A stretch of 64,000 bases of DNA from Ctena decussata. Lineage: Eukaryota > Mollusca > Bivalvia > Lucinida > Lucinidae. The translations under genes were made by a program, and so were the position numbers. Location: positions 88,582,979-88,646,978 of the forward strand of contig OZ022501.1 in assembly GCA_963989385.1 (NCBI GenBank), read 5' to 3'. This document shows positions 1 through 64,000 of this stretch, piece by piece. Each line of letters starts with the position of its first letter. Within the stretch, counting starts at the first letter, position 1. The notes below the pieces were generated by a model, which searched no databases, was not told where the DNA came from, and saw only the letters and a list, made by a program, of their open reading frames with translations.

Positions 1-468
1 CCTTCCTTTATAAGTTGAAGTAATGTCCTTGGTGACATCTTTTCTCAAATTCTATCTTTTAAAGTAAAATCTTATGTCTGCAGGATTTCTTTTAGAGACG
101 CTGTTGATTTTCGATAATTTTGGTACTTTGAATTCAATATATTCTACCATATCTCTAGAACCAATTGGTGAATTCTTACCAAACTTACATGGGCTCACCG
201 ATGGGAGAGTGCAAACTGTTGATTAAATTTTGGTGACCTTGACTTTTGTGTCAATGTCACAGTAAGATTAATAATGTCAATTTTAAGTCAAGTTTTGACC
301 ATTGTCTACACATTAGGTCCTGAACTGATGTGAAATCATGACCAAAGTGGCCTAAAATAAACATTATGAAGAGTTAGAGCACTGGCTATGATCAAATGGC
401 CATTAAATCATCTTCAAGGTCAAGGTCAAGGTCAGACTAGACTGAGTTTAATCAAAGATATCACCAGT
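1..468. other. Left flank outside the giant element, no gene seen
   Basis: AT-rich non-coding sequence with no open frame of note. Short tandem AAGGTC units lie at about 415-437, a kind of sequence common in the tandem-core repeats elsewhere in this window. Nothing else is recognised. Confidence 0.5.
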
Positions 469-546
469 ATTGTATAGTTGAGAAATGAAGAAGTACCCAC
501 TGGGACTCGAACCCGCGCCGACTACGACAACTCCGCCTAGCCAATT
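469..546 (-). repeat. tRNA-derived SINE, left half, interrupted by the giant element
   Basis: Read on the minus strand, this contains a polymerase III B-box-like GGTTCGAGTCCC followed by the SINE body that ends TTCTTCATTTCTCAACTATA. The sequence stops at CCAATT (541-546), where the giant element begins. The missing tRNA-like head resumes at 44429. Intact relatives at 44652 and 45821 read across this junction without a break. The head looks like a tRNA with a long variable arm (Ser/Leu type), but the isotype is not certain. Confidence 0.75.
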
Positions 547-1190
547 AACTGTGTCCATTTACGTTTGAGCAAATCCATTTGCTCAAACTGGCTCTATGAT
601 TTTGGATAAGACGTTTGTTGGTTCAAAATTTGGATTAATATCTCTGCAGGAAATATACTGTACTTTAGTTAACTGATGAGTAATAATTAGAATTAGATCT
701 AATCCATTTTGTCCAAAATTTGGATAAACCAAATAGCCTGGGATAAGAAAACACCCTGCCTGTGCCTTATACTGTATGAAAATACATGGCCGAAAATTTT
801 ATCCAAAATTTGGATAAGCGACTGTGCAGGCAATACAATGCAGCGTATAAACAGACTGAAATACATTAAATTTTATTTTATCCAAAATTTGGATAAAACC
901 AAACTAGCTGGGAGAAACAAACACCCTGTCTTGCCCCACACATTATGCAAACACACGGCCAAAATTTTTATCCAAAATTTGGATAAGCAGGAAATGCAGT
1001 ACAACGAATACGCAGAAATAATTTTATCCAAAATTTGGATAAAACCAAACTAGCTGGGAAAAGCAAAACCCCTGTCTTAAAATACGCTGTTCCAAAACAC
1101 AGTTGTAAGTTTTATCCAAAATTTGGATAAAACTTTTAGTTAAAATACGCAGTGAATGTCATCGAAGTTTTATCCATAATTCGGATAAAC
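547..1190. repeat. Left terminal inverted repeat with palindromic motif array
   Basis: The outer 16 bp are followed by a perfect 26-bp palindrome (563-588; arms GTTTGAGCAAAT / ATTTGCTCAAAC). Then comes an array of the motif TTATCC-AAAATTT-GGATAA. Cores lie at about 623, 713, 803, 882, 972, 1028, 1116 and (degenerate) 1174, spaced 55-90 bp. The centre has odd length and so has a direction: the clear left copies read CCAAAATTTGG on the plus strand. The DNA between motifs also aligns with the reverse complement of the right end, for example the stretch after 892 with that upstream of 44035. Confidence 0.85.
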
Positions 1191-1199
1191 CACATTATG

Positions 1200-2160
1200 G
1201 TTATTGCAAAAAATACCATGAACAAAACTATGTCGAAATTCCGACGAATAAAATGTATAAGAATCTTATTTGAAAAAAAATAACGTCTTTGTACACTTAA
1301 CTTATTCTAATTTTGTCATTTAATCAATTAGTATAACTGTCAGAAAACAACTGTTTCTAAGTGTTTCAGCAAAATATTTTTATCGAAAAGGTGTTTGATT
1401 TATTTAGTGTTATTATTTCATTTTTATTTATTTATTTTTATTAGTTTTTTGTTTGGTTCGATTTAGATGCTACGCGAAAAGTTGCTCGCAAAAACATGAC
1501 AACTTATGTTTCATCTTTATTATACTGAGTACATTGTAACTGATTAATGACGCAGTTAGATAATAAAGAATAAGTATGTATGCATAAGACATACATAAGA
1601 CATGCATCGGTAGTCAGGTTTTGTTTTCAGTGAACGGAAATGGGATTTAAATCGTAAACGTGCATATCAAATAAATTCTATTTTCATCATTCAAAGTATT
1701 TGTATTTAGATTTCTCTACAAAATGTTTTTTACTGAGTCCTTAGAATACGTTATAAATGCATGCCAAAGTCCATTACATATATTTTTTTAAGTTGAATCA
1801 CATTAAATTAGAATGCAGCACTTTTGATATGGTTTTTTTTTTTCTGTTTTTTTTTTCTTCTTCTTTCGTTGTGTTGTGTGATCTGAAATGACAAAACATA
1901 CGTGTTAATGACTGACAATATGTGTTTATGTTATTTATAAAGGACCTCTGACAGTAATAATGTTAATTTGCCTATAAAATTAGTCAAAATTAAATTTTTG
2001 ATATACCCAAGAATTTTTCTTGAAATTTGTTGCTCTCAACTTCCCCTAACTGGCTATGAATTTAATTTCTGATTTTTTAGTACATGGACTTCAATTCTGG
2101 TTGAAAAAGCCAAATTTTATAATTAAACGTAATCGAAACAGGCAAAGTTTTCTAAAGATA
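1200..2160. other. AT-rich interior, nothing recognised
   Basis: A/T-rich sequence with T- and A-runs (for example about 1830-1860) and no supported gene or repeat. Stop codons are dense in all frames. Confidence 0.5.
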
Positions 2161-2254
2161 CCCCCCCGTGCCTCAGCTAGCCACTTTGCATGTATGAGTG
2201 TACTATCATAATACACATTATATGTGAGTGGCTTGCTGAGGCACGTGGGGGGGC
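2161..2254. repeat. Short hairpin-forming inverted repeat
   Basis: The arm at 2161-2187 (C-run then GTGCCTCAGCTAGCCACT) is complementary to 2228-2254 (AGTGGCTTGCTGAGGCAC then a G-run), with a ~40-nt AT-rich loop. It could be a tiny foldback element. No target duplication is apparent. Confidence 0.7.
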
Positions 2255-2659
2255 GAGATAGTCTACAGCTGAAAAACTGAAAAAGTGGGTAGGGTACTTA
2301 CACCCTTTATATCTACAAATAGGCTAAAGTCCTTATTATTGAAAACATATTGCATACTATCAGTAACAGTAGTGTGTACTTTAGTTTTAGCATAGTTATC
2401 AATTAAAATTTCGATATATTAGAAATCCCAAAAATGGACTTATTTTCAGAGTCTGAAACATTCACGTACCCCCTCTTGATGAAATTGGTTAAAGTTAGTC
2501 TAGATGCCTGATAATTTTTCAAAATCACTGTTAAAATGCCTTTATAGTACACAGGCCTACATATTGATGCCAATTATTTCAACTTTTGCTGCCCGAGGAA
2601 GGTGCAATAATTTGTCGAATAATAGGCAAATATGCATTGATACTGTCAGAGGTCCTTTT

Positions 2660-3250
2660 CTTTATGCACACTCTGAGTCTCGAAGTCCGGTACCGGACTC
2701 TTAGGCGCTCATCCGAGGATTGTCTCCGGGTCCAGCATGTCTCAATACGGGTAATATATGTCTCAAATGGAAAGAAATACACAGTAATCGTTAAATTCTT
2801 ATTAGATTTTGATCTTTTCTACGTATATCGCCATTTGTACAAGCGGTATTACGGTATGACCAAAGGTCATACTAAACTAACCAAAACTGAAATGAATTAC
2901 AAAGCGGGATCACAGTAATTGTTGGTACTGTAAATAATAATATATTGTTCTTATTTTTATTTTAGTTATTTATTTATCATATTTTAATATATTTGTTTAT
3001 TTGTCTGTCTATTTGTTTAACAGGGGCGAGGTATTGTGTTTTCCAATTGGCCGTCCGTGTGTTCGCCCGTCCGTTGCACGTATGTTGCATGAAAGTGAAA
3101 TTGTGAATAAAATATGTTTAACTATTTAAAGTAACAACCGCTAATTAACATACTACCGGACCCCGAGCCATTCTTAACAGGCGAGGCTCCGGGTCAGGTA
3201 CCGGACGCCGATACTGGCAGGCTAGGGATCCGGTACCGGACCCCGAGACA
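2660..3250. repeat. Cluster of GGTACC-centred palindromes
   Basis: The palindrome TCCGGTACCGGA occurs at about 2686 and 3229, with shorter GGTACCGGAC forms at about 3153 and 3216. They are joined by similar GC-rich text such as GGACCCCGAG. The surroundings are AT-rich, so this is a local compositional anomaly. Small frames across it (for example 2586-2918 +) are not similar to any family I know. Confidence 0.5.
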
Positions 3251-5939
3251 CTGCTTTTCTTTAAAATTGATATCGAGACAGTAATGATATATTTAGTCCC
3301 CTGTATCTCAGGAATTCCAGCCTATAGAGACTCACCACCCGCATGTCACAAGAGGAGTAAATTGTTACCGAGACTGAATACGAGTCATCCGGAGATGAAC
3401 AAACGTACAACAAACTGCCATAAACATTGTGGAGTTTGATATGAGCGTCTAACTTTCCGACATTCACGAACTTCCGTGCCCGTGTAAAGTTCGGAGTCTG
3501 TATTTCATGTGGAAGAAGAACATTGCAGGTTTATTCAGTATATAGACAGAACCGCAAAAGACTAAGTCGCATCTTCCTTAGGTGTCATGAACCAGCGGTC
3601 TGCTGTCGCAGGTCGAACACCTTGACAAACAAGCTGCCTCGGGGCAGAAGAGGAGTACACCGCTTCACTGGAAGGTCTTCCGCGACAGCCTGCATCATCG
3701 AGGGTTTAGTAGTCCGACCGCCTTCACAATAAATTCGAAAGAAGTAAGTCTTGCTGTCCACTTTCAATGAATCCAATATTTCATGGCTGAACAGACGTAC
3801 TCTTTATATCTCCAACCTACATTTGATAGAGTTAAAATATTACAAGTCGCTCAGGTTGCTGCACGACTGCTAGAAAACAAGTAAAAAGGTTGCTGCAGGG
3901 TGCAGCAAAAGATAATGCACGGCAAAAGAAATAAGCTTTTTCAGTTTTTGACGATGGAAAATATTTGACCAAAGGTCCTGTTTCTAATTTTCATACTTCA
4001 ATTAGGCATGTTTATTCACAAAAAGGAAAAGAAAATCATAGTGTCAAATGGGGAAATAGACATGGTAATGTGAAGTTTAGGATCAATATCTATCATTGTG
4101 CCAAATGTGAACTATATCTATCTCAGAATTTGTAACAAAATTCTTAGTATATTATGTGACCTTGACGTTCAAGCCATCTAGGAAGAGGGGATGGGAATCA
4201 TCCAAAAAATTATGGTCACTTTTCGTGAACTGTTGTCAGTTTAATGAAAATATGCCTTTCCCTTTAATATGGGGTCTGAATGAATATATATGTTCCCTAT
4301 CATTGCATTTTACTTTGTAAAACCAACCGATGATCGACTAATAGTCGACATAAATTGTTCCTTATCTCATTTTTTTCTGGGCTTATTGCAGGACTATTTC
4401 TTTTTATCAAATTTCTAAACATTTCTATTGCTAACCAAAATTTTACATTGACTTACTCAAATAAACATTATATCCTTTATTTTACATGACTTTAAAAAAT
4501 GAACATATGCACGCGCTGTGCCCAAGATATAGTGGGCTTCTTTTCCTCACTACCCTTATGGCTACCATGCTATTGGCAACGTCAACGTCAAAGCTACTGA
4601 TCTGAATACTGTGGTTAAATGTATGAAGCTCTACAAAGCTACAAAAATGTTAATGTATGGACAGATGAACAAACAGACGAAAAGACAGACGCATGGAGGG
4701 CACATGTTACGAACCATCTTAGAGCGGCGTATAAAAAATAACTTCGAGTTCACAATGGCGGACACATGTGAAATCAGAGCATGATGCTGAGCACGTGCTA
4801 AAAACTTCACACATTTTACAAACAACAAACTCCTTCCAAAAGGTAAAACGCGGTTCAATAAACACAGAGTCAAAAGCAACAACTCTTAAGCTCTTAAAAT
4901 AAGTAGGCGAAATTAAATTATCCTAGTTATATATAGAAAAAAAAATCAATGGCAAAAATGCGCCCATCGCTCATGCAATATCAACGTGCATATCTGTGAC
5001 CTACTGGTTTTAGGGAATGGGATGCAGCTTTATCCCTCTTAGATACTTTCAAGGCTATAAGCATGACAGTGATGAAGTGTTAGTAGCCTCCGGACAAACA
5101 GGCTATAATTACTGATAACATCTTCGGTCCTTGAAAGTAAATCGTCGATTAAAAAGTTATTCCAGTGAACTCAATACTAGAGGAATTACGAACATACTAG
5201 GGAACTATTATGATTTTCTGCTGCCTCAGAATGCGATTCGGCATGATTCCATGACCCTGATCTATTATTTTGGGCACTGAGTTTGAACAAACTTAGATAA
5301 TTATACACTGCTCATGCAGACTGGTCCGGTTTCAGAAGCTACATGACAGGTATTTAGCAACCAAAAGGACTCACCCACTAGACTGTTTGGTGTCAGCTAC
5401 TTTATGAAGCAGTCATTCTTTTCCTAGTAGATCAGTAATGCAATAAGTGCTATGGCTGTAATGAGTGATATTTTATATACAGAGCAGTACATTCGCAACA
5501 AAAAGCGGTTCAGTCCCATAAAGTGGTCATACGGCTACGTGTCCTAGACCCACGATTTAAAACTATCCTGTTGAGGAAAGGGTGTCTGATAGCTTAACAC
5601 AAAGACGGTTGTAAGAAAAATACTTGCAAGATTTGTAAAATAATAATAATAACAAATAAATACATAAATATATGATACTGAATGATACATACTCGCTATT
5701 AGAATATGGCAGTTTCTGCATGAATTTGTTACATTTTGTTACTTTGTGGTACTTATATATTTACAGATGTTCTCATATTTAGAACAATGCTTTACCAATC
5801 ATTTTGAAATTAAGGACAGTTATGCAATGTTTTATCTAGATAACTTAATAAGCGCAGGTGAACAATAACGTCGTTAACATGCTACCAGCCTTTTGATAAG
5901 TTTTGCGAAACAAGCTAGTAAGGGAAAAATTACAAAAAG
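3251..5939. other. Interior of giant element, no supported gene
   Basis: Mostly AT-rich sequence. Open frames here stay under 85 codons, and some overlap on both strands at 3523-3776, as expected by chance. No repeat boundaries were found. Confidence 0.4.
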
Positions 5940-6340
5940 CGATATCACAATATCAGCTATAAGATACCAGATATGACGTGTCAGCTTGACACACAATTGA
6001 TCTGTATGGGTATTGAAAAGCATGGGCATTATCAGAACAACAGGAATCTGCCAGATTTAAGAGTGCATATCACAGAAAATGAGTCTTATGCCCCGAGACA
6101 AAGTTATATGTTGGAAATCTATTTGTTTTATATTAAGGTGAGTGGGTACACTTTCAGGGATTGAGACTTCTCCATTTTCGTCTTTTGTCTCCCTTCTTAA
6201 AAGGAATAATTTGCTCCTGCAAATTAAACTCTTACTTTTAGGAGTAGACTCCATTTTTGAAGAGTTACGTCATTCAGGGAGGCAAACATGATGTAATGGA
6301 AGTTGTTTCTCTTTGTAAAAAGTGCAGAAAAATACGGAGC
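5940..6340 (+). repeat. Left arm of a widely spaced inverted repeat
   Basis: This stretch aligns in reverse complement with 14440-14810. Shared landmarks in order are the block ending ACACACAATTG, GAAAAGCATG, TCTGCCAGATT, AAGGTGAGTGGGTACA, CAGGGATTGA, TTTTGTCTCCCTT, AGACTCCATTTT and GAAGAGTTACG. The arms are ~8.1 kb apart, diverged with small indels, and enclose the GC-richer island. They may be the ends of another old element or two opposite copies of one repeat. Confidence 0.7.
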
Positions 6341-6780
6341 TATACCCATACACTTTAAGCTGATTTTAATAGTTGGAAAAGACAAACAATGAAGATCTTG
6401 ATAAGCCTGCTTATTTCAGGTGCAGTCTGATATGGGTTTACACTGACCGCTAAGGCATCCATCTCCCGGCATTTAGTTTCATACATTGGTAATTTGGGAC
6501 TTTAGGCCTCCCAATTTATATTTTTATACAGTCGGAACTCAAGAGAATGGCAAGAGGTAATTTACATGATATCTCACAACATATATTTATTTGTAAAGTT
6601 TTGATTTTAAGCAAAGAACAAGTCAACTCCAACATTTTAATTCATCTTATAGCTCGGCAATGGGCTTTTTGACTCCCTTCAAGTGATTCATAGGTAGTAA
6701 ATGTGTTTTGCTTTGTTTTTGTGTTTTCTTTCCCCAGCAGCCTTTATTTGTGTTAACAATTTAATGTTCAGCAAGGTCTA

Positions 6781-7069
6781 TGCATGGTAAAGGTAAAAAG
6801 GTAAATGTTTCTCATACATGTAGCCTAATAGCCATAGGGGCAGTGGGGGTTAGAGACTCACTGTATCTTGAGCACAACAGATGAAAGGCGGAGCCCATCA
6901 CTCTCCTTTTGCTGCCTTATCCTTCCCTGATTCAAAAGAGTTACCCATTTATTGCTGGATTGACAGAGAGAGTTTTCCCAGTCGTCGAAACGCGGGCGCG
7001 ATCTCGTGACCTTCCGGCGACTTTCTGCAGCATAACCGAGTTACTATAACCACTCGACCACAGGAGGGT
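6781..7069 (-). repeat. tRNA-Ser-like SINE
   Basis: On the minus strand the sequence from about 7066 downward begins like a tRNA with an A-box (TGGTCGAGTGGTTA) and a degenerate B-box (GAGATCGCGCCC). An AT-richer body follows toward 6781. It is not a functional tRNA: the B-box and stems are degraded. The 3' limit is approximate. Confidence 0.55.
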
Positions 7070-7084
7070 TTCTTTTTTACAGTA

Positions 7085-7185
7085 TCGAGTTTCGAGTAAT
7101 AAAAAGAGAGTTTCGAGTTATAAAAGGCAAGTATCGAGTTATAAAAAGCGAGTTTCGACTTGTAAAAAGGGAGTATCGAGTTCCC
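7085..7185 (+). repeat. ~24-bp tandem repeat (GAGTTTCGAGTTATAAAAAG-type)
   Basis: Five imperfect units alternate between AGTATCGAGTT and GAGTTTCGAGT, each followed by ATAAAAAG. A weaker relative occurs at about 13446-13500. Purpose unknown. Confidence 0.7.
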
Positions 7186-7299
7186 AGCATGCTGGTGTTA
7201 TTTTTTTTTATTTTTTTATTTTTTTTTCTTCAATTTTATGTATCATTAATGAGCTGAACGCACTGCTTTGGGCATATTTATGCATTAAGGTCTACACCG

Positions 7300-7480
7300 C
7301 AGAATTTTCACTTTCATTTTCATCTGATTTGTCAAAGACATCAAAGGAGATAATTTTGCCACTTGAATTCTCCAGGACCATATACCATTACATGTTTTAA
7401 GCAGGTTTTGATTTCTTGCATCTGGAGATGTGCAGCTGGAGATATGGCCAATCAGCTGACAGTTTTTGTGTGATAGACTG
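7300..7480 (+). repeat. Dispersed repeat shared with 38085-38265
   Basis: Both stretches contain, in the same order, TTTTCATCTGATTxG, AGATCAAAG or ACATCAAAGGAGAT, CCA(A)TTGAATTCTC, AGGGCCATA or AGGACCATA, and GCCAATCAG or GACCAATTGG followed by AGTTTTTGTG or AGTATTTGTG. They are diverged direct copies of an unnamed family. Confidence 0.45.
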
Positions 7481-7659
7481 AAAAGTTCCTTTTTTCTCTT
7501 AAATATTACATGTCACTTGTTTAAATATCATATATCATCTATGTGTAACCTGACATGTTTACCTACATAGATGAGCTTTTGTTCTTTTCTGTTCTGTTCC
7601 GCAAAATGAATTATAATTTCGAATGCCGCCATGTAGTCGGATTGCTCTGCTTTTAATTG

Positions 7660-10600
7660 ATTAGGTTTTCTTTCGTTTTGACAATATGAAAAGTACAAGA
7701 AAGAAGAATACAAAAGTTTTATCCGGAATTTCGGCCTTCGTCCGGGCACGTACACATCTGAGTAAGTATATATAATCATGGCAAGAAATCAAAATGGCAG
7801 CGCACACAGTGGGCCTAGACAAAAATTGCTTAGAACACTGCAGGACATTACATACGCAGGTAACCTTGTCTCGACAAGCTTGTTGGGAACAAAATCTCAA
7901 AAAGTAAGGGAAGCTATATTTCAGTATATTAGAGATACCCAGTATGAGGAAAAAATATAGGACCGTGCACAAACCTATCATTTGCGACAGTGTCATGGGT
8001 GAGGGGCATTCGAACGGACAGTTCAGGCAGGCCAATCCTACCCACTATTTCAACTGGAACAATACAGACATAGACAACGGACATACAATACTAGGAGTCA
8101 CCGGGGTGTGTGATTACAGGGGTCTGTTCCATCGGACGTAGCGAAGCGAGGTCCGATGGAGGCTTACAGATCTGGGAATATAGAGCGGATGTTGACAATG
8201 GCCCGAAGAGGCCTCACATGCCATCCGTCTCCTGACGCCCTGAGATGTATTGCTAAGGCCTGCATAAATGGGACGCGGGGACCCTGTATACAGGATGTGT
8301 TTTATGCTGAAATGTGCATGGGTCCATTTGGGTACGATCCCATATTGCATAACGACGCGCGCCAACATGTCGCCACCCTACCTACCTGGCCCTGTCTGGT
8401 GGTCTGGCCTGGCTGTGGGACGGCAGGCGACTGTGAATTACAGGTTTGGGCGAGAGCCAGATCGGATGAAGCGGTTCCCTTGCCACGACTATGGCCTCTC
8501 CCGGCTGCCTAGGCATCGCTCGGGGGTGCGCGAAGTGGGGAAAGTAAAACAAAGTGGACATAATGGCTAATAGTAATAATAATAAACCCTACACGTGTTG
8601 GCGCAGTCCGATCCTACACCTACACCTCGGAGGCAGAGTACTAGAAAAAAGACAGACATACGAACCATTATATTACAGACATTTACAGACTAGACTCGAC
8701 GAGCGGTGGCATAGTGTTCAGCGAACTCAAAATGATGTGCGGAGCCGGTCACATGCTAGGTGGGGCTCCTTCCCAATCACTTGCTGGCCGGCTCTGAGTA
8801 ACATCCAGGATATAAAAGTCTCTAACGCATGTGCCACCGACCGCCGAGCCAATAGCAGACTAGACATAATCGTACACTACAGTAAACAGACGTACAGACG
8901 TACAGAGAGGCGCGCAGTGGAGGTGCATCAAAAGCTCTTGTACATACTCGGACATTACCGAAAACCCCAATCAAATCCAAAGCCCGAAACAGAAAATACA
9001 GCATCCAACATTTTTAGACCACAAAATTTGGTGCGCGTTATTAATATTTATTTAACAACAAAATTCAATATCGCGAGCTCTCACGGCATTACACTCAGGT
9101 GTGGAAGCACGAGATAATTCAACAAAAGCGCAACTGGCCAATTATAGGGTCAATGATCTCCACTGCGAGTTTCTAACATACAACTTACCGTGTGCACCGG
9201 AAGTGTCTGGGCGGTTTATAAAGGTAGGGCTTAATATGAACTCGTCCATCCTTGTAAATGGACTAGTCTGGAAGGCGGGTAGGATAGCATATCACCGAGT
9301 CGGCACGTAAGGAGCGTCTGATCGGGGTCTACGTGTGATAGGAAGAGAACCGCCCGGACGTTTTTGGGGAGCACAACGGGAAAATGTTTAATATGCAGTC
9401 GTATCAAGAAAAAAGGCAAAAAAAAAAACAACAAAAGAATTACTTTCATGGAATTTGTTGAATTTAGGAATTTTAGGAATTTAGTTAGGATCACAGAGCG
9501 AAATTGCAACTCCGAAATTAATAAATCACAGGCACTCGAATGAAGAAAGAAGAAGAAGTATTACAGCATAAAATGAATTTAGGAATTTAGGAATTTAGTT
9601 AATTATATTAGGAATTTAGAGTAATATAGGGAATTAGTAATCTACATCAGACGCTAAACCCTACCAAAATAGAAAGAGACAACAAAAGGCAAACATTAGT
9701 ATGGGTTAAAGTTCCTTCAAAATTTCTTTATAAACCCCTTTTTGTAACGAAGCATAAATAATAGAACAAATAAATACATAAATCGCTTAAATATGGGTTG
9801 GCCCCCTTCCCACTACCTGCAGGGAGGGGGGGGGGTGTGCCAATTATAAATGTGGACGACTCCACTCCGCAGGCGGGGGGGGGGAATGACGCATAGACTA
9901 TTTTTTAATAAAAAAGGCGACAAAAAATGGAAATTCCGTCCTTTAACTCGGAAAATCCTCTCGGGGGGGGGGGGGGGGCGATGGTGGGCTTCCTAAGGGT
10001 TAGTGATTATTCCCCGGGTGTATAAGGAATGGAACCATCCCCCTTAGAATGTGGACGAGACCATTATCCGGGAATGGGGGGGGGGGGTTGGGCTTCGCGC
10101 GGCTAGACCCTGTCGCGACGTGACCGTAAACATAGAAATCCATCATTATATTGGACAAAAGTGTTACACGCGGCGCGCGCGGGAGACGGTGCGCGTGCCC
10201 CCTCAATGAGGAAAGGACAAGGTAGGTAATCCCATCGGTGCCCCGACGGGGGGAGACGCCTCGGCTATTTCGCCATCGAAAAAAGAACAGAGGGGAAGAA
10301 AGATGTGCCATGAAAAGGCTGACGCATGAGGGGCCAAAACATAGGTGAGCAACACATATTATATTTCAATAAGACTAGGGTAAAATAACCTACACACCTA
10401 GGCATCTAAATTGGTATTTTTGCAACAAAATGAGTAACAGAAATTTAAGCAATAACCAATTAAGGACCGTCCTTGTCTCTCTGGGTAATGACACTCCGCC
10501 AGTCTTACCTTAGCATGCCTGTTAAAGTTACGGCGCGGCAGCGAAACAACGATGGATGCAGGACACAACAACGGTGGAGACATCCCAGAAGAAGAGGATG

Positions 10601-11700
10601 GAGACGGACAGACGGACAGATACGCAATCACAAACATAAACACACAAACACGCACGCAAGCCGGCATACACGCAAACACGCATGCACGCAAAAAATAACA
10701 AGTACACGCACATTGTGCTAGCACAAAATAAGAAGGCACACACACACGCAAAACATACTAACAACCAAACTTGATGCGCTGCCACCCCTGAGTGAGGCGT
10801 GTTTTTAATAGCGACAGCCCTATGGTGGCATCATCATACTCACAAGAAAACTTACTAACGGCCCATCAACTTATCAATATTATATACCTAACTAACTGGG
10901 GTTAGTATATAACAGCCACATCTTTATTATATATGCTTGACCATACAGTGCGAGACCCATCCCTATGCAAAAAAAACGTTAAGCCATTCCCAACTAATTT
11001 CTGCTCTTTTTAATATCCTTTAGGATCATAAATGATTAATGAGCAAGGCGCTAGCATCCTAAAGCCGTCACCACGCTAGATGCTCACTTCTGACGGGGGA
11101 GTTCAAAATTCAAACTTAATGTTGCACTCATCACTTGGCAAAATTACTCGACCAAAATAACTGAAGTGCAACAGCCCTAAAGGTACCTGAAAAGGTCCCT
11201 ACCTGTGACTGCGTCAATCCCCACCTAAGGGTAAGGTCAGAATAAGGGACCTCCATCCGGAACCAAATTATTTGGATACGGGGGACGGTTAAAATTAAGG
11301 GCTGTAAGTAATATGGGACCCAAACAGGTCCCATCCTTGAAACCTAAGGAACGCCTGCGTGTTCTCTCGTTGGGACCTGGGTTTCGTCGTGCTCCTTCTC
11401 TGCGGGCGGGGTTGGCCTGTGTTTCCCTGGACTTTCCGCTGGGGTGGCTTTCAAGTGGCGCGCGCCTCCTTCTCCGGACAGAACCTGACTTGGAGCCGTA
11501 GACGGCAAACATCTATGCATAAATACTGGTTAGGCAGCACTGACCGACGAGACATTTACAGACTGAATGACATTGGACGGACACACGGCGCCAAATGAGT
11601 GCAACTATGGTTACGTACCGTTGAGCCACTTGGGTAACGTCGATACGAGAATTGAACAGAACAGAACAGAACAGAAAATGGCAGATCATATCAAAACTAA
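7660..11700. other. GC-richer island with G-runs and a chain of small plus-strand frames
   Basis: Base composition shifts clearly from the AT-rich surroundings. CpG-rich patches (8150-8550, 10080-10290, 11330-11510), G-runs of 10-16 (9825, 9875, 9963-9978, 10077) and a CA-rich tract (10600-10750) lie here. Plus-strand frames follow each other: 7778-7960 (60 aa), 7944-8141 (65 aa), 8156-8512 (118 aa) and 8554-9117 (187 aa, rich in Arg, Asn and Thr). None resembles a protein family I know. The higher GC alone lengthens chance frames. The 8140-8370 part is repeat-derived, which argues against the 118-aa frame being a gene. Possibly a captured foreign segment or decayed cargo of the giant element. 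Confidence 0.35.
8140..8370 (+). repeat. Diverged copy of a repeat also found in both CACTGGCG elements
   Basis: Similar to 24565-24765 (+) and to 58810-59010 (-). Shared blocks are TGATGGAGGC or CGATGGAGGC, TGTTGACAATGGCCCGAAG (best match to the 58.9-kb copy), TGTATTGCTAAGGCC, and GTCCATTTGGGT followed by a TCCCAT block. A short hairpin (ATCGGAC / GTCCGAT) lies just upstream at about 8131-8157. Confidence 0.65.
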
Positions 11701-12003
11701 ACACAAGTACAAGCACTGGATCATACCAAATGAAGTTCTTTTGAAAATACGATACGTTCTGGTGACGTGGGTTGTAAGGATTTCTGAATGACCACTGTCT
11801 GGTTTGATTTACCATGCGTGTGTTTCGTGAACTTTGGCAGTTTTTGTATGTACTTTTTGCGTTTCAACCCCACATTTTCGTCAAGATTTTCAAAACGAAC
11901 GCCTAGTGATGGAACGCACAAGAATAGCCTTAAAAGACTGTAGTTAACATTTTAGTTTAAGTGCCGAAACTGTACTTAACCCATTGGTGCATAACATTGA
12001 AAA

Positions 12004-12036
12004 GATAATAATAATAATAATAATAATAATAAATGA
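12004..12036. repeat. (ATA)n microsatellite
   Basis: About nine perfect ATA/TAA units within AT-rich sequence. Confidence 0.95.
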
Positions 12037-12239
12037 TAATATAAAGACTTTATTTTCAGTGGGTGACACAATTAGTTACAAGCTACTCTTATTTGAGGCC
12101 CACTTAAAAATATGTACAAATCAAAAGATCTATCAAATACAAATATACAACAGACACTGGTCAGCGAAACCAAACATTTACTGTTTCAGGCCTCATGACT
12201 CAAGAAAAGAAAAAGCACTGGCAGCAATCAGTACTACCG

Positions 12240-12430
12240 TAAAATTCTAAATATTGGGACACCAAAAATAATCGCCGCAACTGTCCCAAACACGGAACAG
12301 CCTGGGTTTACAAAGCGGTAGCCAAAAGATTCAGGCGGAATAGCAAACAATGTAGACACTGATCAGACTGCTCCTCTAGGATAGCCTGATAGGAGTCTAC
12401 ACTGTCCGCTCAGACCTATCTATCCCAATA
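12240..12430 (+). repeat. Dispersed repeat shared with 30035-30215
   Basis: Both copies begin with ATTGGGACACCA, contain TGTAGAC followed by TGCTCCT and GATAGG blocks, and end with TCTACACT then GCTCAGAC or GTTCAGAC. An inverted GGTGTCCCAAT occurs at about 12811, so this may be one end of an element spanning 12245-12825. That reading is weak. Confidence 0.45.
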
Positions 12431-14439
12431 CATAGAATTTTTTATGGTATAACGGAATGAAAAGAAAGAAGCCCAATCCAGTAGCCTACCCTACCCGAAA
12501 ACGAAAAGCAAAAACGAGCCCCGGTTTCTGGGTATCTTAAAAAAAAAAACAAAAAAAACGGGTCACTTTAAATGTACATAAAAGTAAATCGATCATATGC
12601 CATATGTACGCTCAAAAACAATCACACAAAATATGAATTTACATAGTTTTACAATATATGCGCTACGCAACATCTGACGGTACCCTTGCAAGGGGAAGTC
12701 TGATCACAATCAACGCTGTTTTTCTATTCCAGTGGCATCTGTTGGGCGCATTGCAGCACTTTAAAATATATATAACTTTACATTTTTTTCGAGTAATTTT
12801 TGTAATTAGTTTTGGTGTCCCAATGTTTATTATAATTTTTGGTACCAAATATACGGAATACCAGACCACGCTTTCAGCTGCACTGCTCAGCGTCAGTTAC
12901 ACTTCAGAGTCGTTTAAAATGCTATAATTTTACAATCTATGTTGTTATAGGCGGTTCATTGACAGATTAAAAACAATGCCATGAAAATTAGCGAATTATC
13001 CCATTGGTCGGACCTAGAAAGACCTATTACACTCCCAGTTATGGCCTGCCATCCAAAATGTGGCTATTTAGCAAATTCTTCGTGATTTTTATCACTGATT
13101 AATCTGTCTCTGGGTAATTAATTGCATATTAGATGTTTGCAGGGTACGAAAGATCTGTACCATGTTTTAACTTTGATAAGAGATAATTTTCTTATAACAC
13201 ATATGAAAAATTTTCTAGAGAAACAAAGTTGTGTTTGTACGAATATATAATTTAATCCGTATCATCATAAACGCATTGTGCAGGGCCTAATTTGACACCA
13301 TTTTGCTTTAAAGACAAACGTTTTCAGGCTCTACCTTTGCTTTGCGCAAGTCCCTCAAAGCCAGTCCCTCTTTGTTTTCAAGTCTTTCAACAATCGTCAT
13401 ACCAAAACGTCCAGCAGTCGTCGTCGTCTTTATTTATTTACCATTTATAGTATCGAACTATCTAAAGCGAGTTTCAAGTAATCAAAAGCAAGTAATATAA
13501 AAAGGAAGCAGTTATAGACAGTATGGAGTAAAGAAGTGATTAAAATTTATATACAGAACTCTACAAAACTATCATTTTACGAATGAATAACATTTGATAC
13601 TGATTTGATTTCTTTTCATTACTGGCAATGCAACTACGCATCAGAGAAACAATAAATGGGATCCTTGTCTTACATTTTATTACCATCTATTTAACGTGTT
13701 CACCTTGTATTTATCTTCATGTACATTGTAGTTTTACCATGTCATAAAGTTTGTGAAATCGAAAAATAGGTCATTGAAGTCTTTTTTTTATGATTAATCA
13801 AGAACGGTTTAATGTTTTAAAGCCGGTGTCTGCCTAGGATAGCTTGCGCACATGCGCAGTCTGGTATGTAGACTAGCTCCTTGTCTGATACTAATGATTT
13901 TTACAGCCCTGCTAAGGCAATAATTTTTCCTGGCCGCATGGGTAAAATTGTACTCAAAGAAAAACTTCAGACAGAATCCGCAATTAAGCATGTAGCAAAG
14001 TTACCATATACGAAGTTTAACGTATTTTCAATATATCAATCCGTCAAAAATGATTTCGCAGAACTGAAAGTAATCACAGTTTATTTATCAATAAGATCCG
14101 CCTCCTTTCAGCCAGTAGCAAACTGCAGAAGCCTGACAGACTGCGCATATGCTGACGATGGTCTGGGCATGCGCACATTCTATGTCTCGAGAGATATTCC
14201 CCGGACATAGCTCATATTGAAAATCAAGATAAACTTGCGCATCTGTCCAGTCCGAAATCACAACCCATATATCCTACTGCCATATGCTGCACCAATTTCG
14301 CTCAGGGTAGTGGAATGATCCTTGTTTTCTTCTTTCCACGGACAGAGAGAGAGAGAATTTCGCTCAGGCAAATGGAATGATTCGTCTTTCCAGAGAGAGA
14401 AGGAGAGAGAGAGAGAGAGAGATAGTGAGGGAAAGATAC
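12431..14439. other. Interior stretch, no supported gene
   Basis: AT-rich. The segment 13640-13800 is a distant third relative of the 33145/35417 repeat pair. Small frames, such as 13881-14210 (+), match nothing I recognise. Confidence 0.4.
14340..14424 (+). repeat. GA-rich simple repeat
   Basis: Interrupted (GA)n tracts within a duplicated AATTTCGCTCAGG context (about 14297 and 14357). Confidence 0.85.
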
Positions 14440-14810
14440 TGCATATAGAAACATATGTCTTTGCTTTGTAGAGGTATTTTATCAGACTTCCCTTGAATAA
14501 CGTAACTCTTCCAAAATGGAGTCTGCTCTTAAAGGAAATCTTCTCTAAGAATATAAGAGTTGAACCATATTGAAAAGGGAGACAAAAACAAAAGTGCCAG
14601 AGTTTCAATCCCTGAAATTGTACCCACTCACCTTAAGATAAAACAAATCGCCTTCCTATAGCTAATTACGTCTTGGGACATAAAACTCATTTTTCAATCT
14701 GGCAGATTCCAGATGTTCATGCTTTTCAACACTTTTACCGGTCAATTGTGTGTCAGTCTGGGTCAAGTTTAAATGTCATATCTGATATTGTAATGTCACC
14801 TTTTATCAAT
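14440..14810 (-). repeat. Right arm of the widely spaced inverted repeat
   Basis: Reverse complement of 5940-6340 with moderate divergence. See the left arm for shared landmarks. Any open frame read through it is repeat-derived. Confidence 0.7.
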
Positions 14811-15480
14811 TCCCGACTTATTATTATAAGCGTAATTCCATTCCCACCGATAAAGTTTTTGCAATTTGACTCGTATGCATGTAAAACGCATTGTGCAAAC
14901 TTTCTGTTTTGAGTTAAAAAAAGAAAGAAAAAAATAATGGTGATGAAGTTATCACAAAACTCTTGAGAGTTGCTAAACCAAAATTTTGCATGGGCAACTT
15001 TCCTATTCAGGCCTTGCATAAGCGGTTTGAATTAACATGAATTATTTTGTGGAAAATCGTTCTTTTCCTCCATTACTATTGCGTTAAGTTCTTACAGGAC
15101 AAGGTGTGGTTGGGTTCGGCGATGGTGCTGTCCCTACTGTGTCTTATAAACGTCCCGAAGAGAGTCTGATGTACACATTTATACATACACTAAAATTTGA
15201 CACTAAAATTTGACAATCTCGTGTTAAGTTAAAAAAAACTGTACTCATACGTATGCGAAATGTTTGTCGTACACCAACCTATTCGCAATCAACTTGCGCA
15301 CGTGAAGACTGAGTTGTATCGTTCTTTGTTGGACGAACTGTGATGCCTCAAACAGATTTCGCATATGCACAAGCTATCCTAGACATGCACAGTTTTATAT
15401 TATGAATGTAAAAAGATCATATCATGATTAATGATAAAAATATACGTAATACATGTAAGGGAATTTAACTAAGAAATAGA

Positions 15481-15635
15481 TTAGCTCTAGCAGTGAATTG
15501 TTGAGTAATAATGCACTGTTTGGAGGTCAGTTGTGAAGTAGAGCATATCACGAGAGCGGAGCGCGAATGATATATCTACTAACAACAGACCGACAAACAG
15601 TGAATTATTACACAACAATTCAATCCTAGAGCTGA
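15481..15635. repeat. Small foldback MITE (~155 bp)
   Basis: Inverted ends of ~45-55 bp. The left begins TTAGCTCTAG, then AGTGAATTGTTG, AGTAATAATGCACTGTTTG. The right reads the complement, ending TCCTAGAGCTGA. Almost the whole unit is stem, with a central CACGAGAGCGGAGCGCG block. The superfamily is not determined. Confidence 0.75.
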
Positions 15636-15826
15636 ACTATCTTGATTCTAACACTAAAAAACGCTGCAAAAGTATTCTTTTCATTCAAATTCTCTCAACC
15701 TTCTTGCCAGCGCGTTAATGCTCCCGCCAATTTTCTTAACTGTATTTAAGATAAATGTACATTTTTAAGGCGAATTTAGAAAGAAAAAGAGACATAACAC
15801 CGTCTAACGTCTCAAAACGTCGCAAA

Positions 15827-15860
15827 ATGACGTCAGTATCGCTAGTGACGTCAGTAGTTA
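15827..15860. promoter_or_regulatory. Paired CRE-like palindromes TGACGTCA
   Basis: Two TGACGTCA sites about 22 bp apart, with TCACGTG shortly downstream near 15865. These match CREB/ATF-type and E-box consensus sites. No gene start lies nearby, so activity is speculative. Confidence 0.3.
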
Positions 15861-16039
15861 GACTCACGTGCTCCGAAACAGCGAATCGTTGCAGAATAAA
15901 GCACAGGAACTTTCCATTGCTTCCATAGGCGCACTGTGATAGAATAAGAACCAAAATAAGAAAAACGTGAACATGACTTTATTTTATAATGCAGGCGGAT
16001 TGTTTGGTATACTTATGCGTGTTGCCGGACATGGGTTAT

Positions 16040-17766
16040 TAGCTCGCCTGGACGAAGTCCAGGAAGAGCTATTGCACAACCCCCAGCGTCGGCATCGGCG
16101 TCAGCGTCGGAGTCGGCGGCGGCGTCCGCATTTACGCTAAAAGTTTTAAGAGCTTATATTTTCTAAATTATTTGATGGATCTGGTTCCTATTTGGTATGA
16201 TGATAGACATAGGTCCAAATTTTCTTTCAGCAATACTCTTGCCCAAGCCTATGATCTCAAAGTCAGAGCGTCATGGGAACAGAAAGCTTCTGATCACACT
16301 GGACGGAAACAAAGGCTGATGTGAGATTTTGCTGGGCCTATATGCCACTTCTTGGTTTTGTCATGTCGTGGCTCATACTTGGTATTAGCACATTGACCAA
16401 ATATACTCTAACATTTTCTACTTGCTGTCGGAATAAGTACTTCACTTTACTATTTAAAACAAGAGGACCAAGAGGCCCTAAATCGCTCATCTGAGCGAAA
16501 AAGTTAAAGGTCAAACAAGGGTCATCATTTGAACAAACCTGATAGTTTGCAACCATTTCAAAATTTTGAATATTTTCCTATGTATTGCTATGGTTCAAAC
16601 CCATTGAACAAACTTGGTAAAGGACCAATAGACAATGCTACATACTAAATTTCAAGCATCTGAGCCAAGTGGTTCTGAAGAAGAAGATTTTTGAATATTT
16701 TTCTATGTTTTCTATGTTTCAAACACACGACTTCCTACCGCGAGGTCATTTTAAACCCTGAGGCCATCATTTGTATAAAGTGGATAAACGACTACAAGGC
16801 AATGCTACATACCAAATTTCAAGCATCTGAGCCAAGTGGTTCTGAAAGTGAAGATTTTTGAATATTTTCTCTATGTATTTCTATGGTTCAATCTCATGAC
16901 CTCTGGGGTGGGGCCATTTAGACCCTGGGGTCATCATTTGAACAAACTTGGTAAAGTACTACTAGGCAATGCCACGTACCAAATTTTAAGCATCTGAGCC
17001 AAGTGATTCTGAAAAAGAAGTTTTTTTTCCATACTTTTCTATGTATTTATATGGTTCAAACTTAGGACACCCTGCCGTGGGGCTATTGTGGACCCTGGGG
17101 CCTCCATTAGAACAAACATGGTAAAGGACTATTAGGCAATGCTACATACCGAATTTCAAGCATCTGAGCCTTGCGGCTCTGAAGAAGAAGATTTTTGAAT
17201 ATTTGTCTATGGTTCAAACCTCGGACTCCATGCCATTGGGCCATTTTGGACCCTGGGCCCATTATTTGAACAAGCTTGATATAAGATTATTAGGCAATGC
17301 TACATAAAAAAATTCAAGCAACTAAGCCAAATGGTTCTGAACAAGAAGATTATTTAATATTTTTCTATGTATTTCTATGGTTCAATCCCATGGCCCCTGG
17401 GCCGGGACCATTTTAGACCCTGGGGCCATCATTTGAACAAACTTGGTAAAAGACCACTAGGCAATACTACAAACAGAATTTCAATCACCTGCACCAAGTG
17501 GTTCTTCAGAAGAAGATTTCTAAGTATATTTGAATTTCGAACCCAAGACCCCCCGGGCCTTTTTGGACCACAGGGCCAGTGTTTGAATAAAACTTGGTAG
17601 AGGTCCACTAGACAATGCTTCATAACAAATATCAAAGCCCTAGGCCTAGTGGTTCCAGAGAAGATGTCATTTAAAGCAAATTGACGCACGACGCACGACG
17701 GACGACGGACACCGACTGATCACAATAGCTCACCCTGAGCCTATATGGCCCATGTGAGCTAAAAAG
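16040..17766 (+). repeat. Tandem-core repeat element (~168-bp units)
   Basis: Starts near TTAGCTCGCCTGGACGAAG followed by a GTCGGC-rich stretch, and ends near CCCATGTGAGCTAAAAAG. Between them are about six imperfect units containing AAGCATCTGAGCCAAGTGG, TTTCTATGGTTCAA and GACCCTGGGGCCATCATTTG. A GACGCACGACGGACGAC block closes the array. The ends carry inverted TTAGCTC / GAGCTAA. Frames inside (for example 17367-17600 +) are by-products of the repeat. Confidence 0.8.
16340..16375. repeat. Solitary end related to the 31839-32074 MITE
   Basis: TGGTTTTGTCATGTCGTGGCTCA resembles the right terminus of the MITE at 31.8-32.1 kb. No partner end was found nearby. Confidence 0.4.
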
Positions 17767-18132
17767 CGCAAGAAATTTTCAAAATTTAAAATTTTCAATT
17801 CTATTCTCTATTTTATAATTACGAAAGCAAACACAATAGTTACCTATCAATAAATTTCCTCAAGTTATATTATTAACCACAGTGAAATACAAGTTTTCGC
17901 CACTTGCTGCGAAATTTGAAATTCCTTTTCTGCTGCGCATGCGCCGTTTATAAACATGCGCAATCAATGGTTGGCGCATCAAGCGGCCAAATTAAAAAAA
18001 TCGTGTCAGTGTTTTGAATTATTGTGAGAAATGTTGTCTGAGAAAAACATCTTTTTGGATAGTTAACTAGATTATTGTGATAAAGCAATTAAAACTGTTA
18101 ATGACATCGTGCCGCTCATGTCATCGTCTCGT

Positions 18133-18785
18133 ATGGCAAGTAACACAATGTTTATTTTTATTCTTTCCTTCGTATTTAAACGTTGAATACATTATCATCA
18201 TTGTGCTAGAATTCTTCGCGCTACTTGTTTCTGTGTGCAAAATGTAGAATATTGTTTGTCTGATTAGAACAGCCTCACTGAGACGGTTAAAATGAGTTAC
18301 CACAATAAATATTTTTGAGCTGTGAGTAGAAGACGTGTGCCCCTTATAACCCTTTGTCTGTTATTTTTATAGGTAAATGCATAGAAAATCCAAGCTGCAG
18401 AAGTGATATTGTCCTACGCGTGATACTGGATTGCGATGAATATTTGTGACGCAGCGTATGATGATTTCGTGTCTCATACTGTATCGCCCGTGTAAACGTC
18501 ACAGATGGTAAGTAACACAATGTGTTTTTCTGTTCTTTGTTGTTTTTCCCTTTTATATTGTGCATAAACGATGAAAAACTCATGGTTGTGCTAGCATGCT
18601 TTTGTTACGGCGCTTGTAGATGATAATTTATGATATTTTACTTGTTTCTGCACGCTACATGTAAAAGGAATTAGAACAGTCTCAACGAGTCTGTTCAAAT
18701 AAGTAACCACGATTTTTAGCAGCGTGCAGAAAACGAATGCCCCTTATAACCCTAGTTCAATTGATATTACACGTTAATGCATGGA
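18133..18785 (+). repeat. Tandem direct duplication (~375-400 bp units)
   Basis: Units start at 18133 and 18507 with GGYAAGTAACACAATGT and end with CCCCTTATAACCCT (18340, 18740) followed by TTAATGCATGG or AAATGCATAG. Internal shared blocks include TTGTGCTAG, ACTTGTTTCTG and TTAGAACAG. The duplication is diverged, hence old. Confidence 0.7.
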
Positions 18786-18789
18786 CTTA

Positions 18790-20324
18790 TCAAAATATAG
18801 CTAATATAGTCATTTGGTTATGGTTTGGAATTCAGGCGAGAAAAGCGATATTCGTCGTTCTAGTATGCTTTTTCACTAATTTAAAGACTGCTGGTAACTG
18901 ATGCAGAGATGACAAAAATAATAATGAATAGATAAAAGGTGAACAAAATGAATCCGTGCAAAACTAGTTAATCGACAATTTTTAACTCCCTTTCTGTAAA
19001 TAATTCTTAAATGGGGTGGTCAAAAGATTGAACCTGTTTGGGAGCTCTAGATTGCTGTCTTATCCCATCGAATTCATGTTACAGTATGTGTTGTAATTGA
19101 ACTAAAACATTGTTTACACCCAAGGCCACAGTATGAAAAGCAGGCTCCGCCCTCAAACTATAAATCGTGGTTAATTCAAAATCATTTCAGATTTGGATAC
19201 ATCTTTTTCACTGAAACATTAAACCATTATTTTTTCAAAATAATTTCAGTGGAAGTTGAATTATTCTTCTTCTACATATACACTGATTTAACTGTTCTTA
19301 CGGATGCTTTCAACACCCTGAAGTTTAAATGTATTGTGCAGATTTCTAGCTAGTCAAGAAGAAAAAATGACAGTTTGAATGTTTACCGTTGACCAAGTCG
19401 TGTGATTTAAACAGTAGCTATGCTACTGTCCTGGTGAACCCTATTAGTCTCTTTGACACCGAGAGCCCAGTAACTTCTATTAAGCCACACCCTCATATTC
19501 ATTGTATGGCCTACATGAAACTGGGCCTTAAACTAAACCGAAAAAGAACAATAAATATTCGGTATACGCAATATTATTTTCTTGGCGAGAGGCTTAATGA
19601 GCATTTTTTCACAGAAAATAATTAAGGTGAGTGAAACCCAAACACATTTGCTGGGGTACGCTTCCGATACTTTAGCTCCGCCCACTGACTTCATCACACG
19701 ACGAACGCTGAAAAATCGAATTTTAATTTATATATTTACACTTTATTTTTAGACTCTTTTTAAACTTCATTTTACTGGGTCCCAAATGAACGCAATATGG
19801 AGGATTTATGGGAACATTACAGCGATTAACAATAATAACAATCGCAGGGGTCTGGTTATGCTTCGTACTTAATGTACTGAATATGTGATTACATAGCACT
19901 AATGTCTAAATCATAGCGATTTACTCATGGCACGTTGTCTGTTTCATTTCCCAAACGCAACGAATTTAAGTTGCAATACAGACATGTTCAAGTGATTTGT
20001 TACAACATTTCAAGAAAATCATTTTTGTGGAAAAAAATACGCGAGGTTGTTAGTTTAAACGGGTTTTTATTCAACATGTAGACATACACAATCAATACAT
20101 ACAAGAATAATATGAAATGATTCGATAACAAGCTAACTAGCTAATAACCATCGTCGCCTACTTAACATGTATTTGCAATGACATATTAGTGCATAAGATT
20201 TCTAAGCAACAGACAATCAAGACACGTTTATATGAACATATACATCATTGTATTAGGACTGAAAAGTTTTGATGTGAGAACAGCATTCAATATGAATCAA
20301 TCGAACCATATTTAAGATATAAGC

Positions 20325-20376
<52 letters not shown>

Positions 20377-20586
20377 AGAAACAACAGATGTTTCAATTCA
20401 TTTCCGTTGTCTGAACCGCTTCCCGACAAAAATGTACCATCAGCGTAGCAAAATACTTGGTTTCGTAGTTGCAGATAATTTGGACAATCGTACAGATAAT
20501 GTTTTACTGTTTCTGTTCGACCACAACAAGAACACGTTGAACGCGAGGTTGTAAACTTGGCTGTCCCATTTTAGGCTTGAAAAAGG
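18790..20586. other. Interior stretch, no gene; contains a (GA)n microsatellite
   Basis: AT-rich with no supported gene. A perfect (GA)n tract of about 43 bp lies at 20329-20371. A 60-codon frame just after it (20372-20554) is not recognisable. Confidence 0.5.
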
Positions 20587-21075
20587 GGCTCGGTAAAGTT
20601 AGCAGAACGAAAATTCTGCAGAAAATTCTGCAGAAGATTCTGCAGAATTTTCTGCAGAAAAAGTGGTAAAGTTAGTGAAATGAATATTCTGCAAAATTTT
20701 CTGCAGAATTTTCTGCAGAAAAAGTGGTTAAGTTAGCGAAATGGATATTCTTCAAAATTTTCTGCAAAATTTTCTGCAAAAAAAGTGGTAAGGATAGCGA
20801 ATTAAAAATTCTGCAGAATTTAGCAATTTTTATTTCTTTGTTTTGTCAATTACGGACCACAAAATGTGAGTGTGCACCGATTACCGCACTACCCTATTTC
20901 ATATGAGAACCGAGATATTCACAAAAATTGCACAGTTTCTTCTGCTGGAAAGTTGCAGAACGACATTAAAGAAACCCGTAGTAAGCAAAGTTTAATTTCC
21001 ATGTTCTGTCATCTGGAGGCCACAAAATATGAGTGAGCACCGTTTACCGCACCACTATATCTCATATGTGGACCG
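20587..21075 (+). repeat. Left long inverted terminal repeat of the foldback element
   Basis: Three sub-repeats of ~70-75 bp contain runs of TTCTGCAGAA-type palindromes and AAAGTGGTAAAGTTAGYGAAATG. They are followed by two diverged satellite-like units containing GGACCACAAAATGTGAGTG and GAGGCCACAAAATATGAGTG. The arm matches 29240-29712 in reverse complement. Confidence 0.85.
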
Positions 21076-21604
21076 AAATATTCACAAAAATCGCATACAC
21101 TGGCGCTCACGTATTTGTACACATTCAAAACGCGTCGGGGACGCAGTTGATGCGCGCGGGATACGCGGTAATTATGGACGCGAATATTTTAGTAGCCAAT
21201 GAAAATTCGTTCTCAGTTTTGCGTATACCGCGAAGCGACGCGTGCAACGCGCATTTTATGCAAATTTCATGGACCCAATCAAAATTGCGCACATGATACG
21301 GGTAATGACGTAGTCCTTTGCGTCTCAACGCGCCCGTACGGGAACCAATCAAAATCGCGTATTGAATGCGCATTTTAGTGAGGTCAACTTTAAGTAAATC
21401 TTGTGAAAGAAAGAGCCATTAGTCTACATCAAGCATGATGTCGAATGCTCATTTGGTCTTACTTGAACCATAACGGGAAAGAAAGAAAAAAGAAGCCTAG
21501 AAACTCGACCGGCAACTCAAAACTAAATGCGACTGGGACAGTCCCATGACACTTCGCCACTGAAGTGGAAATAAATCACACTCTTCAGCCATAAATTCCT
21601 TTGT

Positions 21605-23116
21605 ATCAGAAATTAAAATCGTGGAATCTGAAATTAATATGGCCTTTATGGAAAATAAGTGCCAGGCGGCAGTCACTTTGAATCTTAAAGAATTCAAGTC
21701 AGGGTGGGGTTGGGGGGATAAAAACCTCTGATCAGTGACCTATAAATAGCAGTGACCTGGAGGGCTGATTGGAGTTTTACGAGAGCATGTTTGGGAGAGG
21801 AGTGGTAGGTCACTGCTCTGATCAACATGACTTGGAAACGGCTGTCTCCAGGGCAGTGTCCTCAGCCCTATCCTATTCATTGTAATAATAAATACCCTTG
21901 ATGATGCCCTGGGGGGGGGGGAGAGGGCAAACCTCTCTCTTTCTCAGTTTGCAGATGACAGTGCTATCTGGACCTACCACTCCTCTCCCAAACATGCTCT
22001 CGTAAAACTCCAGTCAGCCCTCCAGACAATCGAGATATGGTCCACGCTCTGGGGCTTCAAAATACCCACTATTAAGACAAAGGCTATAATTTTCCCTTAA
22101 AAAAGACTTAATATTGAATCACTTTAAAAACTCTCCCTTTTTGGGACAAAAATAGAATTTAGTGACCATATCACCTTCTGGGCATGATCCTAGATAGCAA
22201 ACTAACATATGGGGTCAGCATATTAAAAATCTGATTGAAAAATGTAATAAAGACCTAAACCTCATGAGGATGGTTTCAGGCACCTCCTATGAAGCAGATA
22301 AGAAAATCCTATTGACATTATAAGGCCCTAATCCTCAGTAAAAGTCGATTATGGTGCGCAAGCTTATAACTCGGCACCCAAACATCTACTCTCAAAGCTC
22401 AAGACCTCATCCAAAACAACTTAGCACTCCGTATTGCTATGAGGGCATACCACTCCGCCCCTATTAATGCTTTAGAAGTTGAATGTGGAATTAAACTCCT
22501 ACAGCTGAAGGTGCCGGGCTGCGTAGCGCAATCTATAGGGCACCTGACTCATGCCAGAGGTCTTGGGTTCGAGAACCCAGTTGGGCCACATACTTCGTTT
22601 CTCCTTCCGCAGATTCAAGAAAGGCAGTTGTCAATTATTGACCACCGGCACTTACAACCATACCAAACCCTCAAAACTGGACTTTTATCCCCTAATAAAT
22701 GAAGCAGTAACTGAAAAATGGCAATCCCAATGGACCAATAGCAACAAGGGCCACACCTTCCATTTCGTCAAACCAAAGGTTAAACTTCAATGTGACGTAT
22801 ATAGTCTCAATAGACGTTTCAACATAGCCTATTCCAGACTAAGGCTAGGACACTGCGGGCAGGGCTGCCTTCACTACAGTAACCAGTCCGCCCTATGCCC
22901 CCACTGCAATGATGCAGAAGATCTCAACCATATCTTCTTTGACTGTGTGGCCCCATAACAATCAAAGGCGAGACCATAGAATCCACCATATTCAAGTTAG
23001 GCTATCACACAATAGATCTGAGACTGCTCCTGTCTCTCCCAAAGAAACATGCAAATACAATACAGAAGGTAGTCTTTGAATACCTAGACAAAACCAATAT
23101 CATTGCCAGGATATAG
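21605..23116 (+). pseudogene. Decayed non-LTR retrotransposon RT gene, copy 1
   Basis: Pieces of a LINE ORF2-like protein (I/Jockey-type order) appear in shifting frames. There is an RT fragment near 21620-21690, motif C as FADDSAIW near 21948, the post-RT connector (SALRIATRAYHS-like) near 22370-22500, and a C-terminal zinc motif CPHCNDAEDLNHIFFDC at about 22895-22945. The C-terminal coding then runs to a stop at 23116. The middle RT motifs are deleted. An inverted duplicate of the 21972-22026 coding sits at 21757-21812. The RNase H domain is missing, and a SINE occupies its place. The homologous remnant in copy 2 (59180-61130, minus) keeps RNase H. The gene is dead and now forms part of the larger element. 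Confidence 0.8.
22509..22640 (+). repeat. tRNA-derived SINE inserted in the LINE remnant
   Basis: Begins GTGCCGGGCTGCGTAGCGCA, with A-box-like TAGCGCAATC, B-box-like GGTTCGAGAACCC and the tail ACTTCGTTTCTCCTTCCGC. It is the same family as 35064-35200. It replaces the RNase H coding present in the other element copy, so insertion coincided with, or was followed by, a ~750-bp deletion. Confidence 0.8.
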
Positions 23117-23365
23117 ATAGATTCCAATACAATAAGGAAAAAAAATCCCCCTAATTTTCTCTAATTCGAGCCCCTGTTGCTAACCACCTACCAAACCCAT
23201 TTCCCCAAATCCCTGGATCCACATTTATACCCTACTAAGTGCAATGCTCATGACGAAAACTCCCATTACCCAGTAAAAGCCCCAGAACCCATATGTACGA
23301 CTACAATCTGACTTTCCCTACGGTCGTATAAATAACTTTTGTCTATTGACAATAAAGGCTAAAAT

Positions 23366-24150
23366 TAATATGTATCCAACCTCCTTAACCTCACACCCAG
23401 GCTAAGTTACCCGGAAACTAAATGAAGCATAATAAGGTTCAGCACATTTGCTCCCTAGAAACAGCCAAAAGAAACTGCCCTGTTTTCCCGTCAATCCGCA
23501 ATAAGAAATAAGTTACTGTCCCTGTGTCTATTAATAATGTTCTCCATTACCCCTCCAAAAAATAATGTGTATCCAACCTTCTTAATCTCATACCCAGGCT
23601 TAGTTACCTGGAAACTAAATAAACCATGATAAGGTTCAACTCATTTGCTCCCTAGAAACAGCCAAAAGAAACCGCCGTCCTTTTTGAACAATCCGCAATA
23701 AGAAATAAGCTACTGTCCCCGTGTCTATTAATAATATTCTCCATTTCCCCTCCAAAAAATAATGTGTATCCAACCTCCTTAATCTCATACCCAGGCTTAG
23801 TTACCTGGAAACTAAATAAACCATTATAAGGTTCAACTCATTTGCTCCCTAGAAACAGCCTAAAGAAACCGCCGTCCTTTTTGAACAACCCGCAATAAGA
23901 AATAAGCTACTGTCCCCGTGTCTATTAATAATATTCTCCATTTCCCCTCCAAAAAATAATGTGTATCCAACCTCCTTAATCTCATACCCAGGCTTAGTTA
24001 CCTGGAAACCAACTAAACCATTATAAGGTTCATTACATTTGCTCCCTAGAAACAGCAAAAAGAAACTGCTCTCTCCTCCCAACAATCCACAATAAGAAAT
24101 TAGCTACAGTCCTGTTGTTGACTAATAATATTCTTCATTTCCCAAAATAT
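23366..24150 (+). repeat. ~197-bp minisatellite, four units
   Basis: Units start at about 23367, 23563, 23761 and 23958 with AATGTGTATCCAACCTCCTT and contain CTCCCTAGAAACAGCC and TCCGCAATAAGAAATAAG. Copy 2 of the element lacks this array: it runs directly from the zinc-motif region to the counterpart of about 24385. The array therefore expanded in copy 1 or was lost from copy 2. Confidence 0.85.
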
Positions 24151-24479
24151 TAGAACACTTAAAAAACTCCCAGGAAAATACAGGACCCTAAAACTTTGAA
24201 TATGCAATATATTTTGGAACCAACTATACCAAGATAAGGTTTAGAACAAATGCTACTGTCCTAGGTCCCAAAAGGAATTTTTACCCCACCTACCTCCCTC
24301 CCAGCAGAATTAAGCTACTGTCTTCTCTGAGACCAACGGTCGCAATTCATGATGTAACCCAGGCAGTCTCAATTACTCATGAGGGCCACAAAAACATGAG
24401 ACAACTGCATTCCAGATCACCCTCAATCTCTTATCCCCCACTGCCCATTGCATTAGTTAATAAGGGAATTTGCTCCCCA

Positions 24480-25040
24480 CCTAAGAATTTGCTCCCCATT
24501 TCCCCCTAGACCTGCCCTGGGCCCAGCCAGGACAGGGGGCTTGTTCCGGCAGAACTAGCAAAGTGAAGTCTGATGGAGGCCTGCAGTTCGGGGAAGATGC
24601 ATTATGGCTTGAAGTGTGCCTCTCATACCATGCGTTTCGAGAAGCCCTGAATTGTATTGCTAAAGCCAACCCACAGTGGGTCGCGAGGGCTGTGTGCATG
24701 GGAAGTGATTTATGTGGATCTGTGCACAAGTCCATTTGGGTTCTATCCCATTGCTACTTAATGTTTCTGGAAGTTTTTGCTCCCAAACAAAGATTTTGCT
24801 TCTCCCTTTTTCTGAGACGTCACCTGCCCAGGACCCAGCACAGGTCCACTTCGGTGCAACCCCACTAACACATGAATCTGGGCAGTCTTTTGCACCCGCC
24901 CCCCTCCCCACCAAAGAATTTGCATCCCATTCAAGAATTTGCTCCTTGTTCCCTCCTCCTCCTCCCCCTTTTTTTCTCCATAGAACTGCCTTGGACCTAG
25001 CCAGGACAGGGGGCTTCTTACAGCTTGGGTCTAACTTCGG
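24480..25040 (+). repeat. Partly duplicated subrepeats of the CACTGGCG element
   Basis: AATTTGCTCCCCATTTCCCCC, then CCTAGCCAGGACAGGGGGCTT or CCCAGCCAGGACAGGGGGCTT, occur twice (24486-24545 and 24935-25020). Between them lies the repeat related to 8140-8370. The counterpart in copy 2 is 58570-59110, on the minus strand. Frames on both strands here (such as 24563-24868) are repeat-derived. Confidence 0.7.
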
Positions 25041-25249
25041 TTAGAAAACCAAGTTCTTCTTGTAGAGAGTCAGGTGTTTTTTTTGCCGGGATTCTCGGTT
25101 TTCAGTAACCTTGATGATCATTCATCTCTGGCCCCATATGCTGAAAATTTTTGCAGCATTAAATTGCTTTCTGGAAATCAAGGTTTATCTTGGAATGTAC
25201 GTTACTATTCTGCCTTCAGACAAAACTACATGCTACAAATGAAATATTC

Positions 25250-25720
25250 TTAAACTTTATTTTGTTTACTTTTACTCTGTGTAGAGGATATCTGTTTCGA
25301 TTCGGAACAGATTGCTCTGCAATAAGGTAATCTGAAGAGAACCCACTTGTCTGTTCAGACTATACCATTTCCGATTTAATGCAAGTGACTTCGTAGTAAA
25401 ATAATGCTTTTGATTGGGTGCAAGTTACTTTGCAGTAAAGTAAATGCAGCCTGCTCAAATGTTAACATGACCTAAACATGCCCGAGGTCATGCAGTTCAA
25501 AAATAAATTTTAATGCGGCTTTGCTTCGGTTTGCTGTTAAACAGGACTTTTAATCCGAAGTAAAAGTTAATTCGGATTCGATCCAAGGTACTCTGTAGGA
25601 TTAGTTTAATTACTCCGAATTAGTTTTTAATTCGAATAAGATTTGCTAGTCTAAACAGTCAATTCAAAGCAAATTCTGATTCGATTCGGATTAAAACTCT
25701 AGTCTAAACAGGATTATTGA
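25250..25720. other. AT-rich zone with many TTCGAATTA-type motifs
   Basis: Repeated short TTCGGATT, CCGAATTA and ATTCGAAT words separated by AAACAG-type spacers. The same zone is present in copy 2 (57950-58340, complement). Many words are self-complementary, and no coding is seen. Confidence 0.5.
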
Positions 25721-25835
25721 AGGTATAGAAAATTCAGGCATGCGAATGTTTTTACATTGTCTCAAAGGCAAGGATAATTGCTTATTTGTGGCCTTGGTTG
25801 TGGATCGAGAAAACTGGAGTACCTGAAGAATACCA

Positions 25836-26246
25836 CCAACCTTCCTGCAGAGACTGTCCGAGTGATTCTGCTTCCTGCCGAGGATCTCTGCAGGAAGCAG
25901 AGTCACGTTGACAGTCTCGGTAGGAAGCCAATTTTCGAGGACAGAAGTCTCTGTAGGAAGCAAGAGATCGTGGACAGTCTCGGCGGAAGCCAAATATGAT
26001 GTGAAGTCCGCCGAGACTGTCCGTGAGTTCTTGCTTCCTGCAGAGACTTCTGTACATGATAATTGGCTTCCTGCTGCGACTGTCCGCGTGACTTTGCTTC
26101 CTGCCGAGAGGCTCGACAGGAAGCAGAATCACACTGACAGTCTCTGCAGGAAGCCATTTATCATGTACAGAAGTCTCGGCAGGAAGCAAGAACACGCGGA
26201 CAGTCTCGGCGGAAGCCAAATATGATGTACAGTCTCTGCAGGAAGC
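25836..26246. repeat. Interleaved palindrome cluster (GCTTCCTGC ... GCAGGAAGC)
   Basis: About 14 short blocks of GCTTCCTGC, GAGACTGTCC or GAGACTTCTG alternate with their reverse complements (GCAGGAAGC, GGACAGTCTC, CAGAAGTCTC). The stretch can pair with itself at several nested scales. Frames on both strands (25908-26225 +, 25782-26219 -) come from this symmetry. It occupies the place of the tRNA-like SINE head found in copy 2 (57721-57800). Confidence 0.85.
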
Positions 26247-26724
26247 GAAAATTAGAGGAATCGATTATACCCTGTGGTATTGTTTAACTCAATATAATAG
26301 TCTGGGTCCAAATTTCACTGGTCAGTTTAATTCTTAGCGAGGGTTACCGTGTGTTTTCTGGCCCAGATAAGTTGTGACTTTTTTTGTTGTTTATTTTCTG
26401 GGCTTAGAAGTTAAGAAAAATAGAAGTTATGTATAGTTTCTAAGCCTAGAATTTCTATTATAGAGTTAGTCTAAATAGTAGTAATGAGTCCCATTGAATT
26501 CAGAAATCGAGACGTCACGAGTTGTTACGTAAAAATTGACCCAGATAATGTGGGACTACTTTATGGTTCCCGTCTTCTGCGCATCGATTCGGTCAGATTC
26601 CCGGTAGAGAAATCGAGACAATATTTAATTAACTTAGTAACTTATATTGTTTTAAGCTTTCTTAAAACTATTTTAATTAGGCCAACGTACAATCTGCGGT
26701 TGTACGCGTATTGAACAAGTCATG

Positions 26725-26860
26725 AATATTCATGTCATCTACGTTTGCGTCTCCCGCGTCGAGACGCGTCAAGGCGCGTCTAGACGCGTCTGATGCGCGG
26801 TTCTAGGTGATATGCACGCAGCACGCGCATGCAACGCGGTACGAACGCGTTTTTGGTGTA
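26725..26860. repeat. Subterminal CpG motif array of the CACTGGCG element
   Basis: GACGCGT or GGCGCGT words recur every ~10-12 bp (GTCGAGACGCGTC, AAGGCGCGTC, TAGACGCGTC). Their complement recurs at 56940-56990 in copy 2. Such arrays often bind transposase, but no protein is known here. Confidence 0.6.
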
Positions 26861-26880
26861 CAAATACGTGAGCGCCAGTG

Positions 26881-29265
26881 TATTTTCTTCGGCTGGAAAG
26901 TAGCAGAACGAAATTTCAGAAACCCTTTGTGAGCAAAATTTGATGTCTATGTTCTGTTATCTGGAGGCCACAAAATGTGAGTGAGCGCCGTTTACCGCAC
27001 TACTCTATCTCATAAAAGGACCGAGATATTCACAATAATCGCATATTTTCTTCTGCTGGAAAGTAGCAGAACGAAATTTAAAAAACTCTTTGTTAGCAAA
27101 GATTAATTTCTGTGTTCTGTCATCTGGTGGCCACAAAATGTGAGTGAGCGCCGTTTTCCGCACTACTCTATCTCATAAATGGACCGAGATATTCTCAAAA
27201 ATCGCATATTTTCTTCTGTTGGAAAGTAGCATAACGAAATTTCAGAAATCCTTTGCTAGCAAAGATTGATTTGTATGTTCTGACATCTGGTGGCCACAAA
27301 ATGTGAGTGAGCGCCGTTTACCGCACTACTATTCTCATAAGTGGACCCAGATATTCACAAAAATCGCATATTTTCTTCTGCTGGAAAGTAGCAGAACGAA
27401 ATTTCAGAAACCTTTTGTGAGCAAAGTTTGATTTCTATGTTCTGATATCTGGTGGCCACAAAAAGTGAGTGAGCGCCGTTTACCGCACTACTCTATCTAA
27501 TAAGTGGACCGAGGTATTCACAAAAATCGCATATTTTCTTATACTGGAAATTAGCAGAACGAAATTTCAGAAACCCTTTGTTAACAAAGACTGATTTTAT
27601 GTTCTGTCATCTGGTGGCCACAAAATGTGAGTGAATGCCGTTTACCGCACTACTCTATCTCATAAGTGGACCGAGATATTCACAAAAATCGCATATTTTC
27701 TACTGCTGGAAAGTAGCAGAACGAAATTTAAGAAACTCTTTGTTAGCAAAGATTAATTTCTGTGTTCTGTCATCTGGTGGCCACAAAAAGTGAGTGAGCG
27801 CCATTTACCGCACTACTCTATGTCATAAGTGGACCGCGATATTCACAAAAATCGCATATTTTCTTCTGCTGGAAAGTAGCAGAACGAAATTTCAGAAACC
27901 CTTTGTTAGCAAAGATTTATTTCTATGTTCTGTCATCTGGTGGCCACAAAATGTGAGTGAGCGCCGTTTACCGCACTACTCTTTCTCATAAATGGACCGA
28001 GATATTCACAAAAATCGCATATTTTCTTCTGCTGGAAAGTAGCGAAACGAAATTTCAGAAACCCTTTGTTAGCAAAGATTTATTTCTATGTTCTGTCATC
28101 TGGAGGCCACAAAATGTGAGTGAGCGCCGTTTACCGCACTACTCTATCTCATAAGTGCACCGAGATATTCACAAAAATCGCATATTTTCTTCTGCTGGAA
28201 AGTAGCAGAACGAAATTTCAGAAACCCTTTGTCAGCAAAGTTTGTTTTCTATGTTCGGTCATCTACAGGCCACAAAATGTGAGTGAGCATCGTTTTCCGC
28301 ACTTTTCTATCTTAAAATCGGACCAAGATATTCACAAAAATCGCATACTTTCTTCTGCTGGAAAGTAGCATAACGAAATTTCAGAAACCCTTTGTTAGCA
28401 TAGTTTGATTTCTATGTTCTGTCATCTGGAGGCCACAAAATGTGAGTGAGCGCCGTTTACCGCACTACTCTATCTCATAAATGGACCGAGATATTAAACA
28501 AATCGCATATTTTCTTCTGCTGGAAAGTAGCAGAACGAAATTTCAGAAACCCTTTGTTAAGCCTCGTTTACACGATATGTTTTCCACATAAGTTTTCTGT
28601 GCACATATGGAAAACATATCGTCAAACAGTTATGCACTGCTTATTCTTCCCACATGTGGAAACCACAAGGAATAGAACATGTTCTATCCTTATGCTTTTT
28701 TCCATAAGCTTTCGACCAATCAGAAGAGAGTTCACTGAGGTTAATTGCTTTTGCACTGAGGTTAATTGCTTTTGCAACCTCAGTAGGTATTTAAAATACC
28801 AAAATATTTATATCAGGGGTATAAAAATGTATATTTCTTGAATATTACATGTATTTACAAAGGGGGAACAACTTTTATGACTTCCTGTCTGCTTCCCTGA
28901 ACGTTGAAGTCCTTTCATTTTGGGGTCTGCACTCTTATATGCTGCTTTTGCTCATAAGCATAGGTAATAAATCACACACAAATTGGAATCATCAGCATGT
29001 CCTCAGTCTACATTTTTGTAACATAAAAGATGACAAAATTATGCAGACATTTCCAGGTACATGGCGGGAAAGCCTGAGAACATATGTGCTCTCTGCATAT
29101 CGTATAAACACAAAACCATATGTGCTATTTTCCATATATTCTTTTTGCTACATGTGCAAAAACATATCGTGTAAACGAGGCTTTAGCAAAGATTGATTTC
29201 TATGTTCTGTCATCTGGTGGCCACAAAATGTGAGTGAGCGCCGTTTACTCACTACTCTATCTCAT
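26881..29265 (+). repeat. ~163-bp satellite array
   Basis: About ten units with the landmark CCACAAAATGTGAGTGAGCG at about 162-164 bp spacing (26970 to 28440, and again near 29225). Each contains TTCTTCTGCTGGAAAGTAGCAG and AGATATTCACAAAAATCGCAT. The unit length is not a multiple of three, so frames starting at 27794, 27957, 28120 and 28446 are repeat artefacts. The final unit is split by the MITE at 28560. Confidence 0.9.
28560..29182. mobile_element. Harbinger-like MITE, 623 bp, TTA target duplication
   Basis: Perfect inverted ends AGCCTCGTTTACACGATATG... flanked by TTA on both sides (28557-28559, 29183-29185). Removing the element with one TTA restores the satellite text CTTTGTTAGCAAAG. 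A 3-bp TTA/TWA duplication is typical of the PIF/Harbinger superfamily. No transposase; the short frames inside have no known match. Confidence 0.9.
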
Positions 29266-29712
29266 AAGTAGTGCGGTAAACGGTGCTCACTCATATTTTG
29301 TGGCCTCCAGATGACAGAACACGGAAATTAAACTTTGTTTACAACGGGTTTCTTTAGTGTCGTTCTGCTATTTTCCAGCGGAAGAAACTATGCAATTTTT
29401 GTGAATATCTAGGTTCTCATATAAAATAGGGTAGTGCGGTAATCGGTGCGCACTCACATTTTGTGGTCCGTAGTTGACAAAACAAAGAAATAAAAATTGC
29501 TAAATTCTGCAGAATTTTCAATTCGCTATCTTTATCACTTTTTCTGCAGAAAATTTTGCCGAAAATTTTGCAGAATATCCATTTCGCTAACTTTACCACT
29601 TTTTCTGCAGAAAATTTTGCAGAATATTCATTTCGCTAACTTTACCACTTTTTCTGCAGAAAATTCTGCAGAATCTTCTGCAGAATTTTCGTTCTGCTAA
29701 CTTTACCGAGCC
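29240..29712 (-). repeat. Right long inverted terminal repeat of the foldback element
   Basis: Reverse complement of 20587-21075, with the same TTCTGCAGAA sub-repeats, ending CTTTACCGAGCC. The satellite reverses direction at about 29265. Confidence 0.85.
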
Positions 29713-30300
29713 GGCCATTTTTGAAAAAGGCCTACATCTGTCACTGCTTTTTCCCGCATTCACTAACATTTAAAACACCATGCGCAGATAAGCAATGCCA
29801 TCAACAATATTAAGATTTAATATGCATAAGATGTAAGATACCGTTCCTATTTTAAACTATTTCGCCAAAAGAAAATATCAGTTCATTTGTCTCTGGAATT
29901 AGTTTCGACACGTGAATTTGTTAACATAACCTGTCAGCTAGCAGCATGTACTTGCAATATTGCTCTCTGGGGAGAAGCGGAGGGGCATGCAGATTATATG
30001 CTTAGTTTTAGTAATGTTGCGCACTGTAAATACCTTAAAATTGGGACACCATGAGCAACATCTCTTAAAATTTGAACGAATTGATTGCACTGTGTGGTAA
30101 TGTTCCTATTATGTCCTGGCGGAAAGGCAAATGGTGTAGACCCTGAACAGGCTGCTCCTGATAGGGTTCTGTCTACACTATTTGTTCAGACATGTCCGCC
30201 CAAAAATTCAAGATAAAAACTAGTCTCCAAGATTCCGCCTCATGTTTTATACCATGCCCTCCTAGGAGGGCTGGGTGTCAATTTATCAACAAACATGTAA
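29713..30300. other. Interior stretch with one dispersed repeat
   Basis: Contains the second copy (30035-30215) of the repeat at 12240-12430. Otherwise AT-rich with no gene. Confidence 0.4.
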
Positions 30301-31290
30301 ATTTGTTAGCTCGATACTCGCTTTTTATCCCCCGACCGAAAGGTTCCGAGGATAAAGCGATGAGCCTGGCGTCCCTCCTTCCAACCGTAAACATTTTCTT
30401 GTCCGCTCAAAATATTGAGCACCCTTTGGAATATTTTCATGATACTTCAAAATTATGTAGAACAGGTCATGACGATGTGTCGCGAACAAGAATGATAACT
30501 CTTGCTATTGTACTTTATGAGTTATCTCCCCTTTGGTGATTTTTTGGCAGATTCGTGTCCGCTCTGAAACTTGACAACGCTATGAAATATATACATGGTA
30601 CTTCATAGTTATGTAGAACAGGTCATGATAATGTGTCGCGAACAAGAGTGACAACTCTTGCTTTCTAACTTTTTGAGTTATTTCCCCTTGATGGTTTAAG
30701 GTGTGATTTCGTGTCCCCTCTATAACTTTAATACCTTTAAAAATATTTTCATGATACTTCACAGATATGTAGAACAAGTCATGCCGATGTGTAGCGAACA
30801 AGAATGACAACTCTTGCTTTTTACCTTTTTGAGTTATTTGCCCTTGATGGTTTTAGGTGTGATCTCGCGTCCGCTCTATAACATTAATACATAATGAAAT
30901 ATTTTCATGATACTTCATAGATATGTAGCACAGGTCATGACAATGTGTCGCAAACAAGAATGGCAGCTCTTGCTTTTTCACTTTTAAAGTTACTTCACCT
31001 CTATGCTCGCTCTATAACTTGAATACCCTTTAAAATATTTTCATGATACTTCTCAGATATGTAGAACTAAGCATGACGATATGTCGCGAATAAGAATGAC
31101 AACGCTTGCTTTCTTACTTTTTGTTATTCCCCTTGATGGTTTAAGGTGTCCACTCTATAAGTTGAATACCCTTTGAAATAGTTTCATGATACTTCACAGA
31201 TATGCAGAACAGGTCATAACGATCTTTCTCGTACATGAATGATAACTCTTGCATTCACACTTTCCAAGTTATTTCCCTTTAGAAGTTTGA
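30300..31290 (+). repeat. Tandem-core repeat element (~160-bp units, six)
   Basis: Starts near TTTTTATCCCCCGACCGAAAG. Units contain TATTTTCATGATACTTC, ATATGTAGAACAGGTCATGA, AACAAGAATGACAACTCTTG and GAGTTATTTCCCCTTGATGG. Spacing is about 150-165 bp. Frames such as 30192-30539 fall within it and are not considered genes. Confidence 0.8.
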
Positions 31291-31838
31291 GCTCCTGTTG
31301 GTGCCTCTGCTCCGTATCTGTATTACCCTGGCCCGATCCATAATTTTAGTACCCGTACACCAGTTGTGTGCGATAACAGAAGACTCATGTTAGCCTGTGC
31401 CGCTGCGTAAGTCAGTTTGCGTTAAAAATATAAAGGACGTAAGATCACGGTAAACATATACATTTTCACATTGAGAAAGAAATTCAGAATGCCAAAACAT
31501 ATGAATGATCAATGTGACGAAAGAAAGTGCGTTTCAGCGTTGCACAACCTCTGTTTAGGCCAGCAGTTAATTGATCCTTATGAATATGGATCCTTATTAA
31601 CATAGTAAAGACCAGCGAACATCAATGTCTCTGATGTTCGCTTATGCAATAAGCGGAAGGTAATCAATGGCAGTTTGATATTTCGGTGATAGATATTTTT
31701 CCCCTGATGCGTTTTGCAGCACACGGCCATTTGCACTCTACGGGGCCACTTATGCGCTGATAGCATTTCTCCAGATCTTGCGGTTACATCAAAGATGAAA
31801 TTAAAAACCTGTGAAATTGGTAGCCCATTGAATGAAAT
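31291..31838. other. Interior stretch, nothing recognised
   Basis: No repeat boundary and no supported coding. A short local inverted repeat (AACATCAATGTCTCTGATGTT) lies near 31620. Confidence 0.4.
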
Positions 31839-32074
31839 GAGCCGCGACGTGACAAAACCAACAATGTGGTTGTGCGCCCAGCGCAGACTCAGATCAGCCT
31901 GGGCATCCGCCCAGTCTGATCAGAGTCTTCGCTGTCCGCATGGAGGTAGCTAAGACCCTTAGCTATCCTTTGAGCATTTAACGAAGAGTCTGGTCAAAAT
32001 GGGCGGGTGTCCAGACTGATCTGAGTCTGCTCTGGGCGCACAACCTCATTGTTGGTTTTGTCACGTCGAGGCTC
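31839..32074. mobile_element. MITE, 236 bp, AAAT flanks
   Basis: Inverted ends begin GAGCCGCGACGTGACAAAAC and extend ~60 bp through GTTGTGCGCCCAG and CAGACTCAGATCAG. AAAT flanks both sides (31835-31838, 32075-32078), consistent with a 4-bp duplication. Non-coding; superfamily unknown. Confidence 0.8.
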
Positions 32075-32524
32075 AAATTACCTGTTCTTACAGGCAAAAT
32101 ATAATATATGGAGGAGTCTCGTTAGAGGGTGATTAAAAGCACTTCAGAAACAATCAAATCAGCATATTTAATGTCTTATATTTCTAGCAGACCACATGTT
32201 TCAGATGATGTAAAATGTACCAGCAGTTGAACTTATGAAGGTCATTGAAAAGTCATAGTCAAAATCTATGTTTTCGTATCGGTTATAAGTTATTAAGAAA
32301 TTTCTTCACAATTTAGAAATTACTTAATGACTTCTATCCGGCTTACACTGCTGTCAGTTTTCTTGAAAAATGTCCATTACTGGCTCTATTGCTTGTCTCT
32401 AGAGACTGCATCAAAGATCAATGCTCTTTTGCACAAAAGATCTTTATTGTACCTGCTCTATTTATCCATTCACATTTTAGTTTTTTTGAAGTGTAGATCA
32501 TACTGCTGTTTTGAGTTTCAAATT

Positions 32525-32525
32525 G

Positions 32526-32571
<46 letters not shown>
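32525..32571. repeat. (AAT)n microsatellite
   Basis: About 15 AAT/ATA units. It produces a poly-Asn or poly-Tyr run in translated frames; the frame 32327-32692 is not credible as a gene. Confidence 0.95.
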
Positions 32572-32574
<3 letters not shown>

Positions 32575-33144
32575 CCAAGTAGACGGCTTAAAGAGAATTC
32601 GTATTCTTGTGGAGTTTCAGATGACACTTGTGTTAATTAGTTACCATTCTAGTGTGAAGAAAATTATTCTAGTAAAGGTGATTATAAGATAATACTAGAA
32701 ATGTGAAAAGAGAATGAAAGAATGCACTAGCAAACATAATTGTACTGGATAGGAACATGTGACCTAAAAGACATAGATCAGACTGCATGCGTTTAGTAAT
32801 TGCTTGCAGGCTGCTTAAAACTCTCTGCCTTTTTACACAGATAAAACTTTTTTTCGTGCTGTTAGATATTTTATATATGAAAAAAAGTTCTAATGTTGTT
32901 AATTTATTGTATTTAAGGTATTGTTGTAACTGAATGCTTTTATGCTTTGTATTGGTTCCCCATTTCTATTGATCTGTCAGGGGTCTTTTTCTGCTAATTA
33001 CCTTGTGATTTAATAGAAAAAGAAATAACAGACCATATATAATTCAATGGACATTAAGATTACAAGGGCCATTTTCTCAGACAGGTTGAAGGGAAAGTTT
33101 TATTACTTTCATTCAGTCAGAAGTTTCATTGCTGATTTATGTCT

Positions 33145-33720
33145 TAAAGTCTCCATAGTCCTACCAATGATAAAAATCGTCAAATACAAATCATTATGAA
33201 ACCTGTACAGCCATCAGAATAAATGAAAATATTCCGGTTGATCTGCTTTTTTGTATCATATAACTGACAAAAGAGAAGAAACAAGGTATTTTGGAAAAAT
33301 GATATTTCTCTCCATAAAAATACGGTTTTCGTCTCTGGTTCCCCGTTAAGCAATGAAATAATGCAACCGCGGCACAATCAATGGGATCCTTGCTTAACAG
33401 TTTTGTACGTTGTATTTTTATCTTCTTATCAGTTGTAAAAACGCGTGTACCTTGTATTTTTATCTCGTGTACCTTGTGTTTTTACCATGAAATATAGCTA
33501 GGGAAATCGAAAGTAGGTCATTTTAGTTGGCAACTAAAATGACCTAGTTATTTTTTCAAATCTATTCTATGGTAAATTCAAGGACGTTTTGATTTTTCAA
33601 GCCGGCCAATCACGATAATAATCAATGATGAAACTGTAGTGAAAAGTTTGCAGCGATACTTCACGACAAAATATTCCATGCTGATAGAGCTATAGGGCCT
33701 TTAGAAACTTTTCTTAATGG
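33145..33720 (+). repeat. Dispersed repeat, copy A (pair with 35417-35890)
   Basis: Collinear with 35417-35890. Shared landmarks are CTTAAAGTCTCCATAGTCCT, CAAATCATT, ATCATATAACTG, GAAATCGAAAGTAG and TCATTTTAGTTG followed by its mirror CAACTAAAATGA. Copy B lies inside the 34086-36871 element. A third, weak relative is at 13640-13800. Confidence 0.7.
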
Positions 33721-35063
33721 CTAAGAGTTTCTGTCTAAGTCATTGAGAGGACCTCTTCACAACATAGTCAGCTCTCAAAATTGCTTCTGATTGGCTGAAA
33801 GGATGGACAATTTAAAACCTGCAGTCTAAAATATACTCTAATTCCCCTAAATTCTGGCACAGACTAGCCAATTGAATAATTGTCTCAATATCTGAACACG
33901 ATTAATATGCAGTAACTATCAAATAATTTGTCAAAAGTCACTGTCGGACTAGCAAGAAGTGCAAACTATAGTCACACTTCTCTTTCTTAATACGTATCAT
34001 CTGGTCTACACTGTTTGCTCCCATTATTCTTTTGATGTGATCAATTCAAACAAACAGAGTATCAGCATGTAAGAAGAGACTCATTCCAGCAGGCACAACG
34101 TTGAATCAACACTGAGTCAACATTGACTCAATGTCATGGTGTACTCCAGCTCCGGACCGAAATTATTTCAGAAATAAAGTTTCTAATTTAGGTCCAGCAC
34201 CTGTAAGTCTTCCTCAGTGTGGGTATTTCAGATGCCGATAAAATCATTCTGGCACATTGTAAACTGTGCATTAATCAATATATTATGTTTTCTTTTTGAT
34301 AAATAACAGCCTTTTTCTTCTTCTGACCTTCCCAAAGTGTCTTATTTAATATTTACTGGCGATTTTTCCTTCGTAGCTGTGAGAATGTTTACGAAGACCG
34401 CCATGTTTGCTTGGGATTTTCCCAGTTACCGGATGACGTCATTGGGTGATAAAAATGGCAAGGATATAAAACACAGTACCTTAGGAGATATGAGTTTCGC
34501 AATTACATACATCTGTGAATATTGTTTGCAATACCTATATATGCATTTATTTTATGCCTGGTGTCCAAATTTCATTTAAGCACGCGTCAGTGTGCTTCTG
34601 TGAAAAGGTTGAGCACTTTTAGATTTAACTAAGTACCGCTATAAAATTAACCATTATCAATGTTCAATTACCATACCATGCGGACACCGAATGTCCGAAC
34701 ACAATTTCACTTTTAATAAATGTTCGCGCACACAAGAAACAAAGGGAATGCTGTTTAATTCAGCTATCAATTTTATAATAGATCTAGTCCATGTCAAAAC
34801 GTAACATTGGTAAAAAAAGTAAACCTAAACACTTCACAACATATGAAACAACTTTTGTGTGTTTGAAGTCGCGTACAGGCCTGTATACTTTCAACTATCA
34901 TAAGAGAGGACGCGATTAAAAGAAATTACGTGCTGTTATGCTTAAACACATTGCAAAAAGTCTTCAGGCAAATGCTGTAATCAGACTGCAAAAGAACGAT
35001 CACAATATTTTATATCCGCGCAACTTACGTAATAAGAATCTTTTAAGATCTCAAGCGTTAACG

Positions 35064-35200
35064 CCGGGCCGGGTAGCGCAATCGGTAGGGCACCTGACTC
35101 GTAAGTCAGAGGTCCTGGGTTCGAATCCCGGTCTGGCCACATACTTTCGTTTCTCCTTCCGCTGAATCAAGAAGGGCAGTTGTCAGTTACTGGCGAAAGT
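35064..35200 (+). repeat. tRNA-derived SINE (best-preserved head)
   Basis: The head resembles a whole tRNA: acceptor-like GGCCGGG / TCTGGCC, A-box TAGCGCAATCGG, a CTGAC / GTCAG anticodon-type stem and B-box GGTTCGAATCCC. The anticodon loop is one base short if this stem is used, so a working tRNA is unlikely. It is followed by CATACTTTCGTTTCTCCTTCC, also seen at about 22597. The body may continue to about 35340. Confidence 0.75.
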
Positions 35201-35416
35201 ATGTGCACTTAGTACTGGTTAACCGCTTAGGAGGTCTAAGCCTGCCCAGGAATAGTGTGGTTAGGTTAACTGACCGTCCCGACATGACCTTAGTTGTTTA
35301 CCGTTAACCGTTAAGCGTTAACAGCGATATAGTCAAACCGCGAGGACGTTTTCTTAAGATGTTGCGATCGGAACCGTGATTATGTACAAATGCGGTACTT
35401 CTTTGAAATTCTTAAA

Positions 35417-35890
35417 GTCTCCATAGTCCTATCAGCGGTAAAAACGCCTAAACTCAAATCATTGTAAAAAGCTGTTCAACCTTCACGTTTAGTAATAAAA
35501 TGTGGGTTGGTGTGCATATATTGAGTCATATAACTGGCAAAAAGTAGAGAAAACAAGTTTTTGAAAAATAACATTTCGCTACACAAAATACAGTTTCCTG
35601 TTCTGGTTTCCCGTCTAGCAATGCTATGTAAACATAGGCGGTATATTGATTGGGAATCCACATTGTACATTGTATTTTTACCATTTTTTGAAATCGAAAG
35701 TAGATCATTTTAGTTGCCAACTAAAATGACCCAAAAAAGTTTTTGAATCCCTTTTTTGAGAAACTGAATGATGTTTTATTAATAAAGCTGGCTAATCCCG
35801 GTCATTTACAATGACGAAACTATAGTGAGACGCTTGCAGCGATACCTCATGATGAAAATTTTCATGCTGATAGAACAATGGGGCTATTAA
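35417..35890 (+). repeat. Dispersed repeat, copy B (pair with 33145-33720)
   Basis: Direct, diverged copy; see copy A. It carries the same self-complementary TCATTTTAGTTG / CAACTAAAATGA block near 35706-35731. Both minus-strand frames here (35476-35670, 35526-35720) lie in the repeat. Confidence 0.7.
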
Positions 35891-36402
35891 AACTATCTGT
35901 ATGATTTTAAAATTAGCTGCGTATAAAAAATATAATATTTCTTGGGAAAATACGCATTTTCTTTGCAAAGGACATGACCTACTACAGAACCAATATTTAA
36001 CTGGTCTTGGCCTGCAGTTAGACGTGTTTTGCTATGGCGCGATTTGTTCTCGTCTGCGTATATTTCACTTAATTTCAACAATTGAAACTATGGAAAATAA
36101 AACTTCGCCGAAGCCACTGACTTTCTTCGAATCCGTTTCAAATACCGATGACGGACGAGGCAATACTACTGTTAGCGAGCTGGTAATAAAAATCTTATAA
36201 GTTCTTGGTTCATTGAAATTAATATAAAAACATTTAATGCGTCGGAACAGTTGTGAAAGTTTGGGTAAGTAGGTATATGTGGCAGGAAATAACCTCGACA
36301 TCATCACATTCTTTTGGCAACGTAAATGTCTTTGCTAGTTTTCTCTTTGATCGATACATCGAACATACTATTGATCGGTAAACTTCCTATGTACTGTTAT
36401 TC

Positions 36403-36740
36403 TACGCAAAAAAAAAAAAAAAAAAAAAAAAAACAACAACAACAAACAAACTAGAAATATAGTCAGGCAGACGTAAGGCGTAACTGGGAGCAGATATCAA
36501 ACAACCGACTCCCCCCCCCCCCCACCCGCCACACACACACAAAGAAAGAAAAAAAGAAAGTAGAAATTAAACAAACAAAACAAAAATCACAGTCAGGGAG
36601 GCGTAAGGCGATCGTGGTGGGGGGGGGGGGGGGTGAAAGACAGAAAATATCAAAGAACCGCCGACTATTAGGATATGACACTTCCTAGGATATATGACAC
36701 TTCCTTACTTTCTTCCCCCCCCCCTACCCCCCTCCCCTCC
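36403..36740. repeat. Homopolymer-rich patch
   Basis: A(~28) at about 36405-36432, C(~16) near 36510, (CA)n near 36530, G(~15) near 36617 and a C/T-rich run near 36715-36740. Two similar GTCAGGSAGRCGTAAGGCG blocks (about 36461 and 36593) suggest a local duplication of ~130 bp. Confidence 0.7.
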
Positions 36741-37089
36741 GATGCAATTTGTAATTAAAAAGCGTTTCTGCAGTGGAAATTGAAACTTGTTTCTGGGCAT
36801 TTTCCGGCCCAGAGCTTGGCTATGTCATGGTGTTGAATTCAGTGGTGATTCAACGTTGTGTGCCCAGTGGGATAATTGCTGCATTTCAGTATTCTGTTAT
36901 CTCACTGTGTTGTGTGTAAATATGTAACAGCATCAAATAATTGTCAGCCGAATTGCTTACTATCAGTAATGATAATGATAAAAATAAAAATAAATAAAAA
37001 TAAATAATACTTCTTAGAAATATTTACACCATACTTTCAAAATTATACAATTTAGCATCTGAAAATTGTTACGAAGGAAATACTCTTTA

Positions 37090-37330
37090 GGCCAAGATAG
37101 ATGTGGTTGGTTGGTTGGTTGTTTTGGGTTTAACGGTCCTTTGAGACAGTATTTGAGTCTAATAGCGCCGTCTCCCATAGAGAGGGAGAAAGAAGGGAGA
37201 AATGATAGACGAGGAAAAATGTACAAACAACCCCCACCCGCACCTACTGCAAGCACAGTAGGCCCTTGTCCCACTAGTATCCAAATCAGTAGAACGGCCC
37301 GGCACTGGAAGTTATACCCAGCATGATCGC
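37090..37330 (+). repeat. Dispersed ~220-bp repeat, copy 1 of 5
   Basis: Starts with (GGTT)n, then TTTAACGGTCCTTTGAGACAG, TATTTGAGTCTA, CGTCTCCCATAGAGAGGGAGAA, CCCACCCGCACCTACTGC, ACAGTAGGCCCTTG, and ends CGGCACTGGAAGTTATACCC. Further copies are at 41095-41315, 42365-42545, 49615-49830 and 53560-53800, all in this orientation. Possibly a SINE, but no tRNA promoter was recognised. Confidence 0.75.
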
Positions 37331-40300
37331 ACCACCCAACCACCCCTAAAATATTTGAACTCGCGGCGATTGTAAATTTTACTCAAATTTAAAAGAATTA
37401 ATTTGCACTAGCGTCGGGATACTGTTCACAAATCAGAAAAATGCTTTTTTTCCTGCCTAATTTTCATAACGATGTTTCCCAGGAGGCTCTGAGGGTTCAT
37501 CTCTTGGCACCGAGTCTGTTCATGTCCTTTATATGACCACATCATATACAAAAGCCAAAACCAATATTTTATCGTAACGATATAAACAATTTGCATTTCG
37601 GGTTGACGATATTTTGTTTTATTAAAACAGATTTTTTTTCAAAACTTTGACAGTTGATTTCGAACAATAACTTATTGTTAAATGAATAATCGATAATCTG
37701 GGTTTTCACTGTTTGCCTTTGTCCCATTTATGGATGGATACAACTTGTGCTATCAATTTTCAAAAATTTACAAACGGACCTGTTCTTTTCTTTCACTCAG
37801 TAGCTCGAAAAGGGTCAACAGATACGAAAGGGTGATCCGATAGACTGATCTGGGTATTTACTGTTTCACTGGCACAATATGTTTCGGCCAGGCTATGGCA
37901 TTTTCTCCAAATTTCAGACAGGCTTTTACTGCTCCATGTTTTCATAATTGATGAGCCTTCAAATTCTGTCGCTATTAACAGTGGCTAAAAACCAATTTTA
38001 ATTATTACTGACATGTTTATAGCTTTATTCTTGAAGGAATCTAGGACTAAGATTAACGACCGAGGCCATTTCAGACCTTTCATATTTATTTTCATCTGAT
38101 TGGCCACAGAGATCAAAGTATACTGACGGCCAATTGAATTCTCGAGGGCCATAAAGCATTATTTGTCTGTAACAAATTTCGACTTCCCTGAGTGGTTTTA
38201 GCATCTAAAGCATTGACCAATTGGCCCACAGTATTTGTGAGAAGCTAAGAACTGTGAATTTATTTTATCATTTCTATTTTTTTATACATACATATATACT
38301 GAAGAACAAAAAAAGAAAGAAAGAGAAACGTTATATACATTAACGCTAAAATTTCATGGGATGCAAAGAATCTAAAGTAAACTTAAAACTGTTTGTCTGT
38401 TTTGTTATCTGAATCTGTTGGTATTTGTAAGGAACTCCTGGCAAGGTTTTAGCCGTGATTATTTTTTTATTTTTATTTTTCGATCGAAAGGTTAGAAGAT
38501 TTACATATATTGTAACCATTATTCTATTTTTTTGTAAACCTAAAAATGCTAGTTACATTTATTGAAATTAGTATTGATATAATATCAAAACGTTTGCAGT
38601 ATGACTTGTAGTGATAAACTCTATGACTTGTAGTGATAAACTCTATAACAATATGTAAATAAATTCATGCATATCCATTTCTTCGTTCATTGCTTCGTAC
38701 ATAATATGCATTGTGATTACATTGATACTTTCAATCGAATGCTGCGTAGCACAAAAAGCTGTGTATCTTAATTAATACGTGAAACATTTCTTACAATTGA
38801 AAAACATAAACATTTCTACAATCGTATATGTACATTATTTCTTTGCGGATGTATACTTTATAGTCGGTAAAGCCACATTTCGGCATGTGATACCTTCGCC
38901 CGATGTCTCCGTAATTGGCAGTTACATTTTTCATGTATACTTTTCTGCCAGATTTTTGTATTCCCACCTCGCTACTATCTGGTTTGTTTTGTACTGGTAG
39001 TTTACCCTTTGCATCCTAACAGAAAACGGATTAACGTTGACGTCATTTGAATCAGTAACGCTTCACAGAAACTCCCTTATTCTAATCTGAAGGAAGCAAA
39101 GAAAAACATTCCATTTAAACCAGCGAAAATAATCAACCGTCAGTAGGTAAGCAAATATGCAATGCTACTCATGTCTAACAAAGCGTATGCGACATCGTCT
39201 TTCATCTTATCTAAGTAACGTCATAAAATACGTCATTTCTAATTGTTACATGATGGCTCTAAAATGATTGTTATTCCAAATTCTAAAAACTATTATCTAT
39301 AAATATTTCAAGCTTTTGAAGCAGACATATTAAAGTTTATGTTAGTGAGTTTTTCCCGAATTCTGGCATGGTTACAAATATCGCCACTTTTAGCGGCGTG
39401 GAGTCGGGCGTGTCAGGGCTGGTCTTGAAAGGGTCTGTTTGTATTCGAGTGTTATGGGTATGATAGGTATTACGTAATAAAAATACTTTGTAAACTAAAT
39501 TCCTAAGGCATATTGCTTATGTTCGGCCTTTCTCTCGCCTGCAACTAGCAGAAACGAACCATAGTTATCACTTTGCTGGTGTCGTCGACGGCGGCATAAA
39601 CTTTGCGTCGCGTTTTCTGGTTTGGCTGCAATTTGTGACAAATTGATTGCGCTCCAGGCGAGACACAGTATTCCCCAGACATCGTCTTCCTTTTAATGTC
39701 CCCAGCTTCGTTTTGGCTCAGCTGCCTATACATCCGTAAATAATATTACTCTCTTGCAAAAATCGTAACTGCTGGGGCATTGATATTTCATTAAAAAACT
39801 AGTGGTCACGTAAATTTTCATGTCTATCGGCCTTGCACTTACAGTGTTAACCTCATTTTCTTGAAAATAATATTTGATTGTTTGTTCCCAAATATCCTAG
39901 AAAAACCACTGATGCTAGGATGAATATATTGTAGATAGACCTTGAAAAAAATGGACCCATGTTTTATTTTTCTTTTCTGTCGGCCTTATACGTCTCCCCG
40001 TGCATCATCATAGTGCAGGTTATTTTTTTCTGGTCCTTTGGGAATATTGAAATCATATTAAGTCATTTTGAAACTAGAGTTCTGCTTCAGCCAGGGCCAG
40101 GCCAGTGTTGCATATTGCATTCCTGGTCTTGAAAGATTCAGTTAAACCGAGTCTGCTATTTTCATTTCTTTGGTGTATTCCTTGCTCCCAAAGGATCTAA
40201 CAATTCAGAACTTAAATATTTACTTTTAAATATGTATCTTATATGAAAAATCTTTGATTGCTGCTTCCCGCAGCCCGAATAATAATTAGTTTGCAAAGGC

Positions 40301-40350
40301 CATAGAAACTGTGAAAATGTCATGTATTGTAAGTTTGACCAGATAACTAT
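37331..40350. other. Interior stretch, no supported gene
   Basis: Contains the second copy of the 7300-7480 repeat at 38085-38265, a 22-24 bp tandem pair (GACTTGTAGTGATAAACTC, about 38602 and 38625) and pieces of a dispersed family near 39960-40210. Small frames at 38779-39000 (+) and 39545-39733 (-) match nothing I know. Confidence 0.4.
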
Positions 40351-40357
40351 GGTACAC

Positions 40358-40680
40358 GGTAAAATATCCGTCGATTTTAACAGAAGAATACCTGGCAACC
40401 AGCTGCCAGACCTTTACCCGGTATTTTACGGGCGCCTGTAAACAGGCGCAGGAATCATCGCGCAGAGCAGAGTATAATAAGACAGGTATTGTTTTGGTCA
40501 TATAGCTCTTCGACACTATCAAAGTATTCTCGAGTACAATCAGTTAACGTAACTCTACTATATCGTGATTTCAAAAAAATGTTCTACAGACAGGTGCCCG
40601 TTAAAATAACGGGAATGGACTGACAGCTGGTTGTCAGGTATTCAACCGTAAAATCTACGGAAATTATTTAACATGTACAG
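40358..40680. repeat. Foldback MITE (~320 bp)
   Basis: Long inverted arms. Left landmarks are AAAATATCCGTCGATTTTA, AATACCTGGCAACCAGCTG and GTATTTTACGGGCGCCTGT. The right arm carries their complements: ACAGGTGCCCGTTAAAATA, CAGCTGGTTGTCAGGTATT and TAAAATCTACGGAAAT. The arms are ~85 bp, and no target duplication is certain. Confidence 0.7.
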
Positions 40681-41094
40681 TTTTCCAAAAAGACGATCCG
40701 ACATGATTCTGTGTCCAAAATAAGTCAATAAAATTCTGTACTTTCTTGGACCCTGAAATTAACGCCCAAATTTTGTTTTTAACATGTCAGGTTTTCGATT
40801 ACTGGGTGTTTATCTGAAGAAAACCCGTAAGTTAAAAAAAAATCAAACTAAAGGATCATTTCAGATATTGGGCCTTTATGGCCGTTCTTTCTATTGCATA
40901 TCTTTACAGTTGATTCACTAAGTGCGAAAAATTCAATCCTTTGTTGCAGTTAATTGTAGTATGCAAAGCTCTGTCACAAACACGCAAGGCATGCAGACTC
41001 TAAGTTTTATTGCTTGCCTGTTTTTTAAATGCATTAATGAGGAAATACAGTGAAACACGCAGCCACTCCCCATAGCATGCCTGCATTATGAGTG

Positions 41095-41315
41095 CTTGGT
41101 TGGTTGGTTGTCTTGGATTTAACGACCCTTTGAGACAGTATTTCAGTCTATATCAGGCTGTCTCCTAAAGAGAAGGAGATAGGCGAGAGAAAAATGTCCA
41201 AACATTCCACATCCGCACCTACAGCAAACACAGTAAGACCATGCACTACTAGTAGGACGCCCCGGCACTGGAAGTTATACCCAGCACCATCGCCCGACCC
41301 GACCATCCTCTAATG
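41095..41315 (+). repeat. Dispersed ~220-bp repeat, copy 2 of 5
   Basis: Same order of blocks as 37090-37330, starting with TTGGTTGGTTGG and ending CCCCGGCACTGGAAGTTATA. Confidence 0.75.
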
Positions 41316-41319
41316 CATC

Positions 41320-42364
41320 ACTTGTGATAGTTAAACTATATAGATAATGCTATGATGCAATAAGCAATTATATAAAGTATATATTAAGGTAATACCATAT
41401 GTCTATACTTTTATTTTATACTTCCTACACAAAACATATATTAAAGAAAGAGTAAGATACTGCAAGAGCTATCCTTCCTATGCATGTGGAATTCCAGACA
41501 TCTTACAATCTTTCATAATGTAAACGCTTAACTTTTAGAATCTTTTTCTATTGTCGTTAAAATTTATTATGCTATGTCTATTTCAGTGACTGGTAATAAT
41601 ATTTATTTTCATTAGTTCTTCACTGATATAAACTGCTTCGAAAGGAAAATTTATTTGTCCTGTAGTATGTCACGATTGTTACATTTTCTGTCATCTCGTA
41701 AATAGTGACAACAAATTATATTTTAGTCCGCCCATTGTCCGTCTAAAGTCTTCGAGAAGCTTAAACATTTGCGAAATTAACCGAACAGCAGTTTGTCTAA
41801 ATAATTTTGATAATGAACACAATGACTACTGAATGTAAGCTCATGAAGGTTATGCTAACTGGCATGCCATCCTTGTAAAACTTAAATACCCTTAACTCTT
41901 AACTTAAATATGTTTATTAAGGTGGTGATTATCACTGATTTGGGGCAAAGACATAAATCTGCATAAAATGCTGAAAATACAACAGATCTTCCCAAACCTT
42001 AGCCCTCTTTATGTTAATTCTCACAATTCAGAAAACCCAAAATGCAGGACTTGTTGAAGTTAAAAAGAATTTATATAAGAAAAGACCAAAGGGTAATTTT
42101 GTGCGCAAAAATCTAAAAAATGACCATCATTATTCAAAATGAAAGTAGGTCTGAACATAAATTAATGCATTATGAAGAGCATCCTAGCAATTATTTTTTC
42201 CATTTTTTTTGCACATTATCAGGCTGTGCAGATAAATAAAGATGTAGCCTGTGTCCAAATATTTGTCTAAAATACACTGTAGAGTCTATTTTCAAGGTTG
42301 AATAATTTCAATAACACACCTGTCTTGGTCATTGTAATGTATATTTATACTGTGAGTATGACAC
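41320..42364. other. Interior stretch, nothing recognised
   Basis: AT-rich, no coding signal and no repeat boundary. Confidence 0.4.
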
Positions 42365-42545
42365 AGGTATTGTTTTGGTTTTAACGGCCCTTTGAGACAG
42401 TATTTCAGTCTATATCGGACCGTCTCCCGAAGAGAGGGAGAAAGACAGAAATGGTAGATGAAAGAAAAAAAATGTCCAAACAACCCCACCCGCACCTACT
42501 GTAAGCACAGTTGGCCTTTGCCCTTCTGTCATCCAAATCAGTAGG
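42365..42545 (+). repeat. Dispersed ~220-bp repeat, copy 3 of 5 (3'-truncated)
   Basis: Begins at GTTTTGGTTTTAACGGCCCTT and matches copy 1 up to CATCCAAATCAGTAG, then stops. Confidence 0.7.
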
Positions 42546-43784
42546 AATGATACAGGTATAACTGCCCTACCTGTATTTAATGATTGCAACCATTATACAT
42601 GTACTATATACATGGTCAGACATTTGAGAAAAAGTTACTGTTTTTACCTGGTCTAGCTTACAAAAATTATTTGAGACAGAGCTGGAACAAATAATTGCTA
42701 GGACGTTCTTTTTAATGCACTAAAGTACCTTCAGAGCTAAGTACAATTTCAACAATGAAGTTTTTAGATTTCTGCGCAGAAAATTACCCTTTGATCTTTC
42801 TATGTAAAACACTTTTTTAAACAGCTTGTCCCTCTGTTTTGTATTCTACACTGTAGAGAACAACAAAAGTAAGAAACCTGCTAATTTTCGGGGAGATATG
42901 TTAATTTTTTATGGTTTTATTCACATTTTTGTATATACCAAAAATCACCACCTTAAAAAAGAAACAGTCCCGCCATTGGCATTGCAACTTGAGACAAGTA
43001 AGTAGAATCAAAAGAAATGTAGTTAATACTGTAAGACACTGAAAATTACAAAGCGCTGTCGGCTATTACTTTAGGATTAAATATTATGCACAGCTGAAAG
43101 GTCTAAAAAATATAAAACACCAAGTATCGTTTTTACAAAATTGTATATTTTGTTATTTCAGATTGCACGACAGAACGACGAAAGGAAACAACAGTGCCAG
43201 GATTCTGAATTAATGCACCCGAACTCCACAAATATGCTATGGAATCTAGGATGCAGCTATGAATTTTAAGGACACATTCTAACAATTTCTGTAGAGAAAT
43301 CTAGGCACAAATACTAAGGATGAGATTTTAAAGAAAAGGAGAGTTTTCTTCCAGCACTGTCAAAAGAGAATGGTTAAATCGAGCTACCGTTATGACTACC
43401 AAAGTATGTCTTATGCAGAAGAAATCATTTTGTTATTACTGCATTTACTGATAATCCTAAGTTATTTACAATGCACTCATTGTATATTCCTATTATAAGT
43501 CACTATATTCATGCCAAACAACTCCTGACAAAGAACTCATACAGAAAAGAAACTGTAGTGTGAGAATAATTTTTATTAGAGTATCCATTCAGTTTGTAAT
43601 TGACTATCAAAACTATAACAAGAATAATTTATCGTACAACAGTCATGTTGGTGTTATGCGTCTGTGCTTTGATACAGTCATGTTGATGACAGTTGTTGGC
43701 AAAAAGCATTGAGGTAGCTAAATTTTGATAAAACTGCTATGATAACCGATGCGAATTTTCAACAAATGATTTGTAAGGTGATTT
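42546..43784. other. Interior stretch, no supported gene
   Basis: AT-rich. A pyrimidine-then-AG acceptor-like site lies near 43160, followed by a short frame ending within ~55 nt. This is too weak to call an exon. Confidence 0.4.
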
Positions 43785-44428
43785 ATCCAAATTTTGGATA
43801 AGACTTACGGCTGTTCATTGGTACAGAGTATTTCAAGGCAGGAATATCATTTCTCCTAGCCAGTTTGATTTTATCCAAATTTTGGATAAAATGAATACAT
43901 TACTGAATAATTGGTGTATTGCTTTCCTTGCACAATAATTAATCCAAATTTTGGATAAAATTTTAGGTTCTGCGTTTGGGTGCAGTGTAGGTCAAGACAA
44001 GGTGTTTCTTTGTCCCGGCTGGTTTGATTTTTATCCAAAATTTGGATAACGGCAAGCTATAGCAATAGTCTAGTGAGAAATCAATATAATCAATGAAAGT
44101 ATAGGTGGTGTCTCTTCTGCAAAGTTTTATCCAAATTTTGGATAAAGCTTTCCCGGCTTTCACAGTTGATTTTCGAACAAGGATTTCATTCACGTAAAGT
44201 GTCAGTGTTTGGACACAATTAACTTTATGCCATATAGCATGTAGTTTTATCCAAATTTTGGATAAAAATTATATGTTAATGATCGCCCATTTTATCAGAA
44301 GTTTTGTTTATCCGAATTTTGGATAACACTTCTATGATAAAATCTGTGTCCGAACATTTTTATTCTTATCCAAAAGCATAGTGCCAGTTTGAGCAAATGG
44401 ATTTGCTCAAACGTAAATGGACACAGTT
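43785..44428. repeat. Right terminal inverted repeat with palindromic motif array
   Basis: Mirror of the left end. Motif cores lie at about 43787, 43875, 43944, 44035, 44131, 44251 and 44312 (degenerate), with a half-site near 44370, then the 26-bp palindrome at 44387-44412. It ends GGACACAGTT at 44428. Most cores read CCAAATTTTGG, the complement of the left form; the one at 44035 reads CCAAAATTTGG. Confidence 0.85.
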
Positions 44429-44475
44429 CCATTCAGAGACATTAGCTTCACCGATTGCGCCACTACGCTCCTTCC
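44429..44475 (-). repeat. tRNA-derived SINE, right half (head)
   Basis: Continues the SINE broken at 546. On the minus strand it starts GGAGCGTAGTGGCGCAATCG (tRNA-like head with an A-box) and runs to CCATTC at 44429. A C-run borders it on the plus side. Confidence 0.75.
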
Positions 44476-44651
44476 CCCCCCCCCCCCTCTAAAAAGGAGT
44501 TATATGGAACAATGTTATGCTTTATTTCTCTGAATGGCCCATCGGATAGGGCTATTTTATAAAGTTGTGCTAACACAATCAGGTATATACATGGAATATG
44601 TGGAATATCCGGCCCAGGACCTTTTTACTGATGCAACTACATCCGAAAAAA

Positions 44652-44730
44652 TTGTATAGTTGAGAAATGAAGAAGTACCCACTAGCACTCGATCTCACGC
44701 CGACTACGACCACTCCGCCTAGCCATTCAG
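44652..44730 (-). repeat. SINE of the same family, partial
   Basis: Reads across the CCTAGCCATTCAGAGACATG junction without interruption, so it serves as an empty-site relative of the giant-element target. It lacks most of the tRNA-like head. Confidence 0.75.
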
Positions 44731-44964
44731 AGACATGAGCTGGTATATACATGGAATATCTAGATCATGCGATACTGAAGCTTTGAAATATTATATGATT
44801 AAATTTGAGATTGAGCAAACTTTAACAGATATTCCGGCCCAGGACCATTTTACTGATGCAAGTGCATCCGAAATAAAAGCATCGCAAACGACTGCGTCAT
44901 ACCCCGCCACTGAAAACCTTTATTACACACCGATTTTTCCAGAATTATTTTTTTCTCAGTAAAA

Positions 44965-45820
44965 CCCCATGACAGGGGCAGCCTAACCCCATTGAACATG
45001 GATAAAATTCTTTGTCATGACAGGACACTTCATTACTCTGATCACTTACAATAAGCTTCCGATAAATCACTGACCACTCTAGTCAAATACAATTTCAGTG
45101 ATTTTAAACATGCGGTCATGGGGCAGGGGCAGATAACCCCTAAAGGGTCAAATCACAACAAGAAGCTTTCATTGCTTCTATCATCAGATGTAAGTTTCTG
45201 AAAAAACTGTTAAACATGAATTTATATAGATATTATCATCATTTTATGCATGTATACAGCCCAGGGGCAGGAGGACATAACTCTGATGGGGTAAATTTGA
45301 GCATCATGGAGGCTTTCATCACTCCTGATCATTTGCTGTAAGTTTCAGAAAAATTGCTTCAAACTCTGATTTTATATGGAATTTTTCATGATTTTATACA
45401 TGTATATAGCCCCAGTGCAGGGGCAGATAATCCCCAATGATAAAATTTCTGTGCTCATATAAAGCTTTTGTTACGTCGATCATATTTGTGAAGTTTCATC
45501 ATGATACTCCAAGTAGAAAAGGAACTAGAGGCCAGAAACCATTTTTTGTACATTGACAAGTGCCATAACTCTGTCAGAAATTATCGAAATTTGCCCATTA
45601 ACAATCCCAAGCGAGACATTCTTGGTACAAATGCATATGCAAAATTTGAAGGAAATCCGTTCATAAATACTTAAGTTATCGAACGAAAACGAAGTGCGGA
45701 CGGACGGACAGACGGACGGACGGACGTACATACTACGGACGGACGGACGGACGGACACACGGACGGCCAACGTGAAAACATAATACCCCACCACTAACGT
45801 GTGGCGGGGTATAAAAATTG
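44965..45820 (+). repeat. Tandem-core repeat element with (GGAC)n tail
   Basis: About four ~145-bp units containing GGGGCAGATAACCCC and TTTTATGCATGTATA or TTTTATACATGTATA. A unique block follows, then (GGAC)n at 45703-45765, and it ends CCACTAACGTGTGGCGGGGTATA, a short hairpin. Frames rich in repeated Pro-Ser-Val residues on the minus strand come from the GGAC tract. Confidence 0.8.
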
Positions 45821-45935
45821 TATAGTTGAGAAATGAAGAAGTACCCACTGGGACTCGATCCTACGCCGACTACGACAACTCCACCTAGCCTTTCAGAGAC
45901 ATGAACTTAACCGATAGCGCCACTACGCTCCCCCC
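45821..45935 (-). repeat. SINE of the same family, full head
   Basis: Intact across the junction (ACCTAGCCTTTCAGAGAC) and through the tRNA-like head to GCGCCACTACGCTCC. This is the best empty-site comparison for the giant element. Confidence 0.8.
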
Positions 45936-45939
45936 TCTC

Positions 45940-46569
45940 ATGGGTTGGCGTTCTGAACCGTGGTTTTGCATGAGAGCGATTGGTAGGCGTGGTTGAGTGC
46001 TCATCTCATCTGTTTGTTACTGGTGATGATTCGTTGATGAGGAAACCTTCATGCGGTCTAAACAGCTATCTTAATGTCCCAAACCATTGCAGAAGCAGAG
46101 GGCGAAGTTTGGGCCCAGTAGAACAAGTTTTTAAGCCCCCACCCCCAGTAATCTTTTGCTGACTGTTCCAAGGCGGTACGTCTACTGCGGTTCCTTGATG
46201 TCATATTGTGTTGGATCCGCTTGTCTATGGTCTCTTGCGTTGTGGTCACCCGTATTGCTGCCCAATCTGCCTTCTTTTTCGTTTTCTTTTGTAATTAAAA
46301 CAAAATGAGTAAAAATAGATGTTGATGCTGTTATTATGGTAGCTGAATGACCACTGTTTGGGAAAGAGCTGCTCATTCGGTTTACAGTGTGTGTCTTTCT
46401 TAAATTTGTGTCACTTTTTCTGTGTGTGTGTGCTTCTTTTCCTATTGTTTTTAGAGCGGAAAGAGGGATTTGATGTATAAATTCCAGATCATTGCCCATC
46501 ATATTTAAGAATACAACATATTAATTATTGTTAACAACCTGCGACAATTACTCGGAAAGTAGAACAAGT
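45940..46569. other. No gene recognised
   Basis: Non-repetitive as far as visible. Frames under 110 codons overlap on both strands, with no known similarity. Confidence 0.4.
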
Positions 46570-47465
46570 GAGCTCACGTATGTTCCGACAGGCGCCTCCA
46601 CCTACGAATTACTTATTGATCCCTGGCCCAACATATTGACTGCTTAGATATACCATAGCAAAGGAAATGCAACAGATATTTCAGGAATCAAATAAGAACA
46701 GAATCCAACATGCGAGTACATAGATATGAGCAATCATAAAGCTTAAACACAAAACTCTGACGTAAACTTAGCAATAAAAAAAGGGTCATTGCAAAACTTT
46801 GGCGTACACTAAGACCAATTATTGATCCCCGGCCCCACTCAGGAGCCTCTCTCCAGTGTTTAGATATTTCATTTCATATGTAATGCTATTAGGATATCAT
46901 GACTTTTTATAATAGGAAGCTGACGAGGCAAGAGATATTAGCAATCAAAAAAGGATAAACGTTAAATTTTAACCTGAACACGAAACGCTGACGTAGACTA
47001 AGTCTTAATTATTGACTGCTGGACTCACCCAGGATCCCAGCTACAACACTTAGAAAATCCATTTCCAAAGAAATGCTACAGATATATCATGTACCAAATA
47101 TGAAAACAATCCAACATGTGATAACAGAGATGTGTGCAACCAAATTGGTTTAAGGCAAAGCTTTGTTATGTAAACTAAGTTCTTATTATTGAGTCCGGTC
47201 CCACCCAGAGACGTGAAACTGGTGTTTAGATATTCCATATAATAAAGAATGCAATAAAGATATCATGAAATATAAATGATACAAATCAGACATGTGGTAA
47301 CAAAGTTTTGAACATTTGAACAATCTAAAAGCTTTAACACAAGACTTTGACGAAATGTACACGAACGGACGGACGGCGGACTGACAGACGAACGAATAGA
47401 CAAACGAACAGAATGACAAAAACATACACCTCCTGACATTCTTCGTATGTCGGGTATAATAAAGC
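46570..47465 (+). repeat. Tandem-core repeat element (~190-bp units, four) with GGAC-type tail
   Basis: Units start near 46613, 46818, 47011 and 47186 with TTATTGATCCCYGGCCC-like text and contain GATATTTCA or GATATCATG. The tail has ACGGACGGACGGCGGACTGA and ends TATGTCGGGTATAAT. Same architecture as 44965-45820 but a different core. Confidence 0.75.
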
Positions 47466-49152
47466 TGAAGTGAGTTCGAAGTTAACTCAAAGCTAAGATA
47501 ATCCATGTAAATGCATGTTTTTGCTTCTGTGACCTGTCATGACCTTTGGGGTCAATTTAACCTAGAATTTGGACCAACTGCAAAAGAGCCAAGTACCACT
47601 GTTACTTTAAACCAAGTTTCATATATTCCCGACGAGGTTCGAAAAAGTAATATGTTTTTAACCCAACCCTGTGGAAAAATTTACACATATGTTCATATAG
47701 CCTTAGTTATGGCATAATTAATCCACCATATAACAACTTGAAAGAGAAACAATAATATCAAATTATTTCAATGCAATTTTCTGTTACAGTTATATTTTCC
47801 GAAGCAAAGAAAATGTCTACTATTCATTCTAAATTCTAGGTAAAAAAGAAATATGACGTCGTGTCACGCATTTATGCCCCATTTTCAAGCTTGGCAACAT
47901 GGCAAATAATAAACTTCAGTTATTTTACAATGTGAATTAATCAAAACGTTACTATTATACGCTGAGTACTACTAGCACATTATTTAGGCTAGCTAGCGAA
48001 GTTGGACCCGGTACTATCCGCTTTAGCCGGGGTAAGGGGGCGTGGCTGGAGTCGCAGATTTCATTACTGGTCATGAACAGACCCAATTAACGCGAGTATG
48101 CTATTTTGTGTTCTTTGATATATTCCTTGCTTCCAAAGGCTCTTTTTATTCAGAATTTATATATTTACTGTACGTATGTAAATAGCCTTCCAAAAGTGTG
48201 CATGGCCATCGACGATCGAACCCCATTGAAGAGGACGTACAGGTTTAGCAGTATATATGAAGTGTAAATATGTATAACGGTATATAGAGTGTATAACTGA
48301 CTAGTCCAACTGGTCTCGGCCTATTAGTTAAGTGGCTGTTTGCTCATTTTATGATCATTGAGTCGCAGAATTGATGCCCAGGCGGGGCGTCCTAAGAAAT
48401 TTGCTTTACAGATTTTTCTCCTTCTGCTACAAACACCATTGGCTCAAGTGCAAAGCAATGGCTGTGGAAGCAAACAGAACGTGGATATAAGTATTCATTT
48501 CCTATAAATGTGATACAAATGTTCTTTGGTAGGATGTAGAATTGTAGTAATGCGGCCAGTATATGATGTGTAGATATGTGCATAGGTAGACAAAGTGCAT
48601 ACCCGATCAGTATTTTTATTCCAATGGTTGTATCCATAGTTGATAATCTTGGGGCCGCTGTTTCAATTCCCTGTTCGGGCGCCGACGAAAGTTTCGATGC
48701 AGATTTTTCCCCTTTTGCTTCATAAGTTTTAGATAGAGACTCTCTAGATCTTGCCTCAAACCTTCGACCTTAGCGGTGTGTTGGAGATTTGGACATCAGT
48801 TTGGATCAGGCATCCATCGGTCTACTTACCAAAATGTAACTACAACAACTAATTATTGCTGTTTTACAAATATGTACCTATTCGCTGTTATGTCAGATTA
48901 AGTGATCTGTATATTTTTTTTATCTTTATTAGGGGGGTTTTGAATTTCAACTTTTCAACTTCCATAATACTTAGACAAACTTGGACAAATCGCTAAGATA
49001 TGAGTCGGCGCATGCGTCTGTTCATGTCATGCACAGTCGACATCTAAAATGTACAATGTAAAGGTATTCAGATAAATGAAAAAAAATAATTTGTTTTCAT
49101 CACTGGCTTATACAAAGGATAGGACACAAGTCTAAAATTAAAAAAAGCTTAC
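47466..49152. other. Non-coding stretch, likely intron or 3' flank of the SPRY exon
   Basis: A fragment at 48000-48180 shares GCTATTTT, GTATTCCTTGCTCCCAAAGG-type text with 40149-40200, and a related form is near 52290. No further exon was recognised on the minus strand. Confidence 0.35.
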
Positions 49153-49390
49153 CGAATCGTCGTTTTCAGGCTCCCAAACATTTGACTCCATGATCTGAAC
49201 CGCTGCGCCGATCGACCTAATACCAATGCAAGGGTACAGGCCACGCATTTTCAAAGTCACTGCAGTGCATATCTCGCTGTTTCGTTTGAAATAACCGACT
49301 TTCCTTGCTTTGTCCACCTCGATAGACATTACGTCACCCTTTGTAGCTGGTCCAAAGAATGACGAGAAATTGGCTTCTCCCTCATAAATT
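49153..49390 (-). CDS. Single host exon encoding part of a SPRY-like domain
   Basis: On the minus strand a pyrimidine-rich tract ending TTCTTCTAG precedes 49390, and a donor GTAAGC follows 49153, giving a 238-bp exon. It reads open throughout: one trailing base of a split codon, then 79 codons ending in phase 0. The peptide contains GDVMSIEVDKARKVGYFKR and RGLYPCIGIRSIGAAVQI, which fit the core strands of a SPRY domain (a protein-interaction fold). The family-typical Gly-Leu-Tyr-Pro and Gly-Ile-Arg-Ser turns are present. The Met at codon 21 is unlikely to be the start. Flanking exons were not found within the window, so the gene's identity is unknown; SPRY domains occur in many unrelated proteins. 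Confidence is good that it is a real exon, moderate for the domain. Confidence 0.75.
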
Positions 49391-49614
49391 CTAGAAGAAA
49401 GAAGGAAGAGGTAACAGACAAAAGCACATCATAAGACATTTTCATCAGACTGAACTTTGATATTAATACCAATATAATTTTATATGTTTTGCAAATATCA
49501 AACACATTTGATGAAGTTATCTAGTAATGGTCACAATTCCAAACTGAAGCTCAACCACGACACTACAAGAGAAAACACATTATACAATAACAAACACCCT
49601 CGGTGAAACTCAGA

Positions 49615-49830
49615 GGATTGGTTGATTGATTGGTTGCGTTGAGTTAAACCGTCTTTTACGACAGTATTTCAGTCTAAATTGAGCCGTCACTTAGACAGAT
49701 AGTGAAAGAAAAGGGAGATACGATGGGCGAAAGTAAACAAAATCCAAACAAGCTATGTCCTTCATCTATTGAAAGCATAGCAGGATCAGGGATTTGCTCT
49801 ACCTTCAGCCAATACCTTTACGACGGCACA
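49615..49830 (+). repeat. Dispersed ~220-bp repeat, copy 4 of 5 (diverged)
   Basis: Starts TTGGTTGATTGATTGGTTG, then GACAGTATTTCAGTCTAAAT and GAGCCGTCACTTAGACAGA. The 3' part is weakly conserved. It lies in the presumed intron upstream of the SPRY exon. Confidence 0.65.
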
Positions 49831-51690
49831 ATGCTATGAGTTTCCAGACGTCCTGCCAATACTGCCTCCCCAGAAAATAAAAATGGACCTGCGGCATAGA
49901 CTTTCTTTTGTAAGTAGAAAGATTAACGGGTCTTCACGTAATTTTACTGTCTCAAAGAAACCTTCAAGGACATATCAACAAATAATAAAAAGCACATCCT
50001 ACTTGTTCAGAGACGTGAATCATTTAAAGATATAAAGTAAATGAGGAAGCAATAACCAAAAACCAATATATTCGAATTTTACATCATGCCCCTAACACCT
50101 AATGGCAAACAAAACAAGAAAAATCTTTAAAAAAGATAAACGACGCAGATTAAATGGAAGTACGTTTTGTAATTATGTCTCTTGGTGAAAATTTGACAAT
50201 AACTTGCATGAATGTGACTCGAGTGAACTATGTTGGTAGAGCTCGCAACCGTAATTTTGAGAGGGGTAGCGACAATTACCTATCTCAAGATTGAGCTGTC
50301 TAATTTGGAATTCCAAAATGGACCACGGTCAATCTTGAGGTTGACCTGATTCGAAAACACTTTCACACTGATGCAATGTTTGTTTGTGTGTATTAAAGCA
50401 AAAATAGAAATTGAAAGTAGATCTACACTGCAAAAAAAAGAAAGTTTTGAATATCTGCGTCCGCCTCGATAAAATTTCATTTGTAAATTTACAAACAAGA
50501 GAAACCTTTTGAATGAACATCTGACAGAGCGCTAGTATTTATGCAGTGCAGCACAACAGGGGGTCGGAGGGGGTGGGAGGGGCGCTTGGGGAGGGGGCAA
50601 CGAAGATATCTTTGATATTTATTGGCTAATTTTTTACATACGCGTTATTTGACCAATGAAATCTTGTGAAATGTGGAGCAAAACTGAAATTACACTCGGC
50701 TGTGAAGAAATATCAGCACAAGAAGAAAACAAGGTAAAGCCATTAGATCAGCTGTTTCAGGCGAATGACCGCAAATCTATTTAAATATCGCAGAAAAGGT
50801 AAAATAAAGCCACGCAAAACAAATATAACATCTAATTATACCGTTTCCTAATTTCCTATAACTGTAGAAGAAAACAATAATAATAAAAAGCAAATCTTGT
50901 AAGCAGAGAGTCAAGCAGGTGACCGTAATGCTGAAGTAACGACAAACAAAAAGAAACCGAAGCACTACAATGTATCACAGATATAGTTATCAAGACGGAT
51001 ATGTAACACAAGAACGGCACAAGAACTGTTCGTAGAAAGACCGTTTGAATTGCTAACCGATTAAGGATGTTCGCTGGTCTGATAAATATTTTTTAATTTA
51101 TTTGATTTTTTGGCACATGTTATACAAAGCAATTTGCATATATGTATATATCAATACAAAATTCAATGTACCAATAAGCCAATATTGCATAATAATTGTG
51201 AGAAAAACAATTACATATACATTTTAACGGCAAAATGAAAATTACTTTTCACAACATGTAGCAATAACTAAAGAACTAAGGAGAAAAGAGTAAGAAGCTG
51301 CAAAGATAAGACAGTAAATAGATAGATAGCGGGTTTCCAGTAGAACAGAGAGAGACAGAAATAGAGAGAGCTGCTGCCTTCTGTATTATTATCAGGAGTT
51401 TTAAGTACTTCCAATTCTAACGTATTGATATTTATTTGTTTATCTATCTTCTTACTTAAATTTGTCAATAAAGTTTGTCCATAGTCTTTTGACTTACAAT
51501 AACATATTTTTCATAAGCCCTATTTCTTTTTTATCCGTATTCTGTTTCTTATATACAGTCTAAAAGCCTGCCAAACTATGACTGATGTTGTAATTATTGT
51601 AAATATGAAATACTTTGCAACTAAGATTTAAAGTCCTTTAATCTAATGTTCGGGTAGGACCTTTCCTGTATTCCAAAACATATAGGTTTC
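49831..51690. other. No gene recognised
   Basis: AT-rich, probably intronic if the SPRY gene extends this way. A G-rich patch (GGGGGTCGGAGGGGGTGGGA region) lies at about 50560-50600. Confidence 0.4.
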
Positions 51691-51702
51691 AGAGTTACTT
51701 CA

Positions 51703-52340
51703 AAATTAAGAAATAACGGTATGCTTTTCTCTGGTTTCATCACCAGATATTGTCAGGGTCACTGATGAGGCTTTATTAGCCGAAACTATGTAGCCTGGCC
51801 CATGTTCCTTCTTTTGAATATATTTTTTCTACAAGGAAATCTTTAAGGTCTTTATTTTACTTCACTGCAGCTGGTGTTAATCCGTGTGGCGGCCGTAAAA
51901 CGCCTCCCCGTACACCATCCATAGCGCAGATTATATTTCATTTTCGGCCTTTGAGATCAGAGGATATATTCAAAGAAATCTGAAAACGTAGATTGAGTCA
52001 GACTTTTATTATAGATCAGCGTCTTTCATATTATTTGGACCCTTTTTGATAATAATCAGCCCTTGAATGGACTGTTCAATCAAAATTAAGAAATTACAGT
52101 ATGCTTTTCTCTGGTATTCTAGATTAGCGTCTTTCATATTATTTGGACCCCTTTCGATACCAACCAGTCCTTGAATGGACTGTTCAATCAAAATTAAGAC
52201 ATTACAGTATGCTTTTCTCTAGTTTTATCACCAGATATTGTCAGGGTCACTGATAAGGCTTTTTTAGCCGAAACTACGTAGTCTGGCCCATATTCCTTCT
52301 CCTGAATGTATTCTTGGCTCTAAAAGGATTTTTTTATTTA
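51703..52340 (+). repeat. Locally duplicated dispersed repeat
   Basis: Block X (CACCAGATATTGTCAGGGTCACTGAT, AGCCGAAACTA, CTGGCCCAT) occurs at 51738-51830 and 52228-52310. Block Y (CGTCTTTCATATTATTTGGACC, CCTTGAATGGACTGTTCAAT) occurs at 52020 and 52129. TATGCTTTTCTCT separates them. Text near 51893-51960 (CGCCTCCCCGTACACCATC) is related to 39990-40030. Confidence 0.7.
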
Positions 52341-52777
52341 TTATTCTATATGTATGTTATTTTCATTAAAATGATATTTTAACTTCATCCAAAAACACTG
52401 CATATACATACATTCCCGAATCAAATGTGATGAAATGTTACAATTTCAATGCTACAAAACTCACATAAAGATGCACCTACTAATTTGCACTTATTTAGGA
52501 CTTGATTTGTGGGTATTATTCTCTTTAAGTACTTATACTGAAAATTTTAAAGTTTTTCATCATTTGTTGCCTACAAAGGGATAGAAGAAATAATTTTTTT
52601 TCCAATTTAATTTCTCCTCGAAGAAACAAAGATATTATTCCATTTTTCATTTGATCTTTTCTCTTCAAAATCGGAAAACTTCAAATATATATTATATATG
52701 TTTATAAAGTCAATTGCTTGTTTTACATTAAGTAACTGTTTTAAGGTTGTTGAAGAATATTGTATATTAATGTTTTC

Positions 52778-52924
52778 ATGCCCTTTCCAATAATTCGGTT
52801 TACTTTGAGTAAGACTTTTGTACTTAAAAATCATGACTAGGAATATTTTAATGCCCTTTCCAATAATTCGGTATACTCTGATTAAGACTTTTGTACTTAA
52901 AAATCATGACTAGGAATATTATAT
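52778..52924 (+). repeat. 73-bp tandem duplication
   Basis: Two nearly identical units starting ATGCCCTTTCCAATAATTCGG (52778, 52851) and ending TCATGACTAGGAATATT. The low divergence marks a recent event. Confidence 0.9.
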
Positions 52925-53559
52925 AGCTCTCTCAATGTTTCAAAGCATATTGCCAGGCTTGATCCAGAAGTAATGTCACTGTGTCCATTGCGCGCTTATT
53001 CATCGTAGTATTATTATAAAAAATATCAAGCTACTCTGAAATTCAATTATCCGTCCCAATTATATAGGCGTTCAAAGAATGCGCCGCACGTGAAAACAAC
53101 GTAAATGACATGAAAAAGATTTTCAAAGAAAATCACAAATCAAAATCGAACTAATGTGCTAAATCAGATGAAAATTTCATACGATAACGAGATTTCCCAT
53201 AAGGCTCAAGGGAACGAATTCATCAGATGCGCTTCCTGGCACCGAGTCTGTCCGTGTTCTCTCGTATTTAAAGAAGACACTCGACATAATTTATTTACGT
53301 GTAAATGACAAAAATTCAAATGAAAAAAGTGCATTTCACTTTTTACTATAAACATATTTAAGCAATTAACTTAGTGGAAAAAATGCTCTTAAATATATGA
53401 TCCCTCGTTGAATTGCTAGTGTTAAATTTTTGTGGGGAGGTTTCCAAAGCAGGCCAGAATTAAGTCTCGCATGAGATGGATAGATAACTTTTGATTTTAT
53501 ATCCGTTTCAACAGTACATGTATTTGAGTCATATCAGCATGAATGGAGAGTGATATTGA

Positions 53560-53800
53560 TGGATTGTGTGTAGTGGAACCCCAAGGATTTCCGCTTCCTG
53601 AAATATCTCAGTCTATATTGTATATCAAGCCGTCACCCAGAGAGATGGAGAAAGAAAAGACGTTGAACAAAATGTCCAAACAATCCCCACCCGCACCTAC
53701 TGCATGCACAGTAGGCCCTTGCTCCACTGGTTTCCAAAGTCGGATTCCTTGACACTGAAAACCACCCGGCAACATCGCCCGACTACAAAGACTTCGGTAT
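53560..53800 (+). repeat. Dispersed ~220-bp repeat, copy 5 of 5 (5' part diverged)
   Basis: Matches copy 1 from ATATCTCAGTCTATATTG through CCCACCCGCACCTACTGC, ACAGTAGGCCCTTG and CGACTAC. The frame 53543-53752 (+) runs through it and is not a gene. Confidence 0.7.
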
Positions 53801-55000
53801 GTGCCAAATTTTGACGGATAACGACATAGGAAAGAATATCATCTCTGTTTTTTTATTATTATTTCTTCTCAGCAAACAAAACTTATTTGATAAAAACATA
53901 AATAAATTGTCAAGTATGACAAACAGCAGTTTTGCTCGGAACTAGTTTGTGCTTCGCATTTTGTCCGCAATAAATAAAACGTACGCACATGTAACAAAAA
54001 TTTGTTTTGCGGACACAATTCTAAACAAAAACTTATATCGGACTCAGAAATAATAGTGCCTTATCAAATATGATAGTATAGCAAAAGCTGAAATCCACAG
54101 ATTTTTCAAGCTCTACAACCGTCAGTAATACATGTAATACCATCACGCAGAACAAACGCGGAAGGCGAGGGTTGGGGAGGGGGGGAAGGTTAATTATAAA
54201 GATTACATATACATACGAGCTCCCGCAGAAAAGAAACAGCACCATCTAATCGACATTAAAAAAAGAGTAAAGAGTGGCAGCACAGGGCAAACGGAAAAGC
54301 GCTACACAGCAAACTTATGAGTTAAATAACGTCGTTAACGTCATAAAATCAATAAGAACATCGCATTGGATAGGGTATTTTAATGACGTCACAATTGCGT
54401 GAATAACACGCGAGACTTAAAAAATCCATTTTCAATCGCAGGAAATATATAAATATGATATAGTAAAATTTCATCAATTTCTTGGACAGGGCCGATTTTG
54501 ACCCTTCGTAAACCTTGTCCTTTTGGCCAATTTTGTCTCAAACTTTACGAAAAACCACAATTTTTCTAAATTTTCAGAGCAATTAATAAGATGTCATAGG
54601 ATTACTAAGTGGATATAATGGACATTATAAAATTCTGAGGAATCATATATACACTTAGTTGTTCCTGAGTTATCTGCCCCTGAATATGGAAAACGTTCTA
54701 TTTTTCAAGAAAAAATTTTTTGAGGGCCCACCTCATGACGCAAATAGATTTCCACCATACTTTGTGCATTATAAATACTTTTTGTTGACTGACAGTTATT
54801 TGGTGATACAATAAACTGGCCAGTAATGAGATACCTGCAACAAGTAAGCTACAGATGGGTGGGGTAATATCATATGATTATTGTCTCTATTTCTAAGAGG
54901 TTGTACGTTTTTATTGGAAATTGTAGGCAAACATCAATTATCATGTAAAGGTACAAATACATAATGTACATGTATCAAATAGCAGATGCAGAAGTTTTTA
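53801..55000. other. No gene recognised
   Basis: AT-rich. No splice-bounded open stretch or repeat boundary was found, apart from a G-run near 54175. Confidence 0.4.
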
Positions 55001-55009
55001 ACTCACCTG

Positions 55010-55668
55010 AGTCAGAGTCCCCGGGGGAGCTAATAGAATGGTAGTCTTCCGCGTCCTTCATCTGTCATCCATCCAGCCAACATCTTCAAACAACTTTTCT
55101 ACGAAACAACTAGGCCAATTGAATTTAATTTTTACATGCAAACTTAAGGAAAAGGGGGAAAGAAAATTTTACAAATTTGGTCTAAGTCACATGACCAAGA
55201 TGGCCGCCATGCCCATATATAGTAAAAACCTTAAAAATCTTATTCTCCAGAACTACTGCGGCGATTGCCTTGAAACTTGGTTTGTAGCATCTGGGACTCA
55301 AGAACTAAAAGGTTAATATAAAAATGACCCTAGGCTGACTTTGACCTATTTTATTCCAAGGTCAAAATTGGTCCCTTAGGCGTTTGAATAGGAAAAGCTG
55401 AAAAAATGCATTTTCTGTTCTTATTATGCAACGCGATATAAAAAGTAGCAAAATTCATCCCATATGAATTATAGAGGTCAGGGTCATTTGGTGACCCTTG
55501 GCAAAAGGTCACTCATCAGTTTGCAAAGGACATCTCCTCTGAAATAACTCAGCCAGTTTCATTAGAATTTAATATGCAGCCTTCAGGCAACGAGGGGGTA
55601 AAAAGTTTACATATTTGGTCTAGATCACATGACCAAGATTGCCGCCAAGCTCATATATCGTAAAAAAC

Positions 55669-55700
<32 letters not shown>

Positions 55701-56862
55701 GAGTGCCTGTAAACTTCGAATGTAGCATTTGGGTTTGTACTACTTAAACGTATATATAAACGATGATCCTGGGCTGACATTGACAGGAAAAGCTGAAAAA
55801 GTGCATTTTTATGTTGGTACTAGACTCTGTGATAGACTTTGTGGTTTTCCAATTAAAAATCATAAAGGACAGAATTTGACCTTGCCATAAAAGAGGTCGT
55901 CACCTCAGGGTTAATATTTATATAATATTTGTAGTACTTGGGCAGGGCCCAGATGCTAGAAACCAAGTTTCAAAGCAATCTGCCCACTGGTTCTGGAAAA
56001 GAATTATTTTTAGATTTTTTCCATGGCGGCCATCTTGTTCATGTGATCCAGACCATTTGACTATAAGATCTTTCTTTCCCTCATCCCATACAGACTTCAT
56101 TTAACATATAATTGCCATTGGCCAATTATGTTTGCAGTAAAAGGACTTTAAACAGTCCAACCCAAGTGACTTGTGGCCAATGTCACTAAATGACCTTGAC
56201 CTCTTGGATCCATAAAGGTTGAAGTCGACATCATTTCTATATCATATAGTCTAATAGCAGCATAAAAATGCACTTTTTTCAGTATTCCTGCCAAGGTCAA
56301 ACCAGGGTCATCGTTTATAATAAACTAATGTACTAGAGTTCCAAATGTTACATTCCAAGTTTCAAGGCACTCGCTCTATGGTTCTGGAGAAAAAGATTTC
56401 TTAAGTTTTTTTACGATATATGAGAATGGTGGCCATCTTGGTCATATGATCTAGACCAAACATGTAAACTTTCTTCCCTCCATTGCCTGAAGGCAGCATA
56501 TGAAATTCAAATGAAACTGGCAGAGTTGTTTCAAAAGAGAATTCCTTTCAAAGCTGACGAGTGACCTTTTCCAAAGGGTCACCAAAATGACCTTAACCTC
56601 TAGAATTCATATTGGATGAATTTTTCCTGCATTTTTATATCGGGTTGCACAATAAGAATTGCAAAATGCACTTTTTCAGCTTTTCCTATTCAAACGCCTA
56701 AGGGAGCAATATAGACCTTGGCATAAAATAGGTCAAGGTCAACCTAGGGTCATTTTTTATTTTATTTTTGTAGTTCTAGAGTCAAAGATGCTACAAACCA
56801 AGTTTCAAGGCAATCGCCCCAGCAGTTCTGGAGCAGAAAATTTATAAAGTTTTTACCATATA
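55010..56862. repeat. Large foldback repeat (arms ~650 bp)
   Basis: The left arm (about 55190-55870) and right arm (about 56000-56850) are inverted relatives. Left landmarks are TCACATGACCAAGATGGCCGCC, TTCTCCAGAACTACTG, GAAACTTGGTTTGTAGCATC, TAGGCGTTTGAATAGGAAAAGC and GGTCACTCATCAGTTTG; the right arm holds their complements. Each arm also has internal copies of the TCTCCAGAACYACTG / CTTGGTTT unit. The CACTGGCG element copy 2 begins exactly where the right arm reaches CATATA. The left start (CACCTGAGTCAGAGTCCCCG, 55005) resembles the opening of the 16040 repeat. Confidence 0.7.
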
Positions 56863-57720
56863 CACTGGCACTTACGTATTTGTACACCAAATTCGCGTTC
56901 GTACCGCGTTGCATGCGCGTATCACCTAGAACAGAGCACCAGACGCATCTAGATGCGTCCTAACGCGTCTCGACGACGCGGGAGACGCAAACAAGGATAA
57001 AATGAATATTCATGACTTGTTTAATACGCGTACAACCGCAGATAGTATGTTGGCCTATTCAAAATAGTTTTAAAATAGCTTAAATAAAACAATAAAACTC
57101 TTCACTGATAAGTTACTGTATAATTTGAGATTGCCTCGATCCCACTAGATCTACCGGAAATCTGTCCGAATCGATGCGCAGTCCTGTAATTTCTACGTAT
57201 TGTGCATGACCGCTGCTTTAGCGGTTTGTGCAAGGTTTTTATGCTCTACATGTAGATTATACGAAAATAGTCTCCGTCTGATGGTGTTTATGGAAAAGGA
57301 CTCCCAGCATATCGGCTGTAACTATCGAAGGGATATGTTCCGACCTTTCAGACAGTGAATGAAAAAAAGGAGACATGAGAAACGCCGTATTATTTGTCCA
57401 TGCTGCCAATTAAGGTCCAAAAATGGTACTTTGACGGCCAGATATTTTTACTTTCACCTTCTGTTCTGGGCAATTGCTAAAAATAAATAAATAAATAAAA
57501 GGCAAAATGACCCTCAATTTAGTCACAACTTATCTGGGCCAGCATGGTATCTGCGCCTGCACGTACAAATCCGGGCACACAGTAACCCTCTCTAAGAATT
57601 AAACTGACCAATGACATTTGGACCCAGACTATTATATTGAGTTGAAAGTTCACACAGAACAATACTGACATATTTTTATAAAATTTAAGAGTTTCACAGC
57701 CAATTCAAGACTATTTCAAG

Positions 57721-57900
57721 GGGCCTCCATAGCTCATTGGTCAGCGCACTCGCTTCTGACCTTTGCAGTCACAGGTTCGATCCCTGGCAGCAGCATATAG
57801 AAGGTCAGTGATCGCCCACCAAAGGTTGGAGGTATTCTCCAGGTACTCTAGTTTTCTCCACAACCAAGGCCACAAATAAGCAATTATCCTTGCCTTTGAC
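57721..57900 (+). repeat. tRNA-derived SINE within element copy 2
   Basis: The head GGCCTCCATAGCTCATTGGT has an A-box, and the B-box is GGTTCGATCCC at about 57774. A body with GGTTGGAGGTATTCTCCAGG and TTTTCTCCACAACCAAGGC follows. Part of the body is also in copy 1 (25790-25835), where the tRNA-like head has been replaced by the palindrome cluster. Confidence 0.75.
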
Positions 57901-58569
57901 TGAATGTTAATACGTTTGCGTGCGTGAATTTTCTATACCATCAAATACCCTGTTTAGACTAGAGTTTTAATCCGAATCGAATCCAAATTCGCTTCGAATT
58001 AACTGTTTAAACTAGCAAATCTAAGTCGAATTAAAAACTAATTCGGAGTAAATTAATCCTACAGAGTACCTTGGATCGCATTCGAATTAACTTTTACTTC
58101 GAATTAAAAGTCGTGTCTAAACAGCAAACCGAAGCGAATCCGCATTAAAAAATATATTTGTACTGACCACGGGCATGTTCAGGTCATGTTAACATTTGAT
58201 CAGGCTGCACTTTATTTACTGCGAAGTAACTTGCACCGAATCAAAAACGGTATAGTCTAAACAGACAAGTGGGTTCGCTTCGGATTACCTAATTGCAGAG
58301 CAATTTGTTCCGAATCGAAACAGGTATCGTCTACACAGAGAATATAGTTTAAGAATATTTAATTTGTAGTTTTGATTGAATGCAGAAATAGATGTACATT
58401 CCAAGATAAACCTTGATTTCCAGAAAGCAATGTAATGCTGCTAAATTTTCCAGGATATGGGGCCAGAGATGACAGATCATCAAGGTGACTGAAAACTGGG
58501 AACCCCGGCAAGGAAAAACCACCTGACTCTCTACAACCAGAACTTGGTTTTCTAACCCGTGTTAGACCC

Positions 58570-59110
58570 AAGCTGGAACAAGCCCCCCTGTCCTGGTTTG
58601 GTCCAGGGCAGGTCTATGGTCTATGGAGGAAAAAGGGGGAGGGGGGAACAAGGAGCAAATTTTTGGGTGGGGAGCAAAGGAGGGAAGGCTGCCAAGATTC
58701 ATGTGTAAGTGGGGTTGTACTGAAGTGGACCTGTGCTGCGTCCCGGACAGGTCTCAGAAAAAGGGGGAAGCAAATTCTTTGGTGGGGAGCAAAAAACTTC
58801 CCAGAAACAAGTAGCAGTGGGATCGCACCTAAATGAATTTGTGCACAGATCAGCATAAATCACTTCCCATGCGCACAGCCATCACTACCCACTGTGGGTT
58901 GGCTTTAGCAATACAATACCGGGCTTCTGGAAACGCATGGCATGAGAGGCACACTTCGGGCCATTGTCAACATGCGCTTCATCTTCCCCGAACAGCAGGC
59001 CTCCATCATACTTCGCTTTGCTAGTTCTGCTGGAACAAGCCCCCTGTCCTGGCTGGGCCCAGGGCAGGTCTAGGGAAAAATGGGGAGAAAATTCTTGGGT
59101 GGGAAGCATA
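58570..59110 (-). repeat. Subrepeats of the CACTGGCG element, copy 2
   Basis: Complement of 24480-25040, with both CAGGACAGGGGGCTT-type blocks (58588, 59045) and the segment related to 8140-8370 at 58810-59010. Small frames on both strands are repeat-derived. Confidence 0.7.
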
Positions 59111-59179
59111 TTCCCTTATTAACTACTGAAATGGGTAATTGGGGATAAGAGATTGAGGTTGATCTGGGATGCAATTGTC

Positions 59180-61130
59180 ATATGTTTATTGGGCCATCCA
59201 GTCAAAGAAGATATGGTCGAGACCTTCTGCATCATTGCAGTGGGGCATAGGCCGGACTGGTTGCCATAGTGATGGCAGGCCAGGTCGCAGTGTCCTAGCC
59301 TTAGTCGGGAGTAGGCTATGTCGAAACGTCTATTGGGACTATATACGTCACATTGAAGTTTAACCTTTGGTTGGACGAAATGGAAGGTGCGGCCCTTGTT
59401 GCTACTGGTCCACTAGGATTGCCATTTTTCGGTTACTGCTTCATTTATTAGGGGATAAACTTCCATTTTTGAGGGTTTAGTATGGTCGTAAGTGCCAGTG
59501 GTCATAGCTGCTTTGCCGCCCCATCGGCAATTTCGTTGCCGTTGATTCCTACATGGGCAGGGATCCATTCCATGGAAATATTGAAGTTTACGAAGGCGGC
59601 TAGATTAAGTAAGGATAAGATTTTGTTTACCTTATCGGGTCTCCTTTTTTATTTACCTGATTGCAGGGCCTGTATATATAGAGCTAAGGGAGTCAGGAAG
59701 GATAACTGAGTTAGGGATCCTGCTCTCAAGGATCCAGATAATGGCATGTTCATTGGCTATCAGCTGAGTGGTGAAGACCGCAAGGGCAGCATTAAGTTTA
59801 ATTTTGTGGACATGGTCCATATTTCGGGGACGACAAAGGCTGCCCTTGCTGTGTTAGCTGTGGGGTCTTTACTCCCATCTGTATAAATTTTGACCTTATT
59901 AGGGTGTGTTTCAGAAATGTATTTTAGGGTTTAATTTTTATTGGTAGTGCTGTTGTTGTTGGTCTTTTTACCTTCTAGTAATCTGACTTTTAATTCTAGG
60001 GAGGGGGGGGGGGGGGGGGGCGGTTCATAATCCAGGTCCCATTTGTCCATATAGCTACGTACTTGGATGTCTTGCTGGATTTTATATTCATCCAATTTTC
60101 GTATGGAGACTGAATAGGGGCAGAATCTGGGGGCTGTCTTGGTGGTAAGGCATCCAAAGTCTGTGATTAAGTTATTGACAGGGAGGGATTGGCCTAGTGG
60201 TGAGGACCTGGCCCAGTATTTAAAGATGAACTCGTCTCGTCTGAGCTGTAGGGAAATAATTCCACATTCAACTTCTAAAGCATTAATAGGGTTGGAGTGG
60301 TATGCCCTCGTAGCAATACGGAGTGCTTTGTTTTGGATGAGGTCAAGCTTTGGGAGTAGATGTCTGGGTGCCGAGTTATAAGCTTGAGCCCCATAATCGC
60401 TTTTACTGAGGATTAGGGCCTTATATAATGGCAATAGGATTTTTATCTGCTCCATAGGATGTGCCTGAAACCATCCTCATGAGGTTTAGGTCTTTATTAC
60501 ATTTTTCAATCAGATTTTTAATATGCTGACCCTATGTTAGTTTGCTATCTAGGATCATACCCAAGAAGGTGATATGGTCACTAAATTCTATTTCTGTTCC
60601 AAAAAGGGAGAGTTTTTGAAGTGCTTCAATATAAGTCTGTTTTAGTGAAAATTATAGCCTTTGTGTTAATAGCTGAAATGTTGAAGCCCAAGACCTTGGA
60701 CCATATCTCGATTGTCAGGAGGGCTGATTGGAGTTTTACGAGAGCATATTTGGGAGACGAGTGCTTGGTCCAGATGGTACTATCGTCTGTAAACTGAGAA
60801 AGAGAGAGGTTTGGGTCACTCCCCAGGCTATGGTCAGGGGTATTTATTATTACATTGAATAGGACAGGGCTGAGGACACGGCCTGGGGGCAGCCATTTGC
60901 CAAGTCATGTTGAACAGAGGTTTGATCCCCCACCCTGACTTGAATTTTCTGCCGTTTAAGAAGTAATGAATCCAGCGGAACATATTTCCGTTGATGCCGA
61001 ATTCGTTTAGCTTGATGTGAGCCCCTGAAGTCCACATAAGGTCAAATGCCTTTTCAAGGTCCAAATGGACTGCCGCCTGGCACTTATTTTCCATAAAGGC
61101 CATATTAATTTCAGATTCCACGATTTTAAT
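59180..61130 (-). pseudogene. Decayed non-LTR retrotransposon RT-RNase H gene, copy 2
   Basis: On the minus strand the fragments appear in order. The RT core is near 61121-60850 (DLEKAFDLMW, then WIHYFLNGRK). A PQGxVLSP-like block follows in another frame, then motif C as FTDD near 60793. The post-RT connector frame (59931-60455) has SKSDYGAQAYNSAP and NALEVECGI. The RNase H C-terminus is at about 59590-59500, with WIPAHVGINGNEIADGAAKQ. Last comes the zinc-motif region near 59200-59300, with one Cys replaced by Trp. Frameshifts and stops show it is inactive. The order RT, RNase H and terminal zinc motif fits I/Jockey-type elements. Coding ends where copy 1 has extra C-terminal sequence and the minisatellite. 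Confidence 0.8.
60003..60020 (+). repeat. Poly-G run (18)
   Basis: Eighteen consecutive G, encoding a proline stretch in the antisense LINE frame. It probably expanded after the gene decayed. Confidence 0.9.
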
Positions 61131-61373
61131 TTCTGATACGAAGGGAATTTATGGCTGAAGAGTGCGATGTATTTCAACTTCAATGGCGAAGTGGAACTGT
61201 CCCAGTCACATTTGGTTTTGAGTTGCCGGTCGAGTTTCTAGGCTTCTTTTTTTTTTTCTTTTTCTTTCTTTCCCGGCATGATTCAAGAAAGACCAAATGA
61301 GCATTCGACATCAAGCTTGATGCAGACTAATGGGTCTTTCTTTCACATGATTTACTTACAGTTAACCTCTTTC

Positions 61374-61451
61374 AGTTATATATATATATAAACATGTAAC
61401 GTCAAATCTTATTATATATATATATAATATATAATATATATATATAATATA
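61374..61451. repeat. (TA)n tract at the left edge of the Penelope-like insertion
   Basis: Two TA-rich blocks separated by AAACATGTAACGTCAAATC. A matching (TA)n lies at 63813-63843 on the other side. They may be part of the element's ends or target-site microsatellite. Confidence 0.85.
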
Positions 61452-61786
61452 TTTTCGAGGGTCATAATCTAATGTTTCATAATAGTTTTCATAAGATAAC
61501 ATGTCATTTACAACGTTTTTATAGTAGTCTTTTTTCATTATCACTACTGTGCCGCCTTTATCGGCTTCTTTTATAATAATATTTGTATCATCTGCCAAAC
61601 TTTTAATAGCTTTTCTCTCAGCCAAAGTTATATTGTATTTGATAGTTTTGTTTGGTTTTGTAATTGGTGTGTTTTGCACATTTTCTATATAGTGCTCTAA
61701 AGCCGAATTGCGATTTTTTGGCGGTATAAAGTTACTTTTGTTTTTTACAATTGAGATATCGGGATCTTCTAATTCATAGAAATATT
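61452..61786 (-). pseudogene. Inverted N-terminal part of the Penelope-like RT gene
   Basis: The minus-strand frame encodes the conserved N-terminal block found before the RT fingers in Penelope-like proteins, including TLAERKAIKSLADD and IIIKEADKGGTVVIM. It ends at DYDPRK against the TA tract (61452). The plus-strand frame resumes with RKKDKM at 61787, so the pieces would be directly consecutive if the first were turned round. Sequence upstream of this block (61787-61871 on the minus strand) is only antisense of the plus-strand gene. The piece is inactive as it stands. Confidence 0.85.
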
Positions 61787-63544
61787 CGAAAAAAAGATAA
61801 AATGATATATAACAAATTCTTGAAAAAACACAAACAGGTTTTAACATCAAAAGAACTAGATTATTTATCAAACTTTGATGTAAAATTCAGTAATTTTTAC
61901 GGACTTCCGAAAATTCACAAAAACAAGCAAATTCAGCAAGCTTGTTCTGAAAATGATTCAATGTATATCCAAATTTCAAACGTCACAGATTTAAAATTAA
62001 GGCCCATTGTTGCCGGACCAGCCTGTCAAACTCATAGATTAAGCAACTTAATCGACATCTTACTACGACCATACACAAAACGAGTCCAAAGTTATCTAAG
62101 GGACACTATAGATTTTCTAAATCATTTGCCTTCAACTGTACCAGAGAGCACCTTGCTAGTTACGTTCGATGTGGAATCATTATATTCTAACATTCCTCAC
62201 GACTTAGGATTACAGGCTATTAGTTATTGGTTAGAAAAATACCCTAATGATTTACAAAATAGATTTTCTAAGGAATTTATTTTTGATGGTATTGAACTAA
62301 TATTAAAAAATAATACATTCTATTTTAATGGCACATATTATCGCCAAATAAAAGGAACCGCCATGGGCACAAAATTTGCCCCCGTATATGCGACAATGGT
62401 AATTGGCTATTTAGAACAGTTATTATACAGGAAAATAACAGATTTATTTGGTGACGAATTCTGTGACGAATTCATATTGTACTGGAAGCGATTTTTAGAT
62501 GATTGTTTTATTCCTTGGACAAAATCATATTCCGACTTAATGATTCTTAATGATATATTAAATAATTTACACCCAGACATAAAATTTATTATGCAATTCA
62601 GCAACGAAAAACTACCTTTTCTAGATGTTTTAATAATTAAGAAAAATACAGAACTCCAATCAGACATATATTATAAGCCCACAGACAGTAAACAATATTT
62701 GCTGTTCAATTCTTGTCACCCAAAACACATAAAGACAAGTATACCATACTCATTAGCTCGCCGAATTAGAAGTATTGTGACGGATGTAAACACTTTAGAA
62801 ATAAGAATGATTGAATTACGGAAAGCTTTAACGAACCAAAGGTATCCCAAAACTGTCATCGAAAAGGGAATTGAGAAAGCAATGAAATTGGATCCAACCC
62901 AATTACGAGTAGTACAAGACAAAACTGAGAATGATATAATTACATATGTATCCACCTTCAATCCACAAAATCCAGAACTCTTTCAAACTATTCAATATAA
63001 TCTTCCCATTTTATACGAGGATGAAAAAATGAAGAAAATAATAGAAGAAACCAACATAATTAAGAGCAAACGACAACCTAAAAACCTAAAAAAGATGTTA
63101 ACTAGGGCGAAATTTGAAGACAGTATAATTACCCCCGAAGTTACGAAATGTAACAGGTCTAACTGTGGTGTTTGTAATCATTTAATCACAGGAAATAATT
63201 TTCTTTTCAAAAATGGTTATAATTTTCAGATAAGATCCAATATGTCATGCGAAAGTAAAAACGTAATTTATGTGATGCGATGCGCCGGGTGCGACGAGGA
63301 ATATATCGGAGAAACAGGGGATACCCTGAGACACAGAGTTACGGTGCATAGACAGCAAATACGGGACATTAATACAAGAATGCTTTATGTGAGTCATCAT
63401 ATAGATGACTGTGCAAGAGGACAAACTATAAAATTTAAAATTTGTCCTCTCTACAAAATGAATTCTGACAGTGTCACTTTAAGAAAATCAAAAGAAAGTT
63501 ATTTTATATACAAATTTAAACCCAAGTTAAATAGAGCTGTTTAA
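61787..63544 (+). CDS. Penelope-like reverse transcriptase with GIY-YIG endonuclease (5'-truncated)
   Basis: The open frame runs from 61751, but its first 12 codons are antisense of the inverted piece, so true element coding begins near 61787. Numbering from 61751: FYGLPKIHK at 49-57, LRPIVAGP at 83-90, motif A FDVESLY with Asp140, motif B GTAMGTKFAPVYA at 202-214, and motif C FLDD with Asp250-Asp251 (FLDD in place of the usual Y-x-D-D). A linker with a Cys cluster follows (CNRSNCGVC, 467-475), then the GIY-YIG nuclease at about 505-585 (VIYV... EYIG at 517-520, Arg527/529, likely Glu582). The protein makes cDNA and nicks DNA for target-primed insertion. All catalytic motifs look intact, but the N-terminal domain is missing and no promoter is visible, so this copy is probably not autonomous. 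Confidence 0.9.
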   Translation, partial: RKKDKMIYNKFLKKHKQVLTSKELDYLSNFDVKFSNFYGLPKIHKNKQIQQACSENDSMYIQISNVTDLKLRPIVAGPACQTHRLSNLIDILLRPYTKRVQSYLRDTIDFLNHLPSTVPESTLLVTFDVESLYSNIPHDLGLQAISYWLEKYPNDLQNRFSKEFIFDGIELILKNNTFYFNGTYYRQIKGTAMGTKFAPVYATMVIGYLEQLLYRKITDLFGDEFCDEFILYWKRFLDDCFIPWTKSYSDLMILNDILNNLHPDIKFIMQFSNEKLPFLDVLIIKKNTELQSDIYYKPTDSKQYLLFNSCHPKHIKTSIPYSLARRIRSIVTDVNTLEIRMIELRKALTNQRYPKTVIEKGIEKAMKLDPTQLRVVQDKTENDIITYVSTFNPQNPELFQTIQYNLPILYEDEKMKKIIEETNIIKSKRQPKNLKKMLTRAKFEDSIITPEVTKCNRSNCGVCNHLITGNNFLFKNGYNFQIRSNMSCESKNVIYVMRCAGCDEEYIGETGDTLRHRVTVHRQQIRDINTRMLYVSHHIDDCARGQTIKFKICPLYKMNSDSVTLRKSKESYFIYKFKPKLNRAV

Positions 63545-63686
63545 CACACTTATTTATATGATCAACCGACTAGACGGAAGTAACATGACGTCATTTCCTT
63601 TACTTGTTGCTAACGTCGTTACTATTAACGCCAACGTAATTTATCTCCATGTTATTTTAACATTGTGATTGTGTTAATGTTTTTTC

Positions 63687-63732
63687 ACTTCTTCTGATGA
63701 TCTACATGCAGTAGTGAAACCGGTTAAGAAAA
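63687..63732 (+). ncRNA. Compact hammerhead-ribozyme-like motif in the Penelope-like 3' region
   Basis: The core CTGATGA (63694-63700) is followed by a stem II hairpin (CTAC/GTAG, loop ATGCA, 63702-63714), GAAA (63716-63719), the short self-complementary stem III block ACCGGT (63719-63724), U at 63725 as the cleavage residue, and a stem I strand AAGAA (63726-63730) complementary to TTCTT (63689-63693). The T/T opposition next to the core in stem II is unusual. A tiny palindromic stem III is characteristic of Penelope-like hammerheads, which are thought to act as dimers. Activity is untested. Confidence 0.65.
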
Positions 63733-63813
63733 TAAAGCGACAGAACTTTCAGGCAGATTTCTTATTTCTATTTTATATATTAATATCCTGTATTGTGGAC
63801 TTTTTCAAGATTT

Positions 63814-63844
<31 letters not shown>

Positions 63845-64000
63845 CTTCACTAAAATGCGCATTCAATACGTGATTTTGATTGGTTCCCGTACGCGCGCGT
63901 TGAGACGCAAAGGTCTACGTCACTACCCGTCTCATTTGCGCAATTTTAATTGGGTCCATGAAATTTGCATAAAATGCGCGTTGCACGCGTCGCTTCGCGG
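63845..64000 (-). repeat. Element copy 2 resumes: left-end subterminal region
   Basis: Reverse complement of about 21229-21380 of copy 1, with the same CpG-rich words (GCGCGTTGCACGCGTCGC). The terminus itself lies beyond the window. Confidence 0.85.

Follow-up and report, generated by a model that had tools for sequence, protein, structure and literature searches.

Several families of DNA transposon come close, in size or in structure, to the locus considered here. At the lower end, Pacific oyster KolobokP families measure 1.7-4.7 kb according to PMC9587614, and Pack-MULEs, in one study cited in PMC6431247, include none above a full-length element of 7 kb. PMC6431247 also gives up to 40 kb for Polinton/Maverick representatives and 41-182 kb for Teratorn. 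Rules on termini and target sites are also on record: in PMC9587614, Kolobok and KolobokP termini follow an RR...YY rule, KolobokP solo repeats are flanked by duplications of 3-4 or 4-5 bp, and piggyBac duplicates TTAA; a 6-bp target-site duplication is stated for Polinton/Maverick in PMC10045372.

Here, we report the analysis of a 43.9-kb segment with matched inverted ends lying within a 64,000-nucleotide stretch of Ctena decussata DNA (hereafter, the window). We consider it probable, at roughly 0.6, that the segment is a giant, non-coding, non-autonomous DNA transposon bounded by terminal inverted repeats (TIRs), which was moved in trans and landed at roughly 28-40 kb.

Results

Ends and arms of the element

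Self-comparison of the window aligned positions 547-611 with 44428-44364 in inverted orientation at 63 of 65 bases (96.9%), with a perfect match over the outermost 46 bp, in agreement with the original observation of near-identical inverted ends of about 65 bp. Both TIRs start 5'-AACTGTGTCCATTTACG and contain a perfect palindrome (left copy GTTTGAGCAAAT/ATTTGCTCAAAC); the left TIR, folded alone as DNA, gave a hairpin with z = -3.8 relative to 200 shuffles. Weaker inverted homology continues beyond the TIRs for ~640 bp, close to the ~600 bp of diverged homology noted earlier, and stays in register to about 1190 on the left and 43780 on the right, with a permissive alignment reaching, more weakly, about 1251 and 43654. 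Aligned to each other, the arms scored 264, whereas 200 shuffles of one arm in 3-base blocks averaged 24 and reached 40 at most; when the outer 65 bp were left out, the score was 233 (shuffle maximum 36). Features of the locus are collected in Table 1.

A 19-bp palindromic iteron (consensus TTATCCAAAATTTGGATAA) is repeated seven times in both arms, at distances from the outer end of 162-623 bp on the left and 102-627 bp on the right. When both strands of the window were searched with up to three mismatches allowed, these 14 copies produced every one of the 28 matches, where 0.08 would be expected by chance, and no iteron was found, at that threshold, outside 709-1188 and 43783-44326. Arms stripped of their iterons remained alignable (score 87; maximum of 200 shuffles 30), so their similarity is more than a matter of shared iterons. 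With an outer TIR followed by a mirror-oriented array of sites, the arms look like transposase-recognition arms, in which the iterons would serve as transposase-binding sites.

Table 1. Features of the element and its insertion site (window coordinates).
Feature	Coordinates	Strand	Remarks
Target SINE, left part	469..542	+	tRNA-like GGGACTCGAACCC; 94.6% to 45817 copy, 92% to 44651 copy
Left target-site duplication	541..546	+	CCAATT
Left TIR	547..611	+	AACTGTGTCC...; 63/65 identical to right end
Left arm	547..1251	+	inverted homology to right arm
Left-arm iterons	709..1188	+	709, 799, 878, 968, 1024, 1112, 1170
Interior	1252..43652		about 42.4 kb; sole Pfam match above cut-off is a reverse-transcriptase fragment
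N1	20587..29712		nested inverted-repeat element with satellite-like arrays; arms 90.4% over 470 bp
E2	21098..26880	+	nested; TIR CACTGGCGCTCACGTATTTGTACAC; probable TA duplication; between 163-bp units
RVT_1 fragment	21831..22088	+	E 3.6e-8, 33.8 bits, cut-off 29.6; sole above-cut-off match in 547-44428
tRNA-like SINE head	35067..35139	+	interior; relative at 22513-22640
Right-arm iterons	43783..44326	-	43783, 43871, 43940, 44031, 44127, 44247, 44308
Right arm	43652..44428	-	inverted homology to left arm
Right TIR	44364..44428	-	63/65 identical to left end
Right target-site duplication	44429..44433	+	CCATT
Target SINE, right part	44431..44490	+	right limit approximate

A probable single insertion into a SINE

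The empty site was deduced from the copies of the SINE family in the window. Two SINE probes, each allowed up to three mismatches, gave three matches apiece: the two complete copies near 44651 and 45817, which hold both parts, and in addition the unpaired left part (518-542) or the unpaired right part (from 44431). Joining the two flanks of the element yields one complete tRNA-like SINE, which we take to be of tRNA derivation, plus a short duplication; outside the junction the joined sequence differs from the 45817 copy by eight mismatches and a 2-base gap. The earlier proposal of a SINE split exactly at the outer ends stands as regards the rejoining of the flanks, and is to be amended at the junction itself, where extra bases are present (CCAATT on the left, CCATT on the right). 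A short duplication at the junction is the expected trace of insertion. It seems best read as CCATT, the left copy having gained one A; alternatively, the duplication may be 6 bp long, its two copies differing once.

Two small elements of the same family, each in its own SINE and each deprived of its inner end and inner SINE half, would also look like one giant element. The SINE is locally repeated (if the split copy is included, there are three within 64 kb), and a family with a preference for it could have landed twice. But the interior holds neither an inner terminus nor an unpaired SINE half (up to three mismatches each; no further copy of a terminus was found anywhere in the window at that threshold), the duplication agrees between the two ends except for one base, and two independent precise losses would be required. 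We regard this account as very improbable, in line with the original argument against two unrelated small elements, and the missing inner terminus and SINE half argue for a single insertion. An assembly error, in which unrelated sequence was joined between the ends, seems to us comparably far-fetched: the interior contains tandem arrays, where assemblies can fail, but a chance misjoin would not rebuild a complete SINE at the outer ends, an argument that leaves a wholly interior error untouched.

Exact patterns from the element ends had no match in viral contigs (three patterns) or in prokaryotic genome contigs (two patterns), results of little weight, given that these collections are viral and prokaryotic and may omit records of the source genome. 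The element is so far known from a single copy, which counts against the movement of a unit of this size.

Coding content and composition of the interior

Six-frame translations of 547-44428 were scanned against Pfam in 18 pieces, with X at stops and E values up to 0.5. The scan, which is blind to transposases that are unlike Pfam models, badly decayed or split into very short exons, returned no transposase or viral domain, consistent with the original observation that no transposase was recognisable. The RVT_1 fragment is read as a decayed LINE within E2, and matches below the cut-offs were to DUF3915 (3.8e-4) and DUF7455 (0.43 and 0.044). In a control scan of part of the flank (six pieces), RNase_H exceeded its cut-off, and RVT_1 in three pieces (6.4e-5 to 1.3e-3) and GIY-YIG (0.012) fell below theirs, indicating that the method detects decayed retroelements, though weakly.

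A Penelope-like protein in the flank has 1258 relatives, the best match among the 120 listed standing at 68%. Named sources among those listed, all at 47-59% identity, are Mytilus edulis, Pinctada imbricata, Thiodiazotropha bins and the Solemya velum gill symbiont; the Thiodiazotropha and gill symbiont bins presumably carry clam DNA. These relatives make a bivalve host probable.

In composition the interior is close to the right flank, with a GC content of 38.3% versus 37.6% and a CpG observed/expected ratio of 0.81 versus 0.77. At gathering score, Rfam gave a single match in the window, the tRNA-like SINE head at 35067. A mitochondrial origin of the GC-rich region at 8-12 kb was considered and dropped, none of 13 code-5 frames of at least 100 aa looking mitochondrial by eye. 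For an open reading frame at 8548-9114, a search at E ≤1e-3 gave a single relative, 95% identical and located on a 7.1-kb ENA contig; among viral contigs, none of eight pattern matches to this frame was confirmed as a relative.

Nested insertions, age and size at landing

The clearest nested structure is N1, 9.1 kb long, which includes an array of a 163-bp unit (26881-28559) and contains E2. The first 25 bases of the E2 termini are identical, and a second, longer copy of E2 runs on the opposite strand of the flank from 56860 to beyond 64000. Further array-bearing and inverted-repeat pieces are present, and the nested insertions that could be delimited make up part of the interior. Divergence between the arms of N1 (45 differences over 470 bp) does not significantly exceed that of the TIR (2/65; p = 0.10), and the ends of E2 are identical over 25 bases, so these two nested pieces may be recent. 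Two SINE copies in the interior differ at 20 of 131 sites, significantly more than the two TIRs do (Fisher p = 0.014), with the qualification that one of the pair lies inside E2 and may have arrived with it.

Divergence of the TIRs corresponds to 1.6% per lineage, with a 95% confidence interval (0.2-5.8%) that is wide because the TIR is only 65 bp long. The SINE copies at 44651 and 45817 differ at 8 of 91 positions, or 4.7% per lineage, which sets a rough ceiling on age because the SINE predates the insertion, with the proviso that SINE divergence may mark subfamilies instead of age. Identity between the two copies of E2 is 83.4% if gaps are counted, which corresponds to 9.4% per lineage, and their length beyond the shared core amounts to at most a 1.64-fold increase in the interior copy and a 2.12-fold increase in the flank copy. 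Extrapolation from this growth favours a size at landing of 28-40 kb, on a crude calibration that uses a single pair of E2 copies, scores gaps as differences and is weakened by the fact that nested growth can be bursty.

The same observations bear on an alternative that we hold to be possible and distinctly less probable than a large size at landing, namely that the element, bounded by these TIRs, was only a few kb long when it entered the SINE and reached 43.9 kb through a small number of large nested insertions, some of which brought in arrays and repeats that had already diverged. The nesting is visible (N1 with E2 inside it, the array-bearing and inverted-repeat pieces), N1 arms and TIR do not differ significantly in divergence, interior GC and CpG values are near those of the right flank, no element-specific gene was recognised in the Pfam scan, and, by simple arithmetic, some five 8-kb insertions would be enough. 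Growth in place would nevertheless have to multiply a starting length of 5 kb 8.8-fold, or one of 1.5 kb 29-fold, within a time since landing of at most about 5-6% per lineage (TIR, SINE), whereas E2 grew no more than 1.6-2.1 times over 9.4%; and the delimited nested insertions cover only part of the interior. Of the original claim of a 43.9-kb transposon, we retain the matched ends and their arrival in a SINE by a single insertion; movement at the present size is left doubtful by the nested insertions and the flank-like composition.

Discussion

The TIR and the target-site duplication, both recognised from sequence, place this element among the TIR-bounded DNA transposons, and we infer movement in trans by cut-and-paste, the size at landing and the function of the iterons. 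On the preferred reading of an element that was already large when it landed, the 65-bp TIR with its hairpin and the seven iterons per arm would be the cis-acting sites for binding, pairing and cutting by a transposase encoded at another place in the genome; reliance on a transposase from elsewhere is suggested by the lack of any recognised gene inside. Reinsertion into the SINE through a 5-bp staggered cut and fill-in would leave CCATT on both sides. The interior would be a passenger, either host or repeat DNA caught between the ends or material accumulated over many rounds of residence, and no gene within it would be required for movement. After landing at roughly 28-40 kb, the element would have gained more nested insertions.

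DNA transposition becomes less efficient above 6 kb of cargo, according to PMC6431247, which counts against movement of so large a unit. The same paper mentions 100-200 kb moved in artificial constructs, so in principle very large cargo can be transferred by cut-and-paste. If the whole segment moved as one, some 40 kb of non-coding host DNA can be carried to a new site by a natural DNA transposon of an animal, far more than the sizes given in that paper for gene-capturing cut-and-paste elements, and the multi-site iteron arms would offer a testable explanation for the movement of large cargo. More speculatively, and with a good deal of doubt on our part, there may be a class of giant gene-free transposons in an animal, probably bivalve, genome in which mirror arrays of palindromic transposase sites allow a transposase acting in trans to mobilise arbitrary host DNA in single units of more than 40 kb. 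If the element grew in place instead, it is an ordinary case of a small transposon buried by nested repeats.

The earlier description of the element as apparently undescribed is weakly supported, by the lack of any match to four short terminal and iteron strings in the literature searched. Among known systems, Helitrons have neither a TIR nor a target-site duplication and are ruled out here by the presence of both. Polinton/Maverick elements are likewise giant DNA elements with inverted ends, but their polymerase (PolB), integrase, packaging ATPase and capsid domains were all absent from the six-frame Pfam scan, and their duplication of 6 bp compares with CCAATT/CCATT here, read as 5 bp with 6 bp possible. 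Teratorn, also a giant TIR-bounded animal element, is rejected together with piggyBac, as the Pfam scan found no herpesvirus or piggyBac domain and the duplication is CCATT, not TTAA.

An affinity to Kolobok is at most a weak lead from the termini. These (5'-AA...TT-3') fit the RR...YY rule of Kolobok and KolobokP, which concerns two bases and which chance alone would often satisfy, and the duplication, read as 5 bp, is close in length to those of KolobokP solo repeats. Unlike KolobokP, however, the present element has inverted ends and, by self-comparison, no long terminal direct repeats; its duplication is CCATT and not the TTAA of Kolobok; and no DDD/E transposase was found by Pfam, though a non-autonomous derivative would lack one too. 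Non-autonomous TIR transposons of the MITE-like and Pack-type kinds resemble it in their TIRs, their short duplication, their lack of a transposase and their presumed movement in trans, and it differs from them in its length of about 44 kb and in the mirror arrays of seven palindromic iterons at each end.

Nested elements in the interior and right flank

E2, an element nested in the interior of the 43.9-kb main element, recurs on the opposite strand in the right flank; its target-site duplication is probably TA, and both copies contain a decayed reverse-transcriptase element. For the Penelope-like element in the flank copy, self-comparison of the window identifies the interior copy as the empty site, with an overlap of 5 bp. 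This element has a reading frame of 604 aa with Pfam matches to RVT_1 and GIY-YIG, both below the curated cut-off, and its protein has 1258 relatives. A 1.4-kb insertion (22958-24381) within interior E2, carrying an array of four 197-bp units, is absent from the flank copy, where the empty site shows a 13-bp overlap.

Table. Elements and candidate elements, with their window coordinates
Feature	Position	Length	Remark
E2, interior copy	21098-26880		TIR CACTGGCGCTCACGTATTTGTACAC
E2, flank copy	56860-64000		TIR CACTGGCGCTCACGTATTTGTACAC
Penelope-like element	61369-63844	2.5 kb	Splits flank copy of E2
Inverted-repeat pair	1939-2658		Candidate nested MITE
Inverted-repeat pair	15476-15640		Candidate nested MITE
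Inverted-repeat pair	31838-32075		Candidate nested MITE
Inverted-repeat pair	42060-42820		Candidate nested MITE

Other interior sequences

The four tabulated inverted-repeat pairs look like nested MITEs. The interior also holds a direct repeat (33142-33709 and 35410-35894; 74-76% identity, spacing ~2.2 kb), which could be a pair of diverged LTRs or the product of an old duplication. A GC-rich stretch (8114-9117) contains a 189-aa frame (8548-9114) that shares 95% identity with a single ENA protein lacking any Pfam domain. Part of this stretch, 8116-8343, is repeated at 24532 and 59047 (70-73% identity, self-comparison of the window).
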